Assembly: GCA_945948515.1 (NCBI GenBank)
Contig: CAMFBH010000002.1
Coordinates: 1 to 64,000, forward strand
Length of the DNA stretch: 64,000 nucleotides
Direction of reading: 5' to 3'
Origin: an uncultured Clostridia bacterium
Lineage (GTDB): Bacteria; Bacillota; Clostridia; Oscillospirales; Acutalibacteraceae
Shown here: piece after piece, positions 1 to 64,000 of the stretch
How the letters are laid out: each line of letters opens with the position of its first letter
How positions within the stretch are numbered: position 1 is the first letter of the stretch
Translations under genes and position numbers: made by a program
The notes under the pieces: generated by a model
Told to the model about the DNA's origin: nothing
Databases searched by the model: none
The model's input: only the letters and a program-made list of their open reading frames with translations

Positions 1-1
1 A

Positions 2-30
2 TTGTTTTTTTATCATCGGTATAGTATAAT
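2..30 (+). promoter_or_regulatory. sigma-A promoter of the ymdB-like gene
   Basis: A TTGTTT -35 box (2-7) and a perfect TATAAT -10 box (25-30) are separated by 17 bases. The start codon follows about 30 bases after the -10 box. Confidence 0.6.
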
Positions 31-60
31 AATATTATTATATATAGAAATCGGTGCAAA

Positions 61-834
61 ATGGTAATACTTGCAATAGGCGATGTTGTTTCCTCTCAGG
101 GATGCAACTATCTTCAAAAAGAACTTTGGAAACTTAAAAAGGAATATAAACCCGACCTCGTTATAGTTAACGGTGAAAACTCGGCAATCGGCAACGGAAT
201 TCTTCCGCAGAGCGCTCAGCAGATTTTTGACAGCGGTGCCGATGTTATTACTCTCGGGAATCATGCGCTTAAAAGGAGCGAGATTTACCCGTTTCTTGAC
301 AGTCGCAGCGATATTATCCGACCTGCAAATTTCCACAAAAGCGCTCCCGGAAACGGCTGTGCTCTCGTTGATTTGGGAAGAACTCAGGCGGCTGTTATTA
401 ATCTTCAGGGAACGGTTTATCTTGATAATCTTGAAAGCCCGTTTGATGCAGCAGACAGAGAAATAGAATTTGCAAGAAAAAGCGGTGCGAAAATAATTAT
501 TGTTGATTTTCACGCAGAAGCAACTGCCGAAAAGCGTGCGCTTGCTTTTTATCTTGACGGAAAGGTTTCCGCCGTTTTCGGAACACATACCCATGTTCAA
601 ACAAACGATGCGCAAATTCTTCCCTGCCAAACCGCCTACATTTCCGATATCGGAATGACCGGACCTTATTACAGTGTGCTCGGAGTTGAACCCGCGCTTG
701 CAATAGAGAAAATAAGAACCAATCTTCCCGTAAGATTTAAAAATCCCGACGGGCCGTGCGTTCTTGAAGGATGCGTTATGGAAATTGATGAAAAGAGCGG
801 CCTTGCCGTTTCAATACAGGCAATAAGGAGATAA
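61..834 (+). CDS. ymdB: YmdB-family metallophosphoesterase
   Basis: This 257-residue protein has the layout of the YmdB family (cytosolic 2',3'-cyclic nucleotide phosphodiesterases, about 260 residues). The N-terminal metal site GDVV, the NGEN motif near residue 40, the GNH motif near residue 78, an RPAN segment and a GTHTHVQT segment near residue 174 are all visible. It lacks signal or membrane segments, so it is cytosolic. The ATG at 61 is preceded only by a weak ribosome-binding site, but the first residues match the family's usual start. The next gene begins 5 bases after its stop with its ribosome-binding site inside this gene's end, so the two are probably translationally coupled. In many Firmicutes ymdB lies next to rny, which is not in this window. 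Confidence 0.88.
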   Translation: MVILAIGDVVSSQGCNYLQKELWKLKKEYKPDLVIVNGENSAIGNGILPQSAQQIFDSGADVITLGNHALKRSEIYPFLDSRSDIIRPANFHKSAPGNGCALVDLGRTQAAVINLQGTVYLDNLESPFDAADREIEFARKSGAKIIIVDFHAEATAEKRALAFYLDGKVSAVFGTHTHVQTNDAQILPCQTAYISDIGMTGPYYSVLGVEPALAIEKIRTNLPVRFKNPDGPCVLEGCVMEIDEKSGLAVSIQAIRR

Positions 835-839
835 ATTAA

Positions 840-2336
840 ATGAAATTAAAACAGGCTTTAGCTATTATGCTCTGCGTTTTGCTTTCCTTTTCTTTTGCCT
901 CCTGCACAGGCACGAAAAATTCCGATGAAACCACCACAACAGCTCCCGTAAGCACAACTGAATTTAAAACAGACGACAAAAGCTTTATTTTGAGCTACAC
1001 TCAATCGGACTCTCTTGACCCTTTTAAAGCAGAAACGCTGAACAATCAAATTCTTGCAACTCTTGTTTTTGACTCTCTTTTTATACTTGATGAAAACTTT
1101 TCGGCTCAATACAGTATTGCCGTTTCTCACAATTATTCATCAAGCACCACTCTAAGCGTTAAAATTAAGCAAAAAACATTTTCAAACGGCGATAACTTAA
1201 CTGCCGACGATGTTGTTTATTCCTTTAATCTTGCAAAAAATTCTCCGGCTTATTCTAACAGCCTTAAAGCAATATCTTATGCTTATGCAGATTCAAAGGA
1301 CACCGTTGTTTTTTCACTTTCTTATCCCAATCCATACGCACACAATCTTTTAACCTTCCCGATTGCTCTCTACGGGAGCTGCTCTTCCGAATATGAATTT
1401 CCTATCGGAAGCGGAAGATATAAATTTGAAAAGCAAAATTCTAAAATCGTTCTGAAGGCTTGCAATAATGACGGATTTAAGCCCCATATTACAACAGTCA
1501 ATCTTTTAAATGTTGTTTCCGATGAATCAATAGATAATGCAATTAATATAGGAAATATTAATTTTGCCTTCAGAGATTTGAGCAACGGCGCCGCAACAAA
1601 AATGACCTGCCAAACAAAAGCAGTTCAAATGAACAATCTTGTTTATATCGGTCTCAATTATAATTCGCAGTCAATCACCTGCAACAAGTTTATCCGCAGA
1701 GCGATATCCCTTGCCGTTGACCGAGGAGTTATTGCAAAAAGCGCTTACCAGAATTATGCCTCTGTTGCAACATCTGTTTACAATCCTGTTTTCGAGCTTG
1801 CTCCTAATACAAAAATATTTGAAGAAAGTGCAAACACTCTTGCCGCAAAGCAATCCATTGCTCAAAGCGGCTATGCTCCCGAACAGCTTAAGCTAAGGCT
1901 TGTTGTTAACAAAAACACAAACCGCACGGCAGCGGCAAAGCTGATTAAATCCCAGCTTGAAGCAGCAGGCTTTTCGGTTGATTACAAAGAATATTCATAT
2001 AAAGACTATAAGCAGGCGCTCAAGGAGCATGCGTTTGACATTTATATCGGCGAAACAAAGCTCAGCAACGATATGAATTTTAACACCTTTCTTAAGAAGG
2101 GCGGTTCAACATCATACGGAATTGATAATGAAAACAGCGTTTGCGCCGAAAGCTACAAAAAATACCTTTCGGGTGAGCTTCAGCTCGGAGATTTCATTCT
2201 TGCATTTAATGATGAAACGCCTTTTATTCCCGTTGTTTACCGCAAGGGAATGATTTGCTATTCAAAGGCTATGTACGGCGATATGCAGGGAACATATTTA
2301 AACTGCTTTTCAAATATTCAGGACTGGTATTTCTGA
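840..2336 (+). CDS. Solute-binding lipoprotein, oligopeptide/nickel ABC family (SBP_bac_5)
   Basis: The 498-residue product starts with a lipoprotein signal: charged MKLK, a hydrophobic stretch and the lipobox FASC with the acylated cysteine at residue 22. A Thr/Ser-rich linker follows. The body fits the family 5 extracellular solute-binding fold (LDPFKAETLNNQI, FSNGDNLTADDVVYSF, and the late FIPVVYR segment). Such proteins deliver peptides or related ligands to an ABC importer. No permease or ATPase gene is nearby, so it is an orphan receptor or works with a transporter encoded elsewhere. The ribosome-binding site AAGGAG lies at 825-830. The ligand cannot be predicted. Confidence 0.85.
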   Translation: MKLKQALAIMLCVLLSFSFASCTGTKNSDETTTTAPVSTTEFKTDDKSFILSYTQSDSLDPFKAETLNNQILATLVFDSLFILDENFSAQYSIAVSHNYSSSTTLSVKIKQKTFSNGDNLTADDVVYSFNLAKNSPAYSNSLKAISYAYADSKDTVVFSLSYPNPYAHNLLTFPIALYGSCSSEYEFPIGSGRYKFEKQNSKIVLKACNNDGFKPHITTVNLLNVVSDESIDNAINIGNINFAFRDLSNGAATKMTCQTKAVQMNNLVYIGLNYNSQSITCNKFIRRAISLAVDRGVIAKSAYQNYASVATSVYNPVFELAPNTKIFEESANTLAAKQSIAQSGYAPEQLKLRLVVNKNTNRTAAAKLIKSQLEAAGFSVDYKEYSYKDYKQALKEHAFDIYIGETKLSNDMNFNTFLKKGGSTSYGIDNENSVCAESYKKYLSGELQLGDFILAFNDETPFIPVVYRKGMICYSKAMYGDMQGTYLNCFSNIQDWYF

Positions 2337-2339
2337 GTG

Positions 2340-2368
2340 TTGATTATTATTTAAAAGAATGTTATACT
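2340..2368 (+). promoter_or_regulatory. sigma-A promoter before the asp23-like gene
   Basis: TTGATT (2340-2345), a 17-base spacer and TATACT (2363-2368) lie directly after the stop of the lipoprotein gene. This separates the yloU-yloV-recG operon from the upstream pair. Confidence 0.65.
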
Positions 2369-2392
2369 AAGATAATACGGAGGTGTGTTCAT

Positions 2393-2758
2393 ATGATAAA
2401 ATATGAAAATCCAAACGGTTATATTGAAATAACAAACAATTATTTTGCAAGACTGGTCGGTAATGCCGCATCCTCCTGCTTCGGAGTTGCGGGAATGGTA
2501 AGCTCCAATCCTGTTCAGTCACTGCGTTCGGTAATAAAAAACAAGGTTGATATTGATATAGACGAAACCAACCAGGGCGTTGCCGTTAAGAGCGTTAACG
2601 GAAGCCTTATTATAGATCTTCATATTGCGGTTTCATACGGTGTTAACATCAGCGCAATTACAGACAGCATAGTTAACAAGGTTCGCTACACCGTTGAAAA
2701 AGCAACTAATCTTAAGGTTTCAAAGGTCAATGTTTATGTTGACCAGCTTAAAAACTAA
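2393..2758 (+). CDS. Asp23/Gls24 (YloU-type) envelope stress protein
   Basis: This 121-residue protein matches the Asp23/YloU family, with an early GYIEITNNYFARL strand, the SCFGVAGM segment and the C-terminal KVSKVNVYVDQL strand. Family members are abundant small proteins, some associated with the membrane, implicated in envelope homeostasis. An in-frame ATG at 2255 exists inside the previous gene, but the ATG at 2393 has GGAGG nine bases upstream and its own promoter, and it gives the normal family length. It is followed at 15 bases by yloV/fakA and then recG, an arrangement conserved in Firmicutes. Confidence 0.88.
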   Translation: MIKYENPNGYIEITNNYFARLVGNAASSCFGVAGMVSSNPVQSLRSVIKNKVDIDIDETNQGVAVKSVNGSLIIDLHIAVSYGVNISAITDSIVNKVRYTVEKATNLKVSKVNVYVDQLKN

Positions 2759-2773
2759 CGGAGGTATTCCAAA

Positions 2774-4432
2774 ATGATAACAGGCTCAATGTTTCGGGAC
2801 GGAATAATCTCCGCGGCCAACAACATAGCTAATCACAGACACGATGTTGACGCGCTCAACATCTTCCCTGTTCCCGACGGTGATACGGGAACAAATATGA
2901 GTATGACAATCGGCGCTGCCGCTAAAGAGGTTTCTGTTCTTGAAGACGGCTGCTCCGTTTCTGAGGCGGCTTCAAAATGCGCTTCCGCACTTCTTCGCGG
3001 AGCAAGGGGTAACTCAGGAGTTATTCTTTCCCTTATTTTCCGTGGCTTTGCAAAGGGCTTTAAGGAGCTTGAAGAGGCAGACGGAAAAGCCGTTGCCGAA
3101 GCATTTGAGAAAGGTGTTAACGCGGCATACAAGGCTGTCATGAAGCCCACCGAAGGAACAATATTAACAGTTATTCGCAAGGCAAGTGAGGCGGCAAATG
3201 CCAAAGCAAAGGAAGAAAACAATGCTATGGCTGTTTGTGCTGCGGCACTTGATGCGGCAAGAGAGGCTCTTGCAAAAACCCCCGAACAGCTTCCCGTTCT
3301 TAAAAAAGCAGGCGTTGTTGACGCAGGCGGTCAGGGACTTGTTCTTATTTTTGAAGGAATTGAAAGCGTTTTTAAAAACAATGGAATTATTGAATCGGAG
3401 CAAGGCAGTTCCGTTGCAACCGTTTCAATTCCGCAGAAAAGCGCTGTTGCAGATGCTTCCTCAGATATTGAATTCGGCTACTGCTCGGAATTTTTAATTG
3501 AAAGAAGCAAAAACGCATCCGAAAAGGATTCTTTAAAGCTCAACGCTTATCTCCGGTCAATCGGCGACTGCGTTGTTGTTGTTGACGATGAAAACATTAT
3601 CAAGGTTCATGTTCATTCAAACGAACCGGGAAATGTTATTCAGGCGGCACTTAAATACGGTCAGCTTATTAACATAAAGATAGACAATATGCGCTATCAG
3701 CACAAAAATGCGGAGCTCGGCGTTGAAGACGGCAAGAAGCTTATTCAGCCCACCGTTGCAGAGCCCGAAAACGATTTCGGATTTGTTTGCGTTTGTGCAG
3801 GAGAAGGACTCAGCGAGCTGTTCTGCGAGCTCGGCGCGGATAAAACCGTGAGCGGCGGACAGACAATGAATCCCTCCACCGATGATATTCTCAATGCAGT
3901 TCTCGCAACACCCGCTAAAACCGTTTTTGTTCTTCCTAATAACAAAAATATTATTATGGCGGCCGAGCAAACAATTCCGCTTGCTAAAGACAGAACGGTT
4001 ATCGTTCTTCCCACAAAAACAATTCCTCAGGGAATTTCCGCAATGCTTATGTTTGACGATACGGCAAGCGCAGAAGATAATCAGCTCCAAATGATGGAGG
4101 CGGCAAAAAGCGTTGAAACCGGAAGCATTACCTTTGCCGCAAGAGATTCGGATATTGACGGAAAGCCAATTAAAAAAGGTCAGATTATGGGCCTTTGCAA
4201 CGGTAAAATAAAATATATCGGCGACAAGGTTTCAGAGATTGCTTACCGCACGGCAGACAAGCTGTTTGACATTGAAAAGCACTCATTAATCACTTTGATT
4301 TACGGCGAAGATTCAACCGAGGAGCAGGCTCAGGAGCTTGCCGACAGGCTGAAGGAAAAATATGCCGGAACGGAAGTTACCGTTGTTAACGGCGGTCAGC
4401 CGATTTACTACTACATTATTTCAGTGGAATAA
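2774..4432 (+). CDS. fakA: DAK2-domain fatty acid kinase subunit FakA (YloV)
   Basis: The 552-residue protein has the DhaL/DAK2 ATP-binding domain at its N-terminus, with NIFPVPDGDTGTNMSMT around residues 29-45 and the LLRGARGNSGVILS segment near residue 74. A middle domain and a DegV-like C-terminal region follow. In characterised Firmicutes FakA binds ATP and phosphorylates fatty acids held by a FakB (DegV) partner, feeding them to PlsX-dependent phospholipid synthesis. No fakB is in the window. GGAGG stands just before the start and recG follows after 3 bases. Length and motifs match the family, so the call is firm. Confidence 0.92.
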   Translation: MITGSMFRDGIISAANNIANHRHDVDALNIFPVPDGDTGTNMSMTIGAAAKEVSVLEDGCSVSEAASKCASALLRGARGNSGVILSLIFRGFAKGFKELEEADGKAVAEAFEKGVNAAYKAVMKPTEGTILTVIRKASEAANAKAKEENNAMAVCAAALDAAREALAKTPEQLPVLKKAGVVDAGGQGLVLIFEGIESVFKNNGIIESEQGSSVATVSIPQKSAVADASSDIEFGYCSEFLIERSKNASEKDSLKLNAYLRSIGDCVVVVDDENIIKVHVHSNEPGNVIQAALKYGQLINIKIDNMRYQHKNAELGVEDGKKLIQPTVAEPENDFGFVCVCAGEGLSELFCELGADKTVSGGQTMNPSTDDILNAVLATPAKTVFVLPNNKNIIMAAEQTIPLAKDRTVIVLPTKTIPQGISAMLMFDDTASAEDNQLQMMEAAKSVETGSITFAARDSDIDGKPIKKGQIMGLCNGKIKYIGDKVSEIAYRTADKLFDIEKHSLITLIYGEDSTEEQAQELADRLKEKYAGTEVTVVNGGQPIYYYIISVE

Positions 4433-4435
4433 TAT

Positions 4436-6469
4436 ATGGATATCAGCGAAAAAAATATTCAATATCTAAAGGGCGTTGGTGAGAAGCGTGCCCGCTTGTT
4501 TAACAAGCTGGGCATTTTCACCGTTGGCGCCCTTATTAATTTTTATCCGCGCTCATATCTCGATTTAAGCAAAACAACAACTGTTAAAAATGCGCCGGAA
4601 AACGAAAATGCTTGCATTGAGGCAACTCTTATATCCGTTGTTAACGAACATAAAATAAGAAAAGGCCTCACTCTTTATAAATGCAAATTCTCAGACGGTG
4701 AAAGCATTATTGCAGTTACAATTTTCAATAATAAATACCTTGCTGAAAGCCTGAGAATTTATGAAGAGTATATTCTCTACGGAAAGCTTGAAAAAAGCCT
4801 TACATCTGCCTCAATGAGCTCTCCGAAAATTGAAAAGCTTTCCGATGCAAAATCAATTCACCCCATTTACAGAGCAACCGATAAGCTTAATTCAAAGGCT
4901 ATTGAAAAGGTTATACACCAAGCTCTGTCCGATGCCGATTCTCTCCACGAAACTCTGCCCGAGGAAATTTTAAAAGCGTATTCTCTTTCGTCGCTTGACT
5001 TTTCTATAAGAGAAATTCATTTTCCGCAGAGCATGGAAAACATTGAAAAAGCAAGGAAAAGGCTCGCTTTTGAGGAGCTTCTTGTTCTTCAGCTCGGTCT
5101 TTTAATGCTCAAAAACAGCAAATCAGAAAAAACAGATATTGTTATAAAAGAAGATTTCAGCGAGGAATTTTACTCTCTTTTACCCTTTACTCCCACAAAT
5201 GCGCAAAAGAGAGCAACACAAGAATGCATTAAGGATATGCAAAGCTCAAAGCCGATGAGCAGGCTTCTTCAGGGTGATGTAGGCTCGGGAAAAACAGCGG
5301 TTGCCGCCGGAGTAATATATTCCACAGTTAAAAGCTCATATCAATGCGCGCTTATGGCTCCCACGGAAATTCTTGCATCTCAGCATTTTGAAACCCTTTC
5401 AAAGCTGCTCGGTAATTCCGGAATTAAAACAGAGCTTCTGACAGGCTCAACAACGCTGAAAGAAAAAAGAGAAATTAAAAAAAGACTGTCCGAGGGCGAA
5501 ACAGACCTTATAATCGGCACTCATGCCATTATTCAGAACGATGTTGAATTTAAAAGGCTCGGACTGGTTATAACCGACGAACAGCACCGTTTCGGTGTTA
5601 ATCAAAGAGCGGAGCTTGCAATGAAGGGAACAAATCCGCACACGCTTGTTATGAGCGCAACTCCCATACCGAGAACCCTTGCAATGATTGTTTACGGCGA
5701 GCTTGACATCAGTATTCTTGACGAGCTCCCGCCGAACAGGCAAAAAATCCGCACCGATGTTGTTGATTCGTCATATCACAACAGAATATATAAATTTATC
5801 AGAACGGCTTGCGACAACGGCAAAAGAGCATACATAGTTTGCCCCCTTGTTGACGAAAGCGAAGCTGCCTCAGAGCTTACTGCGGCTAAGGAATACGCCG
5901 AAAAGCTTTCAAGCGGTGCTTTTAAGGGCTATTCCCTTGCGCTTCTTCACGGAAAAATGAAGCCTAAGGAGAAGGAGGAAGCAATGAATGCTTTTGCTCG
6001 CGGGGATGTTCAAATTCTTGTTTCAACAACGGTTATCGAGGTTGGCGTTGATGTTCCCGAGGCAACAATAATGCTTGTTGAAAATGCGGAACGATTCGGT
6101 CTTTCACAGCTTCATCAGCTCAGAGGAAGAGTTGGCAGAGGCTCTTCTCAGTCATACTGCATACTTGTTTCGGACAGTAAAAGCGAAAGTGCAAAGGAAC
6201 GCCTTGCAACGATGAAGAAATATTCGGACGGCTTCAAAATTGCAGATGTTGACCTGAAGCTCAGAGGACCCGGTGATTTCTTCGGAAAACGACAGCACGG
6301 ACTCCCTGAACTAAAAATTGCCGATATGGTTAACGATATGGAGCTTTTAAAAGCAACAAGAAAATGCGCCGAGGATATTGTTCAAAACGACCGAAGGTTA
6401 GACAAGCCCGAGCACAAGGCTCTTGTTAATGAAATAAACAAAATGTTTGAGGAAAGCTATTTTGCATAA
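4436..6469 (+). CDS. recG: ATP-dependent DNA helicase RecG
   Basis: This 677-residue protein has the RecG architecture: an N-terminal wedge/OB domain (residues 1 to about 230) followed by two superfamily-2 helicase domains. Walker A GDVGSGKT is near residue 281, the Walker B variant DEQHRFG near residue 383, and LRGRVGRG with the RecG-specific C-terminal GPGDFFGKRQHG segment near residues 560-625. RecG remodels stalled replication forks and Holliday junctions. The ATG lies 3 bases after the yloV stop, so translation is coupled. A strong hairpin terminator follows immediately. Confidence 0.96.
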   Translation: MDISEKNIQYLKGVGEKRARLFNKLGIFTVGALINFYPRSYLDLSKTTTVKNAPENENACIEATLISVVNEHKIRKGLTLYKCKFSDGESIIAVTIFNNKYLAESLRIYEEYILYGKLEKSLTSASMSSPKIEKLSDAKSIHPIYRATDKLNSKAIEKVIHQALSDADSLHETLPEEILKAYSLSSLDFSIREIHFPQSMENIEKARKRLAFEELLVLQLGLLMLKNSKSEKTDIVIKEDFSEEFYSLLPFTPTNAQKRATQECIKDMQSSKPMSRLLQGDVGSGKTAVAAGVIYSTVKSSYQCALMAPTEILASQHFETLSKLLGNSGIKTELLTGSTTLKEKREIKKRLSEGETDLIIGTHAIIQNDVEFKRLGLVITDEQHRFGVNQRAELAMKGTNPHTLVMSATPIPRTLAMIVYGELDISILDELPPNRQKIRTDVVDSSYHNRIYKFIRTACDNGKRAYIVCPLVDESEAASELTAAKEYAEKLSSGAFKGYSLALLHGKMKPKEKEEAMNAFARGDVQILVSTTVIEVGVDVPEATIMLVENAERFGLSQLHQLRGRVGRGSSQSYCILVSDSKSESAKERLATMKKYSDGFKIADVDLKLRGPGDFFGKRQHGLPELKIADMVNDMELLKATRKCAEDIVQNDRRLDKPEHKALVNEINKMFEESYFA

Positions 6470-6470
6470 A

Positions 6471-6500
6471 AAAATCCGGACTGTAAACAGTCCGGATTTT
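6471..6500. terminator. Bidirectional terminator between recG and the M28 peptidase gene
   Basis: A perfect 13-bp stem (6471-6483 with 6488-6500, loop TAAA) has an A tract on one side and a T tract on the other. It can end both convergent transcripts. Confidence 0.88.
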
Positions 6501-6510
6501 CTCATATTAA

Positions 6511-7803
6511 TCAGTTAAGACCTTTTTCGTCAAAATTAAGAATTGTTGAAATAACAACTTCATAGCCTGTTTTAATTGCTTCGGGAACGAGGCGGTCATA
6601 GCTGTCTCTGCGGTTATGATAATAATCGGCAGGAGTGGGATCCATAGCGGCAAGGCAGGTAGCTGTTATTCCCTTTTGAGTAAATGCAGCGGCATCGGAA
6701 GAACCGAAGAAAACATTTGCAAACTTGAGGTCATCATGTCCTGCATCCTTTGCCGAATCCATAACAAGCTGTGAAAACTTAGGATTGTGCTTAACAGTTC
6801 CCGTCATATCCCTATTATAAACATTGAGATATTCAAGGTCTGTAAGGGTATCTACGCAAAGAACGGCAGTTTCAACGCCCGAATTTACATACTCTTCATA
6901 ATGGTCCTTTGCAAACTGCTTTGCTCCTCTAAGTCCTGCTTCTTCGCCGTCTGTTACCATGCAAACAACCTCGGTGTTTTCAAATTCAACACCTGCCTGA
7001 TCAAGCATTCTTAAAGCAGTTACAGCGGAATATGTTCCTGTAAGATTATCATTTGCGCCGGGAGAAATTGTTTTAAAATCAACAAACAGCAAAAGAGTAA
7101 TCATATTAAGAACAGTAAAGAAATGCCAGTAATAGCCGTAATTTACAAAGAAATTGCAAAAAGCATTATCTGCGCCCGTTAAAGAAAAAATAATTGAAAG
7201 AACGCCGATTACAAATGAAACAAAAGCAGAAACAATTGTGCCTGCCATAAAAATAGTCATTCCTTTGCCCTTGCAGTAGTAAATATGGCGCCACTCATAT
7301 GCGGAATCACAGTGACCGCTGATTATAATTCTTCTTTTCACCTCTCCTGTTGGCTTTCTTGTTGCAACAAGATTGTGACCGGTAACTTTTTTATAGAGCG
7401 GATCCATAAACTGCTTGTACATAAGGAATTCCATTCCGGTAATAAAAAGGCTTATTGCAACAACAGCCGTAACAACAATCTGCGCAACGAGCCACGGATT
7501 TGTGTTTGTTAAAGGCATAACTCCGAGGAACTGAAGTATTGCACAGGCAATAACTGCAATAATGCAGGCAGAGCTTACGAGCTTTGTGAAATGTAAAAAT
7601 GCTTTGGGAGCCATTTTGTATTCCTCAAAATGAACTTCATCCGAAAACATCTCAAGCTCTTTTTTCATGTGCTTTTGTGCCGCAAAGCAGTTTTCGTTTC
7701 CGGACTCGCGGGGTCCGTACTTTTTGATTACATTTGTAATCTCTTTGACAGTATAATCAACATTTTCATTGATAACTGCCTGAGGGAAATCCTTAAATTT
7801 CAT
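6511..7803 (-). CDS. Membrane-embedded M28-family zinc aminopeptidase-like protein
   Basis: The 430-residue protein combines at least four hydrophobic segments (about residues 78-105, 112-140, 190-215 and 230-250) with M28 peptidase zinc-ligand motifs. His164/Asp166 are in GHCDSA, followed by SPGANDN, the catalytic pair in TDGEEAG, a VDT segment and a late YYHNRRDSYD histidine. M28 enzymes are di-zinc exopeptidases or related hydrolases. Here the catalytic segments are interrupted by membrane helices between HCD and GANDN, which is unusual for soluble members, so the active site probably lies close to the membrane. It lies 13 bases downstream of the GH20 gene and is probably cotranscribed with it. 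The substrate is unknown. Confidence 0.8.
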   Translation of the reverse strand: MKFKDFPQAVINENVDYTVKEITNVIKKYGPRESGNENCFAAQKHMKKELEMFSDEVHFEEYKMAPKAFLHFTKLVSSACIIAVIACAILQFLGVMPLTNTNPWLVAQIVVTAVVAISLFITGMEFLMYKQFMDPLYKKVTGHNLVATRKPTGEVKRRIIISGHCDSAYEWRHIYYCKGKGMTIFMAGTIVSAFVSFVIGVLSIIFSLTGADNAFCNFFVNYGYYWHFFTVLNMITLLLFVDFKTISPGANDNLTGTYSAVTALRMLDQAGVEFENTEVVCMVTDGEEAGLRGAKQFAKDHYEEYVNSGVETAVLCVDTLTDLEYLNVYNRDMTGTVKHNPKFSQLVMDSAKDAGHDDLKFANVFFGSSDAAAFTQKGITATCLAAMDPTPADYYHNRRDSYDRLVPEAIKTGYEVVISTILNFDEKGLN

Positions 7804-7816
7804 CTCTCATTTCTCC

Positions 7817-9376
7817 TTAGTCTGAATATTTTTTATTAAGTTTAAGCTCGAGATGTGTATCTCCTGCATGGAACTGCTTTCTGATACGGGCGCGCTCAAA
7901 CAAATTTTTCGGAAGTGAAACTCCGTCTCTCGCATAGCCTATTCCAAGCTCCTTAAGAGTGGGCTTAAGTATATCAAGGCGGGTTTTATAGCTTTTCCAA
8001 TTCATCCTCTCCTGCGGTGACCAAGCCACCTCACTAAGTGCAGTTACACGGGGGAAAAGATTAAACTCAAGCTTTTCTTTTCCGTCTATCCACTCAGTCC
8101 ATGTTTCGGCTTCAACACCGAGAACCCTGTTAAGGCTTTCTCCCGTAATGTGATACCTTTCGGGATCAAATTTATATGTAAAATCAAGCGGATACTGCGC
8201 ATAAGGCATATCAAAATAGAATGAACGGTGATTACTCAAAATCAAGTCGCCGCCGCATTTAGCGTGAATTTCAACATTCTTGTCTCTCTTAGGAGTCCAA
8301 TACTGACCGATAACATCCCTGCTGATTGTTTTGCTTTTAAGAATTTCATTCCAGCCGATTAGTCTTTTGCCCTTTTTCTCAACATATTTTAATATTTCAT
8401 TGTTAAAATATGCCTGAAGGTCGTATTCATCCGCCATTCCGTGTTCCTTCATAAGGCTCTGACATTTCGGGCATTTTTTCCATTCGTCCGTTGGCGCTTC
8501 ATCGCCGCCGATATGAAAATAAGGAGCGGGGAAAAGCTCTGTTATTTCATCAATAACATTATAAATAAACTCAAATGTTGTTTCTTTTCCGAGACAGGCA
8601 GTTCTGTTCCAATCCTTAATTCCTCTTTTAAGCGGAACCATGCCTCCGAAATAGCCCGGAACCTCGCGCTCGAGTTCACGGCAGGCAAGCCACGGATACG
8701 CAGCCATAGCAGCCGCAAAATGAGCAGGCATATCTATTTCGGGAACAACCATTATCCCTCTTTTTGAAGCATACTCAACAACCTCTTTAATCTGCTCCTG
8801 AGTGTAAAATCCCGAATAATCCTCTTTAATAACATCGCTTTTGCCCCAGCCGTTGATTTGCGTTTCCTTACGCTTAGAGCCGATTTCGGTTAAGAGAGGA
8901 TATTTCTTTATTTCAATTCTCCAACCCTGATCGTCTGTTAAATGCCAATGAAAAACATTTAATTTAAACATAAACATAAAATCAAGAAGCCTTTTAACCT
9001 CTTCCATTCCGAAAAAGTGACGGCTTTCATCAAGAGAAAGACCTCTCCACGAATATTTCGGAGAATCCTTAATTGAAACATACGGAGCACAAAAAACTCC
9101 CGTATCTGTTTTTGCAAGCTGACGAAGACTTTGAAGAGCATAGTATGCGCCTGTTTCGGTAGCAGCACTTATGAACACACCCTCTTCATTAATATCAAGA
9201 GTATATTCTTCCTGAGCAAGACCTTCGTTTTTAACAATACGCAGATTTGCATCCTCGCTTCTTTCCGCTTTAAGAAGTTCAAGCTCAAACTCGGAATAAA
9301 CCTTGCATTTTTTACCGAGCTTAAAGCTTCCTGTTTTTTCTTCATACTTCTTTGGAATTGGAATTAACGGTATCAT
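7817..9376 (-). CDS. Beta-N-acetylhexosaminidase, GH20
   Basis: The 519-residue protein has an N-terminal GH20b-like domain (residues 1 to about 115) and a GH20 catalytic barrel. Motifs include WRGLSLDESRHFF near residue 110, FHWHLTDDQGWRIEI near residue 140 and the catalytic HIGGDE with Asp292-Glu293. These enzymes remove terminal GlcNAc or GalNAc residues by substrate-assisted catalysis. No signal peptide is visible, so it probably acts in the cytoplasm on imported chito- or glycan oligosaccharides. The start has AGGAGAAG upstream and a promoter at 9417-9445. It is first in a two-gene unit with the M28 peptidase. Confidence 0.92.
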   Translation of the reverse strand: MIPLIPIPKKYEEKTGSFKLGKKCKVYSEFELELLKAERSEDANLRIVKNEGLAQEEYTLDINEEGVFISAATETGAYYALQSLRQLAKTDTGVFCAPYVSIKDSPKYSWRGLSLDESRHFFGMEEVKRLLDFMFMFKLNVFHWHLTDDQGWRIEIKKYPLLTEIGSKRKETQINGWGKSDVIKEDYSGFYTQEQIKEVVEYASKRGIMVVPEIDMPAHFAAAMAAYPWLACRELEREVPGYFGGMVPLKRGIKDWNRTACLGKETTFEFIYNVIDEITELFPAPYFHIGGDEAPTDEWKKCPKCQSLMKEHGMADEYDLQAYFNNEILKYVEKKGKRLIGWNEILKSKTISRDVIGQYWTPKRDKNVEIHAKCGGDLILSNHRSFYFDMPYAQYPLDFTYKFDPERYHITGESLNRVLGVEAETWTEWIDGKEKLEFNLFPRVTALSEVAWSPQERMNWKSYKTRLDILKPTLKELGIGYARDGVSLPKNLFERARIRKQFHAGDTHLELKLNKKYSD

Positions 9377-9416
9377 AATTCTTCTCCTGTTATAATAATT
9401 AATCCAATGTTATTTC

Positions 9417-9445
9417 ATTTTAACACAACAGCAAAATAAACTCAA
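9417..9445 (-). promoter_or_regulatory. sigma-A promoter of the GH20 gene
   Basis: Read on the minus strand: TTGAGT (9440-9445), 17-base spacer, TAAAAT (9417-9422), about 40 bases before the GH20 start. Confidence 0.55.
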
Positions 9446-9488
9446 CCTTTATATAAACTATTTTAAATTTTTTAATTATTTATTTTTA

Positions 9489-9516
9489 TTGAAATATAAT
9501 TCTTTATGGCTATAAT
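9489..9516 (+). promoter_or_regulatory. sigma-A promoter of the FTR-like gene
   Basis: TTGAAA (9489-9494), a 16-base spacer and a perfect TATAAT (9511-9516) lie 38 bases before the ATG at 9555. Confidence 0.6.
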
Positions 9517-9554
9517 AAGAGTATAGATACAACAGAAAGAGAGATGTGTATAGC

Positions 9555-9755
9555 ATGGCAGTAAAGCTAAATGAGAACAAAGAAATTGTTAAAAAAATCA
9601 AAGAGGGATTAAAAGCAAAGGACGGCTACTGCCCGTGCAGAATTGAAAAAACTCCTGAAAACAAATGCATTTGCAAGGAATTTCGCGAGCAGATAAACGA
9701 CCCCGAATTTGAAGGCTATTGCCACTGCATGCTATACTACAAATCAAAGGATTGA
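9555..9755 (+). CDS. Ferredoxin-thioredoxin reductase catalytic-chain-like miniprotein
   Basis: This 66-residue protein carries the three Cys-X-Cys pairs typical of the catalytic chain of ferredoxin-thioredoxin reductase: CPC, CIC and CHC, spaced about 15 and 17 residues apart. In the family these cysteines bind a [4Fe-4S] cluster and form the redox-active disulfide. Small free-standing versions occur in anaerobes and may reduce a thioredoxin-like partner. A GTG at 9546 is also in frame, but the ATG at 9555 is better placed after the GAAAGAGAG purine run. It is monocistronic, with its own promoter and terminator. Confidence 0.78.
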   Translation: MAVKLNENKEIVKKIKEGLKAKDGYCPCRIEKTPENKCICKEFREQINDPEFEGYCHCMLYYKSKD

Positions 9756-9756
9756 A

Positions 9757-9790
9757 AAAAGCCGTGAGAGAAAGTTCTCTCACGGCTTTT
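9757..9790. terminator. Terminator shared by the FTR-like gene and cotJB
   Basis: A perfect 16-bp stem (9757-9772 with 9775-9790) carries A and T runs at its base. It lies between two convergent genes and can work in both directions. Confidence 0.88.
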
Positions 9791-9796
9791 AGATTT

Positions 9797-10048
9797 TCAG
9801 CAGTTATTGTGCTCAACATCCCACGGCCACGGGTTTTTAACCCATTCGTCGCTGTTTTCCCCGCTGAGCGTAAGGGGTCCGCAGGTTTCCTCATATTCCT
9901 TTCTCAGTGCTTCAAACTTTTTTTGATAGCTCTCATGCATTCTTCGTGCTTCCTCGTTTCCGGGATGCGTATCAAGAAACATATGCGTTTCCCAAAGAGC
10001 AAACTGAACGGCAGAAAGCCTGTTTAAAAGATTCTTTTCTCTGCTCAT
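9797..10048 (-). CDS. cotJB: Spore coat protein CotJB
   Basis: The 83-residue protein matches CotJB: an N-terminal helix, FLDTHPGNEEA, the EETCGPLTL segment and the C-terminal NPWPWD motif. In Bacillus CotJA, CotJB and CotJC are inner coat components made in the mother cell. The ATG at 10048 has GGGGAGG upstream and overlaps the cotJA stop in ATGA, so an in-frame upstream ATG at 10069 is unlikely to be used. No cotJC, a manganese catalase-like gene, follows here; a terminator comes directly after. Confidence 0.88.
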   Translation of the reverse strand: MSREKNLLNRLSAVQFALWETHMFLDTHPGNEEARRMHESYQKKFEALRKEYEETCGPLTLSGENSDEWVKNPWPWDVEHNNC

Positions 10049-10248
10049 CTCATTGACCTCCCCCTGCAAAACGGCTTGTTGAGTTCGGGATAAAGCGTTC
10101 CTGCTTCGAATGCTTTTTCAAGGTCATATGTTTTCTCACAGATTTGAAACGGCACATAAGCCATTGCCAAGCTGTAATCTTCGGGGAATGATGTCATTTC
10201 TCTTTGCTTCAAAAATGAAGGCTTAAAAAGATCTTCGTATTTTTCCAT
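10045..10248 (-). CDS. cotJA: Spore coat associated protein CotJA
   Basis: The 67-residue protein contains the CotJA core: LAMAYVPFQ, a tyrosine-rich helix and GTLYPELNKPF. It overlaps cotJB by 4 bases. Its presence supports an endospore-forming host. A sporulation-type promoter may lie about 110 bases upstream. Confidence 0.87.
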   Translation of the reverse strand: MEKYEDLFKPSFLKQREMTSFPEDYSLAMAYVPFQICEKTYDLEKAFEAGTLYPELNKPFCRGRSMR

Positions 10249-10358
10249 ATTTTCTTAACCCTTCTGCCCGCACAAATTTTTACAGGCTTACCGCAGGCGA
10301 ATAAGCCCGCTGAATATTACCGGCGCAATATGCGCGCCGCGCTGTTTGTTATTTATAC

Positions 10359-10386
10359 ATTCTATGATGCATTATTCCGATTTGAC
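10359..10386 (-). promoter_or_regulatory. Possible sigma-E-type promoter for cotJAB
   Basis: On the minus strand a GTCAAAT element (10380-10386) is followed after 13 bases by CATAGAAT (10359-10366), close to the sigma-E -10 consensus CATACAAT. The predicted leader of about 110 bases is long, so this is tentative. Confidence 0.35.
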
Positions 10387-10497
10387 AAAATGCCCGATAA
10401 AAATTTTTTGAATATAATGGGAAAGGAAGTTTAAAACAATTTTAATGTGGCAACAATAATTGCGAAAGGAAAAATAAGTGAAGCGAGGTTGATTAAA

Positions 10498-10839
10498 TTG
10501 CCGATTAAGCGAGGGGATATTTATTATGCCGATTTAAGCCCTGTTATCGGCTCGGAGCAAGGCGGAATACGCCCTGTTCTCATAGTACAAAACGATATAG
10601 GAAACAAATACAGCCCAACCGTTATTGCCGCTGCAATAACAAGCGTTACAGATAAAAACAATTTGCCCACGCACATACAGGTTGATGCCGGTCAATGCGG
10701 GCTTGCCAAAGACAGCGTTGTTCTGCTTGAGCAGGTGAGAACTATTGACAAACGAAGACTTAAAGAGCGAATGGGCTCTTTGGGCAGCGGAGATATGGGA
10801 AAGGTTGACGAGGCTTTATCCGTCAGCTTCGGACTGTAA
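10498..10839 (+). CDS. MazF/PemK-type endoribonuclease toxin
   Basis: The product (113 residues from this start) matches the MazF/NdoA family: [30 protein letters not shown], a TSVTDK segment and [11 protein letters not shown]. MazF enzymes cut mRNA at short specific sequences. A TTG at 10498 preceded by GCGAGG nine bases upstream gives the family's normal N-terminus and length. A GTG at 10447 would add 17 unconserved residues and has a poorly spaced ribosome-binding site. The usual mazE antitoxin gene is absent: the 250 bases upstream hold only stop-rich sequence and the divergent cotJA promoter region. Confidence 0.85.
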
Positions 10840-10847
10840 GACAAAGC

Positions 10848-10882
10848 AAAACCCTCTTGAAATTTTTCATTCAAGAGGGTTT
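10848..10882. terminator. Terminator after mazF, probably bidirectional
   Basis: A 13-bp stem built on AAACCCTCTTGAA and its complement, with an ATTTTTC loop and TTTATTTTT after it, lies between mazF and the convergent pncC gene. Confidence 0.85.
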
Positions 10883-10886
10883 ATTT

Positions 10887-11354
10887 TTACAGTATTTTAT
10901 TCAGCGTTTCGAAAACGAAATCGGCGCTGCTTTTTCGCACCTTTTCTCTGCCGATATCACCAAACTGCATTGTTACCGTTTGAACGCTTCCCTTAACATA
11001 AAATCCGAAGCAAACCATTCCTACAGGCTTATTATTTGTTGCGCCTCCCGGGCCTGCGATTCCCGTTACGCCCACGCCGACATCGGCATTTGTTTCTTTA
11101 GCGACGCCCCGTGCCATTTCTGCGGCAACCTCTTCGCTGACAACTCCGAAGCATTCTATTGTTGAAGCCTTCACTCCGAGATATTTAACCTTTGCCTCAT
11201 TTGCATAAGTAACAAAGGAGGCATCAAGAACGCTGCTTGTGTTTTCAACGCCCACAAGCCTCTCGCAGCACATTCCTCCGGTGCAGCTTTCCGCAAAGCT
11301 GATTTTCATTTTTCTTTCAATAAGTGTTTTTACAACCTGCTCCTCAGCAGTCAT
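10887..11354 (-). CDS. pncC: Nicotinamide-nucleotide amidase (CinA C-terminal domain)
   Basis: This 155-residue protein is the free-standing CinA C-terminal domain. It shows SFAESCTGGM near residue 18, a SFVTYANEAKVKYLGV segment, GVVSEEVAAEMA and GVTGIAGPGG. The domain deamidates nicotinamide mononucleotide to nicotinic acid mononucleotide in NAD salvage. The N-terminal COG1058 domain of full-length CinA is absent and no remnant is seen upstream, so this is a stand-alone enzyme rather than a truncation. It follows hpf after 26 bases and is probably cotranscribed with it. Confidence 0.9.
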   Translation of the reverse strand: MTAEEQVVKTLIERKMKISFAESCTGGMCCERLVGVENTSSVLDASFVTYANEAKVKYLGVKASTIECFGVVSEEVAAEMARGVAKETNADVGVGVTGIAGPGGATNNKPVGMVCFGFYVKGSVQTVTMQFGDIGREKVRKSSADFVFETLNKIL

Positions 11355-11380
11355 TTTCTCATCTCCGCTGAAAATTTATT

Positions 11381-11926
11381 TTATTCGCAAATAAGAAGTC
11401 CGTATCCTTTCTTTCTTGCATAAACAACCTTTGTTTCTCCGTCGGTTCCGAGATAAACGAAAAAGCTGTGTCCGAGCATTTCCATTTGAACGATTGCCTC
11501 GTCATCGGTCATCATTTGAAGTGAAATGTTCTTTTTGCGCTTAATACTTGCCGAAGCTGAATCGAATTCCTCGAAATCCTCCATCGTTATGTTTTCCTCG
11601 GGCTCAAAGGCACTTGCGATTTCATCTATACCCGCTTTGCGCTTTTTATCGGTCAGATATGTTTTGAGCTTACGGATTTTTCTCTTTAAATCATCTACTG
11701 CAAGGTCAATTGAAGGCTCAATTTTAGGTGCCTCGGCTTCACCTCGGATAAATGAACCCGTATTTTTAACGGTAATATCACACTTATAGTTTTCCTTGCC
11801 CTTTGAAATTGTTACATCAAAGGAGGCGTTTTTCGGAAGCATTTTTTCAACTCTTCTGAGCTCCTGCTCAATTCCGTCCTTTGCTCCCTGTTTAAGGTCA
11901 AACCCTCTTGCTGAAATGTTAATCAT
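11381..11926 (-). CDS. hpf: Ribosome hibernation promoting factor, long form
   Basis: The 181-residue protein has the N-terminal S30AE domain (residues 1 to about 100), a charged linker, and the C-terminal dimerisation domain from about residue 130 (MMTDDEAIVQMEMLGHSFFVYL). The long form pairs 70S ribosomes into inactive 100S dimers in slow growth. The start has a GGGAGG site upstream. It heads a unit with pncC. Confidence 0.94.
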   Translation of the reverse strand: MINISARGFDLKQGAKDGIEQELRRVEKMLPKNASFDVTISKGKENYKCDITVKNTGSFIRGEAEAPKIEPSIDLAVDDLKRKIRKLKTYLTDKKRKAGIDEIASAFEPEENITMEDFEEFDSASASIKRKKNISLQMMTDDEAIVQMEMLGHSFFVYLGTDGETKVVYARKKGYGLLICE

Positions 11927-12030
11927 AAAATGAACCTCCCTTTAGGATATATTTGCTTTTTTCAAAGCGATGGAACAAACTTCTGTTTTATTATTATTCA
12001 TTTTAACACAAGTATTCGGTTCCTAATAAT

Positions 12031-12059
12031 ATTATACACCTTTTGAGCCTGCTTTTCAC
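12031..12059 (-). promoter_or_regulatory. Probable promoter of hpf
   Basis: On the minus strand GTGAAA (12054-12059), a 17-base spacer and a perfect TATAAT (12031-12036) lie about 105 bases before the hpf start, leaving an AT-rich leader. Confidence 0.45.
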
Positions 12060-12082
12060 CATATTTATTTTATTAAAATCTA

Positions 12083-12111
12083 TTTACCTGAATATGCTTT
12101 TGTGGTATAAT
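12083..12111 (+). promoter_or_regulatory. Extended -10 promoter of tcdA
   Basis: TTTACC (12083-12088), a 17-base spacer and TATAAT (12106-12111) preceded by the extended element TGG. Confidence 0.65.
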
Positions 12112-12122
12112 AATAAAGATGT

Positions 12123-12147
12123 GCCTGATTAATTTCAGGCATTTTTC
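12123..12147 (+). terminator. Short hairpin plus T run in the tcdA leader
   Basis: A 6-bp stem GCCTGA/TCAGGC with a 6-base loop is followed by ATTTTTC only a few bases after the predicted transcription start. It resembles a weak attenuator, but no competing structure is obvious. Confidence 0.35.
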
Positions 12148-12172
12148 ATAATATCCGAGGTCGGTGATTTCA

Positions 12173-12841
12173 ATGCAGGAAGCTTTTTGCAGAACAATCT
12201 CTCTTATTGGTGAAGAAAATTTCAACAAAATTAAAAACAGCAGCGTAATCGTTTTCGGAGCGGGCGGAGTCGGCTCGTTTGTAATTGAAGCACTCGCAAG
12301 AGCAGGAGTGGGAAAAATAACCGTTGTTGACTCCGACACAATAGATATATCAAATATCAACCGTCAGCTTTACGCATTAAATTCAACCATAGGAAAGCCC
12401 AAGGCTCAGCTTGCCGCCGAAAGAATTGCCGACATCAATCCGGAATGCATTGTTACTCCGATTTGCGAATTCTATTCCGAGGATAATCCCATTGAGCTTG
12501 AATACGACTACATTGTTGATGCGATTGATTCAACAAAAAGCAAGGTTTTTTTGATAAAAAACGCCCATGAAAAAGGAGTGCCGATTATTTCTTCAATGGG
12601 AACGGGCAATAAGCTAAATCCCTCGCTTCTTAAGATTTGCGACCTTGCAAAAACCGAATACTGCCCTCTTGCAAAAAAAATGAGGTACGAACTCAAAAAG
12701 CACGGAATAACTCACACCAAGGTTCTTTATTCAACCGAAACTCCCGCCTGCAAGGCTCATCCTCCCGCAAGCATTTCCTTTGTTCCCTCAGCGGCAGGAC
12801 TTTTAATTGCATCCGAGGTTATCGCTGATTTAACAAAATAA
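12173..12841 (+). CDS. tcdA: tRNA threonylcarbamoyladenosine dehydratase (ThiF/E1-like)
   Basis: The 222-residue protein is an E1-like adenylating enzyme of the TcdA/CsdL type. It has the nucleotide-binding loop FGAGGVGSFVIEALARAG near residue 28, DSDTIDISNINRQLYA near residue 55 and the TcdA-typical ICDLAKTEYCPLAKKMR near residue 150. TcdA cyclises t6A37 in ANN-decoding tRNAs. The ATG at 12173 is 12 bases after GAGG; a GTG at 12164 would be too close. The last residues are hydrophobic. It is monocistronic. Confidence 0.9.
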   Translation: MQEAFCRTISLIGEENFNKIKNSSVIVFGAGGVGSFVIEALARAGVGKITVVDSDTIDISNINRQLYALNSTIGKPKAQLAAERIADINPECIVTPICEFYSEDNPIELEYDYIVDAIDSTKSKVFLIKNAHEKGVPIISSMGTGNKLNPSLLKICDLAKTEYCPLAKKMRYELKKHGITHTKVLYSTETPACKAHPPASISFVPSAAGLLIASEVIADLTK

Positions 12842-12867
12842 AAGATTAGTAATATTGCATAAATTTC

Positions 12868-12908
12868 AAAGCCCCTTTTCTACACTTTATCTGTTGAAAA
12901 GGGGCTTT
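12868..12908 (+). terminator. Terminator after tcdA
   Basis: A 13-bp stem AAAGCCCCTTTTC with its complement, a 15-base loop and a short TTTAAAA tail lie 27 bases after the stop. Confidence 0.75.
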
Positions 12909-12965
12909 AAAAAATGATATTATATTATTGAGAAAAAATAATATTTTTTGAAAGGAGCTTTAACT

Positions 12966-13610
12966 ATGGAAAACAATGTTTACACAGTTACCTCACTTAA
13001 AAACGATAATGTTTTTATTCATGCCATTGAAGGCCATTTTATTACGGCTAACACGCATCTTAACTGCTATGTGGGCACATCGGATATTAAACATCATCAT
13101 CGCGTTTCCGTTGAAGCCGCCAAGCTTCTTGCCGAGCACTACAAAGCAAGAGGCATTGATATTGACACAATCCTCTGCCTCTATGAAACAGAAACTCTCG
13201 GTGCTTATTTAGCAGATGAGCTCACAAAAGCATCCATGCTTTCTCCGAATCCGTCGGACGATATATATATCGTCTCTCCCGAATATGACGCAACCGGAAA
13301 TATGATTTTCCGCGATAATATTCGCAAGATGATAGAAAACCGCAAGGTTTTGATTCTCATGTCATGTATAACAAGCGGAAACACAGTCAGAAGAGGAATG
13401 AACTGCGTTAAATACTACGGCGGAAAAACTATTGCCGTTTCAGCCGCCTTCAGTGCTATTTCGGATATTGACGGAATAGAGGTAAACTCAATTTTTACCA
13501 AAGACGATTTATCGAGCTATGAAGCATATTCGGCTCTTGAATGCCCTCTTTGCAAGCAGGGCAAAAAAATTGATGCACTTGCAAACGGTCACGGATACTC
13601 AAAATTATAA
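12966..13610 (+). CDS. Orotate phosphoribosyltransferase-like protein with degenerate PRPP motif
   Basis: The 214-residue protein resembles the phosphoribosyltransferase type I fold of orotate phosphoribosyltransferases. At the PRPP-binding loop, where active enzymes usually have two acidic residues (DDxxTTG), it reads VLILMSCITSGNTVRRG, so the acidic pair is missing. The C-terminus carries a CPLC pair (residues about 197-200) and a GHGYSKL end. It could be a non-catalytic nucleotide sensor or have changed substrate. The ATG at 12966 follows GAAAGGAG; an upstream TTG would overlap that site. It stands alone between two terminators. Confidence 0.7.
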   Translation: MENNVYTVTSLKNDNVFIHAIEGHFITANTHLNCYVGTSDIKHHHRVSVEAAKLLAEHYKARGIDIDTILCLYETETLGAYLADELTKASMLSPNPSDDIYIVSPEYDATGNMIFRDNIRKMIENRKVLILMSCITSGNTVRRGMNCVKYYGGKTIAVSAAFSAISDIDGIEVNSIFTKDDLSSYEAYSALECPLCKQGKKIDALANGHGYSKL

Positions 13611-13627
13611 TCATTAACAGTAATATC

Positions 13628-13650
13628 AAGGCGCTCGTTTGAGCGCCTTT
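13628..13650 (+). terminator. Terminator between the PRTase-like gene and lemA
   Basis: A 9-bp stem AAGGCGCTC/GAGCGCCTT with a GTTT loop and TTTTC tail. Only 3 bases separate it from the lemA ribosome-binding site, so readthrough could also be tuned here. Confidence 0.75.
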
Positions 13651-13663
13651 TCGGAGGAAAAAC

Positions 13664-14221
13664 ATGAAATGGATTCCATTAATTTGCATTGTTATACTAA
13701 TTGCAATTATAGTAATATGGTTTATTTCAACTCAAAGAAAGCTTGTTGTGCTTGATGAAAATGTTAACAACGCAATGAGCCAAATCGGAGTTCAAATGAC
13801 CTCTCGCTTTGATGCTCTCAACGCTCTTCTTGATTTAACAAAGGGCTATGCAAAGCACGAAAGTGAAACACTTATTCAAACAGTTAATGCAAGAAAAGCA
13901 ACAATCACCGCCTCCTCAACCGGAGAACAGGTTGAAGCTCAGGAGGCTGTTTTCTCGGAGGCTCTCGGAAGAATTTCCGTTATTGCCGAGCAATATCCCG
14001 ATTTGAAAGCGAGCGAAAACTACAAAACAACAATGAATTCTGTTAACGAATACGAAAACAAGGTTCGCCAAAGCAGAATGATTTACAACGACTGCGTTAC
14101 AAAAATCAACAGGTCAATAAGAATGTTTCCCACAAGCCTTATTGCCGGAATGCTCGGGTTTTCACAGAAGCAGTATCTTGAAACGCCCACAGAAAAACAG
14201 GACATGCCGAATATGAAATAA
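13664..14221 (+). CDS. LemA family membrane protein
   Basis: This 185-residue protein begins with one transmembrane helix (residues about 3-24) and continues as a long helical LemA domain: VLDENVNNAMSQIGVQM, FDALNALLDLTKGYA and VNARKA. The function of LemA proteins is not settled. The pairing with the DUF2207 gene 10 bases downstream is a common neighbourhood and suggests a joint membrane role. GGAGG sits 6 bases before the ATG. Confidence 0.9.
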   Translation: MKWIPLICIVILIAIIVIWFISTQRKLVVLDENVNNAMSQIGVQMTSRFDALNALLDLTKGYAKHESETLIQTVNARKATITASSTGEQVEAQEAVFSEALGRISVIAEQYPDLKASENYKTTMNSVNEYENKVRQSRMIYNDCVTKINRSIRMFPTSLIAGMLGFSQKQYLETPTEKQDMPNMK

Positions 14222-14231
14222 GGAGTTTTCC

Positions 14232-15911
14232 GTGAAAAAGCTATTACTTTTTGCATCAACCTTAATGCTGTTAATTATTTGCTTCACGGTTAACGCATAT
14301 GCCGACAACCGCGTTTCAAGCATAGATATTGATGCATCGCTTAATAAAGACGGCTCTGCCGTTATAACCCAGGTTTGGAAGGGCTCTTTCAACGAGGGTA
14401 CTGAATGCTATTATCCTTTTAACACAAAGGGAGAGCTTGAAATAACCGATTTTACGGTTTCCGACGAAAACGGAGCCTTTGAAACCTTGGATAGCTGGGA
14501 TATTGACGCCTCATTCAGTGAAAAAGCAAGAAAATGCGGACTGAATTACACCGACTACGGATACGAGGTTTGCTGGGGAATCAGCCAATATTCAAACAAC
14601 ACCTACACAGTAAAATATACGGTTAAGAATTTAGTAGGCTCGTTTGACGAGGAGGACGGCTTTAATTTCAGATTTGTTAATGATGAAATGAACACCGGAC
14701 CTACCGCTGTTACAGTTACCATATCAATGGCGGACGGAACACCTCTCACCGATTCCAACTCAGACATTTGGGCGTTCGGATTTGACGGAGATATACAGTT
14801 TTTGAATAACGGAACAATTTATGCAAAAACAAGCAGCGATGTTGACTCCGACAACCATGTAACAATTATGTGCGGCTTTGAAAAAGGAATTTTCTCTTCT
14901 CTTGAAAGCAGAAACAAAAGCTTTGAGGATTTTAAAGAAACAGCCTTTGACGGAAGCGATTACGAAACCGATGAGGACTCTGTTTTTGTTTCGATTATAG
15001 CCGCTGCCATGGTCCTTGTCATTGCTATTATTTTCGGCACACTTATAATTTCGGCTATCGCACGAAAGAAAAGATTTAAAAGGTTTGAAAAAGAATGCGG
15101 CTATTTCCGAGATACTCCGAACAACGGCGAGTTGAATGTTTCCTACAATCTTGCTCTCGCCTTTAAGCAATGCAGTGAGGGAGACATAATCGGAGCAAGA
15201 ATTCTTCAAATGATTTCAAGAGGAAATATTGAAGGCGTTAAAGAAGAAACAACCGGCGCCTTCGGTAGGGTGCGTGAAACGGTTTCACTCAGGCTGGTTA
15301 AGCCTCCCGAGGATGAAAACTCATTCAACCGCCGCCTCTATAATATTCTTTCATCGGCTGCCGGCAGTGATGGAATACTTCAGGAAAAAGAGCTTTCAAA
15401 GTATTCGGAAAACCATTATAAAAGGCTTCGCACCTATCTCGATGACTGTAATACCGACGGTGAAAGCATTCTGATTAACCGCGACTGCTACTCAAAGGTT
15501 TCCATTCCCCTAACAAACTACGGATATGAGGATTTGAGGTCGCTTTCGGAAAACGGAAAAAAAGAACTTGCCGAATTAATCGGGTTTAAGAAATACCTGC
15601 TTGATTTCTCCCTTATTTCCGAAAAAGAAATAAACGAAAGCGTTCTTTGGCAGGACTGCCTTGTTTATGCCGTGCTTCTCGGAATTGCCGACAAGGTTGC
15701 AAATCAGCTAAAAGAAGTTTATCCCCAGTATATTGAAGATATAGACAATTATGTTTATCATATAAACTATATTCATCTCTACTGCATAGGCATGATGAAT
15801 TCTATACGCTCTCAAGAGGCGGAGGCGCGAAGCTCAGGCTCGGGCGGTTCGGCTTCCTTCGGAGGCGGAGGAGGATTTTCAGGCGGCGGTTCGGGCGGCG
15901 GAACAAGATAA
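14232..15911 (+). CDS. DUF2207 domain membrane protein
   Basis: The 559-residue protein has a signal peptide (residues 1 to about 25), an extracytoplasmic DUF2207 beta domain (to about 245), a transmembrane helix near residues 253-275 (IAAAMVLVIAIIFGTLIISAIA), and a cytoplasmic part. It ends in a Gly/Ser-rich tail of about 30 residues, typical of DUF2207 proteins paired with LemA. One more hydrophobic stretch lies near residue 480. Translation starts at a GTG with AGGAG six bases upstream overlapping the lemA stop. The function is unknown. Confidence 0.82.
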   Translation: MKKLLLFASTLMLLIICFTVNAYADNRVSSIDIDASLNKDGSAVITQVWKGSFNEGTECYYPFNTKGELEITDFTVSDENGAFETLDSWDIDASFSEKARKCGLNYTDYGYEVCWGISQYSNNTYTVKYTVKNLVGSFDEEDGFNFRFVNDEMNTGPTAVTVTISMADGTPLTDSNSDIWAFGFDGDIQFLNNGTIYAKTSSDVDSDNHVTIMCGFEKGIFSSLESRNKSFEDFKETAFDGSDYETDEDSVFVSIIAAAMVLVIAIIFGTLIISAIARKKRFKRFEKECGYFRDTPNNGELNVSYNLALAFKQCSEGDIIGARILQMISRGNIEGVKEETTGAFGRVRETVSLRLVKPPEDENSFNRRLYNILSSAAGSDGILQEKELSKYSENHYKRLRTYLDDCNTDGESILINRDCYSKVSIPLTNYGYEDLRSLSENGKKELAELIGFKKYLLDFSLISEKEINESVLWQDCLVYAVLLGIADKVANQLKEVYPQYIEDIDNYVYHINYIHLYCIGMMNSIRSQEAEARSSGSGGSASFGGGGGFSGGGSGGGTR

Positions 15912-15934
15912 AGCTTTTTCCTTGAATTTTATGC

Positions 15935-15963
15935 TTGACAAAATTTTGATTTGTAACTATAAT
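15935..15963 (+). promoter_or_regulatory. Consensus sigma-A promoter of leuA
   Basis: A perfect TTGACA (15935-15940) and a perfect TATAAT (15958-15963) are separated by 17 bases, upstream of the T-box leader. Confidence 0.85.
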
Positions 15964-15969
15964 AGTATT

Positions 15970-16242
15970 ACTGAAAATTTAACAGTACCCATAAAAGACT
16001 GTGAAGCAGAAAAAGACCATTCCTTTTGCTTTCAGAGAAACGGCGGTTGGTGCAAGCCGTTACAAAAGCCTTGGTGTATAGCTCTCTGCGGAGTTGTGTT
16101 TCTGAACAGAAATTGATAGGAAATGCCGTTTAACCGCGTTACAGGTTAAGGCGTTGATTGACGCTAAAGGGCAGTTTAACTGCTGAAATAGGGTGGTACC
16201 GCGTAGTTTTTACGCCCCTATACTTTGTATGGGGGCTTTTTT
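15970..16242 (+). promoter_or_regulatory. T-box leader controlling leuA (probably leucine tRNA)
   Basis: The leader has the Stem I hallmarks (AGAGA near 16033, GGTGCAAGCC near 16048), the universal T-box motif GGGTGGTACCGCG at 16191-16203, and a terminator GCCCCTATAC/GTATGGGGGC at 16214-16236 followed by six T. A CTC triplet at 16082-16084, just before a CTGCGGAGTTG stretch, fits the specifier position and would select leucine tRNA, in line with leuA downstream. Uncharged tRNA is expected to bind the T-box and favour readthrough. The specifier assignment is inferred by eye. Confidence 0.9.
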
Positions 16243-16273
16243 ATTGCCCCTTTGAATGAAAGGAGTTTTTCAA

Positions 16274-18010
16274 ATGAACAAAGGCTATGAAAAGTATATC
16301 GGCTTTAAGCCGATAGACATTAAGGACCGTAAATGGCCCTCAAAAACAATTGAAAAAGCACCCGTTTGGTGTTCGGTTGACCTTAGAGACGGAAACCAGG
16401 CTCTTGTTGACCCAATGAATCTTCAGGAGAAGCTTGAATTTTTCCAAACCCTTGTTAAGGTTGGATTTAAAGAAATCGAGGTTGGATTCCCCTCTGCATC
16501 GGAAACCGAATATGAAATTCTCAGAACTCTTATTGACGGTAACTATATTCCCGACGATGTAACAATTCAGGTTCTTGTTCAGGCGCGTGAGCATCTTATC
16601 AAAAAAACATTTGAAGCTATCGACGGCGCAAAAAATGTTATTGTTCATTTCTATAATTCAACCTCAACCCTTCAGAGAAAGGTTGTTTTCAAAACGGATA
16701 TGGACGGCGTAATTGATATTGCCGTTAACGGTGCAAAGCTCATTAAAGAGCTTACTGCAAAAGAGCTTGAAAAGCACCCCGATATGAACATTCGCTTTGA
16801 ATACAGCCCCGAATCCTTCTCGGGCACTGAAATGGATAATGCCGTTAGAATTTGCGAAGAGGTTATGGATGCTCTTGAAATTACTAAAGAAAATCCGATT
16901 ATCCTTAATCTTCCGTCAACCGTTGAAGGCTCAACGCCTAACGGATATGCAGATCAAATTGAATATTTCTGCACTCATCTTAAAAACAGAGATGCCGCAA
17001 TCATTTCTCTTCATCCTCATAACGACAGAGGAACAGGTGTAGCCGCGGCAGAGCTCGGACTTCTTGCAGGAGCGGACAGAATTGAGGGAACTCTTTTCGG
17101 AAACGGCGAAAGAACGGGAAATGTTGATATTGTTACTCTTGCTCTTAATATGTGGACCCAGGGGATTGATCCGAAGCTTGATTTCCACAACATAAACGAA
17201 ATCCGCGAGATTTATGAGAGAAACACCAATATGAAGGTTCCTCCCCGCCAGCCGTATGCAGGCGAGCTTGTGTTCACTGCTTTTTCCGGCTCTCATCAGG
17301 ATGCCATCAACAAAGGAAAGCAGTATATGGACGACAGTAGTACCCCCTATTGGGAGGTTCCGTATCTTCCGATAGACCCTGCTGATGTTGGCAGAGAATA
17401 TGAGCCCATTATCAGAATAAATTCGCAGTCGGGCAAAGGCGGTGCTGCATTTATTCTTGCAAACGAATACGGAATTAAAATGCCGAAAGCAATGCACACC
17501 GAATTCGGAGCAATAGTTAAGCATGCCTGCGATGAAAAGGGCAAGGAGCTTCTTTCAAACGAGGTTTTCGACCTTTTCCAAAAGGAATACAGAAATGTTT
17601 GCGGACCTTACAGGCTTGTTAATTACAGAATAAGTGAAGAAAAGAACGAAGAGGATTACCTTACCTCAGTTCATTTTACAGGTGAAATCAAATATAAAAA
17701 CGGCGAAGCCGTAAAAATTGAAGGAACGGGAAGCGGTCCTATCGGCGCATTCTGTCAGGCAATGAACAGTATCGGTCTCGGTGACTACGAATTTGTTGAT
17801 TACAGCGAGCACGCAATTTCAGTCGGCTCTGATTCAAAGGCAATCAGTTATATTCACCTTAAAAATCCGAAGGGCAAGGATATCTTCGGAATCGGCGTAA
17901 GCCATAATATCGGATATGCTTCAATGAAGGGTATTATCTGCGCTATCAACCGCGACCAAAGCGACACACAGCGCGACGACACAATGCCCGGAATCTTTGA
18001 TGTTTGCTGA
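16274..18010 (+). CDS. leuA: 2-isopropylmalate synthase
   Basis: This 578-residue enzyme condenses acetyl-CoA with 2-oxoisovalerate in leucine synthesis. The HMGL-type barrel shows WCSVDLRDGNQAL near residue 33, EVGFPSAS, and the metal-binding HPHNDRGTG near residue 240. A C-terminal regulatory LeuA dimer region follows from about residue 430. Its length and the N-terminal RKWPSKTI segment match the long LeuA class also seen in actinobacteria. The ATG at 16274 follows AAAGGAG. leuB lies 51 bases downstream; leuC and leuD are not adjacent. Confidence 0.95.
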   Translation: MNKGYEKYIGFKPIDIKDRKWPSKTIEKAPVWCSVDLRDGNQALVDPMNLQEKLEFFQTLVKVGFKEIEVGFPSASETEYEILRTLIDGNYIPDDVTIQVLVQAREHLIKKTFEAIDGAKNVIVHFYNSTSTLQRKVVFKTDMDGVIDIAVNGAKLIKELTAKELEKHPDMNIRFEYSPESFSGTEMDNAVRICEEVMDALEITKENPIILNLPSTVEGSTPNGYADQIEYFCTHLKNRDAAIISLHPHNDRGTGVAAAELGLLAGADRIEGTLFGNGERTGNVDIVTLALNMWTQGIDPKLDFHNINEIREIYERNTNMKVPPRQPYAGELVFTAFSGSHQDAINKGKQYMDDSSTPYWEVPYLPIDPADVGREYEPIIRINSQSGKGGAAFILANEYGIKMPKAMHTEFGAIVKHACDEKGKELLSNEVFDLFQKEYRNVCGPYRLVNYRISEEKNEEDYLTSVHFTGEIKYKNGEAVKIEGTGSGPIGAFCQAMNSIGLGDYEFVDYSEHAISVGSDSKAISYIHLKNPKGKDIFGIGVSHNIGYASMKGIICAINRDQSDTQRDDTMPGIFDVC

Positions 18011-18061
18011 TTTTGAACATATTCAATTTTATTGTTATTACTGAAACACGGAGGAATAATT

Positions 18062-19132
18062 GTGAAAGAATATAAAATCACCGTCCTAAAAGGCGACGGA
18101 ATAGGACCTGAAATCGTTGATGAATGTATTAAGGTTCTCGATGCGGCAGGAAAAAAATTCGCCTTCAAATTCGAATATGATTATCAGCTTCTCGGCGGTT
18201 GCGCTATTGATGCTGCCGGAGTTCCATTCCCGGAGGAAACAGAAAAAGCATGTAAGGCATCGGATGCCGTTCTTCTCGGTGCTGTCGGCGGTCCGAAATG
18301 GGATAACCAGCCCGGAAACAACCGTCCGGAGAAAGGTCTTCTTGCAATCCGCGAGGCTCTCGGTCTTTTTGCAAATCTTCGCCCTGCAAAAATTTTTGCA
18401 CCCCTTAAAAGCGCATCTCCTATTAAGGAAGAAATTATCGGCGATGGACTTGATATCCTTATCGTGCGCGAGCTGACAGGCGGTATTTATTTCGGCGATA
18501 GAGGAACATACGAAAAAGACGGTGTTGTGGGAGCATATGATACCGAGCGTTACACCGTGCCCGAAATTGAAAGAATAGTTAAAGCCGGTTTTGAATACGC
18601 CATGAAGCGTTCAAAGCGCCTTACCTGCGTTGACAAGGCAAATGTTTTGGACTCCTCACGCCTTTGGAGAAAGGTTGTTGAAGAAATAAAGCCGAGTTAT
18701 CCCGAGGTTGAGGTTTCATATATGTATGTTGACAACTGTGCAATGCAGCTTGTAAGAAACCCTAATCAGTTCGACACAATAGTTACCTCAAATATTTTCG
18801 GAGACATTCTTTCAGACGAAGCCTCAATGGTTAGCGGTTCAATCGGAATGCTTGCTTCAGCTTCGCTTGCCGAGGGCACATTCGGACTTTACGAGCCCAT
18901 TCACGGCTCCGCTCCCGACATTGCGGGAACAGGCTGCGCAAATCCCCTTGCAACAATTCTTTCAGGCGCAATGATGCTTCGCTACACATTCGGTGAAATC
19001 GAGGCGGCAGATGCTATTGAAGCGGCTGTTGACAAGGCACTCACAACTGCAAGAACTCCCGACATTTACGAGGAAGGCCTTAAAAAGGTTTCAACCTCCG
19101 AAATGGGAAGCATTGTTGCAGAGCTCCTTTAA
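18062..19132 (+). CDS. leuB: 3-isopropylmalate dehydrogenase
   Basis: The 356-residue protein has the isocitrate/isopropylmalate dehydrogenase fold: [10 protein letters not shown] at the N-terminus, [40 protein letters not shown] and [12 protein letters not shown]. It oxidises and decarboxylates 3-isopropylmalate using NAD+. A GTG at 18062 with GGAGG seven bases upstream is the best start. It is probably cotranscribed with leuA under the T-box. Confidence 0.96.
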
Positions 19133-19147
19133 TTAAATACAAAATTA

Positions 19148-19186
19148 AAAATCCCGATGGCTTAAATAAAGTCTTCGGGATTTTTT
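19148..19186. terminator. Terminator after leuB, usable in both directions
   Basis: An AAAAATCCCGA/TCGGGATTTTT stem with a 17-base loop lies between the convergent leuB and ATPase genes; T runs occur on both sides. Confidence 0.8.
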
Positions 19187-19194
19187 ATATCATC

Positions 19195-21849
19195 TTATTT
19201 ATTAAGTTTTCTTTGAATGAATTTAACTGCTTCAACAATCGGAATAACCGAAACGGCGAGTGCCATTGCTACTGCATATTCTGCAAGAGAAATGCTTTCA
19301 AATCCGAATGCTGTTTTAAGGAACGGAATATAGATAACCGCTGTTGTAAGAACAAGCGAAATAACCATTGCGCCAAGCAAAATCTTGTTCTGTCCTTTAA
19401 TTGAGAAAATGGACTGGCGTCTGCTTCTCATATTAAAGCTGTGGAAGATTTCAGCCATGGAAAGAGTTAAAAATGCCATTGTCATACCGTCGGGGCTATT
19501 AACAAATTCCCATCTGCCGATTTCCATATAATGACCGATTAAATAAGCAAGAACCGTTACAACAGTAACCATTATTCCCTGCCATGCTACATCAAAGCCC
19601 GTTCCTCCTGCAAAAATTCCATCCTTAGGATCACGGGGCTTACGCTTCATTACATTGCTTTCAGCCTTTTCAACACCGAGTGCAATTGCGGGGAAGCAGT
19701 CGGTAATGAGATTTATCCACAAAAGGTGAACAGGCTCGAGAATTGTAAATCCGAGAATTGTTGCAAAGAAAATTGAGAGAACCTCGGAAAGGTTTGAAGA
19801 AAGCAGGAACTGAATTGATTTGCGGATATTATCGTAAATTCTTCTTCCCTCTTCAACCGCAGAAACTATTGTTGCAAAGTTATCGTCTGCAAGAACCATA
19901 TCGGCAACATTCTTTGTAACATCCGTTCCCGTTATGCCCATACCTATTCCGATATCGGCACTCTTGATTGACGGAGCATCGTTAACGCCGTCTCCGGTCA
20001 TTGCCGTAATCTTGTTTTTATTTCTCCATGCGTTAACTATTCTAACCTTGTGTTCAGGCTGAACGCGAGCATAAACGCTGTATTTTTCAATATTATCGTT
20101 TAGCTCCTCATCGCTCATATCATTAAGCTGAGCGCCTGTTATTGCGCCCTCTTCATTTTCGATAATGCCAAGCTGCTTTGCAATTGCCACGGCGGTATCC
20201 TTATGGTCGCCCGTAATCATAACAGCTCTTATTCCTGCTTCCTTACATTCCTTGATTGCATCAACAACCTCGGGGCGAACAGGGTCAATCATTCCCGTTA
20301 GACCAATGTAGCAAAGCTCGTTTTCAGCCGATTCGGTAGTGATTTCAGACGGAAGCTCCTTATATTCGCGCATTGCGGCACAAAGAACACGAAGCGCCTC
20401 ATCTGCCATTGCTTTATTAGCACCGAGGATTTCTTCTTTAAGCTCGGGAGTCATAGGAACTGCCTTGCCGTCAACAAGAACACTCTTACAGCGATCAAGA
20501 ACTACATCGGGTGCACCCTTTGTGTACTGAATAACACCGCTTTTTGTTTTATGGAAGGTGCTCATCATTTTTCTTGATGAGTCAAACGGAAGCTCCGAAA
20601 TTCTCGGGAACATTTCTTCAAGTGTTCCTTTGGGCATTTCAAGCTTATTCGCAAAATTAACAAGCGCACACTCTGTTGGCTCGCCCACTGCTTCGTTTTT
20701 CTCATCATCAAGCTGAGCATCACTGCAAAGCGCCATTGCCTGTGCAAGAAGCTTTTCGTTATCCGAAGAGGATTTAACAACGGTCATTTTGTTTTGAGTG
20801 AGAGTTCCGGTTTTATCCGAGCAGATAACCTGAGTACAGCCGAGAGTTTCAACAGCAGTCAACTTTCTGATTACCGCGTTTCTTTTGCTCATTTTTGTTA
20901 CGCCCATTGAAAGAACTATTGTTACAACCGCCGCAAGTCCTTCGGGAATTGCTGCAACTGCAAGCGAAACAGCAACCATAAATGTGTCGAGAACACCTCT
21001 TCCCGTAAGCGGATTTCCTGTTACAAAGCCTCTAATAATATCAAACGCAAAAATGAAAGCGCAAATTCCGAGAACAAGACCTGATAAAATCTTTGAGAGC
21101 TGATTTAGCTTAATCTGAAGCGGTGTATCGCCTTCCTTTGCATTTGTAAGAACATCGGCGATTTTACCCATTTCAGTTTGCATGCCTGTTGCAACAACAA
21201 CCGCCTTGCCTCTGCCGTAAACAACATTTGAGCCCATGTAAACCATATTTTTTCTGTCGCCGAGAGGAATATCCTTTTCGCCCTCCTTGAGCGCAAGGGC
21301 TTCAAGCGTTTTGTTTACAGGAACACTTTCTCCCGTGAGGGCGGCTTCTTCAACCTTCATTGAAGCACATTCAATAATTCGGCAATCGGCAGGAACGCTG
21401 TCGCCTGCTTCAAGAATTACAACATCGCCGACTACAAGCTCTTCGCTTTTAACTGTTTGGAGCTTTCCGTCACGAAGCACCTTTGAGGTTGCGGCGGAAA
21501 TTTCCTGAAGCGCTTCTATCGCTTTTTCCGCCTTGCTCTCCTGATAAACGCCGAGAACTGCATTAATGATTACAACAATGAGAATAATAACAACATCTGC
21601 ATAACCCTCTTTTTCACCGCTCATTGCAGCAGTTATGGCGGAAACAGCCGCCGCAACAATAAGAATAATAATCATCGGGTCTGCAAGCTCTTTTAAGAAA
21701 CGGTGAATTATTGATTCTTTCTTTCCTTCATCGAGCTTGTTTCTGCCGTTTTTCTCAAGACGGCTTTTGGCTTCTGCACCTGTTAAACCGCCGAGCTGTG
21801 ACGATGCGTTTTGAACAACATCGCTGACAGACTGAAGATACTCTTTCAT
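19195..21849 (-). CDS. P-type cation ATPase (Ca2+/Mn2+ type)
   Basis: The 884-residue pump has the SERCA/PMR1-type layout. It has an N-terminal cation ATPase domain, the TGES actuator loop, the M4 motif AAIPEGLAAVV, the phosphorylation site DKTGT with Asp345, KGAPD, and the hinge MTGDGVNDAPSIKSADIGIGMG. About ten membrane segments are visible. Family members export Ca2+ or Mn2+ from the cytoplasm. The probable manganese riboswitch in its leader points to Mn2+ as a physiological substrate. It has its own promoter although it lies downstream of the iolC-like gene on the same strand. Confidence 0.93.
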   Translation of the reverse strand: MKEYLQSVSDVVQNASSQLGGLTGAEAKSRLEKNGRNKLDEGKKESIIHRFLKELADPMIIILIVAAAVSAITAAMSGEKEGYADVVIILIVVIINAVLGVYQESKAEKAIEALQEISAATSKVLRDGKLQTVKSEELVVGDVVILEAGDSVPADCRIIECASMKVEEAALTGESVPVNKTLEALALKEGEKDIPLGDRKNMVYMGSNVVYGRGKAVVVATGMQTEMGKIADVLTNAKEGDTPLQIKLNQLSKILSGLVLGICAFIFAFDIIRGFVTGNPLTGRGVLDTFMVAVSLAVAAIPEGLAAVVTIVLSMGVTKMSKRNAVIRKLTAVETLGCTQVICSDKTGTLTQNKMTVVKSSSDNEKLLAQAMALCSDAQLDDEKNEAVGEPTECALVNFANKLEMPKGTLEEMFPRISELPFDSSRKMMSTFHKTKSGVIQYTKGAPDVVLDRCKSVLVDGKAVPMTPELKEEILGANKAMADEALRVLCAAMREYKELPSEITTESAENELCYIGLTGMIDPVRPEVVDAIKECKEAGIRAVMITGDHKDTAVAIAKQLGIIENEEGAITGAQLNDMSDEELNDNIEKYSVYARVQPEHKVRIVNAWRNKNKITAMTGDGVNDAPSIKSADIGIGMGITGTDVTKNVADMVLADDNFATIVSAVEEGRRIYDNIRKSIQFLLSSNLSEVLSIFFATILGFTILEPVHLLWINLITDCFPAIALGVEKAESNVMKRKPRDPKDGIFAGGTGFDVAWQGIMVTVVTVLAYLIGHYMEIGRWEFVNSPDGMTMAFLTLSMAEIFHSFNMRSRRQSIFSIKGQNKILLGAMVISLVLTTAVIYIPFLKTAFGFESISLAEYAVAMALAVSVIPIVEAVKFIQRKLNK

Positions 21850-21873
21850 AAGAAAACCTCCTGAAAAATAAAG

Positions 21874-21996
21874 GACTCACACACAGAGTATTTGCTCTAT
21901 GTATGAGTCTCATTCTTTAAATAATTTAAGCCAGCCTAAAAAGACATGATGTTGACTTAAACCAATCCGAAAGGAAAGGAACTACTCCCTCATAAC
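21874..21996 (-). promoter_or_regulatory. Probable yybP-ykoY manganese riboswitch with terminator
   Basis: Read on the minus strand, the leader has GGGAGTAG (+ strand CTACTCCC, about 21982-21989), GTCAACATCATG (21945-21956), AGGCTGGC and ATGAGACTC. These resemble the conserved loops of the yybP-ykoY class, which senses Mn2+. The ATGAGACTC segment is also the 5' half of a 15-bp hairpin (21874-21909) followed by CTTTATTTTT. Ligand binding and termination would therefore exclude each other, making it an on-switch for the ATPase. The match is by eye from remembered consensus. Confidence 0.78.
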
Positions 21997-22002
21997 GCGT
22001 TA

Positions 22003-22031
22003 ATTATACCACTTTTTTCCAAAAAAGTCAA
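22003..22031 (-). promoter_or_regulatory. sigma-A promoter of the ATPase gene
   Basis: On the minus strand TTGACT (22026-22031), a 17-base spacer and TATAAT (22003-22008) with an upstream TGG extended element lie just before the riboswitch. Confidence 0.75.
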
Positions 22032-22070
22032 TTAACTAATTGTTAACATTGCAATATACTGTGAAACTGT

Positions 22071-23087
22071 TTATACTCTTGCAACCATTTCGCCGTATTC
22101 TTCCTTGCTCTTTTTAATGAAATCCTCAACCTGCTTTGCACTCGGCATAGCATCTGAGCATGAATGAGCGGAAATAAGAATGGAAGCCGAAGCCGATCCA
22201 AACTCAAGGCACTCAATGATTTCTTTGCCCTGAAGAAGACTGTATAGGAATGATGAGCCGTAGCCGTCACCGCCGCCGAAGCCTTTAAGCTTAACAGCCG
22301 GGAACGGTTTAATTGAATAGAAATTACCGTCGTTTGTATAGGCGGTTGAGCCCTCCTTGCCGTGCTTGATTACGCAGATTTTTGCGCCGAAAGACTGCCA
22401 GTACTCAGCGGATTCCGGATCGGAGCCTTTAACTCCTACAATGCCCTCTGTTAAATCAAACTCCTCACGCGAACCCATAATAATATCTGCATTCTGTGCA
22501 ACAATGCTGTAATAAACAGCGATTTCATCCTTTGATTTCCATGTGTATTCACGGTAATCTATATCAAAAATAATTCTAACATTATTTTTCTTTGCAAGCA
22601 TCATTGCCTTAAGGCAAGCCTCTCGGCTGGGAGATGCACAAAGAGCAGTTCCCGAAATAACAATAGCCTTTGCACTGCTGATATACTCCTCATCAACATC
22701 GGCGGGGCTGAGCATTAAATCTGCAACACCTTCGCGGTACATGAGTATTGAAGAGGATTCCTTTGAAAGAATTTCAGTAAATGTTAAACCAAGACATTCG
22801 CCGTTTTTTGCACGGGTTACATGGCTCGTGTCTATGCCCTCTTTATCAAAATAGTTTACAACGAAATCGCCGAACTGGTCGTTTGAAACAGTGCCGATAA
22901 ATCCAACCTTGCAGCCGAGACGGGCAAAACCTACTGCAATATTTGCAGGCGAGCCGCCAACATATTTATTAAAATTTGAAGATTCCGAAAGGGGCATGTA
23001 CATATCTGTTGGGTTAAAATCGATAGCAATTCTTCCAATCGGAATAAAATCAAGCGGCTTTGACATATCAAAATCAATATATTTCAT
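22071..23087 (-). CDS. iolC: 5-dehydro-2-deoxygluconokinase-like PfkB kinase
   Basis: The 338-residue protein is a PfkB-family sugar kinase most like IolC of the myo-inositol pathway. It has KYVGGSPANIAVGFARLG near residue 40, a SILMYREGVADLML segment, SGTALCASPSREA and the C-terminal HSCSDAMPS motif seen in IolC. The catalytic loop reads GGGDGYGS where most family members have GAGD, but the catalytic aspartate is kept. It lies 16 bases after an aldolase gene whose product would use the kinase product. No other inositol genes are in the window. Confidence 0.82.
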   Translation of the reverse strand: MKYIDFDMSKPLDFIPIGRIAIDFNPTDMYMPLSESSNFNKYVGGSPANIAVGFARLGCKVGFIGTVSNDQFGDFVVNYFDKEGIDTSHVTRAKNGECLGLTFTEILSKESSSILMYREGVADLMLSPADVDEEYISSAKAIVISGTALCASPSREACLKAMMLAKKNNVRIIFDIDYREYTWKSKDEIAVYYSIVAQNADIIMGSREEFDLTEGIVGVKGSDPESAEYWQSFGAKICVIKHGKEGSTAYTNDGNFYSIKPFPAVKLKGFGGGDGYGSSFLYSLLQGKEIIECLEFGSASASILISAHSCSDAMPSAKQVEDFIKKSKEEYGEMVARV

Positions 23088-23103
23088 AATAATCCTCTCC
23101 CTA

Positions 23104-23946
23104 TTATGCTTTGTTATCCGAGCCGAAAATCAGCATATGCCTTTTAACATTCTCATAAGCGCCCTGAACCTCGGCGGCCTGCAAATCGTAATAGCCTTTA
23201 ATATCGTTATTATTATAACACGCGCGAACGCAGTTTTCAACAGAATCAAAGGTTGCGGTTGCGATATTAATTTTTCTTATTCCTGTTTTTGAACATCTAA
23301 CAAAATCCTGCTCGGAAATTCCCGTTCCTCCGTGAAGAACAAGCGGAGCTGAAACTCTTTGAGCAACCTTCTCGAGAATATCGAATCTTAGCTTAGGCTC
23401 CTCCTTATAGTTACCGTGGGCATTTCCGATAGCTATTGCAAGCGCATCAACGCCTGTTTTATCAGCAAAGGTTAGCGCTTCATCGGGCGAGGTACAGTTA
23501 ATTGCAATATCCTCACTGCCGTCCTCACTTCCGCCGACACATCCGATTTCAGCTTCTACAGAGGCACCGTATGCCTTTGCTTTTTCAATAACGGCATTGG
23601 TTTGAGCAATGTTTTCGATGAGAGGAAGATGGCTTCCGTCGAACATAACGGAGGTGAATCCCAATTCAAGTGCCTGAGATATTTTTTCAAGCGTTTTGCC
23701 GTGATCGAAATGCACAGCAACAGGAGTTTTGGCACTCTTTGCCGCGGCAACCATAAGAGGTCCGATTATTTCAAGCGGACTTTGCTTTAAGCGTACCTCG
23801 GCAATTTGAAGAATTGCGGGAGCATTGAGTTCCTCCGCCGCTTTGAGAACGCCGAGCACCATTTCCATATTTGCAACAGAAAAGGAGCCGACCGCATAAT
23901 TTTCCTTCTGCGCTTTTTCAAGCAAGTTTTTCATATTAACAAGCAT
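23104..23946 (-). CDS. iolJ: Class II aldolase, probably IolJ-type
   Basis: This 280-residue class II (zinc-dependent) aldolase has VHFDHGKT near residue 75, GNAHGNYK near residue 175 and LHGGTGIS near residue 204, the metal- and phosphate-binding segments of the fructose-bisphosphate aldolase family. Pairing with an IolC-like kinase favours 6-phospho-5-dehydro-2-deoxygluconate as substrate, cut to dihydroxyacetone phosphate and malonic semialdehyde. Fructose- or tagatose-bisphosphate aldolase remains possible. The ATG at 23946 has GAAAGGCG upstream. It begins only 25 bases after the 3' end of rnpB. Confidence 0.75.
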   Translation of the reverse strand: MLVNMKNLLEKAQKENYAVGSFSVANMEMVLGVLKAAEELNAPAILQIAEVRLKQSPLEIIGPLMVAAAKSAKTPVAVHFDHGKTLEKISQALELGFTSVMFDGSHLPLIENIAQTNAVIEKAKAYGASVEAEIGCVGGSEDGSEDIAINCTSPDEALTFADKTGVDALAIAIGNAHGNYKEEPKLRFDILEKVAQRVSAPLVLHGGTGISEQDFVRCSKTGIRKINIATATFDSVENCVRACYNNNDIKGYYDLQAAEVQGAYENVKRHMLIFGSDNKA

Positions 23947-23971
23947 AAGCAAAACGCCTTTCATTCAAAAA

Positions 23972-24303
23972 TGTGAGCAAACCGTAAGCCGAGTTCTGTC
24001 GTGGGCAATTATCTATCTCGACAGTCCGTTGCCGAACTGCTCAAGCCATCCTTCGAGGTTATGTGTCGAGCAAACAGCCCCTCAGTCGATGTTGCAGCGG
24101 ATAGAGTTTACATGGCAGCCCTCGTCTCCGACGGCTCGGTGTGCTCTTACCACGCCTTTCCACCCTTACCGTTTTCACGGCGGTTTATTTCTGTTGCACT
24201 GTTCCTAGGGTCACCCCCGGCGGCCGTTAGCCGTTATCCTGCTCTGCGCTGCTCGGACTTTCCTCACAGGCAAACACCTGCGCAATTGCCTGATTTACTC
24301 ACA
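23972..24303 (-). ncRNA. rnpB: RNase P RNA, bacterial type A
   Basis: The minus strand carries the RNase P RNA core. The 5' GAGGAAAGTCCGAGC, the central blocks around CGGCGG and GGGTGACCCTAG, and the 3' ACAGAACTCGGCTTAC are present. P1 is formed by TGTGAGTAAATC at the 5' end and GGTTTGCTCACA at the 3' end, which fixes a length of about 332 bases. The conserved blocks match type A, as usual in Clostridia, rather than the Bacillus type B. It has a consensus promoter. Confidence 0.95.
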
Positions 24304-24308
24304 TTGTT

Positions 24309-24337
24309 ATTGTAAAATAAGTTTTAAACCTTGTCAA
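24309..24337 (-). promoter_or_regulatory. sigma-A promoter of rnpB
   Basis: On the minus strand a perfect TTGACA (24332-24337), a 17-base spacer and TACAAT (24309-24314) place the start at the predicted RNA 5' end. Confidence 0.85.
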
Positions 24338-24355
24338 CAAATAATTGAAAAAGGA

Positions 24356-24384
24356 TTGAAAAATACTATCTTCTTTGGTAAAAT
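24356..24384 (+). promoter_or_regulatory. Probable promoter of the LCP gene
   Basis: TTGAAA (24356-24361), a 17-base spacer and TAAAAT (24379-24384), divergent from the rnpB promoter. Confidence 0.5.
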
Positions 24385-24423
24385 TCTAATTGAAAGCTCT
24401 TGACGGGGAGGCTATAAAAATTA

Positions 24424-25590
24424 ATGCCGAGATTTGAAAACGATTACAGCGGCGCTGAAAAGAGGCGCCAAAACGATAAAAGAGACAGAACAGTTCCGAA
24501 CGATAATTTCGGGCAGATTGATTATAATTTCAACAATAGAAGACACGGCGAGGAATATGTTGATATGAACTCGCTTTACGAAAATTCCTCGAAAAATGAA
24601 TATGAGGATTTTTATACGGGCAGAGATGATTTTGACGAGCAGCCGAGGAAAAGCCGACGAAATCCGCCGCCGAAAAAGAATAAGAGTAAAAAAACAGGTC
24701 AAAAGATTATAGCCCTTCTTGCAGTTTTGCTTATTATTTTTTCTTCTCTCGCCTTTTCTGTTCTCGGAAAATTCAACTATACTCAAGGTGAGAAAAATCA
24801 ATATGTTGACTCTTCATCTTTAGTTAGCGGCGCAGGTGTTACAAATGTTCTTGTTCTCGGTGTTGACAGGCGCTCGGAAAACCAAACGGAATCCCGTTCG
24901 GACACGATGATGCTTGTTAGCATAGATAAAAAGCACAATGCAATTAAAATGACCTCATTTTTGCGTGACACATGGGTTTACATTCCCTGCAAGGATACCA
25001 ATCAGCGCTTAAATGCCGCATGCACCTACGGAGGCTATAACGGAGTTCGCGACACTATTGAATACAATTTCGGAATTAAGATAGACGGATATATTACAGC
25101 CGATTTTGAAATGTTTAAGGTTATTGTTGATTCTCTCGGCGGAGTTGAGGTTGAGGTTACGGAGGCAGAAGCCAATGAGGTTACCAATCACCAAAAGCGA
25201 TACGGCGGAGTTACTCTTGAAAGCGGAACTCATAATCTCACCGGAGAACAGGCTCTTGCATATTGCAGAATCAGAAAAATTGACACCGATTTTATGAGAA
25301 CTCAGCGACAGCGCACCGTTATGAGCGCAATGATTAACAAGGTTAAGCATTCAAATCCAATCAGCCTTTATTCCATGGCGAAAAATGCAGCGCCTTATAT
25401 TGGAACAAGCCTTTCAAAGGCTCAGCTTACAGGATTTGTTCTTTCTGCACTCACCTGTGCGGGAGATATCAGGCAGGAAAAGGTTCCGTTTGACGACACT
25501 TGGAGATATGCAAACATAAACGGAAACTCAGTTATTCAAATTGACCTTGATGAAAACAAAGAAAAATTGCAGGAATTTATTTACAATTAA
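24424..25590 (+). CDS. LytR-CpsA-Psr (LCP) family cell-wall glycopolymer ligase
   Basis: The 388-residue protein has a charged, disordered cytoplasmic N-terminus (about 95 residues), one transmembrane helix (about 97-118) and an extracellular LCP domain. Domain motifs include VLVLGVDRR near residue 140, SRSDTMMLVSID, SFLRDTWVYIP and the C-terminal ALAYCRIRKIDTDFMRTQRQ. LCP proteins transfer anionic glycopolymers from lipid carriers to peptidoglycan. GGGGAGG lies 12 bases before the ATG. It is monocistronic and ends at a strong terminator. Confidence 0.93.
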   Translation: MPRFENDYSGAEKRRQNDKRDRTVPNDNFGQIDYNFNNRRHGEEYVDMNSLYENSSKNEYEDFYTGRDDFDEQPRKSRRNPPPKKNKSKKTGQKIIALLAVLLIIFSSLAFSVLGKFNYTQGEKNQYVDSSSLVSGAGVTNVLVLGVDRRSENQTESRSDTMMLVSIDKKHNAIKMTSFLRDTWVYIPCKDTNQRLNAACTYGGYNGVRDTIEYNFGIKIDGYITADFEMFKVIVDSLGGVEVEVTEAEANEVTNHQKRYGGVTLESGTHNLTGEQALAYCRIRKIDTDFMRTQRQRTVMSAMINKVKHSNPISLYSMAKNAAPYIGTSLSKAQLTGFVLSALTCAGDIRQEKVPFDDTWRYANINGNSVIQIDLDENKEKLQEFIYN

Positions 25591-25602
25591 ATAAAAAAAT
25601 CA

Positions 25603-25633
25603 GAGCCGGCGGTTTTCACCGCCGGCTCCTTTT
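25603..25633. terminator. Bidirectional terminator between the LCP gene and the small peptide gene
   Basis: A GC-rich perfect 11-bp stem (25603-25613 with 25618-25628) is followed by CTTTTT on the plus strand and by TGATTTTTTTA on the minus strand. Confidence 0.9.
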
Positions 25634-25644
25634 TATGCCGTTAA

Positions 25645-25746
25645 TTAGTCGTCTTGGCCGGGAACTTTTTCGATAGATGTTGTGATAACATCTGAAGCTT
25701 TGAATTCCTCAACATCAACGACAGGCTTTGTGTAAAGTTCTTTCAT
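25645..25746 (-). CDS. 33-residue peptide of unknown function
   Basis: An ATG (25744-25746) with a perfect AGGAGGT site seven bases upstream opens a 33-codon frame ending in TAA. The acidic peptide starts MKELYTKPVVDVEEF and ends SIEKVPGQDD, with a DVITTS motif in the middle. The downstream bidirectional terminator also serves this strand, and a 7-bp hairpin lies just before the ribosome-binding site. It follows the 882-residue secreted protein gene by 77 bases on the same strand. There is no signal peptide, membrane segment or cysteine. The strong translation signals make a real gene likely; function is unknown. Confidence 0.7.
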   Translation of the reverse strand: MKELYTKPVVDVEEFKASDVITTSIEKVPGQDD

Positions 25747-25765
25747 TGAACTTACCTCCTATTCG

Positions 25766-25787
25766 TCTCCCGAGTTGAATCGGGAGA
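25766..25787 (-). other. Hairpin upstream of the small peptide ribosome-binding site
   Basis: A TCTCCCG/CGGGAGA stem with an 8-base loop and no T run lies 6 bases upstream of the peptide's AGGAGGT. It is more likely an mRNA end-stabilising or processing element than a terminator. Confidence 0.4.
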
Positions 25788-25823
25788 TGTGATATTAAGA
25801 TTTAAAATATTAATTATTGCTAA

Positions 25824-28472
25824 TTAATATGTTCCCTCCATAAGGTCGGAGTAGATTGTCTTAACTTCACCGGAAGCAGTCTTGTAAGTTACGAAAGCAA
25901 CTGCTGTTGCTTTTGCGTTCTTAGCTGTGATACCGTAGCTGAGAGCGAACTGAGCATCTTCTGACTTATCCTGAGTATAAGCAATCTTAACTGTTGCGCC
26001 GTTAACAACTGTTCCAACTTTCTCTACGGTAAGATCAGATTTTGTCATAGCTTTACCGTAAATGAAACCAGCCTCAACGAGTGTGCCTGATTCAGACATT
26101 GAACGAGTTGCAAGGAACTCAAACTTGTGAGAACCTGTTACAGCAGTAACAGATACTTTAGCAACATAAGGTGCCTTTTCAACAGTCTCTGTTACAGGAA
26201 CAACTGTTACATTGGAACCAACGAAGAAAGTATATGTTGCGCCGTAGAATACAACTTTACCGTCGATCTTCCAAGCTGTTGCGCCGGGAGCAGAAACAGT
26301 TACCTGTGCATCATAAGCAAGACCTGCTAATGCATTTTCTGCATTTGAAGCGCCGGAAACGATTGTGCATCCGTTTGCTGTTACTGTGAAGGTGTTGTCT
26401 GCATCTGCAGTGTACTGAGCCATAACGGTTGTAGCAGCTGAGATAGTAGAAAGATCTACACTCCAGCTTGCGAATGTGTAACCGATATAAGCAGGAGCTT
26501 CGGGAGCGCTTGCAGGATTAAATGCCTCGCCTACTGCTGTTTCAACAGTTGCAATAACATTTGCATACTTATCTACGAATACAACTGTGTAAGTTGTTGT
26601 TGTAACTTCCTCATATACAGGAGTATAAGTTACAGGCATGTAAGCAGTTGAAACATAAGTTGTATCTTTTGATACAAGCTTGCCGTTCATAGCCCAACCT
26701 ACAAACTTAACGCCGTCAACCGGTGTAGCTGTAAGGGTGTAATCTGAACCGTAAGGAACATTCTTAGCTTCTGTTGCCTTATCTGCAACTGTTTCGCCGT
26801 TGATTGTTACAGCACCCATATCTGAGTACTCAACTGTTACCGGAACACCAAGTGCCGGGATAGGATCGCAACCGTCAATGATTACGCCGCAAGCGTCGCA
26901 CTTAGTACCTGCTGTTGTACCAGCTTCCTTCATTGTAGCAGGAACTTCAGGAACAACTGAAGTCGGACCTGCATGGTTTGAAGGATTCTTATCGATTACC
27001 TTCTGTGCTTCAAGAACTACCTTACATACGGAGCAAACTTTACCGTCTGTAAGTCCTGTTGCAACACAAGTAGCGGGTGTGCCGGTTACTACTTGCTCTG
27101 TATGACCGGGAGCAGGAATAACTGAACCTGCTTTAACTAACTTTCCGCAATCAAGACAGTATGTGTCGCCGGTATAACCATCTTCTGTACATTTTTCAGG
27201 CTTAGCGTTTCTAACCTCTGTTTTAGCATGTTCACATATAACAACATCAAGAACTTCAGTGTATGAATATCCGCAAAGTCTACATGTGTAGGTCTTTATA
27301 CCAGTATCTGTGTATGTGGGTTCCTGAGTCACTTCAGAAGAGAAGGAGCAAGGCTCTGCAGAAGTTACAACCTGGCCGCAAACATTACATGTTACGGAGT
27401 GTTTCTCATCAGCTTTGTTATCGCCGATACGAGTATAAGTCTTTGCGCCGTCGTGAGCACAAGTCTTAACAGGGATATCCTCTGTGTAAGTACCGTGACA
27501 TACAGAGCATGTGAAGGTCTTTATACCAGTCTCTGTGTAAGTGGGTTCTTTTGTTACAACGCCTTCATCGAATGTGCAATTCTCTGTTACTGTGTAGCCT
27601 TCTGAATGGTCACAATCAGCAGCTGTACATGTTGCTGTGTGAGTTTTAGCAGCTGCACCGTTATATACGGGATCGCCAAGTACATGTGTGTGTGAAGCGG
27701 AAACATTCATGCTGGGGATAACGAAGTTCATCGGTCCGCAAACATTTCCTGTTCCGTCGTCAGAAATTGTATTACTGTTGATAACTGAATCTAAGTCATA
27801 AGCTACGCAAGACAATCCTGCACGCTCAGTTACAGCCTGTGCAAGAGTACAGTCTGAATTGATTTTGATTGCGAATGTGCCGGCAACAAGATCTCTATCG
27901 CCAACATACATACCGTAATTGTAAGCATTCAAATCCATTGAAGCTAAAACGATAACATTCTCATCAACATTGTAAGCACCTGAACCATCAAGGAAGCCGT
28001 CACCGTAGTCGAAACTGGAACCGTTTGCAAGAACTGCTGTGTTAGCATTCTCGGTCCAAGTTTTACCTGTTGAGTTTGTTACACCAACAGTTGCATAAGT
28101 TTCGTCGATTGCATAGTTAATCTGACAGAAGCTCATGAATGTTACATCTTTAAAGATTGAAACAAGCTGAATCATATCGCCGGCTTTAAGCTGAGTTGTG
28201 TCGGTAATTTCTTCAGCAGCGTTAAGAGCATCCCAAGAAGTGATTTTGTCTGCTGCTTTTGTGTAGGGATAAGCTCTGAGTTCAACGGTGGGAACCTTCA
28301 TAAGTGCCGCACCGGTATTCAAGTCATATGCCCAGCCGTATGTATTGGGATCGTATTCATCACCGTATGCAAGGCCGTCAATGACATCTGCAGAAGCAGT
28401 AATCGGCATAACGCTCATAAGCATTAAAGCAGCAAGAAGCACTGCGATTACTTTTTTGAAGCTTCTTTTCAT
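25824..28472 (-). CDS. Secreted multidomain protein with CxxC repeats and Listeria-Bacteroides-type repeat
   Basis: The 882-residue protein has a signal peptide (residues 1-29, cut after ASA). Residues about 30-255 form a beta-rich region with a cohesin-like pattern (KAGDMIQLVSIFKDVTF). From about 258 to 540 come repeated segments with six CxxC pairs (CSVC, CNVC, CRLC, CLDC, CSVC, CDAC), resembling small zinc-ribbon or disulfide knuckles. Two beta repeats follow: about 548-620, and an InlB/Listeria-Bacteroides-type repeat at about 625-690. The C-terminal 150 residues are again beta-rich. No LPXTG, LysM or SLH anchor is visible. The ATG has GGAGG upstream. No specific function can be assigned. 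Confidence 0.8.
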   Translation of the reverse strand: MKRSFKKVIAVLLAALMLMSVMPITASADVIDGLAYGDEYDPNTYGWAYDLNTGAALMKVPTVELRAYPYTKAADKITSWDALNAAEEITDTTQLKAGDMIQLVSIFKDVTFMSFCQINYAIDETYATVGVTNSTGKTWTENANTAVLANGSSFDYGDGFLDGSGAYNVDENVIVLASMDLNAYNYGMYVGDRDLVAGTFAIKINSDCTLAQAVTERAGLSCVAYDLDSVINSNTISDDGTGNVCGPMNFVIPSMNVSASHTHVLGDPVYNGAAAKTHTATCTAADCDHSEGYTVTENCTFDEGVVTKEPTYTETGIKTFTCSVCHGTYTEDIPVKTCAHDGAKTYTRIGDNKADEKHSVTCNVCGQVVTSAEPCSFSSEVTQEPTYTDTGIKTYTCRLCGYSYTEVLDVVICEHAKTEVRNAKPEKCTEDGYTGDTYCLDCGKLVKAGSVIPAPGHTEQVVTGTPATCVATGLTDGKVCSVCKVVLEAQKVIDKNPSNHAGPTSVVPEVPATMKEAGTTAGTKCDACGVIIDGCDPIPALGVPVTVEYSDMGAVTINGETVADKATEAKNVPYGSDYTLTATPVDGVKFVGWAMNGKLVSKDTTYVSTAYMPVTYTPVYEEVTTTTYTVVFVDKYANVIATVETAVGEAFNPASAPEAPAYIGYTFASWSVDLSTISAATTVMAQYTADADNTFTVTANGCTIVSGASNAENALAGLAYDAQVTVSAPGATAWKIDGKVVFYGATYTFFVGSNVTVVPVTETVEKAPYVAKVSVTAVTGSHKFEFLATRSMSESGTLVEAGFIYGKAMTKSDLTVEKVGTVVNGATVKIAYTQDKSEDAQFALSYGITAKNAKATAVAFVTYKTASGEVKTIYSDLMEGTY
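27583..27700 (-). repeat. DNA-level copy of a Cys-rich module (copy in the 882-residue protein)
   Basis: This stretch encodes the HTHVLGDPVYNG to GYTVTENCTFDEGVV segment. It is closely similar in DNA to 30914-31030 in the 2102-residue protein gene, which indicates module exchange or duplication between neighbouring genes. Confidence 0.75.
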
Positions 28473-29057
28473 ATTGCATTTCCTCCAATTAAATGGGGTT
28501 TATTTTGTTTATAAACGAACAATTTTGCTTTTTGTTTTTTTGTTTATTAGCTGATAATTTTTAAACCTAAATATTATAACCGATATTCAGGTACAAATGT
28601 TTTGATCAAAACACTTGTTTACAATTGTTTTTGTAAACTAAGCGGCTTGCGCAATTCAAGCCAATGAATTTAAATACCGCAGCCAAAAAGCACAAACTGC
28701 AGCCCCTGCCACCGTAAACAACCGGCGGAGCAAGGTTATATTATAAAACCTGCTGAGCCGAAGACTGCGAAGCCCGGCAGATGTGATTAAACCCTAGCTT
28801 TTACATTTTAAAAATAAATAAAAACTTCATAATATAAAACGGTTTAATGTTAAAAAAAGTTTATAAAATTAAAAATAGATAAATGATCAAAACACACGGT
28901 GTAAATCACCGCCGAAGCCGGTCTGCAAGCTTCTCCGATTAAATCGAAGGGAAATATCGAAATAACCGCTTTTGTTTCTCTGACCTTACAAGCATAATAT
29001 ATTATCCGAACAGAAAAAATATTCGGAATCGGCGAAATAACTTCGTTTTTTTCTGCT
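28473..29057. other. 585-base intergenic region with palindromes and a structured segment
   Basis: No convincing gene lies here. On the minus strand, leading into the 882-residue protein gene, are a TATAAT-like box (28572-28577), a perfect 16-bp palindrome TGTTTTGATCAAAACA (28598-28613) and an inverted repeat GTTTACAA/TTGTAAAC (28617-28638). A GGCTTG/CAAGCC hairpin (28644-28662) and a GC-rich multi-hairpin stretch (about 28680-28790) follow. A second copy of the half palindrome TGATCAAAACAC lies at 28884-28895 within a possible minus-strand promoter, TTGATC-17-TTTATA (28862-28890). Confidence 0.5.
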
Positions 29058-30185
29058 TTATTGAAGAACTAAATCCGGATAAGTTACTGTTCCTACAGCA
29101 AAGAAAACATTAACAAGTCTCGCATCGGTAGCATTGATCTTTCCGTCTCCGTTAAGGTCATAAGCCGGATAAGATGTAAAGCTGCCCGAAGAATAAGCAA
29201 TGTTAAAGGCTCGCGTATCAGAAGCATTAATTGCTTCCTTAGCAGTATTATAGTTACAAGCACAAAGCGGAATATCCGCATTTTCTATTGCCGCACCGTT
29301 AACAACAAGAGTTACTGTTCTTGTTACGGCAAACTCTCCTGTAACGGTAACGGTATAGGTACCGTCTGCAAGAGCAGGAATAGTGTAGGTATTCGAAGTG
29401 AATTTAGTTCCGTCGTTTACAGCATCAGACTGAACCTCTGTAACAGTTCTTCCCTCTGCATCTGCAACTGTAAGGGTGCAGGTGTAAGGAACCGGCTTTG
29501 AAGCAGTTGACCCGTCAACCGTTGTCATAACATAAATATTTCCGGAAACATCGTAGCCGGCAACGGGAAGAACGGGTGAATAATCAATTTCCATTGGGAA
29601 GGTTGCATATTCATAGCCCGGGTAGGAGGTGTTTAAAGCATAGCACTCCTTTGAATCGCCGTGCTCTGTTTCAAGGAAGGTATAGTCGGGGCTTTCGTCC
29701 GCTGTAAAAATTGACGCGGCATCACAGGCTGAAACGGGAGTTACGGGAAGAGTGAAAAGCACTGCATCCTCCTCAACTCCTGAGCAAACGCTGTTTGTTG
29801 AAACCGCTGCAAAAACTATTTTAGTGTTTGAAACATCCGACATATCGGTGTTTATTGTTGTGTATGAATCAGACATTATACTTGTGAAGGTGCCTACGGC
29901 GGCCTTGGATACATCCACAGCTATAACTAGCTGAAGCCTTGCAACGGCAGTTACACCTGATAGCTTAAATGAGCAAGAGTACTCTGTTCCCGCCTCAAGG
30001 GCATTGCCGTCTGCAACCTCGCCGAGCGAGTTTTGATATTCGCAGTAAATTTTCGGAGTTTCCGTTCCGAGGGTCTGATTTCCGCCGTTTTCATCCTTTG
30101 CCGCAAGGGCGGTTAACGGTGCCGAAAGGCAAGCCGCTAAGCAAACTGATAAAAAAACAGCCAATAACTTTTTGGAAAAACTCAT
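29058..30185 (-). CDS. Secreted cohesin-like / beta-sandwich / dockerin protein
   Basis: The 375-residue protein has a signal peptide (1-29, TALA-A). Residues about 40-190 form a beta-sandwich that resembles a cohesin or cohesin-like domain (ALEAGTEYSCSFKLSGV, LFTLPVTPVSACDA). Residues about 208-312 form an Ig/carboxypeptidase-regulatory-like module (SGNIYVMTTVDG). The C-terminal about 60 residues are a type I-like dockerin; the second calcium loop DLNGDGKINATDARLV is complete while the first is degenerate. Dockerins bind cohesins to dock proteins on surface scaffolds. The last two modules are closely repeated in the neighbouring 2102-residue protein. GGAGG precedes the ATG. Confidence 0.8.
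   Translation of the reverse strand: MSFSKKLLAVFLSVCLAACLSAPLTALAAKDENGGNQTLGTETPKIYCEYQNSLGEVADGNALEAGTEYSCSFKLSGVTAVARLQLVIAVDVSKAAVGTFTSIMSDSYTTINTDMSDVSNTKIVFAAVSTNSVCSGVEEDAVLFTLPVTPVSACDAASIFTADESPDYTFLETEHGDSKECYALNTSYPGYEYATFPMEIDYSPVLPVAGYDVSGNIYVMTTVDGSTASKPVPYTCTLTVADAEGRTVTEVQSDAVNDGTKFTSNTYTIPALADGTYTVTVTGEFAVTRTVTLVVNGAAIENADIPLCACNYNTAKEAINASDTRAFNIAYSSGSFTSYPAYDLNGDGKINATDARLVNVFFAVGTVTYPDLVLQ
29078..29550 (-). repeat. Beta-sandwich plus dockerin cassette, copy 1
   Basis: This segment encodes the last about 165 residues of the 375-residue protein. It is similar in DNA and protein to 30340-30810, so the cassette has been duplicated or exchanged between adjacent genes. Confidence 0.85.
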
Positions 30186-30210
30186 TTTTTTCCTCCGATT
30201 GCTGTTTGAA

Positions 30211-30302
30211 GCGTGCCGTGCGCTAACACGGCACGCAAAACATTAGTTTTGTTAAATTCCCGTTAAATCGGGATTACACAGCGCAGATTTCTCCGCGCTG
30301 TG
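30211..30302 (-). other. Three consecutive hairpins between the two dockerin genes
   Basis: A 10-bp stem GCGTGCCGTG/CACGGCACGC (30211-30236), a TCCCG/CGGGA hairpin (30258-30273) and an 8-bp stem CACAGCGC/GCGCTGTG (30277-30302) fill the gap between the stop at 30319 and the next start at 30185. None has a classical T run, so they may act as processing or mRNA-stabilising elements rather than terminators. Confidence 0.5.
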
Positions 30303-30318
30303 CAAAATTAAATATTAC

Positions 30319-33300
30319 TTACTGAATTGTAAGTGCCGGATATGTTACTGTACCTACTGAGTAGAATACATTAACAAGTCTTGCATCTGTTGCGTTGATC
30401 TTACCGTCTGCGTTAAGATCATACTCAGGATATGCAGCAAAGCTACCTGATGAGTATGCAACATTGAATGCTCTAAGGTCAGCTGCGTTAATTGCTACCT
30501 TAGCTGTGTTGTAGTTACAAGCACAGATCGGAATATTAGCAGTTGTAATATCAGCACCGTTAACAACAAGAGTTACTGTTCTCGAAACTGCATAAGCGCC
30601 GGTTACAGTTACTGTGTATGTTCCGTTCGGAAGGTTCGGGATTGAGAATGTGTTCGAGGTGAACTTAGTTCCCGAGTTAACAGCTGTTGAAGTAACCTCT
30701 GTAACAGGTGTTCCCTCTGCGTTTGCAACAGTAAGAGTACAAGCATAAGGAACGGGCTTTGAAGCAGTTGCGCCGGCAGCGGTTGTCATAACATAGATGT
30801 TACCCGAAACAGTGTAGCCTGCGGGAGCAACAGAATATGTTCCGCCGCAAACAGTACATGTGTAAAGGGTTGAACCGTCGTCCTGAACAACACCTTGATC
30901 GAAGGTACAAGCTTCTGTTACTGTGTAGCCTTCTGAAAGGTCACAATCAGCTGCAGTACATGTTGCTGTATGTGTTTTAGCTTCTTCACCGTCATATACC
31001 GGAGTTCCGAGTGTATGAGTATGAGATGCTTCTTCAACATAAGGAACAAGAGCGTTTTCAGCAAGCATGAGATCCTTACGGATTGAGAATGTTGTTGTGT
31101 AGTTCTGAGACACTTCAGTTCCGTCTTCATTGGTTAAAGTGCCTGCTTTGTAATCTACAGCCTTATTATAAGCTGCAACATAGTTATTCCAAGATTCAGT
31201 TGTGTAAAGCTGAGTTTCGGAAGCATCTACTGCTGCTTTAATAGTGTTGTAGTGAGTGATTTCCTCATCAAGCTTTGTGAAATCTACGCCACGGAAGCTG
31301 AGGTAATCCCAATATGTGTTGAACACACGAATTGCTTCATAAATCTCAAATGAAGAAGCTGTTGTTGAAATCTCTCTTGAGTTTGAAGTCCATACGAAAT
31401 CACTTGCATTAAGCTTAGCTTCGTCAGTCTTGTTTTCGTTATCAGCTTCAAGAGCCTTTTCAAAGTCAGCCCACTTGAGGTTTGTGTAAACAGGTGTTGC
31501 ACCTTCAAGGAAGATGGGCGCACCCTTTTCGTCGTAAATAACTTTGCCGTACTTATCTCTCTCACATGATTCTACACTGTAGAATGTGTAGATATCATCA
31601 ACTGTGATAAGAGCTTCTGCATCTCTTGCAGCCTTAGCCATCTTCTCGTATGTAATAACATCATAGTTAACATTATTCATACCTGCACGCTTCTCTGTAA
31701 CCATGTTATAAAGAATTTCTGCAGCTGAAGATGAAACCTTAGTTTTTGCAATTTCAAGAGCATAATTGAGCTTATCGTTTGCTTTGAGGTAGATACCGCG
31801 GTTTTCTGCGCCGGGTGTTACACCAAGGTAGGTTTGGGGTATCTTATATCTCCAAGCAAGCTCTGTTGTTCCGGAAATTGTTGTGTCGGAACTACAAGCA
31901 CCGCCTTCTGCATTTTTGTAATCATACTGATCAATACTATAAAGAGGAAGTACATTGCCCTGAGCATCTTTAGTTGTTTTCTGAGTTTCTGTTGCTGCAT
32001 AGTACGGATTCTCGAAGAAGTCTCCCGTACCTGAGCCCATATCCTTCCACACATACTCATATGCAGGAGCGTTAATGAAGCGATAATCGCCTGTTTCTGA
32101 ATCAAGCTCCATTGTTGCCTTCTCAGCAGCGGAAAGCATGTCGTAACCTGCTTCATTCAGCTTAACATTGGTGTAAACAGGAACTGTTCCTGCTTCATCA
32201 ACATAATAGTAGCCGTCAACTAAATAGAAATCTTTAACCATATCATCGGGAAGAGATGTTGCCTTTTGGTAAACAGTTTCACCGAGTCTTGCTGTTGTTT
32301 CCTTAGTTGTTACCTGAGTTGACTTAATGGAAGCGATTCTGTTTGTTGTGTCAAGAGCAGTTGTGTTGTTGATGGGAGTACCCAAAGCCTTAACAGCTGC
32401 TTTTGCACTATTAAGAACATAGTTATATGTTTCTGATGTTTCTGTTGAGCTGTTGTAATCAGCAAAGTCTTCGGGCTTATATGTTGACATAAACTCAAGT
32501 GCCTTGCTGTAGTCTTCATTGAGCTTAACAGATTCGGTATCGTCTGCAACAGTGATTGTCCACGGAACGGTCTTCTTACCGTCGTCGTTACGGAAGAAGC
32601 AAACATTCGTATTGGTTGACTGTGCTTCGATATCTGTTTTGCCGTCCCACTTAAGGAACTGAACATATTTTGTTGAGTTATTTACTATCTGCTTCTGCAT
32701 TGAGAAGTAGATTCCGTCGATACCTGTTGACCAAGTCGGGTCAGAATTTGCATAGCTTGCATTGAAGGTTGTTGACATATCACCGTCGAGGAGTACGTCT
32801 GAACCTTGGAGCTGAACCTGCTTGCCGTTATATGTACCGTCTGCATTCTGATAATTAGCAAGAGCCTCACGAAGGATACCTCCTGCAGACGCCTCAGCAA
32901 GAGTAAGAGCTACATGGTATCTTGTTGCTGTGATTGTAGGATCGTTTGCTTTCAAGCTGTCAATATCAGACATTAAATAAGCACCGCGTACCCATGTACC
33001 GGCGGGTGTGCCGTCTTCATTCTGAGTCGGTTTACCGTTTTCATCAAGAACTGACTTGAAGTAGTCATAATAGTTCATGTTGATGATATCACCGGTATCC
33101 ATATCAACGGTGGGAATACCGTATGCCTGATTATCTGTGTAAGCGAAAACGCCGTCGATAGCCCAGTCTTTTGAAGCTTCGTTTACGATACGAACATTGA
33201 TTTTATCAAGCTGAGTAATCATTGACTTCTTGATAACAACATTCTTAGGATACTGAATGTACATGTGCTTATATTTTACACCGGAAAGCGCTCTCTTAAT

Positions 33301-36300
33301 ATAGTTAGAAGCCTTTGTATAGTTGTCTTCTGTGTCCCTAGCAAGCTCATTCTTGAAGGTTCCGTCTTCGTTATAAACTGCATCATACCAGTCATAGTCT
33401 GTTGTTACGAACTGATAAGCAGAAGCAGTAAGTCCTGTATAATTGTTTCCGTCCTTATCCTTAATGAGTGTTCCGTTCTGGTCAACATAAGAATAGGAAA
33501 CAAGGAACTCTGCAAGATACTCGCCGTTTTGATCAAGTTGTGAAGAAGAAACTGAATAGCTAACGGGAACTTCACCGATAGCATCGGGAGCAACAAGTGC
33601 TGCCTGTGAAGGATTGGTTGCAACAACCGAACCTGTATTTACATGAGTGATTGTATCAACTCTTACATATACACGGCTTGCGGGAATTACATCGCCTGCA
33701 GCATTGATATATGCACGGTTAATACCGAGTGAATTGTTGTGAACGCATACATAGTTGGAAATTGTGCTTCCGGCTGTGTATGAGTTCTTAGTAGCTTCTT
33801 TCATATAGATATCTGTACCGCTGAGCTTGAAAGCTGAAATCTGAGGTACAAATGAAGGTATGAAGTTGTTTACAGCTGTAACAATATACATTGCACCCTC
33901 CCAGCATGTATCCTGGCAGGTTCTGTAACAGCTTCCTCCGAAGCCTTCATAAACGCGGCAGATAAATCTTCCGATAACACCGATATCAGCGGAAACTCCT
34001 GAAGCGCCTGCGATATTAGCAATCTGAAGGAATGCATCGAACGGGCTTGACTTATCTGCTGTTCTTGCGAGGATGAGATCTCCGCATTTATCATTCGAAT
34101 CGCGAGCGCCGATTACGAAGTTGAGCATCTTCTGAAGAACATCGTAAACAATATCAACAATGCTATCACTCTGGAAGTAGTGAGTCTTAAGAGCATCAAT
34201 GATTGTTGTAAGAGCAGTTGAAACACCCTGGTTAGGACCGATATCAAGCATACCAAGAATTAACTTCTCATAGATAAGGTCTTGAGTGTCAAGATTGCCC
34301 TGACCGTAACCAAGCATTTCACCGAGATCGGGAAGAAGCTTGTTAACAATTAAGCTAAGGTTCTGCCAAAGGCTATTTGTTTGCTTAATTGCGCAAGTTG
34401 TAAGAGCGCCTGAGCCTGTGCCGCACTTGAAATCAGTGAAGCCAAGGAGGTTACCTATACCGCAATCAACTGCGTAGTAGCATACAACAGAATTGAGAAG
34501 ATCAAAGATATCATCTGATGCTGATGCAGTTACAACACCGTTGGTTGAATCATAAAGCTTATAAATGTTCCATACAGAACCATCTTTATTTGTAAGAGGA
34601 ACAATGGACTCAAGGATGTAGCACAAAGCATCGCGTGCCATCGGAAGAATTACGCCTTCAATGCTTGCATTGTAAGCTGTAATATTACCTTCTGAATCCT
34701 TTGTTGCTTCAGTAAGAAGAGCTGTGTAATCATACTCGGGAACGATGTATGAGAGATACTCTTCAAGACAAACATAAGCAACATCCTCTGCATCTGTACA
34801 TGCAAGCCACTTGCTGTCATGTACCTGCTTAACATCGGCTGAAGCCTTAATTACTGCGATCATAAACGGAACCATTGCTGATTCAACATTTGCCTCTGTA
34901 ATCTTTGCATCTGCGCCGTTATCTGCATAGAACTGAGCAAGAATATTTGCATCTGTTTCATCGCCTACATACTGAATAAGTGTGCAAGCATTTGAGATGA
35001 GTGTGCTTACGATTGTTGCTGTGTCTAATGTGTTTCCGGTTTTTGCGAGTGTTCCGTCCTGAAGGGTCGGGAAGAGCTCATAAAGAAGAGCTACAAGGAA
35101 ATCGTTAAAGCCCTGGATAACACCGGTGTATGCGCTGAAATCAAAGGTGAATACATCTCTGAACAACAGCTTTTCGCCAACATTTGCTTTAAGTAAATAT
35201 GTTTCTGTTATACAAAGGTTAAGAATACCGTTTTCACAACCAAGCTCTGCAGCAAGAGGACTGTAAAGAAGCTTCTGGAAGAGAGCTTCGGCATCTATAT
35301 CCTGGAAAGTGTACTTTTCGCCGTCTGCTTTTTTATTAGCAGTAGTTCTGTCGTGCCTGTTGTAGCAAATCTTAAGTGCATTGATAACATCTGCAACAGA
35401 TGAAGCTGATGTTACATTAACAAGGCTCGGGCAGATATTGTTAAGCTCGTCAACAACTCTTTCAAGGTTAGAAATGTTGTTTCCGTTTGTATCCTTAACA
35501 ATGTCACCGTTCCAATCATATGAAATAGGATCGGAAAGCCAAGTTTCAACAGACTGCTTGCCGTTAACTTTCATATAATCGTTATAAATGTTATCAATAT
35601 TCAAATGAGTGTACTGAACCTGGATTCTTCCGAAGAGTGAAGAAAGAACAGATTCCCATACCTGCTGGAATGCAACGAAAGCTCTCTCTGCAAGGTTGTT
35701 CTGCTGACCGATTGCGTAATCGCTCTTAAGAGCATGACCTGCATAAGGATAATATGAGCTGTCTGAACTCATATCAGTTGTTGTAACTGTATCTTTATTC
35801 CAAGAACCGTCTTCGTTCTTCTGTGCCCATTTGTATGTATTAACAGAAGCGTCGATACCTTCAATCTTCTGAAGAAGATCTGTTGAGAGAAGGCTCATTG
35901 CCATGTCATCAAAAGTGAGTCCCATTAAGTAGTTGTACTTAGCAAGACCCTCTTCTGTTGTTTGGTCACAGAAAGCACCAACCATAACCGGCTTAAGAAT
36001 ATTATAAACCATGTTGCTTTGGTAGCCGGCTTCAAGTCCGAGTTTTCCGCCGAGCAGACCGTATAGATCAAGGGCGCTTGCAAGACCGAGGTCGAGCTGT
36101 CCGAGAAGGAACTGCTTTAAGATGTTGCTACCTGCAAAATCATTAGACATAATGTAGATATTCTGAGCAATTGCCATAATGATTTCTTTTGCAGAATTTG
36201 TGCTGCGGTTTGAAAGATTTGAAATAGGTGAAAGATCTATATTCTTAACATCACCGCCGAGAAGACCCTGATATTTTTTAACAAGTGCCCAAACATCATC

Positions 36301-36627
36301 AACAAGAATCAACACATTATCAACGCTGTCAATCTTGCCTTCAAGGTCTATCTGAAGCGCCTGCAATGCTTGAAGCGGTTTCATATGAACCGATACTGTC
36401 AGATTAACGCCTGCAAGCACCTCATCAAGCCAGTCGAGAACCGCGCCGGCTGTCTGCTCATCTGTAAGCTCTGCCCATGCCATGAAATTCCAAGCAATGT
36501 TGTTATCATGGTAATCAGGGTCTTTAACTGCCGCAAATGCCTGGAAAGCACCTGTCATGCAGCTGAGAGCCATAAGAAGAGCTAAGAACAAGCTAAGCAA
36601 ACGCTTTGAAAATTTCTTAACTTTCAC
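30319..36627 (-). CDS. Giant secreted protein (2102 residues) with C-terminal dockerin
   Basis: A signal peptide (1-32, AFA) is followed by about 950 residues of predicted helical, Leu/Ile/Asn-rich sequence with no recognised family. A beta-rich middle follows (about 960-1450), then helical segments resembling FIVAR-type surface repeats; the clearest is around 1800-1860 (YTTESWNNYVAAYNKAVDY). Residues about 1865-1930 are the Cys-rich module shared with the 882-residue protein. Residues about 1935-2035 are the Ig-like module and about 2040-2100 the dockerin with DLNADGKINATDARLV, shared with the 375-residue protein. GGAGG precedes the ATG. It is divergent from the equally large 37295-44830 gene. 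It is probably surface-docked; no enzymatic motif was found. Confidence 0.82.
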   Translation of the reverse strand: MKVKKFSKRLLSLFLALLMALSCMTGAFQAFAAVKDPDYHDNNIAWNFMAWAELTDEQTAGAVLDWLDEVLAGVNLTVSVHMKPLQALQALQIDLEGKIDSVDNVLILVDDVWALVKKYQGLLGGDVKNIDLSPISNLSNRSTNSAKEIIMAIAQNIYIMSNDFAGSNILKQFLLGQLDLGLASALDLYGLLGGKLGLEAGYQSNMVYNILKPVMVGAFCDQTTEEGLAKYNYLMGLTFDDMAMSLLSTDLLQKIEGIDASVNTYKWAQKNEDGSWNKDTVTTTDMSSDSSYYPYAGHALKSDYAIGQQNNLAERAFVAFQQVWESVLSSLFGRIQVQYTHLNIDNIYNDYMKVNGKQSVETWLSDPISYDWNGDIVKDTNGNNISNLERVVDELNNICPSLVNVTSASSVADVINALKICYNRHDRTTANKKADGEKYTFQDIDAEALFQKLLYSPLAAELGCENGILNLCITETYLLKANVGEKLLFRDVFTFDFSAYTGVIQGFNDFLVALLYELFPTLQDGTLAKTGNTLDTATIVSTLISNACTLIQYVGDETDANILAQFYADNGADAKITEANVESAMVPFMIAVIKASADVKQVHDSKWLACTDAEDVAYVCLEEYLSYIVPEYDYTALLTEATKDSEGNITAYNASIEGVILPMARDALCYILESIVPLTNKDGSVWNIYKLYDSTNGVVTASASDDIFDLLNSVVCYYAVDCGIGNLLGFTDFKCGTGSGALTTCAIKQTNSLWQNLSLIVNKLLPDLGEMLGYGQGNLDTQDLIYEKLILGMLDIGPNQGVSTALTTIIDALKTHYFQSDSIVDIVYDVLQKMLNFVIGARDSNDKCGDLILARTADKSSPFDAFLQIANIAGASGVSADIGVIGRFICRVYEGFGGSCYRTCQDTCWEGAMYIVTAVNNFIPSFVPQISAFKLSGTDIYMKEATKNSYTAGSTISNYVCVHNNSLGINRAYINAAGDVIPASRVYVRVDTITHVNTGSVVATNPSQAALVAPDAIGEVPVSYSVSSSQLDQNGEYLAEFLVSYSYVDQNGTLIKDKDGNNYTGLTASAYQFVTTDYDWYDAVYNEDGTFKNELARDTEDNYTKASNYIKRALSGVKYKHMYIQYPKNVVIKKSMITQLDKINVRIVNEASKDWAIDGVFAYTDNQAYGIPTVDMDTGDIINMNYYDYFKSVLDENGKPTQNEDGTPAGTWVRGAYLMSDIDSLKANDPTITATRYHVALTLAEASAGGILREALANYQNADGTYNGKQVQLQGSDVLLDGDMSTTFNASYANSDPTWSTGIDGIYFSMQKQIVNNSTKYVQFLKWDGKTDIEAQSTNTNVCFFRNDDGKKTVPWTITVADDTESVKLNEDYSKALEFMSTYKPEDFADYNSSTETSETYNYVLNSAKAAVKALGTPINNTTALDTTNRIASIKSTQVTTKETTARLGETVYQKATSLPDDMVKDFYLVDGYYYVDEAGTVPVYTNVKLNEAGYDMLSAAEKATMELDSETGDYRFINAPAYEYVWKDMGSGTGDFFENPYYAATETQKTTKDAQGNVLPLYSIDQYDYKNAEGGACSSDTTISGTTELAWRYKIPQTYLGVTPGAENRGIYLKANDKLNYALEIAKTKVSSSAAEILYNMVTEKRAGMNNVNYDVITYEKMAKAARDAEALITVDDIYTFYSVESCERDKYGKVIYDEKGAPIFLEGATPVYTNLKWADFEKALEADNENKTDEAKLNASDFVWTSNSREISTTASSFEIYEAIRVFNTYWDYLSFRGVDFTKLDEEITHYNTIKAAVDASETQLYTTESWNNYVAAYNKAVDYKAGTLTNEDGTEVSQNYTTTFSIRKDLMLAENALVPYVEEASHTHTLGTPVYDGEEAKTHTATCTAADCDLSEGYTVTEACTFDQGVVQDDGSTLYTCTVCGGTYSVAPAGYTVSGNIYVMTTAAGATASKPVPYACTLTVANAEGTPVTEVTSTAVNSGTKFTSNTFSIPNLPNGTYTVTVTGAYAVSRTVTLVVNGADITTANIPICACNYNTAKVAINAADLRAFNVAYSSGSFAAYPEYDLNADGKINATDARLVNVFYSVGTVTYPALTIQ
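30340..30810 (-). repeat. Beta-sandwich plus dockerin cassette, copy 2
   Basis: The matching C-terminal cassette in the 2102-residue protein gene. Nearly every residue pattern of copy 1 is kept, including NYNTA, INA.D.RAFN and the DLN.DGKINATDARLVNVF loop. Confidence 0.85.
30914..31030 (-). repeat. DNA-level copy of the Cys-rich module (copy in the 2102-residue protein)
   Basis: Counterpart of 27583-27700. The encoded segment starts HTHTLGTPVYDG and includes CTAADC. Confidence 0.75.
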
Positions 36628-36813
36628 TTGCTTTTACCTCCAAAAGTAATTTTTGATTTGATTTTATAAATTGCGATTTCCAGACCGTATTGTAACCCGA
36701 TTCTGACCAACCGTTCGGCATTTTCAAGCTGCGGAAACCGAGAAGCTTTTAGCTTGGAATACAGTTTTGAAATCTAAATTTACGCCACTGGCGGACACCA
36801 TTCGCGCACTATT

Positions 36814-36842
36814 ATTAAATCATCTTTAATTTCAAAAGTCAA
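36814..36842 (-). promoter_or_regulatory. Probable promoter of the 2102-residue protein gene
   Basis: On the minus strand TTGACT (36837-36842), a 17-base spacer and TTTAAT (36814-36819), leaving a leader of about 180 bases. Confidence 0.5.
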
Positions 36843-37119
36843 CATCCACCGTTCAAACAAAATTCACAAAATTTCATTTTCGGCACAATGCACAATTTGG
36901 CAAGTTGAAATTTGTTAAAACTGCCGATTTAACATTCTAAAAAAATCTGCTAAATTCTTTAATTTTTAGTTGTGTCAAGTCGTTTTGCTTTACAGATATA
37001 TCAATAGTGTAAAGGCATACTTCTTTACGAATTGGCGCCGATTTTAAGGGTTTTTTAAAAAGGGTGTGCACCGAAACACAGGAAAAAATTTACAAAAAAT
37101 TCAAATTTTTAAAAAGTTA

Positions 37120-37148
37120 TTGACAAGTTGCTATATATTTGTTATAAA
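37120..37148 (+). promoter_or_regulatory. sigma-A promoter of the 2511-residue protein gene
   Basis: A perfect TTGACA (37120-37125), a 17-base spacer and TATAAA (37143-37148) precede a structured leader of about 140 bases. Confidence 0.75.
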
Positions 37149-37294
37149 TATCTTGTATTTGTTCGTGCGAGTGGGTATTTTGCGCTCTTCAGCTCTGTAA
37201 ATGTTACAGAATTGTTAACGCATTGTGCCTCTCGCAAAATTCAAATCCGAACAATATCGGATTGAAAAATCAGAAAAAAGGAGAGATGATTTTA

Positions 37295-40200
37295 ATGAAA
37301 ACGAGCAAAAAGTTACTCAGCCTGTTTTTGGCTGTAGTAATGGCTGTCAGCGCTTGCTCTGTCGGCTTCACGGCGTTCGCCGCGGACGAGAGCACAAAAG
37401 TGTTTCAGCAGCCAACCGGCGCAGATGCTACATTTGAAGCATTGAACAGCGCTGTGAACCAACTCAAGATTGACGGCAAAAGCATAAGCGAACTTGTTGC
37501 CAGTCTTTCACCCACTCTTCTGAATGCCCTCGGCGGTTCAGGAAGCATGAGCAGTATTATCGGTGAAAACAGCATTACCCCCTTCTCCGACACATACTAC
37601 AAATATCTGAACAATTCCGACGGCGGAATGAACTATTGGTCTCTTTTAGGTTTCACAAGAAATAACCTTTCCAATTCCGACAAGGCAACAAAGGATTATT
37701 CTCAAGAAACATATGACAAAATCAAGGATTTCTACAAAGAGTACCAAAATGCAGATTCCCAGGCTACAGCTGCATTTAATGCTGCTAAAAAAGAAATTCA
37801 CAGAATGTTTGGTTTCGGTAACGAATCTGAAGCAATTGCCACTTTCGCTGACACCAAAGATGGTGATCCTGCTCCCCGTTATCTCACCATTTCGGAATTT
37901 GATGATTACAGCGTTTCAAATGCAGACGGTTCAAAAACCGTTGCTTTAAAAGAGGTTGGCGATTCATTCAACGGAATTGACCTTAAGCCTTTCAAGCAGT
38001 ATATGTCCGGAATTCTTAAGAAAACAAATGTTCAGCCCAAGGATGGTTTGGAATTCACTACAGCTGAATGCTGCTACTACTATTTCAATGATCCGCACTA
38101 CACAACCGGTCTCTACTACTACCTTATTCTCCAAAGCAGAGATTCCGTAACCCTTGATTTTGAATCAGTAGAGCTTGGTCCTAAGGTTACAGTAACAAAG
38201 AACGATGATGTGTTTGAAAAAGTATTCAATGAACTTCAATTCACTGATGAAACTATTGTTGAACTTCTTCTTATGCTCTATGGCGAAGACGGTCTCGGTG
38301 TAGTAGATTCAAACGGCGATGTTGTTTCTGATGCTGCCGGAATTGCGGACGCCTTTGGTATTCCGGGAACAACACCCGCAGAAGTAGCTCCCTATCTTAA
38401 AGCTAATTTCAATTCAGTGCTTGACTCTTTCCTCACAATGCTTATCGGTTTGGAAGGAGGATTCGGTGCAAACGAATTTGCAAGAAGCGAATACTTCTAC
38501 GACATGGTTTGTACTGTTCTTGTTGAAGGCGGCGTTTTTGCAAACAAAGAAGCGATTGATGCAAAAAGAGAATCAGCAAAGGCAACAACGGACGAGCTTG
38601 ATATTCTTGTTAAGCTTGCAAAAGAAACATACAATTCAAACGATGATTCTAAGAACAAGAGAGAGTTTGTTGCTGCTCTTATGCCCAACATCAACGCTCC
38701 TACAGGCGGCAAATCACCCGTTGAAGGAGTAAGCGATGTTACCGCATGGTATGTTTGCTACGCGCTTAACGACAATACTTTAAACTTTAAGAATGATATT
38801 CAGGGCGATTCTTCAAATTTCAGAAATATGGTTTTGAACAATTCCCTTGATTATTTCAACTACAGCCTTGCTTGTAACTATCTCTATGAGAGATCCGCAA
38901 GCGGAACAACATCGGTTGAATGGAACCCCTCAACAATCTACCTTAACTATGTTTACGACTATTTAACATTTGTTAAACCCGTTGTTGATAATTCCGGAGT
39001 TTCCTACAAATGGTCCGTTTACAAACCCACCGACGAGGTTGCCGTAAGAATGGTAAACACTCTTCTCAACAATCTTCTTGTTGATGAAAAAAAAGGTATT
39101 CTCAACAATAAAGTCGTTGTTGGAGTTCTTGACAACCTTCTTAGAACCAAGGTTGATCTTGCTAAAGCTCTCGACAATGTTTACCTCAATCTTTATACCT
39201 CACCGGTTGAAACTATAGCTAAGCTTCTCCCTGTTCTTGTTGTTCTTATCGACGAGGTTCTTGTTCCGATTCTCTTTAATGCACAGGGTGACCTTTATTA
39301 TAACGAGGGCAACGGTCTTCTCCTTGACCTTCTTACCGATAAAACAATCACTATCGGCAAGGTTGTTAAAGACCTTATCGGAATAGATATTGAAAGTTGG
39401 ACTCAGGACGCAGAAAGTGCAGTAGGTATCGGTTCTCTCCGTTTTGACCTCAACACTCTTCTTCCCGATCTCCTTCATTGGCTCCAGGGCGATACAAGTT
39501 ATACATATACCTATTATGATTTCACAAAGTATGATGCAGACGGAGCTGAAATTTCCGAAAGATCTCTTATCAAGGTTGATAAAACAAATGAAAAGGGAGA
39601 GGTAGAAAAGGATGATGACGGAAATCCTGTAAAGAAAACCATTATCAATCCTGCTATCAAGAGAGTTGTTTACAGAGCTACAACAACCGGCACATACAAC
39701 AAATCCAAGGTTCCGGTAATCACAAATATCTTCTGCGTTGACGAATTACTCGCAGGTGCAGAGATTGCAGACCTTCACAAGCTTGTTAAAGGCGATACCG
39801 GAGTTGATACCGGAGTTATTGTTGAAGAAGTTGTTGCAGAGCTTGCTTTCTTCTTCACGGATTCTATCGACGCTTATCTCGACGAGCATGCTACAGATCA
39901 GCGTATCGGCGTTGATTCCAGCGGTCCTTATCCGATTACAACCGGTGCAAACGATATTCTCGTTGCTCTTCCTCAGATAATTGATAGAGCAGGTAAGAAT
40001 TTCGTTGCTAAATACGGAATCGACTCCGATTGGAGCTACGGTAACATCGGTCAGATTGATATTACCAATAAGAACGATACCATTACCGAAAAGCTCACTG
40101 TTAACGAAACTCTTGAAGCTTTCAAGGCTAACGCTTCCGATCCTGATACATCGAATATCCTTCAGGGACTTATTTCAATCATCACGGATAACTGGCTCAA

Positions 40201-43200
40201 TGCTTTGATTGACCTTCTCAACAGCGTTGTTGCAACAGACAATAAAATTTCAAGTGAACTTCCGATAGTTGCAGGCCTTCTTAATTCTCTCGGCGGTCTC
40301 GGAGAGCAGAGCATTCTCACCGATGTTCTCAACGGCGTATTCCAGCTTACAAGAACAGATGATTGCTCCTTCACTCTTACACAGAGAGGCGATGGCTTCC
40401 TCGGTCAGAAAAATCACTATGTCGGACTCAGCAACGACTCAGGCTTATTCCTTATTTATAATATTGTTAACCTCGTTGATGCAATCAAGGGTATTGTAAA
40501 AAGCATCAACAATATACCTAAATCACCTTCATCGGACAACAGCAGCAGCAGTTCATCAAGCTCAACACCTGTTTCTCCGTATGTTACAACAAATTCCGTA
40601 AAATCATCAGATATCCTTACAGATACAAACAAGGCTTCGGCTAAGTCAATTATCGGAACTCTTGACGATATGCTTGCAGGACTTCTTGCTGAGTCATCTC
40701 TTAACGGATATAATCTTGATTCAACGGCAAACATCCTCACCGCTCTTGCTTCATTCGGTTCAAACTATCTCGGTTCAGGTAATACAAATGCTCTTCTCAA
40801 GCTTGTTAACACATATATGGGCTACCTCAACTGTGAAGATTTCAATAGCACAACAAAGAATCCGAACGCAAACGGCGATGTTGATCCCAACAAGCTTTAC
40901 ACAAGCGAACACCTTTCAAATCTTGTTATTCAAACCTATTCTTTGCTTGAGGATATTATTTCCTATGTAATTACAGACACAGCAAAGATTAAGGATTATA
41001 CTGTAAACGGCAAAAACTACAACCTTCTTACAGAAGCTCTGTCAGGTATCATCTCTCCCGATACAGTTGCAACAAGAGTTATTAATGATAAAACTGCTCT
41101 TTCTTATAAGTCTTATGAAAAAGATGTTCTCGGAAGAGACTCTTGGAAAGATGTTAAGAGCATAACATTTGATTTCAAGGCAGGAGATAAGGCTTCCTTC
41201 TATAAAGGTATTGCAGAATCACTCCGTCTTGTAACATCAATTCTCAGCGTTGTATTTATAGATGCAGGCTACTACGATTCTCTCGTTCAGCCCGTTCTTG
41301 CTGCTCTTGTTGAAAAGCAAAGCGCAGCAGTTAAGAATTCGGTTTACGCAGTAGGAACAGTTAAGACAGCCGATGATGTTCTCTTCTGCTTGCTTAATCC
41401 TATCAGCGCACTTCTTTCCGATTTCTATAAGAAGCCCGTTACGGTTCTTCTTCAGTTAGTTCCCGGATTGGCAAAGATTCTTGACAATACAACAACTCCG
41501 AATATCGCCGGAATTGTTACGGCGGCAACTGCTCCTCTTAAAGGAGAGATCGTCGGACTCGGAAACATTGTTAATTATGCTACTCCTACCGGCGCTAAGA
41601 AGATTTACGAGCTTACAGCTAAACTTAATGTTGATGTTTCAAACTTCGACCTTGTTTCAACTCTCAACGGCGCTCTCAAGAAATTAGGCATCGTTCTCGG
41701 TCCTATCAACTGGAACGCTCTTGCTAACAGCGCTTCAACAGAGGAAACTCTTCTCAGAATAGTTGCATACCTTATTAATACTATTACTGATGACGACAAT
41801 CTCAACGCAATTATCGTTCTTGCTAAGCTTACAGGTAAGCAGAATGTTATTGATCTCTTCCAAATGTTAGCTCAGCTTGATGCTAAGAAGATTCTCAACA
41901 TACTTAATGAGGTTCTTGCCCTTACAGACGAGCCCACTCTCGTTTATTGGACCTTCAGCCAGTATGTAACAGAAGCAGTTACAGGATTTAAGTATCCTCT
42001 CGGAGTATCAAAATCCGATGCTGAAAACGCAATCGGTCAGCTTGATTCACTTGTTGCAAACATCTTCCCGCTTCTCAGCGGATTCGGACTTGATGTTGCA
42101 GACAATCTTCCCGAGATTGTTAACGACAATCTTTACACAAACAAGCTTCTCACAACAATTGCAGTTTCTCTTTACGCTGCTCTTGAAGGTGAGGTAGGAA
42201 CTTATCTCGGTTATGTAGGAATCGCAACCTCCACAGATGATGTTGCAAAGCTTCTTACAGACAGAAGCTACGGTAAAACCTTCTCATCGGCAGCTAAAAC
42301 AATTAAAGCTGCAAAGAGCTGGAAGGCTCTTAAGAAAGCTGTTGAAGCTAAGAAGAATCCCAAAACAATCAACTGGGGCTTCAAAGACGGCTCAAAGAAT
42401 GCTAAGCAGGGCTTCCTTAACGGACTTGCAGCAATCCTCCGTCCTCTTAACAGTGTTCTCACCTTCGTTCTTGCAGGTGACGGTCTTGAGCTCGGAAACA
42501 TGCTCTCAGGTCTTGTTTCCGGCTTAACAATCAAAGAAACCGCTACACAGTTCAATAAGGATAACGAGAACGGCGGAACTCTTAAGTATTCACTTAAGAA
42601 AGGTATCCTTACTCTTAAGATTAAGAGCAACAACAAGTCTGTTACAGGCGCAGCAATGGGCTGGAATGAAATTAAGCTTGACCTTAACGCTGTTGTTAAA
42701 CAAATCAAAGACCTTGAGCTCTATGGCGGAAACGCTTATGAAAACTCAGTAGTTCCGCTCCTTGAGGCATTCAAGTGCACAGGTCTTAAGACTTATGCTC
42801 AGTACACAGCAGATATTGAGAAGGCAAAGGACAATGTTCTTCTTGATGTTCTTAATCCGCTCTTCGGATTTGTTGATGAACTTCTTGAAGCTCCGTTTGA
42901 TACAATAACCGGAGTTCTTCCGAATGTTGCATACTTCATTGACAACAACGGTGTTTCACAGCTTCTCAACAACTTACTCGCTCCTATCACTCAGCTTCTC
43001 CCCGTTCTTAAAGAAAACGGACTTGATGTTGAAAAGATTATTGAATGCTTCCTTGGAACTTCAATTAATCAGGCAATAACAAAGCTTCTCGGTGTTAATA
43101 TTCACCTTGATCTTAACGACCTTAATAAGTGTGATATTCAGAATGCTGTTATCCCGCTTGTTAACAAGCTTCTTAAGAACTATAAGATTAAGCTTCCCAA

Positions 43201-44830
43201 GATTGATTGGGGAACACTTGCTGGTCACGGAACAGTTAAAACCGTTAAGAGCGCTGCTCTCAACGCAGAAGGCACTTACACAACCAAGCAGGTAACTGCA
43301 AGACAGGGCGAAACTCTTATTGCTGTTCTCAGGTATATCCTTGATGCAGTAATCGATAATATGTCTGCTATCAAGAAGCTTGTAAGCGGCATTAAGATGG
43401 ATAAGAAGATTAAAGATATTCTTAATCCTGTATTCACTCAGCTCGGAGCAACAACCTCCGACGATGTAATCCGCGCAATATTCTACTTGCTCACAGAAGA
43501 ACCCACAAATGCCTTCTGGGATTACACAGATTATAAGACAAAGTCTTACGACTTCACATATCCTGAAGGAATCGAAGATTTCTGCGTAAATCTCGGACCT
43601 ACTGTTGACGGACTTATCAGCGGTATCATTTCAGGCGGACTTGCAGGTCTTGTTGAAAAGAATGTTTATAAAGACAGCATTATCAACACGATTGCAAAGG
43701 CTCTCTATCAGGCACTTCAGGGTGTTGACCTCGGCAGCATGGGCTCACTTGTTGATCTCCTTGCAATGACCGATATCAACTTCACTACTCAGAATGTTGC
43801 TAAGCTTCTTACAGATAAGAATTACGGTAAGACCTATGAGCAGGCAGCTAAGGTTATTGCCGCTCAGAAGACTTGGGATAAGGTTAACTTCGATAACATC
43901 TCTTGGGGTGTTAACGACAGAGACAGCTTCCTCAATGCTCTTTGCGCAATCCTCCGTCCCGTTTACGGAGTTCTCGATGTTCTCTTTAACGGCGGTTCAC
44001 TCGGCTTATTCAAGCTTATTTATCTCCCCGGAAGCAACGGCTACACAAACTCGGTAGTTCCGCTCATGGAGGCACTCAGCCTTTACAACATTAAGACTCA
44101 GTATCAGTACAGAGAAGATATCAGCAAGGCTTACGATAATATCCTTCTTGATATTCTCAATCCTCTGTTCGACTTTGTTGAGGATCTCCTTAACGCTCCT
44201 CTTCAGACTCTTTCTGATAAGATTCCGAACCTTGCACTCTTCATTGCAAACAACGGATTACTTCAGTTGATAGACAATCTTGTTACTCCTATTACGGCTC
44301 TTCTTGATGCACTCAAGCCCGTAATTGACCTCAATGAGCTTCTTCCTCAGATTCTTAAGGCTCTCAATGTTGACCTCAAGGGCTTCAAGATTGACCTCTA
44401 TCACATTTCAAACATGGTTGAACCCTACATCGGTCAGGATAAGATAGTTGATTCACTCAACTCTCTGCTTGCTTCAATTAAGATTGGCGGCGCTCCGCTT
44501 AACCTTAAACTCCTCCCGATTGACTGGTTCCAGCTTGCAAGCCACGGCGATGTTAAGATTTCCGCTTCAATGGCTGCAACATACGGCTCAAGAGTTTATG
44601 TTGAAGCAAACGCTGCTGAAACCTTAATCGCAGTTCTCAGATATCTGATTGCAACAATCCAGTCCGGTGACAACCTCACAGTTATAAGCAACCTCATCAG
44701 CGGTCTTCTCGGAGATGCAGATGAATCCGTAACAGGTATTATTGATACCGTTCTCGGAATGCTTATGGACTACAAGGGCGACGACCTTATTGCTCAGATA
44801 GGCGATCTCCTTGAAACACTTGCCGGATAA
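37295..44830 (+). CDS. Giant secreted repeat protein (2511 residues), unknown family
   Basis: The ATG at 37295 is 11 bases after AAAAGGAG and opens a clear signal peptide (MKTSKKLLSLFLAVVMAVSA, cut after AFA). Frames further upstream extend into the leader and are unlikely. The protein is mostly amphipathic helix, rich in Leu, Asn and Asp. Its second half repeats a unit of about 440-500 residues, with motifs IDW..LA..G (near 1470, 1969 and 2408), LNPLF.FV..LL..P (near 1367, 1853 and 2288) and LLTD..YGKT (near 1651 and 2169). A more divergent copy may start near 630. A Ser-rich linker lies near residue 1081. No dockerin, LPXTG or other anchor is visible. No family was recognised. Confidence 0.8.
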   Translation: MKTSKKLLSLFLAVVMAVSACSVGFTAFAADESTKVFQQPTGADATFEALNSAVNQLKIDGKSISELVASLSPTLLNALGGSGSMSSIIGENSITPFSDTYYKYLNNSDGGMNYWSLLGFTRNNLSNSDKATKDYSQETYDKIKDFYKEYQNADSQATAAFNAAKKEIHRMFGFGNESEAIATFADTKDGDPAPRYLTISEFDDYSVSNADGSKTVALKEVGDSFNGIDLKPFKQYMSGILKKTNVQPKDGLEFTTAECCYYYFNDPHYTTGLYYYLILQSRDSVTLDFESVELGPKVTVTKNDDVFEKVFNELQFTDETIVELLLMLYGEDGLGVVDSNGDVVSDAAGIADAFGIPGTTPAEVAPYLKANFNSVLDSFLTMLIGLEGGFGANEFARSEYFYDMVCTVLVEGGVFANKEAIDAKRESAKATTDELDILVKLAKETYNSNDDSKNKREFVAALMPNINAPTGGKSPVEGVSDVTAWYVCYALNDNTLNFKNDIQGDSSNFRNMVLNNSLDYFNYSLACNYLYERSASGTTSVEWNPSTIYLNYVYDYLTFVKPVVDNSGVSYKWSVYKPTDEVAVRMVNTLLNNLLVDEKKGILNNKVVVGVLDNLLRTKVDLAKALDNVYLNLYTSPVETIAKLLPVLVVLIDEVLVPILFNAQGDLYYNEGNGLLLDLLTDKTITIGKVVKDLIGIDIESWTQDAESAVGIGSLRFDLNTLLPDLLHWLQGDTSYTYTYYDFTKYDADGAEISERSLIKVDKTNEKGEVEKDDDGNPVKKTIINPAIKRVVYRATTTGTYNKSKVPVITNIFCVDELLAGAEIADLHKLVKGDTGVDTGVIVEEVVAELAFFFTDSIDAYLDEHATDQRIGVDSSGPYPITTGANDILVALPQIIDRAGKNFVAKYGIDSDWSYGNIGQIDITNKNDTITEKLTVNETLEAFKANASDPDTSNILQGLISIITDNWLNALIDLLNSVVATDNKISSELPIVAGLLNSLGGLGEQSILTDVLNGVFQLTRTDDCSFTLTQRGDGFLGQKNHYVGLSNDSGLFLIYNIVNLVDAIKGIVKSINNIPKSPSSDNSSSSSSSSTPVSPYVTTNSVKSSDILTDTNKASAKSIIGTLDDMLAGLLAESSLNGYNLDSTANILTALASFGSNYLGSGNTNALLKLVNTYMGYLNCEDFNSTTKNPNANGDVDPNKLYTSEHLSNLVIQTYSLLEDIISYVITDTAKIKDYTVNGKNYNLLTEALSGIISPDTVATRVINDKTALSYKSYEKDVLGRDSWKDVKSITFDFKAGDKASFYKGIAESLRLVTSILSVVFIDAGYYDSLVQPVLAALVEKQSAAVKNSVYAVGTVKTADDVLFCLLNPISALLSDFYKKPVTVLLQLVPGLAKILDNTTTPNIAGIVTAATAPLKGEIVGLGNIVNYATPTGAKKIYELTAKLNVDVSNFDLVSTLNGALKKLGIVLGPINWNALANSASTEETLLRIVAYLINTITDDDNLNAIIVLAKLTGKQNVIDLFQMLAQLDAKKILNILNEVLALTDEPTLVYWTFSQYVTEAVTGFKYPLGVSKSDAENAIGQLDSLVANIFPLLSGFGLDVADNLPEIVNDNLYTNKLLTTIAVSLYAALEGEVGTYLGYVGIATSTDDVAKLLTDRSYGKTFSSAAKTIKAAKSWKALKKAVEAKKNPKTINWGFKDGSKNAKQGFLNGLAAILRPLNSVLTFVLAGDGLELGNMLSGLVSGLTIKETATQFNKDNENGGTLKYSLKKGILTLKIKSNNKSVTGAAMGWNEIKLDLNAVVKQIKDLELYGGNAYENSVVPLLEAFKCTGLKTYAQYTADIEKAKDNVLLDVLNPLFGFVDELLEAPFDTITGVLPNVAYFIDNNGVSQLLNNLLAPITQLLPVLKENGLDVEKIIECFLGTSINQAITKLLGVNIHLDLNDLNKCDIQNAVIPLVNKLLKNYKIKLPKIDWGTLAGHGTVKTVKSAALNAEGTYTTKQVTARQGETLIAVLRYILDAVIDNMSAIKKLVSGIKMDKKIKDILNPVFTQLGATTSDDVIRAIFYLLTEEPTNAFWDYTDYKTKSYDFTYPEGIEDFCVNLGPTVDGLISGIISGGLAGLVEKNVYKDSIINTIAKALYQALQGVDLGSMGSLVDLLAMTDINFTTQNVAKLLTDKNYGKTYEQAAKVIAAQKTWDKVNFDNISWGVNDRDSFLNALCAILRPVYGVLDVLFNGGSLGLFKLIYLPGSNGYTNSVVPLMEALSLYNIKTQYQYREDISKAYDNILLDILNPLFDFVEDLLNAPLQTLSDKIPNLALFIANNGLLQLIDNLVTPITALLDALKPVIDLNELLPQILKALNVDLKGFKIDLYHISNMVEPYIGQDKIVDSLNSLLASIKIGGAPLNLKLLPIDWFQLASHGDVKISASMAATYGSRVYVEANAAETLIAVLRYLIATIQSGDNLTVISNLISGLLGDADESVTGIIDTVLGMLMDYKGDDLIAQIGDLLETLAG
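41150..44820 (+). repeat. Tandem coding repeats of about 1.3-1.5 kb in the giant gene
   Basis: Three successive units encode the order LRP/LR..-LNP..-..NNG-IDW/INW..LA-ETL..VLRY. The last two copies are closest to each other, suggesting recent internal duplication towards the 3' end. Confidence 0.75.
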
Positions 44831-44855
44831 TTAATATTCGACAAACATAAACAAT

Positions 44856-44888
44856 AAAAAACGGTGCGGAGAAATCCGTACCGTTTTT
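44856..44888 (+). terminator. Terminator after the giant gene
   Basis: A 14-bp stem (44856-44870 with 44875-44888, GAAA loop) is followed by a T run, 26 bases after the stop. Confidence 0.88.
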
Positions 44889-44934
44889 ATTATATTTTCT
44901 TTGATAACTTAATTATTAATTATTTAATAAACTC

Positions 44935-44963
44935 TTGTATCGTAAATAAAAAATTGTTATAAT
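44935..44963 (+). promoter_or_regulatory. Promoter of the Nudix fusion operon
   Basis: TTGTAT (44935-44940), a 17-base spacer and a perfect TATAAT (44958-44963). Confidence 0.6.
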
Positions 44964-45000
44964 ACTGTCATATAATACTTTTTTTGCGGTGGTGAAAAAT

Positions 45001-45717
45001 TTGCTTGGAAAATATGCGAGAGTAAGGGTTGTTAATCCCATTGGCTCTCAAAGTGATTCCGGCTATGTTTTTCCTCTGAATTACGGCATTGTTCAAGGCA
45101 ACGAAAAGCAAAAGGCTTTTATTATGGGCATCGACCACCCGGTGCGTAATTTTGACGGACGAGTCATAGCAATTCTCAGTGATAAATCTGCCGGCAAATA
45201 CATTTGGATTGTTGCGCCGAAAAGCACAAGATTTATCATAAACGACATTAAAAAACACATAAATATAGAAAAGGATTTCCCCTCCTACAAGCTTGAGTGC
45301 TTTTATGAAAGCAGCTGCGGCGCTGTTGTTTACAGGGATATCAAAGGTGAAATCCGCTATCTTTTAATTAAAAACAAGCGTTCTGCTCATTGGGGCTTTC
45401 CTAAAGGCCATATAGAGCAAGGCGAAACTAAAACACAAACAGCTATGCGCGAGGTTCTTGAAGAAACAGGACTTCATATTAAAATGATTGACGGCTTCGA
45501 GTGCCAGTCTAAATACAAAATTCAAAATAAGATCGAAAAAACGGTTTCAATTTTTGTTGCAACAACCAACGATACAACAACAAAAATTCAAAAAGAAGAA
45601 ATTGAAGACTATATTTGGCTAACTTACGATAGGGCTATGTCGCTTCTTAAATTTGAAAATGACCGTGAAATCCTGACAAGCGCACACAGCTTCCTCAACG
45701 AAAACAATTATATTTAA
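45001..45717 (+). CDS. Pyrophosphatase-like domain fused to a Nudix hydrolase
   Basis: The product (238 residues from a TTG at 45001 preceded by GGTGG; GTG codons at 44989 and 44992 are alternatives with no good binding site) has two parts. Residues 1 to about 95 (GKYARVRVVNPIGSQSDSGY, PLNYGIVQG, FIMGIDHPVRNFDGRVIAIL) resemble family I inorganic pyrophosphatases, but few of the catalytic acidic residues remain. Residues about 100-238 are a Nudix domain with the signature GHIEQGETKTQTAMREVLEETG. Nudix enzymes hydrolyse nucleoside diphosphate derivatives. The substrate is unknown. It begins a four-gene operon. Confidence 0.8.
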   Translation: MLGKYARVRVVNPIGSQSDSGYVFPLNYGIVQGNEKQKAFIMGIDHPVRNFDGRVIAILSDKSAGKYIWIVAPKSTRFIINDIKKHINIEKDFPSYKLECFYESSCGAVVYRDIKGEIRYLLIKNKRSAHWGFPKGHIEQGETKTQTAMREVLEETGLHIKMIDGFECQSKYKIQNKIEKTVSIFVATTNDTTTKIQKEEIEDYIWLTYDRAMSLLKFENDREILTSAHSFLNENNYI

Positions 45718-45730
45718 TAAGGGGATTTTT

Positions 45731-46240
45731 ATGGATTTAGAACAGATTGTAAGAACTATATGCGATTTCTTTACGCAGAGAAATATTCCGCACGAGCTTG
45801 TGGTGTTCTTTATTTCTCTTTTGCCTATTCTTGAATGCAGGGGCGGTCTTATTGCCGCAATACTTGTTTTTGATATGCCGATTGCAAAGGCGTTGGCGAT
45901 AACTCTTCTCGGAAACATTGTTCCCATTCCGTTTATTCTTCTTCTCATAAATAAGATTTTTGATCTTCTGAAAAAGGTTCCCGGAATTAAAAAGCTTATT
46001 TTCTGGCTTGAAGAAAAAACCTTGAAGAAAAAGAGCACCATTGATAAATACGGGCCGTGGGGTTTGCTTTTATTTGTGGGTATTCCCCTCCCCGGAACAG
46101 GCGGATGGACCGGCTCTCTTCTCGCCGCACTACTCCATATAGATATAAAAAAATCTCTTCCGGTTATTTTGCTCGGCGTACTTCTTGCAGGAATTATTAT
46201 TACGGTTTTAAGTGTTACAGTTAAAGGATTTTTATTTTGA
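45731..46240 (+). CDS. Small multidrug export family membrane protein (COG2426)
   Basis: The 169-residue protein has four to five hydrophobic helices and the family motif LLPILECRGGLIAAI near residue 30, with GIPLPGTGGWTGSLLAALL near residue 117. The family name comes from annotation transfer; transport activity is not well established, and the re-entrant-like GIPLPGTGG loop suggests a DedA-like fold. It begins 13 bases after the Nudix stop and overlaps the next gene by 4 bases. Confidence 0.85.
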   Translation: MDLEQIVRTICDFFTQRNIPHELVVFFISLLPILECRGGLIAAILVFDMPIAKALAITLLGNIVPIPFILLLINKIFDLLKKVPGIKKLIFWLEEKTLKKKSTIDKYGPWGLLLFVGIPLPGTGGWTGSLLAALLHIDIKKSLPVILLGVLLAGIIITVLSVTVKGFLF

Positions 46241-47421
46241 AAGATGTATTAAATGATAATGAAAATGCACTTATTAAATTCACAAAAGCATTCCTTTTAG
46301 GCGAAGTGCCCGAAATAATGCCCGAGATTAACTACAACGCGGTTTTTAGGCTTGCGAAGGAACACAACCTTGCTTCTGTGGTTTATTGCTCTTTAACCGA
46401 TTGCAGAGGCGTTTTTTCTGAGCCGGTTCAAAAGGAAAGCAAGCAGTTTTTTCTTGATTATATTTATCTTTATGAACAGCAGAAAATTGCCATTGAAGAA
46501 ATACGGGAGCAATTTCCGCTAAATAAAATTAAATTTATTTTCTTCAAGGGCGCAGTTGTGCGAGAGCTTTATCCCGTTCCTGAATCTCGTGTTATGGGTG
46601 ATATTGATATTTTAATTCAAAAAGAAAACAGAAAAAAAGTTAAAAATCTTTTGATTTCTTTAGGATACAAATGCAACGCTGATAACGGAGATGTTTGGAA
46701 TTACAGCAGGGGCTGTGTTCAGCTTGAGATTCACACCAAAATGATGAGTGGTAAAACAGGCACAAACACCGCTCCCGAAGAAGCATATTCGCTTGCATGG
46801 AATCATGCCATATTTAACGGATATGAAGGTTTTTTTGAAAATGAATTTGCCTTTTCATTTATGATTGCGCACATTGCTCACCACTTTTGGTTTTACGGTG
46901 CCGGTATTCGCCAAATTCTTGATTTAGCCGTTATGATAAAAAAACTCAACCTTGATTTTGAGCTTATTGAAAGCTATCTCGAAAAAGCAGGGCTTCTTGA
47001 ATTCGGTAAAAACATTCTCGGCATTTGCAATAAGTGGTATTCACTCGGTCTCAAATATGAATGCTCCGTTGAAGAAACGGAAAAATTTATTTGCGCTCAC
47101 GGTGCTTTCGGAGGAGCAAACAGAAACAAAAGCGTTGTAATAACCCGCAAGGCTCTTGAAGAAGGAAGAAGCACAAACTCTCTGTTTGTTAAGCTCTCGC
47201 TTCTTTTTCCTTCCTATGAAAAAATGCGTTCCATTCCCTATATAAAATTTATAGACGGTAGAAAATACCTTGTTCCGTGGGCATGGATATACAGAATATT
47301 ATATAATCTCATTCACAGATATGATTTTGTTAAAAATGCAACCTCCAACCTTTCAAGAAAAGAAACCAAGGAGCTTGCAAAAAAGGAATTTGAATTGTTT
47401 AAGGAGATAGGATTGTTATGA
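46237..47421 (+). CDS. Nucleotidyltransferase family protein (NTP_transf_5 type)
   Basis: This 394-residue protein has the core KGAVVRELYPVPESRVMGDIDIL (about residues 104-127), with the paired aspartates of the nucleotidyltransferase superfamily. Later segments such as HTKMM and IAHIAHHFWFYGAGIRQILDLAV follow the pattern of this uncharacterised group. Related proteins are often found in polysaccharide or capsule loci. Translation starts at a TTG overlapping the previous stop (TTGA), and the stop overlaps the next ATG (ATGA), so the three genes are tightly coupled. Confidence 0.78.
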   Translation: MKDVLNDNENALIKFTKAFLLGEVPEIMPEINYNAVFRLAKEHNLASVVYCSLTDCRGVFSEPVQKESKQFFLDYIYLYEQQKIAIEEIREQFPLNKIKFIFFKGAVVRELYPVPESRVMGDIDILIQKENRKKVKNLLISLGYKCNADNGDVWNYSRGCVQLEIHTKMMSGKTGTNTAPEEAYSLAWNHAIFNGYEGFFENEFAFSFMIAHIAHHFWFYGAGIRQILDLAVMIKKLNLDFELIESYLEKAGLLEFGKNILGICNKWYSLGLKYECSVEETEKFICAHGAFGGANRNKSVVITRKALEEGRSTNSLFVKLSLLFPSYEKMRSIPYIKFIDGRKYLVPWAWIYRILYNLIHRYDFVKNATSNLSRKETKELAKKEFELFKEIGLL

Positions 47422-49145
47422 TTTTCGGAATAATTGTTCTTGCAATAATTGCCATTCTTCTGATATTATTTGTCCGCTGGTTTATTATTATGAAACTAAA
47501 CGGTAAATGTCCGCTTTGTGCAATTAAGAAGATATTTATCCCAACTAAAATAACTCAGCCTATTGAAGATGAAAACGATTATGACAACTCTGCCGCCCTC
47601 ACTCCCATTATGGGATGGAGCAGCTGGAATGCATTTCGCCAAAACATTGACGAGGAGCTGATTCTTGATATTGCAACGGCAATGAAGAACAGCGGTCTTG
47701 CAGATGCAGGCTACAAATATGTTAACCTTGACGATTGTTGGCAAAGCTCTCTTAGAGACGATATAGGCAGGCTTCAGGGTGATTTAACAAACTTCGCATC
47801 GGGCATACCCTACCTCATTAAGCAGGTTAATGAAATGGGGCTTAAAGTAGGCCTTTACACCTCTAACGGAACTTTAACCTGCGAGGACATGCCCGCAAGC
47901 CTAGGAAACGAAGAACTCGATGCTAAAACCTTCGCAAGCTGGGGCTGTGAATTTTTCAAATATGATTTCTGCCACAATAATCTCGTTACGGGTCACGCTC
48001 CTCTTGTTGAGGCTTTGGAGTTTTCAAAGCCCGGCGAAAAAGCTTTTGTTAAGCTCACAAGCGACGACTGCGCTTTCACCGGAATGGCAAAAAAGGTTGA
48101 CTGCCCTAAAATACCGACAGGAAACTACATAGGATTTTTAAGCTTCGGTACCGGTACAGCGGAATTAACAGTTAACGCTCCCGAAACCGGCGAGTATATT
48201 CTGACTATTCTTCACCATAAGGTTTTTGTAAGAAAAGAACAGTACCTTCAAATTATTATTAACGGCAACCTCTATGAGCATATCACTCCTCCCACAAAAG
48301 GCTTCAGCCCCACCGGAAGACAGCAATTAAAGGTTAAGCTCAACGAAGGCGCTAACAGAATTATTCTTCAAAACCCTGTTAAAACGCGTGCAGACGCTTC
48401 GTATATTCAGTACAGAAGAATGGGCAGGGCTCTTAAAAAAGCAACTAAAGAATGGGCTGAGTTCAGAGGCGAAGAAGAAAAGCCCATTGTTTACAGCATT
48501 TGCGAATGGGGTATGGCATTCCCATGGAATTGGGGCGCTAAGGCCGGAAATATGTGGCGCACTACCCACGATATTCTTCCCGTTTGGCACAGCATAAGAG
48601 CTATTTACGAGTTTAATGTTAAGCTTTATAAGCATTCAAAGCCCGGTGCCTGGAACGACCCCGATATGCTTCAGGTTGGAAACGGAAAGCTCACCGACGA
48701 GGAAAACAGAAGCCACTTTGCTCTTTGGTGTATGATGGCGGCACCTCTTGTTCTCGGAAACGATTTGAGAAAGTTCTTTGATGAAAACGGAAATCTTATC
48801 GCAAATGAAACTTATAAAACCGTTACAAACAAGGCTCTCATAAATATTGATCAGGATCCTCTCGGAAAGGCTGCAAAAAGAATCAAAAAGTCTTCTGTTG
48901 ATATTTTGGTTAAGCCGCTTTCAAACAACGATGTTGCTCTTTGCTTCTTCAACAAATCCTCTGCAAAGAAAAATATCAGCTTCAATATCAATTCTCTTGT
49001 TAAAGAAGAATACACCGCTTGGGAATTTGAAAGCGACAATTATGAAATTCATGAGCTTTATTCCGATGAGCGCATTAACACAACCGAAATTAAAACCTTT
49101 ATTCCTAAGCATGGGGTTAAGGTTTACAGAATTAAACAGGATTAA
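47418..49145 (+). CDS. Membrane-anchored GH27 alpha-galactosidase with inserted domain
   Basis: The 575-residue protein starts with a transmembrane helix (about 2-30) and then a GH27 catalytic domain: GWSSWNAF near 64, NLDDCW near 98, nucleophile Asp183 in FKYDFC, acid/base Asp385 in WRTTHDI, and WNDPDMLQVG near 413. Between the nucleophile and the acid/base region, residues about 213-327 form an inserted beta-sandwich resembling a CBM6/35-type carbohydrate-binding module. A C-terminal beta domain closes the protein. GH27 enzymes release alpha-galactose or alpha-GalNAc. The anchor suggests action at the outer face of the membrane. It is last in the operon. Confidence 0.85.
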   Translation: MIFGIIVLAIIAILLILFVRWFIIMKLNGKCPLCAIKKIFIPTKITQPIEDENDYDNSAALTPIMGWSSWNAFRQNIDEELILDIATAMKNSGLADAGYKYVNLDDCWQSSLRDDIGRLQGDLTNFASGIPYLIKQVNEMGLKVGLYTSNGTLTCEDMPASLGNEELDAKTFASWGCEFFKYDFCHNNLVTGHAPLVEALEFSKPGEKAFVKLTSDDCAFTGMAKKVDCPKIPTGNYIGFLSFGTGTAELTVNAPETGEYILTILHHKVFVRKEQYLQIIINGNLYEHITPPTKGFSPTGRQQLKVKLNEGANRIILQNPVKTRADASYIQYRRMGRALKKATKEWAEFRGEEEKPIVYSICEWGMAFPWNWGAKAGNMWRTTHDILPVWHSIRAIYEFNVKLYKHSKPGAWNDPDMLQVGNGKLTDEENRSHFALWCMMAAPLVLGNDLRKFFDENGNLIANETYKTVTNKALINIDQDPLGKAAKRIKKSSVDILVKPLSNNDVALCFFNKSSAKKNISFNINSLVKEEYTAWEFESDNYEIHELYSDERINTTEIKTFIPKHGVKVYRIKQD

Positions 49146-49157
49146 TGAATATCATAA

Positions 49158-49192
49158 AAAAGGCACGGTCAACAAAATTGACCGTGCCTTTT
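49158..49192. terminator. Terminator between the GH27 gene and ilvC
   Basis: A perfect 15-bp stem AAAAGGCACGGTCAA with its complement and a 5-base loop lies between convergent genes; both strands give a T run. Confidence 0.9.
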
Positions 49193-49209
49193 GATTTTGC
49201 TTTAGATAA

Positions 49210-50232
<1,023 letters not shown>

Positions 50233-50257
50233 TTACCTCCGATTATTCGGGACAGGT

Positions 50258-50313
50258 CATCATACAACCTGCTCCGTTTTTTAACAAGTTTTATTATAAC
50301 TTGTATGATGTCT
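50258..50313 (-). promoter_or_regulatory. Operator-like inverted repeat at the ilvC promoter
   Basis: CATCATACAA (50258-50267, leader) and TTGTATGATG (50301-50310, inside the promoter spacer) are perfect inverted copies. The second continues as TTGTATGATGTCT (50301-50313), nearly identical to part of the site at 51051-51068 before the GntR gene. A repressor bridging or binding these would block transcription. Confidence 0.6.
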
Positions 50314-50321
50314 AATGTCAA
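50293..50321 (-). promoter_or_regulatory. Consensus sigma-A promoter of ilvC
   Basis: On the minus strand a perfect TTGACA (50316-50321), a 17-base spacer and a perfect TATAAT (50293-50298). Confidence 0.85.
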
Positions 50322-50340
50322 TAACAAATTTAAAATTATT

Positions 50341-50997
50341 TTAAAGATGCTCTATTGCGTGAAGAATATGAAGCCTCATTGCCGTGCGCGCGCCGTCTGC
50401 ATTGCGCTTTTTAATAAATTCCATTATGAGCCTGTCGTCATTGAGATTATCCTCGCTTACATCCTTATCCTTTGTTAAAACAACAACACCCTTTTTTATT
50501 GCATTGAAGATTATAGGCATAAACTGCTTAACAAATGAATTATGCGTTGCATTGGCTATGCTCTCATGAAATTTTTGCTCTTCAAAGGTTCTGTCTTCTC
50601 CGCTGCGTATCTTCTTTTCAATCTCCTCACCGTAATAGCAAATAGCCTCTATTTCCTCTTCAGTGGCTCTTTTTGCGGCAAGATAAGCGCAATCGGGCTC
50701 AAACATAAGCCTCATTTCAAACAAATCGTCAAGCCCCGAAGCAATATCACTGAGACCCGCCGAATCAACAACCATATTGGAAGTTACAAAGGTTCCCTTT
50801 CCACGCTTAATTTCAAGAATACCGTTAGTTGTTAATATTTTTATTGCCTCACGCAAGGTTGAACGGCTAACTCCGAGTTCGTTAGCAAGGTCGTTTTCAT
50901 TCGGAAGCTTATCGCCTACCGAAAAGCGATTTTCACTTTCAATCATTTTCATTATCTGCTGTGCGGTGCTGTCCGCAAGCATTGCCGATTTACCCAT
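50341..50997 (-). CDS. GntR-family regulator, FadR subfamily (FCD domain)
   Basis: The 218-residue protein has an N-terminal winged helix (KLPNENDLANELGVSRSTLR at about residues 29-48, then GKGTFV) and a C-terminal helical FCD domain, which in relatives binds metal and small carboxylates. FadR-type regulators usually bind palindromes of the TTGT...ACAA type. Such sequences occur before this gene and at ilvC directly downstream, so autoregulation plus control of ilvC is likely. The effector may be a branched-chain or other organic acid, which is inference. Confidence 0.9.
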   Translation of the reverse strand: MGKSAMLADSTAQQIMKMIESENRFSVGDKLPNENDLANELGVSRSTLREAIKILTTNGILEIKRGKGTFVTSNMVVDSAGLSDIASGLDDLFEMRLMFEPDCAYLAAKRATEEEIEAICYYGEEIEKKIRSGEDRTFEEQKFHESIANATHNSFVKQFMPIIFNAIKKGVVVLTKDKDVSEDNLNDDRLIMEFIKKRNADGARTAMRLHILHAIEHL

Positions 50998-51016
50998 TTT
51001 CTCACCTCTTTAATGT

Positions 51017-51046
51017 ATAATATCACACACAAGTCGTAAAAGTCAA
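51017..51046 (-). promoter_or_regulatory. Promoter of the GntR regulator gene
   Basis: On the minus strand TTGACT (51041-51046), an 18-base spacer and TATTAT (51017-51022). Confidence 0.5.
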
Positions 51047-51050
51047 TAAG

Positions 51051-51068
51051 TTGTCAGACATCTTACAA
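51051..51068 (-). promoter_or_regulatory. Operator-like palindrome before the GntR regulator gene
   Basis: TTGTCAGACATCTTACAA (plus strand) is an imperfect palindrome of FadR type ending just upstream of the -35 box. Its minus-strand reading TTGTAAGATGTCT differs by one base from the ilvC site TTGTATGATGTCT. Confidence 0.6.
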
Positions 51069-51191
51069 CATTTTTTAATAATATCCCTTTCATTTTTTAA
51101 CTTATGTGCAATTTTCACTTGTAAATTATTCATTAATGTTTTATTATATATAAAGAATTAATTACCTTATATACTTGCGGAAGTGAAATTA

Positions 51192-52427
51192 ATGGACAAA
51201 GCAACAAAAATTAAGCACGATATTGAATCTCTTTGCATTTACGATATAAAAGATGATGAAATAGTTAACGCTCTTTATGAGCTTCTCGATTCCGTTAACG
51301 ACGGCTTAGTGCTCAAAAAACAGGGCGATTTTTTCAGAACGATGTCGCATCACTCATCGCTTCGCCACCACATTTCAAGACTCATTCTTACTGACGACAA
51401 TGTTTTTTCCCGTTCAGCCGCAGCAGGAAAATGTGATGAGCTTTCCCCATCGGTTATGCAGGCGGTAAAAAGCGATTTGGCAAAGCTTGAGGAAATTTCT
51501 TTAATATCGGCACAGGATATCGCCCAAGCTGTTTCGGACAGCGAAATGAGAGAGCTGTTTTTGGAAATGCCCGCTTGGGAAAGCAACGCACTCCCCTCTG
51601 CTCCGTTCAAAGAGAATTGGGCAGAGCAAATCGATGAACTCATTGAGTTTCACAAGGAAAACGGTTACGGAAAATATGCAAAATATGCCGCATTTACCTG
51701 GCGCGACAGGGAGCTTGTTCCGATTTCGGCTCTTGACGGAATAAGACTTACCGACTTAAAGAACTATGAAACTCAGCGCGAGCAGGTTGTTGAAAACACA
51801 AGGGCTTTTCTTGACGGATTTCCTGCTAACAATGTTCTCCTTTACGGCGACAGAGGAACGGGAAAAAGCTCAACAATTCATGCTATTCTCAACGAATACA
51901 GAAACAAGGGCTTGCGCATGATTGAAATTTCCAAAGGCGATATCGGCGATCTGACAATGATAAGAGAGCAGATTTCTCAAAGCCCGATGAAGTTTATAAT
52001 CTATATTGACGATTTAAGCTTCGACTCTCACGATGACTCCTTCGGCGAATTAAAGGCGGCTCTTGAGGGCTCGCTTTCCGGAAGACAGAGCAACACATTA
52101 ATTTACGCAACATCAAACAGAAGGCATCTTATTAAAGAAAACTTTAACGAGCGCGAAAACGATGTTCACCGTGCCGACACAATGCAGGAGGAGCTCAGCC
52201 TTTCCGACAGATTCGGACTTTCTATAACCTTCATAAACCCCGATAAGAAAGACTATTTTGACATTGTTACAAAAATTGCCGCAGACCGCGGACTCGAAGC
52301 GGAAGCGAATAAGCTCTGCGAAAAAGCAGAGGTTTGGGCTCGCAGAAGAGGAGGCCGTTCCCCCAGATGCGCACGGCAGTTTATAGATTATGCCGAGGCT
52401 TGTATTAAGCGCGGCAGGGAATGGTAA
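51192..52427 (+). CDS. DUF815 AAA-type ATPase
   Basis: The 411-residue protein has an N-terminal helical part and a C-terminal ATPase domain of the DUF815 family. Walker A is GDRGTGKSS near residue 219, Walker B FIIYIDDLSF near residue 270, a sensor-like YATSNRRHL follows near residue 305, and RRGGRSPRCARQFIDY lies at the end. These proteins resemble AAA+ loaders, but their target is not known. The ATG at 51192 follows GGAAG with 8 bases between them; an in-frame GTG at 51183 lies within that site. It is monocistronic. Confidence 0.88.
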   Translation: MDKATKIKHDIESLCIYDIKDDEIVNALYELLDSVNDGLVLKKQGDFFRTMSHHSSLRHHISRLILTDDNVFSRSAAAGKCDELSPSVMQAVKSDLAKLEEISLISAQDIAQAVSDSEMRELFLEMPAWESNALPSAPFKENWAEQIDELIEFHKENGYGKYAKYAAFTWRDRELVPISALDGIRLTDLKNYETQREQVVENTRAFLDGFPANNVLLYGDRGTGKSSTIHAILNEYRNKGLRMIEISKGDIGDLTMIREQISQSPMKFIIYIDDLSFDSHDDSFGELKAALEGSLSGRQSNTLIYATSNRRHLIKENFNERENDVHRADTMQEELSLSDRFGLSITFINPDKKDYFDIVTKIAADRGLEAEANKLCEKAEVWARRRGGRSPRCARQFIDYAEACIKRGREW

Positions 52428-52450
52428 TATTAGAGATATAATTTAAAATG

Positions 52451-52498
52451 TGTTCATAATTTTTAAAGAATGTTTAAGAAAAATACAATTTATGAACA
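52451..52498 (+). promoter_or_regulatory. Inverted and direct repeats before the response regulator gene
   Basis: TGTTCATAA (52451-52459) and TTATGAACA (52490-52498) are perfect inverted copies. Between them TTTAAAGAA and TTTAAGAA form direct repeats about 11 bases apart, as expected for OmpR/PhoB-type regulators. A TACAAT -10-like box lies at 52484-52489. An autoregulatory site is plausible. Confidence 0.4.
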
Positions 52499-52543
52499 AA
52501 AACGAATGATAACATAAACCCATAAAATCTCAGGAGGGATAAT

Positions 52544-53236
52544 ATGAACAATAAAATTCTTGTTGCAGACGACGATCAGAATATTTGCGAGCTTCTTAAG
52601 CTGTACCTTGAAAACGACGGCTACACAGTTTATGTTGCAAACGACGGAAAAGAAGCAGTTTCTCTTTTCCAAACTAAATCTCCCGACCTTATTCTGCTTG
52701 ACATAATGCTTCCTAAAATGGATGGCTGGCAGGTTTGCAGAGAAATCAGAAAAACAAGCCAGGCTCCCATTATTATGGTGACCGCCAAAGGCGAAACCTT
52801 TGATAAGGTGCTCGGACTTGAGCTTGGTGCCGACGACTATGTAACAAAGCCGTTTGACGCTAAAGAGGTTATGGCAAGAGTTAAAGCCGTTCTTCGCAGA
52901 AGTAGCGGTGAAGCTCCCGCTCCCGACGAAAAGAAGGTTGTTACCTACGATAATCTTGAAATCAACATTACAAATTACGAGCTCAAGGTTAAGGGCGTTG
53001 CAGTTGACACACCTCCGAAAGAGCTTGAGCTGATTTATCACTTTGCATCTAATCCGAACAGAGTTTACACACGCGATCAGCTTCTTGACGAGGTTTGGGG
53101 CTTTGATTATTACGGCGACTCAAGAACCGTTGATGTTCATGTTAAAAGACTTCGTGAAAAGCTTGAGGGCGTTTCCGACAAATGGGCGCTTAAAACAGTT
53201 TGGGGCGTTGGATACAAATTTGAAACAAAGGAATAA
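52544..53236 (+). CDS. OmpR/PhoB-family response regulator
   Basis: The 230-residue protein has a receiver domain with acidic residues DDD at 9-11, phospho-acceptor Asp53 in LILLDIMLP and the YVTKPF lysine. A C-terminal winged-helix DNA-binding domain follows (about 130-228, ending SRTVDVHVKRLREKL...TVWGVGYKF). Its cognate kinase starts 6 bases downstream and an HtrA protease follows, an arrangement that suggests an envelope-stress or cell-wall response. AGGAGG precedes the ATG. Confidence 0.95.
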   Translation: MNNKILVADDDQNICELLKLYLENDGYTVYVANDGKEAVSLFQTKSPDLILLDIMLPKMDGWQVCREIRKTSQAPIIMVTAKGETFDKVLGLELGADDYVTKPFDAKEVMARVKAVLRRSSGEAPAPDEKKVVTYDNLEINITNYELKVKGVAVDTPPKELELIYHFASNPNRVYTRDQLLDEVWGFDYYGDSRTVDVHVKRLREKLEGVSDKWALKTVWGVGYKFETKE

Positions 53237-53242
53237 TTCTAA

Positions 53243-54733
53243 ATGGGAAAGCTGAGAGAATGGGCAAACAGTAAAAAATCGAATATGTTTGTTAAGTACT
53301 TTATCCTTTTTGCAATCATTTTCCTTTTTTGCTTAGGCATTCTCGGCGTTTCGCTTGTTCTTCTTGTTAACATTTACTGGCAGGAGAAAAACACCTCTCT
53401 GCTTGAAAAGAACACTCACAGCATCTGCACCACTATGCAGTCGATATGCACAATGGATGATATGAACACCGATTATTCAATCGGAAAAGAGGTTGTTTGC
53501 GAAACATTGAGTATTCTCTCAAATTCCGTTGAAGCAGATATATTCGTTTGCGATGTTGAGGGAAATGTAATTCTTTGCAAGGAAAATGCAGGCGCACATG
53601 CCGCCTACGGAAAATTCCCAACCTGTGTTAAGCATCAGAACCTCATTGTGCAAAGCAGACTGCTGCAAAAGGTTTACGAGGGCGGAACAACCACAAGAGG
53701 AGTAATAAGCTCAAAGGAATACTATATCGTAGGAGAGCCAATTAAAAGCCATAATGAAATTATAGGCTCGGTTTTTGCAATTTCTCCAACCGGAACAGGA
53801 GATCTCGTTCGAGAGATTTTTGAAATGTTCCTGCTTTGCGCTCTTTTCTGCCTTGCAATAGGATATATATGCATTTATTTCCTAACGAAACGAATGCTTT
53901 CTCCGCTTCAGCAAATGAGCAAGGCGGCTAAGCAATTTTCTCAGGGAGACTTCTCATACCGAGTTAAAATAAAGGGCTCGGATGAACTTGTTGACCTTGC
54001 ACAATCGTTTAACAATATGGCGGATTCTCTCGATAAGCTTGAAAGCTCCAGAAGCAATTTTGTTGCAAATGTTTCTCACGAGCTTAGAACCCCAATGACC
54101 TCGATTGCCGGATTTATTGACGGCATACTTGACGGAACAATTCCCAAAGAAAAAGAAAAATACTATCTCGGTATAGTAAGCGACGAAATCAGACGACTTT
54201 CTCGCCTTGTTGTTGCTATGCTTAATCTCAGCAAGATTGACAGCGGCGATTTTGATTTGAAGCCCCACCACTATGATATTTCAGATCAAATAATTCATAT
54301 TCTGCTTACCTTTGAGCAAAAAATCGAAAGCAAGCATATTGAAATACGCGGTCTTGACAGCTTTGTTCCAACAACCGTTTTTGCCGACACCGATATGATT
54401 TATCAGGTTGTTTACAATTTGATTGACAACGCTGTTAAATTTACAAACGAGGGCGGCTATATTGAACTTCGTATAAACAGTTTTTCAGATTGCATTGAAG
54501 TTCATATTAAAAACAGCGGTCTCGGAATAAAAGCCGATGAGCTGTCTAAAATATTTGAAAGATTTTATAAGGTTGACAAATCACGCAGCCTTGATGCAAA
54601 AGGCGCAGGACTCGGCCTTTACATTGTTAAAACAATGGTTGAAATGCACGGCGGAAAGATTTACGCTAAAAGCGAAAACGAAAACACAGCCGAATTTGTT
54701 TTCACTCTGCCTAAAGACAAAAACAAACTTTAA
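53243..54733 (+). CDS. Sensor histidine kinase
   Basis: The 496-residue kinase has a transmembrane helix at about 17-45, an extracellular sensor region of about 145 residues, and a second helix near 195-215. A HAMP linker, a HisKA domain with His279 in NVSHELRTPM, and a HATPase domain (N box YNLIDNAVKFT, G boxes GLGIKADE and GAGLGLYIVK) follow. The signal is unknown. It forms an operon with the upstream regulator and the downstream HtrA. Confidence 0.95.
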   Translation: MGKLREWANSKKSNMFVKYFILFAIIFLFCLGILGVSLVLLVNIYWQEKNTSLLEKNTHSICTTMQSICTMDDMNTDYSIGKEVVCETLSILSNSVEADIFVCDVEGNVILCKENAGAHAAYGKFPTCVKHQNLIVQSRLLQKVYEGGTTTRGVISSKEYYIVGEPIKSHNEIIGSVFAISPTGTGDLVREIFEMFLLCALFCLAIGYICIYFLTKRMLSPLQQMSKAAKQFSQGDFSYRVKIKGSDELVDLAQSFNNMADSLDKLESSRSNFVANVSHELRTPMTSIAGFIDGILDGTIPKEKEKYYLGIVSDEIRRLSRLVVAMLNLSKIDSGDFDLKPHHYDISDQIIHILLTFEQKIESKHIEIRGLDSFVPTTVFADTDMIYQVVYNLIDNAVKFTNEGGYIELRINSFSDCIEVHIKNSGLGIKADELSKIFERFYKVDKSRSLDAKGAGLGLYIVKTMVEMHGGKIYAKSENENTAEFVFTLPKDKNKL

Positions 54734-54748
54734 AAGGAGAAATTCTTT

Positions 54749-56311
54749 ATGGACGACTTCAATAACGAAAAAGAATTTGAAAAAGAAAATGCAACAGAAG
54801 TTGAATCAACTCCTGTTGAAAACCCTCAGGGCTCCGCTCCAAGCGGCTCGCCCTACTCACAGCCGAATGCGGCTTCTTCCGATTATCAAACTCCTTACAA
54901 TAATCCCACTCCGACTCAGGATAATCCTTATTACAGCCAAAAAAGACCTTATTACTACGAGCCTCCGATTAATAATGAGCCTCAAAATCCAATATACACC
55001 CAGCCGCCTGTGAACAACGACAATACACCGTACACCCCCTCTCCTAATTTTGGAAACGGTGAAGACGGTGTTCCTAAAAAGAAGAAAAAGAAAAAAGGGC
55101 TCGCAGTTATTGCAGTAATGCTTTGCATTTGCCTTGTTATTTCGGTTATCGGAATTTTTGCCTCAAACAGCAAAAAAGCATCGGATGAAAACGCATTAAC
55201 CAACAAAACCGATTCTGCTCAGGCAACGGTTAAAAACAGCAGCGAAGCACAGATGAAGAATTCCGACGGAACATTAACCACCGCCGGAGTTTACAAAAAG
55301 GTTGTTGATTCCTGTGTAGGCGTTTCGGTTTATTCACAGCAAAACAATGTTTCCGATTTTTACAGCTATTTCTACGGAAACGGCTCGTCATCTCAGGATT
55401 CCATTCCCGACGGTAAGGAAACTCTTTCGAGCGAAGGCTCAGGTGTTCTTATGCTTGAAGATAAAGCAAAGGGCTTAACATATGTTATGACATGCGCTCA
55501 TGTTATCAGCGGCGGCTCAAAATTCACAGTAACACTCAACAACGGAACCGAATATAACGCTTCTCTCGTTGGCCTTGACTCTCAAAGTGATATAGGCGTT
55601 CTCTCAGTTCAGGCAACAGGTCTTTCCATTGCCGAATTCGGAAGCAGTGATGATATTAATGTAGGAGAGGACTGCATTGCAATAGGAAACCCCGGCGGAC
55701 TTGAATACGCAAACAGCGTTACAAAGGGTATTGTTTCTGCTCTTAACAGACCTGTTTCTTCATCAATCGGTTACGATAACGAATGTATTCAGATTGATGC
55801 TGCAATCAATCCCGGTAACAGCGGCGGTGCGCTCTTCAATATGCAGGGTCAGGTAATTGGTATTAACTCTTCTAAAATTGCTCAAACCGAATACGAAGGA
55901 ATGGGCTTTGCCGTTCCGAGCAACACAGCGGTTGCAAATGCAAATTCAATCATTGCAAACGGATATGTTGCAGGAAGAGCAAAAATAGGAATTCAATACA
56001 CAGCTATAACGCAGTACAGAAATGCTTCTTCAATTCTTTCTGCTCTCGAGAAAAAAGGCTTTAAAGATGCCTCCGGCACAATGGTTATTAACGAGGTTAA
56101 CAGCGATTCCGACCTTGCAAGCAAGGATATCAAGGAATACGATATGATTGTTGCCGTTAACGGAAAAACAATGACCAGCACGGATGTTATGACATCGGTT
56201 CTTGCAGAATGTAAACCCGGCGACACTATTAAGCTTACAATTGCAAGAATTGAAAACAACGAAATTAAAACCTTTGAAATTGATTGCAAGCTTATTGAAA
56301 GCAAAGAATAA
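54749..56311 (+). CDS. HtrA/DegP-like membrane serine protease with PDZ domain
   Basis: The 520-residue protein has a Pro/Asn/Tyr-rich cytoplasmic N-terminus (about 100 residues), a lysine cluster and one transmembrane helix (about 118-140). An extracellular trypsin-like domain with the triad His251 (CAHV), Asp281 (SDIGVL) and Ser358 (GNSGGAL) follows, and then a C-terminal PDZ domain (about 410-510). HtrA proteases degrade or guard misfolded exported proteins and are commonly controlled by adjacent two-component systems, as the 15-base spacing to the kinase suggests. The tail length exceeds that of Bacillus HtrA. Confidence 0.93.
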   Translation: MDDFNNEKEFEKENATEVESTPVENPQGSAPSGSPYSQPNAASSDYQTPYNNPTPTQDNPYYSQKRPYYYEPPINNEPQNPIYTQPPVNNDNTPYTPSPNFGNGEDGVPKKKKKKKGLAVIAVMLCICLVISVIGIFASNSKKASDENALTNKTDSAQATVKNSSEAQMKNSDGTLTTAGVYKKVVDSCVGVSVYSQQNNVSDFYSYFYGNGSSSQDSIPDGKETLSSEGSGVLMLEDKAKGLTYVMTCAHVISGGSKFTVTLNNGTEYNASLVGLDSQSDIGVLSVQATGLSIAEFGSSDDINVGEDCIAIGNPGGLEYANSVTKGIVSALNRPVSSSIGYDNECIQIDAAINPGNSGGALFNMQGQVIGINSSKIAQTEYEGMGFAVPSNTAVANANSIIANGYVAGRAKIGIQYTAITQYRNASSILSALEKKGFKDASGTMVINEVNSDSDLASKDIKEYDMIVAVNGKTMTSTDVMTSVLAECKPGDTIKLTIARIENNEIKTFEIDCKLIESKE

Positions 56312-56326
56312 TTGATTAGATATTAA

Positions 56327-56359
56327 AAGAAGTCCGAAGGATGAACCTTCGGACTTCTT
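56327..56359. terminator. Terminator between htrA and the hydrogenase gene
   Basis: A perfect 14-bp stem AAGAAGTCCGAAGG with its complement, a 5-base loop and TAATTTTTT follow the htrA stop; it can also serve the convergent hydrogenase gene. Confidence 0.88.
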
Positions 56360-56374
56360 AATTTTTTATTCAAT

Positions 56375-57820
56375 TTACAAATCAAAATCTTCTACGGCTT
56401 TTGTGATTGAAATATCATTTTTCTCATTAGCGTGTTTATTTATTTTAAGCGCACCGTTGCTTTGATAATGAGTTAAGCAACCTGCTCCGCCAACACATCC
56501 GCCGTCACAAGCCATGCCCTCAATAAAGTTGTTTTTGAGAACACCCTTGCTTGCTTTGAGAAGCGCAGTTTTGCATTCTGAAATACCGTTGCACATTGCG
56601 CTGTTAACTTCCAAATCTAAGCCCTGTTCTTCAGCCGCCTTTGCAACCGCTTCCGAAACTCCGCCCGAGCGTGCAAAAACTCTTCCGAAATATGTTGAAT
56701 CGGACAGCTCCTTGGGACTGAGCGAATCAACATCTATTTCATAGGCATCAATAAGCGCCTGAAGCTCTTCAAAGGTTAGAACACAGTCTATGTATTTTCT
56801 TGCCTTTTCAAGCTGAATTTCCGCTTTCTTGGCGGTACACGGACCTATAAAAATAACCTTTGAGCTTGGGTCCTTTTCTTTGATTGCTTTTCCGAGCTGA
56901 GCCATTGGCGAAAGATTGTGTGAAATATTGTCCTTCAAGCTTGGGAAAGCTGTTTCAATATATCTGACAAAGGCAGGACAGCAGCTCGAAGTTAAAAATC
57001 CTTTCTCGCTGAGCTCCTTTGATTCAAGAAGAGAAACCATATCTGCTCCGAGGGCAGCCTCAAAAACCTCTTTAAATCCGAGCTCACTTATTGCGCTGAT
57101 TACTTTTCCGAGCTTATCCCCCTCAAACTGAGAAGCAATGCTTGGGGCAACAACGGCATAAGCATTGAATTCTTTATTTGATTTGCTTCTTTTCAGAATA
57201 TCAATGGCATTGCAGATGTAGCTCTTATCATTTATTGCGCCGAACGGGCACTGATAAACACATGCTCCGCATGCAATGCATTTATCGTTGTCAATCTTTG
57301 CCGCATTTGTTTCACGGTCACGGTCGATTGCTCCGATTTTGCACGCCTTCTCGCACGGTCTTCTGCGATTTATAATTGCATCGTACGGGCAAACGCTTGC
57401 ACATCTGCCGCAGTTAACGCATTTATTCTTATCTATAACGCACTTCTGATTTTCATCGAAGGAAATTGCTCCAACCTTGCAAACGCTTGCACACCTATGA
57501 GCAATACATCCTCGGCAGGAATCAGTTGCCGTGTATCCGCCGGCGGGGCACTCATCGCAGGCAATATCAACAATCTCAATAACATTCGGATTGTTTTTAT
57601 TTCCGCCTATTGCGAGCTTTATCCTTTGGTTTACTATTGCGCGCTCTTTATAAATACAGCATCTCATTGTTGGCTTATCCTTAACGATTTCAGCCGCGAT
57701 TTCATCAAATCTGCTGAATGCGTTTGAAAAATCCTCGGTACCGTATTTAATCATATGTTTTGCGACCTCGCGCAAAATTGTGTATTTAATTAACTGTACT
57801 TGGGTGTCAAATTCAGGCAT
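56375..57820 (-). CDS. [FeFe] hydrogenase, group B-like
   Basis: The 481-residue protein has several [4Fe-4S] ferredoxin-type Cys clusters between residues about 88 and 205 (CRGCIAHRCASVC, CVNCGRCASVC, CIACGACVYQC). A C-terminal H-cluster domain follows with L1 TSSCCPAF, L2 GPCTAKKAE and L3 EGMACDGGCVGGAGC. The L1 and L3 variants differ from the standard group A forms (TSCCPGW, ending GGG) and fit group B enzymes of Clostridia. Such enzymes probably reduce protons with ferredoxin electrons or act as sensors; biochemical data are few. It follows the APH-like gene by 21 bases. Confidence 0.88.
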   Translation of the reverse strand: MPEFDTQVQLIKYTILREVAKHMIKYGTEDFSNAFSRFDEIAAEIVKDKPTMRCCIYKERAIVNQRIKLAIGGNKNNPNVIEIVDIACDECPAGGYTATDSCRGCIAHRCASVCKVGAISFDENQKCVIDKNKCVNCGRCASVCPYDAIINRRRPCEKACKIGAIDRDRETNAAKIDNDKCIACGACVYQCPFGAINDKSYICNAIDILKRSKSNKEFNAYAVVAPSIASQFEGDKLGKVISAISELGFKEVFEAALGADMVSLLESKELSEKGFLTSSCCPAFVRYIETAFPSLKDNISHNLSPMAQLGKAIKEKDPSSKVIFIGPCTAKKAEIQLEKARKYIDCVLTFEELQALIDAYEIDVDSLSPKELSDSTYFGRVFARSGGVSEAVAKAAEEQGLDLEVNSAMCNGISECKTALLKASKGVLKNNFIEGMACDGGCVGGAGCLTHYQSNGALKINKHANEKNDISITKAVEDFDL

Positions 57821-57841
57821 CCGTTAAATCATCCTTAAAAA

Positions 57842-58582
57842 TTATTGAAAATCAAAAACATTTACCCATTTATCAAGCATTTCTTTTTCTTCGGGTATGT
57901 TCTTTGTGCTCTGCGAGCATGCAACAATGGGAAGCCACTGCCAAACAAGCTGCTTTGCAATGTCACTCTTCTTGCAGAAAAGGTCAAGATATTTCTCGGC
58001 AATTTCATCCTTACCTGCAAGCTTAAATGTTAAATAAGTTCTTGCGGCATCTGCCGAAGCATTGCCCTGAGTTGCATGTGCCCAGTCAAGAATATAAAAC
58101 TTGCCGTCAGGTGTTACAACAACATTGCTGGGGCAGAAATCACCGTGAAGCACCTTATTGTGCTTTTTCATTGAATCAAGGCGTGTATGCAAATCATAGC
58201 GAAGAGTTGCTTCATATCCCGAAGCGCTGATTTTTGCATGCATTTTATCCTTAATTTTATTGAGATGCTTTGCTGTTTTTGAATGAATTTCTCTCTGAAT
58301 ATCAACAAACTTTTCAAGATATTCATCAATCTTAGCAGGATTCTCATCCATAAGCTGCTGCATTGTTTTTCCCTCAATATACTCTGTAACAATCGCAGTT
58401 TTACCGTCAACCTTTGTTATATCGAGAAGCTTGGGAATATTAAGTCCTGTTTCCTCAACGCGTGCTGTGTTAAGCGCTTCGTTTAAAATATCCGCCTTTG
58501 AAAAGGTGTCGTCAAAAACCTTAACAACCTTATCTCCGTCACGGAAAATGGTTTTATGTTCTCTTTCTTTTAAAACTTTCAT
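57842..58582 (-). CDS. Aminoglycoside phosphotransferase-like kinase
   Basis: The 246-residue protein has the APH/choline-kinase-like fold: an N-terminal lobe with a KVVKVF lysine, the catalytic loop LHGDFCPSNVVV near residue 145 and the metal-binding ILDWAH near residue 167. It resembles the group annotated as putative aminoglycoside phosphotransferases of clostridia, for which resistance activity is not established. Linkage to the hydrogenase suggests a metabolic small-molecule or protein kinase. GGAGG precedes the ATG. Confidence 0.8.
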   Translation of the reverse strand: MKVLKEREHKTIFRDGDKVVKVFDDTFSKADILNEALNTARVEETGLNIPKLLDITKVDGKTAIVTEYIEGKTMQQLMDENPAKIDEYLEKFVDIQREIHSKTAKHLNKIKDKMHAKISASGYEATLRYDLHTRLDSMKKHNKVLHGDFCPSNVVVTPDGKFYILDWAHATQGNASADAARTYLTFKLAGKDEIAEKYLDLFCKKSDIAKQLVWQWLPIVACSQSTKNIPEEKEMLDKWVNVFDFQ

Positions 58583-58630
58583 AAAAATGACCTCCTATAA
58601 AAAACCCTTCCCAGGTCTTCTTATAGTAAT

Positions 58631-58659
58631 ATTATATAATAAACGCATAGGAAGGGCAA
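58631..58659 (-). promoter_or_regulatory. Promoter of the APH-like/hydrogenase unit
   Basis: On the minus strand TTGCCC (58654-58659), a 17-base spacer and TATAAT (58631-58636). The surrounding CCCTTCC and GGAAGGG arms, the latter followed by six T, form a long-loop stem that could end adhE transcripts. Confidence 0.5.
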
Positions 58660-58693
58660 TATATTTTATTAGGTTTTAATAAATTTTTACAAA

Positions 58694-61291
58694 TTACTCG
58701 CCGTAATAAGCTTTAAGATACATTTCCTTGATTTCGCTCATAAGCGGATAACGCGGATTTGCTCCTGTGCACTGATCGTCAAATGCCTGCTCAACCATAT
58801 CATCAAGATTATCAAGGAATACTTTTTCGTCAATTCCGTAGTCCTTAATTGTTTTCTTAATTCCGCAGTATTCCTTGAGCTCATCAAGCTTCTTAATGAG
58901 GTTTTCAAGCTTCTCCTCATCGTTCTTACCTTTAACTCCGAGATAATCTGCAACCTCGGCATATCTTGCGAGTGTGTGAGGATGATCATACTGGCTGAAG
59001 GTTCCCATCTTTGTCGGAACCTCGCTTGCATTGAAACGGAGAACCTCATCAATCATAAGCGCATTTGCAACGCCGTGAGGAAGATGATGGAAAGCGCCGA
59101 GCTTGTGAGCCATTGAGTGACATACTCCGAGGAATGCATTTGCAAAAGCCATACCTGCCATTGTTGCGGCATTAGCCATCTTTTCACGGGCAACAGGATC
59201 GTTCGGTCCGTTGTCGTAGGCTCTCGGAAGATATTCAAATATCATTTTAAGAGAGCGAAGCGCAAGTCCGTCTGTATAATCGGTTGCCATAATTGAAGCA
59301 TATGCCTCAAGTGCGTGAGTAACCGCGTCGATACCGGAAGCAGATGTAAGTCCCTTGGGAGCGTTCATCATCATATCTGCATCAACTATTGCCATATCGG
59401 GCATAAGCTCATAATCGGCAAGAGGATATTTTGTTCCTGTTTTCTCATCGGTAATAACCGCAAAGGGTGTTGCCTCCGAGCCTGTTCCTGCTGAGGTAGG
59501 AACAGCAATGAAATATGCCTTATCACCCATGTGCGGGAAGGTGTAAATTCTCTTGCGGATGTCGCAGAAACGCATTGCAAGATCGAGGAAATCAACCTCG
59601 GGATGCTCATAGAGAACCCACATGATTTTACCTGCATCCATTGCCGAACCGCCGCCTACTGCAATAATACAGTCGGGCTGGAATGCATTCATTGCCGCAA
59701 CGCCCTCTTTTGCACAGGCAAGGGTCGGGTCGGGTGCAACATTGAAGAAGGTTGTGTGAACAATGCCCATTTCATCGAGCTTATCCGTAATAGCCTTTGT
59801 GTAGCCGTTATTATAAAGGAAGCTGTCTGTTACAATGAACACCTTTTTCTTATGAAGCTCGGTGCTGAGCTCGTTAAGAGCAACAGGAAGGCATCCCTTT
59901 TTAATATAAATCTTTTCGGGAGCACGGAACCAAAGCATGTTTTCCCTTCTTTCTGCAACAGTTTTAATATTGATAAGGTGCTTAACTCCTACATTTTCGG
60001 AAACTGAGTTGCCGCCCCACGAGCCGCATCCGAGTGTGAGCGAAGGAGCAAGCTTAAAGTTATAAAGATCTCCGATACCGCCGTGAGAGGAGGGGGTGTT
60101 AACAAGAATGCGGCAGGTTTTCATTGCACCGCGGAATTTTTCAAGCTTTTCTGTTTCTGTTACTGCATTGAGATAAACTGAAGATGTGTGACCGTAGCCG
60201 CCGTCTGCAATAAGCTGTTCTGCCTTTGCAACTGCATCATCAAAGCTCTTTGCCCTGTACATTGCAAGAACGGGAGAAAGCTTTTCGTGAGCAAATTCCT
60301 CGCTGATTTCAACAGACTCAACCTCGCCGATAAGAATTTTTGTTTCCTCGGGAACCTTAACGCCTGCGAGCTCTGCAATCTTAGCAGCCTTCTGACCAAC
60401 TATTTTTGCATTGAGAGCGCCGTTAATGATTATTGTTTTGCGAACCTTTTCGATTTCATCTTCTTTAAGGAAATAACAGCCTCTTGCGGCAAATTCCTTT
60501 TTAACCTTATTGTAAACCTTATCAAGAACAATTACGCTCTGCTCGGAAGCACAAATCATTCCGTTATCAAAGGTTTTTGAATGAATGATTGATGAAACGG
60601 AAAGAAGAATATCGGCTGTGTCGTCTATAATTGCGGGAGTGTTTCCTGCACCAACGCCGAGAGCGGGCTTTCCGCTTGAATAAGCAGCCTTAACCATTCC
60701 GGGACCGCCTGTTGCAAGAATGATATCCGCCTCTTTCATAATGAGGTTTGTCATATCAAGTGAGGGAGCATCTATCCAGCTAATAATGCCCTCGGGTGCG
60801 CCTGCCGCAACTGCGGCATCAAGAACAACCTTTGCGGCCTCTGCGGTGCATTTTTTCGCTCTGGGATGGGGGCTGATAATTATTCCGTTTCGGGTTTTAA
60901 GTGAAATAAGTGTTTTGAAAATAGCGGTGGAGGTTGGGTTTGTTGTGGGAATTACTGCCGCAACAAGACCGATGGGCTCGGCAATCTTTGTTGTTCCGTA
61001 CGCCTTGTCCTCTTCAATAACTCCGCAGGTTTTTGTGTTTTTATATGCATTGTATATATATTCCGATGCAAAATGGTTTTTGATAACCTTATCCTCAACA
61101 ATGCCCATTCCTGTTTCTTCAACAGCCATTTTAGCAAGCGGTATTCTCATTTTGTTTGCAGCCATTGCAGCGGCAAAGAAAATTTTATCCACCTGCTCCT
61201 GAGTGTAAGATGCAAATTCCTTCTGCGCCGCACGAACACGCGCAATTTCATTTTCAAGAGCTTCTACACTATCAATAATCTGTCTTTCCAT
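58694..61291 (-). CDS. adhE: Bifunctional acetaldehyde/alcohol dehydrogenase
   Basis: The 865-residue protein fuses an N-terminal CoA-acylating aldehyde dehydrogenase (catalytic Cys in GMICASEQSV near residue 246) to a C-terminal iron alcohol dehydrogenase (GGGSAMDAGK near 548, metal-binding histidines in HSMAHKLGAFHHLPHG near 720). It reduces acetyl-CoA to ethanol with two NADH, re-oxidising cofactor in fermentation. AGGAGG precedes the ATG. A perfect Rex operator about 155 bases upstream indicates NADH/NAD+ control. It is likely monocistronic. Confidence 0.97.
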   Translation of the reverse strand: MERQIIDSVEALENEIARVRAAQKEFASYTQEQVDKIFFAAAMAANKMRIPLAKMAVEETGMGIVEDKVIKNHFASEYIYNAYKNTKTCGVIEEDKAYGTTKIAEPIGLVAAVIPTTNPTSTAIFKTLISLKTRNGIIISPHPRAKKCTAEAAKVVLDAAVAAGAPEGIISWIDAPSLDMTNLIMKEADIILATGGPGMVKAAYSSGKPALGVGAGNTPAIIDDTADILLSVSSIIHSKTFDNGMICASEQSVIVLDKVYNKVKKEFAARGCYFLKEDEIEKVRKTIIINGALNAKIVGQKAAKIAELAGVKVPEETKILIGEVESVEISEEFAHEKLSPVLAMYRAKSFDDAVAKAEQLIADGGYGHTSSVYLNAVTETEKLEKFRGAMKTCRILVNTPSSHGGIGDLYNFKLAPSLTLGCGSWGGNSVSENVGVKHLINIKTVAERRENMLWFRAPEKIYIKKGCLPVALNELSTELHKKKVFIVTDSFLYNNGYTKAITDKLDEMGIVHTTFFNVAPDPTLACAKEGVAAMNAFQPDCIIAVGGGSAMDAGKIMWVLYEHPEVDFLDLAMRFCDIRKRIYTFPHMGDKAYFIAVPTSAGTGSEATPFAVITDEKTGTKYPLADYELMPDMAIVDADMMMNAPKGLTSASGIDAVTHALEAYASIMATDYTDGLALRSLKMIFEYLPRAYDNGPNDPVAREKMANAATMAGMAFANAFLGVCHSMAHKLGAFHHLPHGVANALMIDEVLRFNASEVPTKMGTFSQYDHPHTLARYAEVADYLGVKGKNDEEKLENLIKKLDELKEYCGIKKTIKDYGIDEKVFLDNLDDMVEQAFDDQCTGANPRYPLMSEIKEMYLKAYYGE

Positions 61292-61381
61292 AAAAATCCT
61301 CCTGATATATTTGCCTGCTTCGGTACAATGCCGAAGACGGATTTACTGCTTTGCTGATACGCTTTATTTATCAGCTAACTT

Positions 61382-61410
61382 ATAATAAGACAGCATTTTA
61401 ATTTTAGCAA
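61382..61410 (-). promoter_or_regulatory. Probable adhE promoter
   Basis: On the minus strand TTGCTA (61405-61410), a 17-base spacer and TATTAT (61382-61387). A second possible promoter, TTGTTA-16-TATATT, overlaps the Rex site itself. Confidence 0.5.
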
Positions 61411-61445
61411 GTGATTTCGTTCTTTTTCTGCCTTTAATATAAAAT

Positions 61446-61463
61446 TTGTTAAGTTTTTAACAA
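61446..61463 (-). promoter_or_regulatory. Rex operator upstream of adhE
   Basis: TTGTTAAGTTTTTAACAA matches the Rex consensus TTGTTAANNNNTTAACAA in all fixed positions. Rex represses fermentation genes until NADH rises. No rex gene is in the window. Confidence 0.85.
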
Positions 61464-61566
61464 TGATTTTGTACATTTTGATAGAGGAAAAAATTAACAT
61501 TGTTATTTTTTTCACAATATCGTAAAGTCTTTTAACAAATCATACTGCGGCGCGAAAAATAAGAAG

Positions 61567-61592
61567 CGGCTTGAATAGCGAAATTCAAGCCG
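61567..61592 (-). terminator. Terminator of the gtrA-like gene
   Basis: A 10-bp stem CGGCTTGAAT/ATTCAAGCCG followed on the minus strand by CTTCTTATTTTT lies 28 bases after the stop. Confidence 0.8.
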
Positions 61593-61619
61593 TTCGATAT
61601 AAATAATGAAAACATTTAA

Positions 61620-62102
61620 TTATTTTTCTTTTTTATTTTTAAAAACAATAAGCTTACTGAAAACATAGTTCAAAATCATAACAATTATAGAAACAACTAT
61701 CTTTGCAATAAGATTTCCGCTGAGCTTAAATCCGAAAACCTCAAAAGCAAAGTGCGCAACAGCGGGAATCGCCGCAATTCCGACAAGGCTAACCTCTTCA
61801 ATAACGCCTGTTATTGCTCTTGCGCCCGTAAATGCAATAGCCTCCTTAACCGCTATTGAGGGCATCCAGCTTTTACTTTCAAATACCCAAATTTTGTTTA
61901 TTACAAAAGCAAAAATAACGCTGATAATCCACGCAATCGCATTGCTTATACCAACGAGAAGTGCATTGTTTGAAATAAGATTTTCAAGAACAAGGCAGAA
62001 TATATGATAAACAACCCAGTTTACAAGAGTTGTTAAAACTCCGGCAATAACATAGGTTATAATTTCTCTGTATTTAATTAAAAGCTCTTTGATTTTTTTC
62101 AT
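61620..62102 (-). CDS. GtrA-family membrane protein
   Basis: The 160-residue protein has four transmembrane helices and GtrA features (YVIAGVLTTLVNWVVYH, AWIISVIFAFVINKIWVF, ILNYVFSKLIVFKNK at the C-terminus). GtrA proteins are thought to help move undecaprenyl-linked sugars across the membrane for cell-surface glycan modification. No glycosyltransferase is adjacent. It is monocistronic. Confidence 0.9.
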   Translation of the reverse strand: MKKIKELLIKYREIITYVIAGVLTTLVNWVVYHIFCLVLENLISNNALLVGISNAIAWIISVIFAFVINKIWVFESKSWMPSIAVKEAIAFTGARAITGVIEEVSLVGIAAIPAVAHFAFEVFGFKLSGNLIAKIVVSIIVMILNYVFSKLIVFKNKKEK

Positions 62103-62177
62103 CTTATACTCCCTAAAGTTTTTTCTAACATATTATATATTATCATCAATAAATAGTCAAATAATAGAAGCGTTTTA

Positions 62178-62206
62178 TTGAAAAATAATGTTCTTTGTGT
62201 TATTAT
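62178..62206 (+). promoter_or_regulatory. sigma-A promoter of the 115-residue protein gene
   Basis: TTGAAA (62178-62183), a 17-base spacer and TATTAT (62201-62206) preceded by a TGT extension. Confidence 0.6.
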
Positions 62207-62248
62207 TAAAGCATAAATATTGGCAAAGCCAAGCAAGGAGTTGATTAT

Positions 62249-62596
62249 ATGGCTAAAAGCAATCCGCTTATGGACTGTCTTAAAATGCTTAAAGATGAAA
62301 TGCCCTCAGACATAAAAAACGCAAGCCCCGAGGAGCTTATGGGTGCACTCGGAAAGCTTCGTGACTTCGCTTCGGGATTAACGCAGGATATTGAGGAAAA
62401 CGCACCCGAATCGGTTAAGGAAAAATATAAGGACGGCGCCGCCGCGCTTAACAATATGATATCTCACGGCATGGAAAACCCCGAGGATGAGATAGACACA
62501 ACCGGACTTGATGAATACATTTCAGGGGTTAAAGGCGCAAAGAAAACAAAGCTTGAAAAAGAGCTCAATGAAGTTCTTGAAGAGGCGGAAAAATAA
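62249..62596 (+). CDS. Small acidic helical protein, unknown function
   Basis: The 115-residue protein is charged and predicted all-helical, without signal peptide, membrane segment or cysteine cluster (one Cys at residue 10). I do not recognise a family. An AAGGAG site precedes the ATG, a promoter lies upstream and a strong terminator follows, so it is a well-defined monocistronic gene. It is probably cytosolic. Confidence 0.75.
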   Translation: MAKSNPLMDCLKMLKDEMPSDIKNASPEELMGALGKLRDFASGLTQDIEENAPESVKEKYKDGAAALNNMISHGMENPEDEIDTTGLDEYISGVKGAKKTKLEKELNEVLEEAEK

Positions 62597-62611
62597 ATTT
62601 ACTTAATTGCG

Positions 62612-62646
62612 AAAACAGCGGAAAGGCTAAGCCTTTCCGCTGTTTT
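62612..62646. terminator. Bidirectional terminator
   Basis: A perfect 16-bp stem (62612-62627 with 62631-62646, TAA loop) with flanking A and T runs lies between convergent genes. Confidence 0.9.
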
Positions 62647-62655
62647 TTTGAATAA

Positions 62656-64000
62656 TTATTTCTTAGTTGTAACGGTTTTAGCCTTTGACCAGCCCGAATA
62701 GAGCTTAACTGTTTTGCCGTTTACCTTCTTTGTTTTGTAGGTGCGAACTCTTACATAGTATTTCTTGCCGCCCTTAAGCTTTTTGATTGTTTTGGTAAAC
62801 TTCTTGTTGCCCTTGTAGGTTACCTTCTTTGAGGTTTTCTTTGTGAACTTCTTCGAGGTTGAATACTGAACCTGATAGCCTGCTACCTTTGAAACCTTTG
62901 TATAGGTTACCTTAAAGGACTTCTTGCCCTTAACAAGCTTTTTGATTGAGGATTTCTTTGCCTTTGACGCAACATACTCGCCGTCCTTATTGAGCGTATA
63001 TGTTACTCCTCCATCCTTAACCGTTTTCGGCATTGCCGGTGTTTGCGTTACAGGTGCAACATAATTCGGATTTACAACGCCGCAAGCAAGGCAGTTTGTT
63101 GCATTTGCTCCGAAATTATGGCCTGTTGCGGGAACTACTGTTTGAGCCACGAGAACTGTTGCACAGGAATTACATACCGAGCCTGCTGTTAAACCGTTTG
63201 CCGTGCAGGTTGCGGGAACTGCGTTTAATGTGCTCACATTCGAGTGATTACATGTTACTGTTGCTTTAAACGAAGCTCCGGTCTCCTCCCAACTCATTGC
63301 TGAAACAAAAAGCTGTTCACCCGCCTTCAGCTTAACGGTCATAGTTTTATTTCCTTCATAATAATTAAAACTATTTTTTGCAGTATTTGATGCAACAACA
63401 AAGTCATCTATGTTGTTCATATCGCTGATTGTTGCGGTGTAGGTTCCGTCCTTAGGAGCGGTAAAGCATGCTGTTGATATATCCCATCCTTCACCAATAG
63501 TACATGTTATGCTTTGATTAACTCCGATATCGCTAACAAAGGACTCCTTGAGTCCGCAATCAACGCAAACGCCTACCGGCATATTATGCTCAAGCATTTC
63601 AATTACTGCATTTTCGCCTGCAGCGCCGCAGATTGCACATTTTGTTGTTGCAAGTCCCTTTGAAGTGCAGGAAGGTGCTGTTATAATTTCATCCTTAACA
63701 AAGGAAGCTGTAATAATTTCATCCTTAACAAAGGAATGAGTACACTCCACTCCTTCTTCCAAATCTATTGAAACAAAGGTATTTTCTCTATCATTTGCAT
63801 ATGTCTCAGCGGTGGAGCCGGTGTGGCCGTAAATTGTTACCTTGCTTTGAATAGCATTGCCGTCAATTGTTGCCGAGGCATTTCTGATTATTATTGATTC
63901 AAGACTCGGAGTATTGAAAGCCCAACTTCCAATGGTTTTTACCGACTCCGGAATATCAACAGAAATAAGGCTGGAATTTTGAAAAGCAAAGCGATCTATT
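62656..64000 (-). CDS. BspA-type leucine-rich-repeat surface protein, 5' end outside the window
   Basis: The frame stays open to the window edge, so the start is missing; a TTG near 63762 is internal. The visible 447 residues begin with BspA/LRR_5-type repeats (DRFAFQNSSLISVDIPESVK, IGSWAFNTPSLESI). A Cys-rich region with CxxC pairs (CAIC, CVDC, CNSC, CLAC) and a pre-peptidase-like beta domain (GTYTATISDMNNIDDF) follow. The protein ends in a lysine-rich fibronectin-III-like domain (VAGYQVQYSTSKKF, YYVRVRTYK). Such proteins are secreted or wall-bound adhesins; the basic C-terminus may bind wall polymers. The gene ends at the shared terminator. Confidence 0.85.
   Translation of the reverse strand, partial: IDRFAFQNSSLISVDIPESVKTIGSWAFNTPSLESIIIRNASATIDGNAIQSKVTIYGHTGSTAETYANDRENTFVSIDLEEGVECTHSFVKDEIITASFVKDEIITAPSCTSKGLATTKCAICGAAGENAVIEMLEHNMPVGVCVDCGLKESFVSDIGVNQSITCTIGEGWDISTACFTAPKDGTYTATISDMNNIDDFVVASNTAKNSFNYYEGNKTMTVKLKAGEQLFVSAMSWEETGASFKATVTCNHSNVSTLNAVPATCTANGLTAGSVCNSCATVLVAQTVVPATGHNFGANATNCLACGVVNPNYVAPVTQTPAMPKTVKDGGVTYTLNKDGEYVASKAKKSSIKKLVKGKKSFKVTYTKVSKVAGYQVQYSTSKKFTKKTSKKVTYKGNKKFTKTIKKLKGGKKYYVRVRTYKTKKVNGKTVKLYSGWSKAKTVTTKK
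63677..63736 (-). repeat. Tandem 30-base duplication inside the LRR protein gene
   Basis: Two adjacent 30-base units (63677-63706 and 63707-63736) differ at two adjacent bases and encode the decapeptide SFVKDEIITA twice in a row. The frame is kept. Confidence 0.9.

Follow-up and report, generated by a model that had tools for sequence, protein, structure and literature searches.

A 33-codon gene behind a secreted-protein gene in an uncultured Clostridia bacterium probably encodes an LPP-like RiPP precursor

The window analysed here is a 64,000-nt stretch of contig CAMFBH010000002.1 from an uncultured Clostridia bacterium. We found that a 33-codon gene on its minus strand (25645-25746) belongs to a family of short peptides with an invariant serine, and we consider it probable that its product is a RiPP precursor resembling the linear polyphosphorylated peptides (LPPs) of Bacilli. 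This precursor would be phosphorylated at Ser24, cut and exported by the enzymes of a shared hub, and would work together with the secreted protein encoded just before it. The evidence lies in the anatomy of the peptide, the co-occurrence of its family with an LPP-type gene set, the enzymes present in the window's own genome and the pairing of the peptide genes with genes of secreted proteins.

Results

A short gene with its own expression signals

The following features of the window are referred to throughout.

25645..25746, minus strand: precursor peptide gene, 33 codons, MKELYTKPVVDVEEFKASDVITTSIEKVPGQDD (ORF; family profile match E 1.2e-14; pN << pS)
25681..25746, minus strand: conserved leader, residues 1-22, with a putative limit and a conjectural cleavage after T22 (A4 alignment of 29 peptides; column counts of 100)
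25723..25734, minus strand: YTKP, a YxxP motif and presumed RRE-bound site (position 5 Tyr or Phe in 98/100 distinct peptides, Pro8 in 96/100)
25675..25692, minus strand: DVITTS motif, residues 19-24 (alignment and column counts)
25675..25677, minus strand: Ser24, presumed phosphorylation site (Ser in 94/94 distinct peptides aligned at the column, 6 gaps)
25645..25674, minus strand: variable acidic tail IEKVPGQDD plus stop (family tails net negative in 90/94, Cys in 1/94)
25754..25760, minus strand: Shine-Dalgarno sequence AGGAGGT (sequence reading; SD-like sequence before 26/29 family members)
25766..25787, minus strand: intergenic hairpin between the stop of the secreted-protein gene and the SD (z -3.5)
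25602..25629, minus strand: terminator, also terminator-like on the plus strand for a LytR-CpsA-Psr gene (folding z -5.6)
25824..28472, minus strand: 882-aa secreted-type protein, presumed partner (77 nt upstream of the peptide gene)
25827..26201, minus strand: C-terminal domain (CTD) of the 882-aa protein, related to the CTDs of other peptide-linked secreted proteins (iterative HMM, profile search)

A previous sequence-only reading had proposed a gene of this size, giving no strand, with a strong ribosome-binding site, its own upstream hairpin, a strong terminator and a location beside a secreted-protein cluster. All these elements are present. The ORF listing of the window places the frame on the minus strand, with AGGAGGT 7 nt before the ATG and the 882-aa secreted-type gene directly upstream on the same strand. 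The 87-nt region that holds the hairpin has an MFE of -18.6 kcal/mol, and 3′ of the peptide gene a two-way terminator consists of 12 pairs followed by GATTTTTTTA. The hairpin recurs in position, with unrelated and GC-rich sequence, between the secreted-protein gene and the peptide start in two relatives with long gaps (L033:8097-8180 and L036:2276-2367), and L034 and L035, which have gaps of 24 nt, lack it. Such an element could set the ratio of secreted protein to peptide.

Annotation databases were silent about this gene: the peptide gave zero family matches in Pfam and NCBIfam up to E 10, nothing in the PDB except one chance match, and Rfam had zero matches at 25400-26000. A tie to the convergent LytR-CpsA-Psr gene was considered and dropped, since in the syntenic loci L033-L035 the peptide does not have it as a neighbour. 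The cluster also encodes, farther upstream, two secreted proteins of 375 and 2102 aa (29058-36627) whose C-terminal ends are alike, that of the 375-aa protein being dockerin-like (PF00404, just at cut-off); L033-L035 hold relatives of both.

The gene belongs to a widespread family under purifying selection

The 33-codon ORF is a real coding gene, because there are second and third copies in the same genome (G000) and homologues in 64/300 genomes of the GTDB family, and because it is under purifying selection. The second copy lies behind a 2134-aa secreted-type protein and the third (L274) 22 nt behind another CTD protein. A single-sequence query matched 24/300 genomes of the GTDB family, one match being false: the G118 sequence is not a family member, as the motif is missing, and G118 is also without kinase, RRE and peptidase. 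The A4 profile, built from an alignment of 29 peptides, detected the family in those 64/300 genomes (E up to 0.01), with E-values reaching 6e-16 at best, and in 47/391 genomes drawn from the class (E up to 0.001). The family is a large, unannotated, gut-bacterial one, and the DVIT(T/A)S core that the previous reading had mentioned for short clostridial peptides does define a motif family across Clostridia.

The leader, taken as the first 24 codons, is under purifying selection. Among four syntenic copies (the window, L033, L034 and L035, which have secreted-gene neighbours in common), pS ranged from 0.40 to 0.78 and pN from 0.09 to 0.25, and the variable sites at the three codon positions numbered 12, 4 and 16. 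When seven sequences were compared, pS exceeded pN in 21/21 pairs. A lack of amino-acid conservation, with random synonymous and non-synonymous change, had been named as the outcome that would count against the gene; this outcome was not observed, and the proposal of a gene stands.

Family peptides share an N-terminal part of about 24 residues (MKxxYxxP....E.F...DVITTS) followed by a variable acidic tail. Among 100 distinct peptides (E up to 1e-4) taken from the loci analysed here, the columns other than YxxP and Ser24 showed Phe15 in 86/100 and Asp or Asn at position 19 in 96/100. Tails have a median of 25 residues across the family and 9 in the window peptide. The leader is conserved, one Ser is invariant and the tail is free, which together make the plan of a precursor, and the near-absence of Cys argues against thioether RiPPs. 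Where the sequence-only reading had left a choice between signalling, regulatory and precursor peptide, this plan and the LPP-type machinery described below decide for the precursor. In one genome (G018, L057:8039-8077, contig C24) an in-frame stop cuts the family peptide off after 12 codons; the peptidase went undetected there and the kinase is of the distant type only, so that peptide and machinery parts may decay together.

Enzymes of the LPP type accompany the family

The genes that recur around family peptides encode an HPrK-like kinase, an MsbA-like ABC exporter, PqqD, an S24/S26-type peptidase and NTP_transf_5, which correspond to the core gene set of LPPs as presented by Popov et al. 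(2026, PMC13381572). This set adjoins family peptides in 6/29 peptide-bearing loci (L044, L045, L047, L049, L050 and L053) and also in L097 and L116. Viewed from the kinase, 15/75 loci on GTDB contigs had a peptide encoded no more than 5 kb away on the strand of the kinase (5/80 loci, in which no kinase ORF was called, were left out). The aligned enzymes keep their key residues: Ser, His and Asp of the peptidases in GxSM, LHR and GD, the P-loop and NDDKP of the kinases, and in the RREs an Asn (14/14) and an Asp (13/14) that match LppB N33 and D70 by motif spacing, LppB itself standing outside the alignment.

Searching the 300 genomes of the GTDB family at E up to 1e-20 gave the kinase in 63/64 peptide genomes vs 71/236 others (p 1e-25) and, counted by genus, in 37/37 peptide genera vs 34/98 others (p 1e-13), p-values that overstate independence as the genomes are related. 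The close kinase type occurs in 60/64 peptide genomes; G018, G131 and G262 have the distant type only, and G257, which is 86% complete, is the sole peptide genome without a detected kinase. A peptide went undetected in 71/134 kinase-bearing genomes. With about half of the kinase genomes peptide-less, the kinase has other clients or peptides were missed. A search with kinase, RRE and peptidase profiles in 39 genomes (24 with a single-query peptide match and 15 without) found kinase and RRE in the same 30/39 and missing in the same 9/39, and the peptidase in 28/39. At L098 and L100 (G266:C12 and G193:C27), HPrK, PqqD and peptidase come immediately after a secreted CTD protein, and no peptide could be detected; either the peptide is very divergent there or none is needed.

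No LPP machinery lies near the window peptide, and the enzymes of its genome are encoded on four other contigs. The kinase (C35:6289-6987, E 4.2e-81) has the P-loop GTGKSTH and NDDKP; the RREs are PqqD proteins on C13 and C29, both over the Pfam cut-off, one of which matched the solved lasso RRE TbiB1 (E 1.3e-5); the SipW-like peptidase (C7:61678-62091, E 2.5e-40) contains GPSM, MHR and GDN and corresponds by motif to S29/H68/D93 of LppS; and the adjoining 571-aa ABC protein scored 734 bits to a model of LPP-associated exporters. The genome therefore holds the LPP features of an HPrK-like kinase, a discrete YxxP-type RRE, a SipW-like peptidase and an MsbA-like exporter. The PqqD gene on C29 stands alone beside lepA (L081:4519-4785); NTP_transf_5 is absent next to it and lies beside PqqD in the relatives L086 and L087, and a loss from the window's genome is therefore possible.

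Peptide genes follow genes of secreted proteins

First-copy peptides were codirectional with the preceding gene in 28/28 usable cases. The starting set was 32 peptide ORFs from the window and 29 loci, with L058 contributing none; the 28 remain after leaving out two second copies behind another peptide, L052 (contig start) and L057 (truncated copy). By script, the preceding gene was signal-peptide-like in 22/28, vs 34/155 control neighbours (p 1.4e-8). Among the six neighbours scored as non-secreted, three are cut by contig ends (L036, L039 and L060), one looks secreted by eye (L040) and two do not (L047 and L051). In the class-level loci, 28/29 peptides have a preceding gene that runs in the same direction, at a distance of -10 to 355 nt.

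Some genomes carry many copies. G512, G316, G375, G652 and G315 each have at least 15-20 short-peptide copies, along with one or two genes for the kinase. Four kinase loci were inspected in these many-copy genomes, and none carried a peptide. The numbers for G512 are at least 20 peptides and 2 kinase genes, with 18/18 usable peptides (2/20 had no upstream gene in the stretch) starting -8 to 24 nt after a preceding secreted-type gene; where the N-terminus of the preceding gene was complete, 15/15 were signal-peptide-like by eye. Many peptides for one or two kinases, together with peptide-free kinase loci, thus draw the picture of a hub with many spokes.

The upstream proteins often have a C-terminal domain in common as well. 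Seeded from five proteins, a CTD HMM reached 21/26 upstream proteins after three rounds, in what is a small set. A CTD profile of nine sequences matched in 14/39 genomes, all of them among the 24 with a single-query peptide match and none among the 15 others. A peptide followed in 17/33 CTD matches, a count that takes in the nine profile-building sequences and treats one match ending at a contig edge as not followed. Since only about half of the matches have a peptide behind them, the CTD is linked, and not bound, to the peptide.

Discussion

A model of how the peptide may be matured is as follows. The leader, residues 1-22, would dock through Y5xxP8 onto a PqqD-type RRE, and the HPrK-like kinase would then phosphorylate Ser24. 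A SipW-like signal peptidase would remove the leader close to TTS, perhaps after T22, where V or I at -3 and T, C or A at -1 would suit a signal-peptidase-like enzyme, and an MsbA-like ABC exporter would send out the short acidic core. The enzymes found in the window's genome would serve as the shared hub, encoded at other loci. The exported core may act with the co-encoded secreted protein as a companion, tag or anchor, which is the step of the scheme that we hold least firmly.

How close is this peptide to known LPPs? In the LPP system of Paenibacillus alginolyticus (lppA/K/B/S/D/N), as described by Popov et al. (2026, PMC13381572), the YxxP leader, a motif shared with lasso leaders, is bound by the RRE, Ser3 of the core is phosphorylated by the kinase and the leader is cut by a SipW-like peptidase; the biological role of LPPs is unknown according to their discoverers. 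Like the window family, LPPs have a short precursor with a conserved YxxP N-terminus, a Ser about 18-19 residues after the Tyr and a variable C-terminus, and the families of HPrK-like kinase, discrete RRE, SipW-like peptidase, MsbA-like exporter and NTP transferase agree. There are also differences. The published LPPs are from Bacilli whereas the present family is from Clostridia, and the terms "Clostridi" and "Rumino" have zero occurrences in the main text of that paper. The window peptide fits the consensus YxxPxVLxHQxIxFETxxS only in YxxP and in the Ser, which follows the Tyr by 19 and not 18 residues; it has neither HQ nor FET, E-F-DVITTS standing in place of HQxIxFET, and its tail has 9 residues compared with a 45-residue LPP core. 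LPP precursors and enzymes share one cluster, whereas most precursors of the window family are scattered behind genes of secreted proteins, and their number reaches at least 20 in a genome that has one or two kinases. A single-cluster layout is seen in other members such as L044, L049 and L053. Because the window peptide has neither the precursor consensus nor the single-cluster layout, we do not claim membership of the LPP family. Kinase and RRE also matched the NCBIfam HprK-related kinase/PqqD families TIGR04352, TIGR04249 and TIGR04353 weakly, far below the curated cut-offs, and are not members of them. In the open literature consulted, bioRxiv excepted, neither these peptides nor their pairing with secreted proteins turned up as the subject of a paper, a search for "DVITTS" gave none, and dispersed precursors each behind a different secreted protein were not found in print.

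Other readings of the gene have to be weighed against the LPP-like precursor. Tight pairing with secreted-protein genes, even far from any machinery, is what would be expected of an unmodified small protein that serves the preceding protein as chaperone, cap or anchor, while kinase, RRE and peptidase share the same lineages and serve other peptides. YxxP and the invariant Ser, the LPP gene set adjoining family peptides in several genera and the kinase in all but one of the peptide genomes speak against it, and we judge it unlikely. An unmodified signalling or regulatory peptide, secreted or cytoplasmic, seems improbable: the peptides are short and in some genomes have many paralogues with variable tails, but conservation lies in the N-terminus, which has a motif known to bind RREs, and the gene families that recur nearby encode secreted proteins and LPP-type enzymes, no receptor being evident among the neighbours compared. 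Shortness might also suggest a chance ORF or a decayed remnant, an idea that purifying selection, the SD-like sequences before 26/29 relatives and family E-values to 6e-16 leave with practically no probability; we regard it as refuted by the conservation tests.

The YxxP leader and an RRE related to the lasso RRE TbiB1 would likewise fit a paeninodin-like lasso precursor orphaned from its cyclase. As described in PMC13381572, paeninodin-like systems resemble the window family in having a [Y/W]xxP leader, an RRE, an HPrK-like kinase and an NTP transferase, but their leaders carry WxxP. They also need a B2 protease, a macrolactam cyclase and a core long enough to thread. Neither B2 protease nor macrolactam cyclase recurred among the compared neighbours of family peptides. 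Moreover, the window tail of about 9-11 residues is too short for a 7-9-residue macrolactam ring plus a threaded tail, and cleavage after T22 would leave it without an acidic residue at 7-9, so that we give this reading very little weight.

Returning to the LPP-like precursor, one may imagine a genome-wide system in Clostridia in which many secreted proteins each have their own operon-encoded phosphopeptide, matured by a single shared set of kinase, RRE and peptidase and then attached to, or displayed with, its partner outside the cell, as a tag or anchor supplied in trans for the secretome. We put this forward as a tentative extension that is more doubtful than the assignment of the gene itself. 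In the genomes studied here, LPP-like precursors are tied one by one to large secreted proteins and are not limited to one biosynthetic cluster, some genomes having a dozen or more such peptide-secreted protein copies. This one-by-one tie points to a job at the cell envelope and not to a free, antibiotic-like product. The family also brings to light a large class of small genes that have gone unannotated in gut Clostridia.

Follow-up and report, generated by a model that had tools for sequence, protein, structure and literature searches.

A conserved four-gene block in an uncultured Clostridia bacterium encodes a putative cohesin-dockerin assembly without a detected glycoside hydrolase

Layout and conservation of the gene block

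The window analyzed here, a stretch of 64,000 nucleotides, represents the initial 64 kb of contig C2 from a 99.9%-complete genome assembly of 1.69 Mb and 55 contigs (hereafter the source genome). It contains four consecutive open reading frames of 882, 375, 2102 and 2511 residues (Table 1), all of which begin, by inspection, with a signal-peptide-like stretch. The genes of the 2102-, 375- and 882-residue proteins follow one another in this order on the same strand, and the gene of the 2511-residue protein is divergently oriented on the opposite strand. A C-terminal X/Ig plus dockerin cassette is common to the 375- and the 2102-residue proteins (78% identity over 167 aa, E 4e-81), and one CxxC module is common to the 882- and the 2102-residue proteins (61% identity over 82 aa, E 1e-24). 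The four frames with signal peptides and both pairs of shared modules had already been described in a first-pass annotation of this DNA, and all of them were recovered at the positions given in Table 1. The same annotation had treated the four proteins as one set of module-sharing docking components, which holds true for the 882-, 375- and 2102-residue proteins but not for the 2511-residue protein, since BLAST aligned the latter with the other three in the signal-peptide region only and CxxC, cohesin, X and dockerin modules are all absent from it. The 2511-residue protein is thus tied to the docking set by its conserved position only. With respect to attachment, none of the four proteins carries an LPxTG motif or any other recognized cell-wall anchor, and Pfam revealed neither an SLH repeat nor another anchor in the 882-residue protein.

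Table 1. Genes and features of the block, with positions in the 64,000-nucleotide window.
Feature	Position	Strand	Remark
882-aa ORF	25824-28472	-	Proposed receptor of block X-dockerins
CxxC modules of 882-aa protein, six CxxC motifs, residues 322-528	26853..27740	-	
Cohesin-like N-terminal domain of 882-aa protein (HMM match residues 56-215)	27699..28391	-	Family profiles
375-aa ORF	29058-30185	-	Predicted Coh-X-Doc protein
Dockerin of 375-aa protein	29061..29264	-	Pfam Dockerin_1; 17/29 homologues match
X module (Ig-like) of 375-aa protein	29265..29561	-	XDoc match 2b59_B; PDB profile 4u3s_B
Predicted cohesin domain of 375-aa protein, residues 42-205	29571..30062	-	VIA 6kge_A; Pfam Cohesin in homologues
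2102-aa ORF	30319-36627	-	Giant; GTG start
X-dockerin cassette of 2102-aa giant, residues 1936-2102	30322..30822	-	78% identity to 375 cassette
CxxC module of 2102-aa giant, residues 1858-1932	30832..31056	-	61% identity to 882 module
Mainly alpha-helical N-terminal region of 2102-aa giant, residues 31-960	33748..36537	-	AlphaFold
2511-aa ORF	37295-44830	+	Giant; upstream TTG would give 2535 aa
Long internal repeats, C-terminal region of 2511-aa giant	41612..44827	+	

Besides its signal peptide, the single CxxC module and the X-dockerin, the 2102-residue giant consists of a long body without a recognized fold, and the profile of its family (A6) gave clear matches in the PDB to X-dockerin structures only. 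AlphaFold modeled residues 31-960 as mainly helical (pLDDT 68.8, pTM 0.68), and Foldseek found no PDB match for this model at E <= 0.001 (best Z 3.5). Since the confidence of the model is moderate (pLDDT 69), the absent match is no proof of a new fold. Searches of Pfam, NCBIfam and the PDB gave no noteworthy relative for the family of the 2511-residue giant; of 250 genomes sampled from the bacterial family, 36 contain stretches akin to the C-terminal repeats of this giant, in open frames of up to 9406 aa. A kinship between the two giants was also considered and rejected, as hhalign aligned their signal-peptide regions only.

The order of the block, with a divergent 2511-like gene followed by the same-strand series of 2102-like, 375-like and 882-like genes, recurs across three genera, namely the genus g22 and single genomes in two other genera (the source genome and G034), and the co-conservation that the first-pass annotation had named as a check was therefore found. 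In g22, a match to the 375 profile was obtained in 56 of 80 genomes, a count that includes matches to an X-dockerin only. Loci from 24 g22 genomes displayed the 2511-like (divergent), 2102-like, 375-like, 882-like order, with the exceptions that the contig of G308 stops short of the 2511-like gene and that large frames are split in a few genomes. The same block order was observed in G021, G171 and G253. In G034, the 375 homologue is interrupted by unknown bases and 882-like genes are located on another short contig. The 882-like gene represents the conserved 3' gene of the block.

Cohesin, X-module and dockerin domains in the source genome

Dockerins dock onto cohesins, and cohesin-dockerin pairs are known mainly as docks for enzymes, for example in cellulose-degrading bacteria. 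The AlphaFold model of the 375-residue protein has a pLDDT of 88.2 and a pTM of 0.57, and the latter value indicates that the individual domains are good while their mutual placement is uncertain. The best Foldseek matches of this model were 4fl4_C (E 6.7e-11) and 3kcp_A (E 2.4e-10), which both represent the cohesin-X-dockerin end of CipA (CohI9-X-DocII) and have the same domain order as the model. In VIA, residues 41-372 were superimposed onto 4fl4_C with a Z of 14.8 and a large rmsd that derives from domain placement. The X-dockerin half (residues 210-371) matched 2b59_B with a Z of 13.2 and an rmsd of 3.2, and for the cohesin half a match to 6kge_A was obtained with a Z of 12.7 and an rmsd of 2.9 over 129 aligned residues. 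Because the AlphaFold model, Foldseek and VIA all match the Coh-X-Doc end of CipA, the 375-residue protein is predicted to be a Coh-X-Doc protein, in other words to carry both a socket and a plug.

These assignments are mirrored at the family level, where Pfam Dockerin_1 was found in 17 of 29 homologues of the 375-residue protein and Pfam Cohesin in five (best E 1.7e-6), and where the family profile matched the X-dockerin dyads of scaffoldins in the PDB (4u3s_B, E 1.5e-13; 3kcp_A, 4.5e-11; 2b59_B, 1.3e-10; 5g5d_B, 2e-9). Single-sequence searches gave a Dockerin_1 score of 22.9 bits for the 375-residue protein, exactly the cut-off, and no Pfam match for the N-termini of the 375- and 882-residue proteins. 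A profile of the 375 N-terminus built from 4 homologues returned chance matches only from the PDB, and 29-30 homologues were needed. By its domain content, the 375-residue protein fits the definition of a monovalent adaptor scaffoldin, a dockerin combined with a single cohesin as described in cellulosome producers (PMC11557425): it has one cohesin and one dockerin, is secreted as judged by a signal peptide seen on inspection, and is devoid of a catalytic domain.

The cassette that the 375-residue protein shares with the giant, originally described as Ig-like plus dockerin, is an X-module-dockerin dyad. Both copies are homologous to the XDoc structures 4u3s_B, 2b59_B and 5g5d_B, and the profile of the giant's family matched 4u3s_B with an E of 1.1e-13; the Pfam Dockerin_1 score of the giant itself was 18.3 bits and remained below the cut-off. 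Most relatives possess two canonical Ca loops, unlike the block dockerins of the source genome, in which the first dockerin repeat (CNYNTAKEAINASD) is without a canonical Ca loop and the second repeat has the canonical loop DLNGDGKINATD.

The 882-residue protein is composed of a signal peptide, a cohesin-like domain, CxxC modules, InlB/Flg_new-type repeats (weak Pfam matches to Flg_new and InlB B-repeat) and a conserved C-terminal domain. Its N-terminus is divergent in the source genome, with 13-26% identity to relatives and no Pfam match of its own, and among 30 members of the family a single one matched Pfam Cohesin, weakly (E 0.0014). The profile of the N-terminal family (A5), when compared with the PDB, matched the type II cohesins 5g5d_A (E 1.1e-8) and 3l8q_A (E 3.9e-7), and hhalign aligned it with the profile of the 375 cohesin family (A8) at a probability of 93%. 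In the source genome the A5 profile had one match, the 882 gene itself (E 9.4e-33, with its own sequence included in the profile); an HMM from which this sequence was left out recovered the domain at E 3.2e-11, and none of 2000 shuffled sequences was reported up to E 10. Moreover, the solved type II complex 5g5d unites the PDB chain that the 882 family matches best (5g5d_A) with a chain that ranks high among the matches obtained for the plug family (5g5d_B). In summary, the first-pass annotation had suspected cohesins at both N-termini and had pointed to structure prediction as the check; the predicted fold of the 375 N-terminus is indeed a cohesin, and for the 882 N-terminus the family profiles support a type II-like cohesin at the profile level.

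Since each family profile finds its own gene alone, the cohesin-like domains detected in the source genome amount to two, the N-termini of the 375- and 882-residue proteins, both within the block, and no tandem-cohesin scaffoldin was found among them. Pfam Cohesin (PF00963) gave zero matches in this genome at E <= 10, which reflects a sensitivity limit, as both domains are detected by the family profiles. Outside the block, five further dockerin proteins were identified in the source genome, three with leucine-rich repeats (BspA-type), one with a CotH kinase domain and one without a Pfam match. All five contain the motif N-[AS]-R-D-Y, which occurs in none of the block dockerins, and none of the five includes a glycoside hydrolase. 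Altogether, seven dockerin proteins were detected in the source genome, a number from which divergent dockerins may have escaped, and a glycoside hydrolase was present in none of the seven. The non-enzymatic character initially attributed to the system is thus upheld as far as glycoside hydrolases are concerned and is qualified by the CotH kinase domain on one non-block dockerin protein. Dockerins in the related genus are more varied than in the source genome. The idea of a single conserved class of non-block dockerins across that genus was rejected, since the motif was present in 10 of the 30 best dockerin matches of an independent set; the initial count of 18 out of 18 had been obtained with a motif defined after most of that set had been viewed.

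Matched dockerins and their covariation with the 882 cohesin

The two block dockerins were found to resemble each other genome by genome. In 29 of 29 genomes, the best match of the 375 dockerin among giant dockerins was that of the same genome's giant, and in 27 of 29 the own giant's dockerin was closer to the 375 dockerin than that of any orthologous 375-like protein. The median dockerin identity was 0.68 within genomes and 0.28 between genomes. For the adjoining X modules, the same within-genome matching was seen in 11/29 and 7/29 genomes, respectively. Concerted evolution by gene conversion between neighboring direct repeats, which the two cassettes are, could by itself generate such a pattern, and the matching would then be uninformative on a shared partner. 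Consistent with this explanation, pooled identity at fourfold sites was 0.52 within genomes compared to 0.43 between genomes, the former value exceeding random, and reached approximately 0.8 in G253, G303 and G274; gene conversion contributes to the dockerin match in some species. However, the two dockerins of the source genome are 80% identical in amino acids while their fourfold sites are equal at 9 of 24 positions (0.38), compared to 0.37 for random codon usage, and several other genomes are likewise at or near the random level although, across these genomes, 55-80% of residues agree. Recent gene conversion therefore fails to explain the match in the source genome. In addition, the match peaks in the dockerin and drops sharply in the directly adjoining X module, so that concerted evolution as the sole cause is considered unlikely. 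A common partner under selection represents the simplest account of the dockerin match in the source genome.

The two cohesins of the block differ in how closely they follow the block dockerins. In partial Mantel tests on 25 genomes, in which distances were controlled for the bodies of both giants, several tests were run and shared ancestry was not fully removed, the X and dockerin distances of both proteins correlated with those of the 882 cohesin at r 0.63-0.83 and with those of the 375 cohesin at r 0.15-0.32. When the X modules were controlled as well, the giant dockerin still covaried with the 882 cohesin (r 0.24, p 0.001), the correlation of the 375 dockerin with the 882 cohesin was marginal (r 0.12, p 0.09), that of the 375 dockerin with the 375 cohesin was weakly positive (r 0.22, p 0.03) and that of the giant dockerin with the 375 cohesin was nil (r -0.02), while the correlations of the X modules stayed strong (0.70 and 0.50). 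Because the 375 cohesin is situated between the two X-dockerins on the chromosome, covariation caused by linkage alone would be expected to include it as well. At the level of sequence distances, the block X-dockerins thus covary with the 882 cohesin rather than with the intervening 375 cohesin.

The presence of a cohesin and a dockerin on one protein would also permit a head-to-tail polymer, in which the X-dockerin of the 375-residue protein binds the cohesin of neighboring copies to form a fiber, the X-dockerin of the giant acts as a cap and the 882-residue protein is not the main receptor. The weak residual correlation between the 375 dockerin and the 375 cohesin (r 0.22-0.32) is in line with this arrangement. 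In contrast, the 375 cohesin is far more conserved than the block dockerins, its covariation is low relative to that of the 882 cohesin, and with the X modules controlled the giant dockerin does not follow it at all, which makes a polymer rather improbable. Finally, a vestige of a lost cellulosome, whose modules no longer dock specifically and act as spacers or in adhesion, would agree with the lack of a detected dockerin-bearing glycoside hydrolase in the source genome, with the degenerate first Ca loop of its block dockerins and with the enzyme-bearing system retained by Limousia, another gut lineage (PMC12997984), but appears very improbable, since an intact block is retained in three genera and the dockerins are matched at synonymous saturation in the source genome, which together imply current selection.

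Proposed assembly and comparison with known cohesin-dockerin systems

We consider it probable, on the basis of sequence comparisons, that the locus gives rise to a minimal cohesin-dockerin assembly without a glycoside hydrolase, in which the 882-residue protein is the shared receptor of the giant and of the 375-residue adaptor, and in which plug and socket form a private pair. In this assembly, the putative type II-like cohesin of the 882-residue protein would provide the socket, and the secreted 2102-residue giant and 375-residue protein would each contribute a matching X-module-dockerin plug. Covariation suggests that both plugs fit into the 882-residue protein. The 375-residue protein may function as a monovalent adaptor, docking by its X-dockerin and presenting its cohesin, which differs from that of the receptor, to further dockerin proteins; candidate cargo of this cohesin in the source genome would be the five N-[AS]-R-D-Y dockerin proteins encoded outside the block. 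The sequences of the putative plug and socket shift from species to species while the two plugs of one genome stay matched. The giants might have a structural or adhesive role, and the assembly may be located at the cell surface. It is conceivable, albeit doubtful at present, that the pair of X-dockerin and 882 cohesin has been selected as a species-private code of self-recognition, through which giant surface proteins assemble on their own cells only. If this were true, it would amount to a non-catalytic use of cohesin and dockerin with a species-specific code and giants of undescribed fold. The locus would reveal a second role for the cohesin-dockerin system beyond the docking of enzymes, and it would offer some 25-30 natural plug/socket pairs for studies on the evolution of cohesin-dockerin specificity as well as candidate orthogonal pairs for protein engineering.

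The closest comparison system is the type II cohesin/X-dockerin pair of the cellulosomes of Clostridium thermocellum and Acetivibrio cellulolyticus (4fl4, 3kcp, 2b59, 5g5d, 4u3s). Similar to this pair, the block combines, as predicted, a Coh-X-Doc order in one protein, an X-dockerin plug and, carried by another secreted protein, a type II-like cohesin. Unlike the cellulosomal type II system, it has a single cohesin in place of an extended series, no dockerin-bearing glycoside hydrolase was detected with it, no SLH repeat was seen on the proposed receptor, and the plug is also fused to a giant. Moreover, type II pairs have been described as relatively plastic across species (2025 review, PMC12484212), whereas the plug and socket sequences of the block diverge strongly between species, and from this divergence the opposite of such cross-species plasticity is predicted. 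The 375-residue protein also departs from described monovalent adaptors in its genomic setting, with two detected cohesin-like domains and no dockerin-bearing glycoside hydrolase found.

Two further systems allow a comparison. The Limousia mucinolysome, reported in Acutalibacteraceae, comprises tandem-cohesin scaffoldins and many dockerin-bearing CAZymes (PMC12997984). Like the block, it brings together cohesins and dockerins in a lineage of gut Clostridia, but its tandem cohesins and dockerin CAZymes have no counterpart found in the source genome. In Clostridium perfringens, the single-cohesin system (X82), as described in PMC12997984, places cohesins and dockerins on glycoside hydrolases; it shares with the block single cohesins and pairwise contacts, which are predicted in the case of the block, and differs from it in that the block cohesins and dockerins are not located on glycoside hydrolases. 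Since neither a dockerin-bearing glycoside hydrolase nor tandem cohesins were found, the block is not a cellulosome, yet it appears to operate in a manner analogous to the type II step by which a cellulosome is anchored.

Dockerins within and outside the block

At the fourfold sites, the synonymous positions compared between two dockerins of one genome, the block dockerins, which form the C-termini of the 375- and 2102-residue proteins, were approximately 80% equal in each of three relatives, G253 (locus L125), G303 (L126) and G274 (L143), and this high level of identity suggests recent gene conversion of the block dockerins in these species.

Dockerins were also found on other proteins. A secreted protein of 1756 residues encoded elsewhere in the own genome has both a CotH kinase domain and a dockerin of the N-S-R-D-Y type, and in the genus of the relative G021 (loci L235-L264) secreted proteins carry several further dockerin classes with the internally repeated motifs NNRD, NTKDL and NATD, some of them located elsewhere than at the C-terminus.

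C-terminal regions of the 882- and 2511-residue proteins

The last approximately 110 residues of the 882-residue protein are conserved among the fully read homologues, have no Pfam match, and occur in a second copy on another protein of the own genome; this region is possibly an anchor.

Relatives of the long repeat region of the 2511-residue protein were present in 36 of the 250 sampled genomes of the family (loci L082-L106), and no known domain was detected. Open frames bearing related stretches reach up to 9406 residues. In one relative the 2511-like protein exceeds 3400 residues, and part of its repeat region has apparently been duplicated.

Genomic neighbourhood

Several of the protein-coding neighbours listed below adjoin the block in relatives too.

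Coordinates of the features discussed
Feature	Position	Strand	Basis
T-box leader	window 15992-16222	+	Rfam
RNase P RNA (class A)	window 23970-24301	-	Rfam
882-residue protein, C-terminal region	window 25827-26165	-	
Second copy of this region	C5:76936-77253		
2511-residue protein, repeat region	window 41612-44827	+	
2511-like protein	L170:9644-19903		
NUDIX protein, small membrane protein, NTP_transf_5 nucleotidyltransferase, alpha-galactosidase-like protein	window 44989-49145	+	conserved block neighbours
CotH kinase-dockerin protein	contig C13 (L015:8074-13344)
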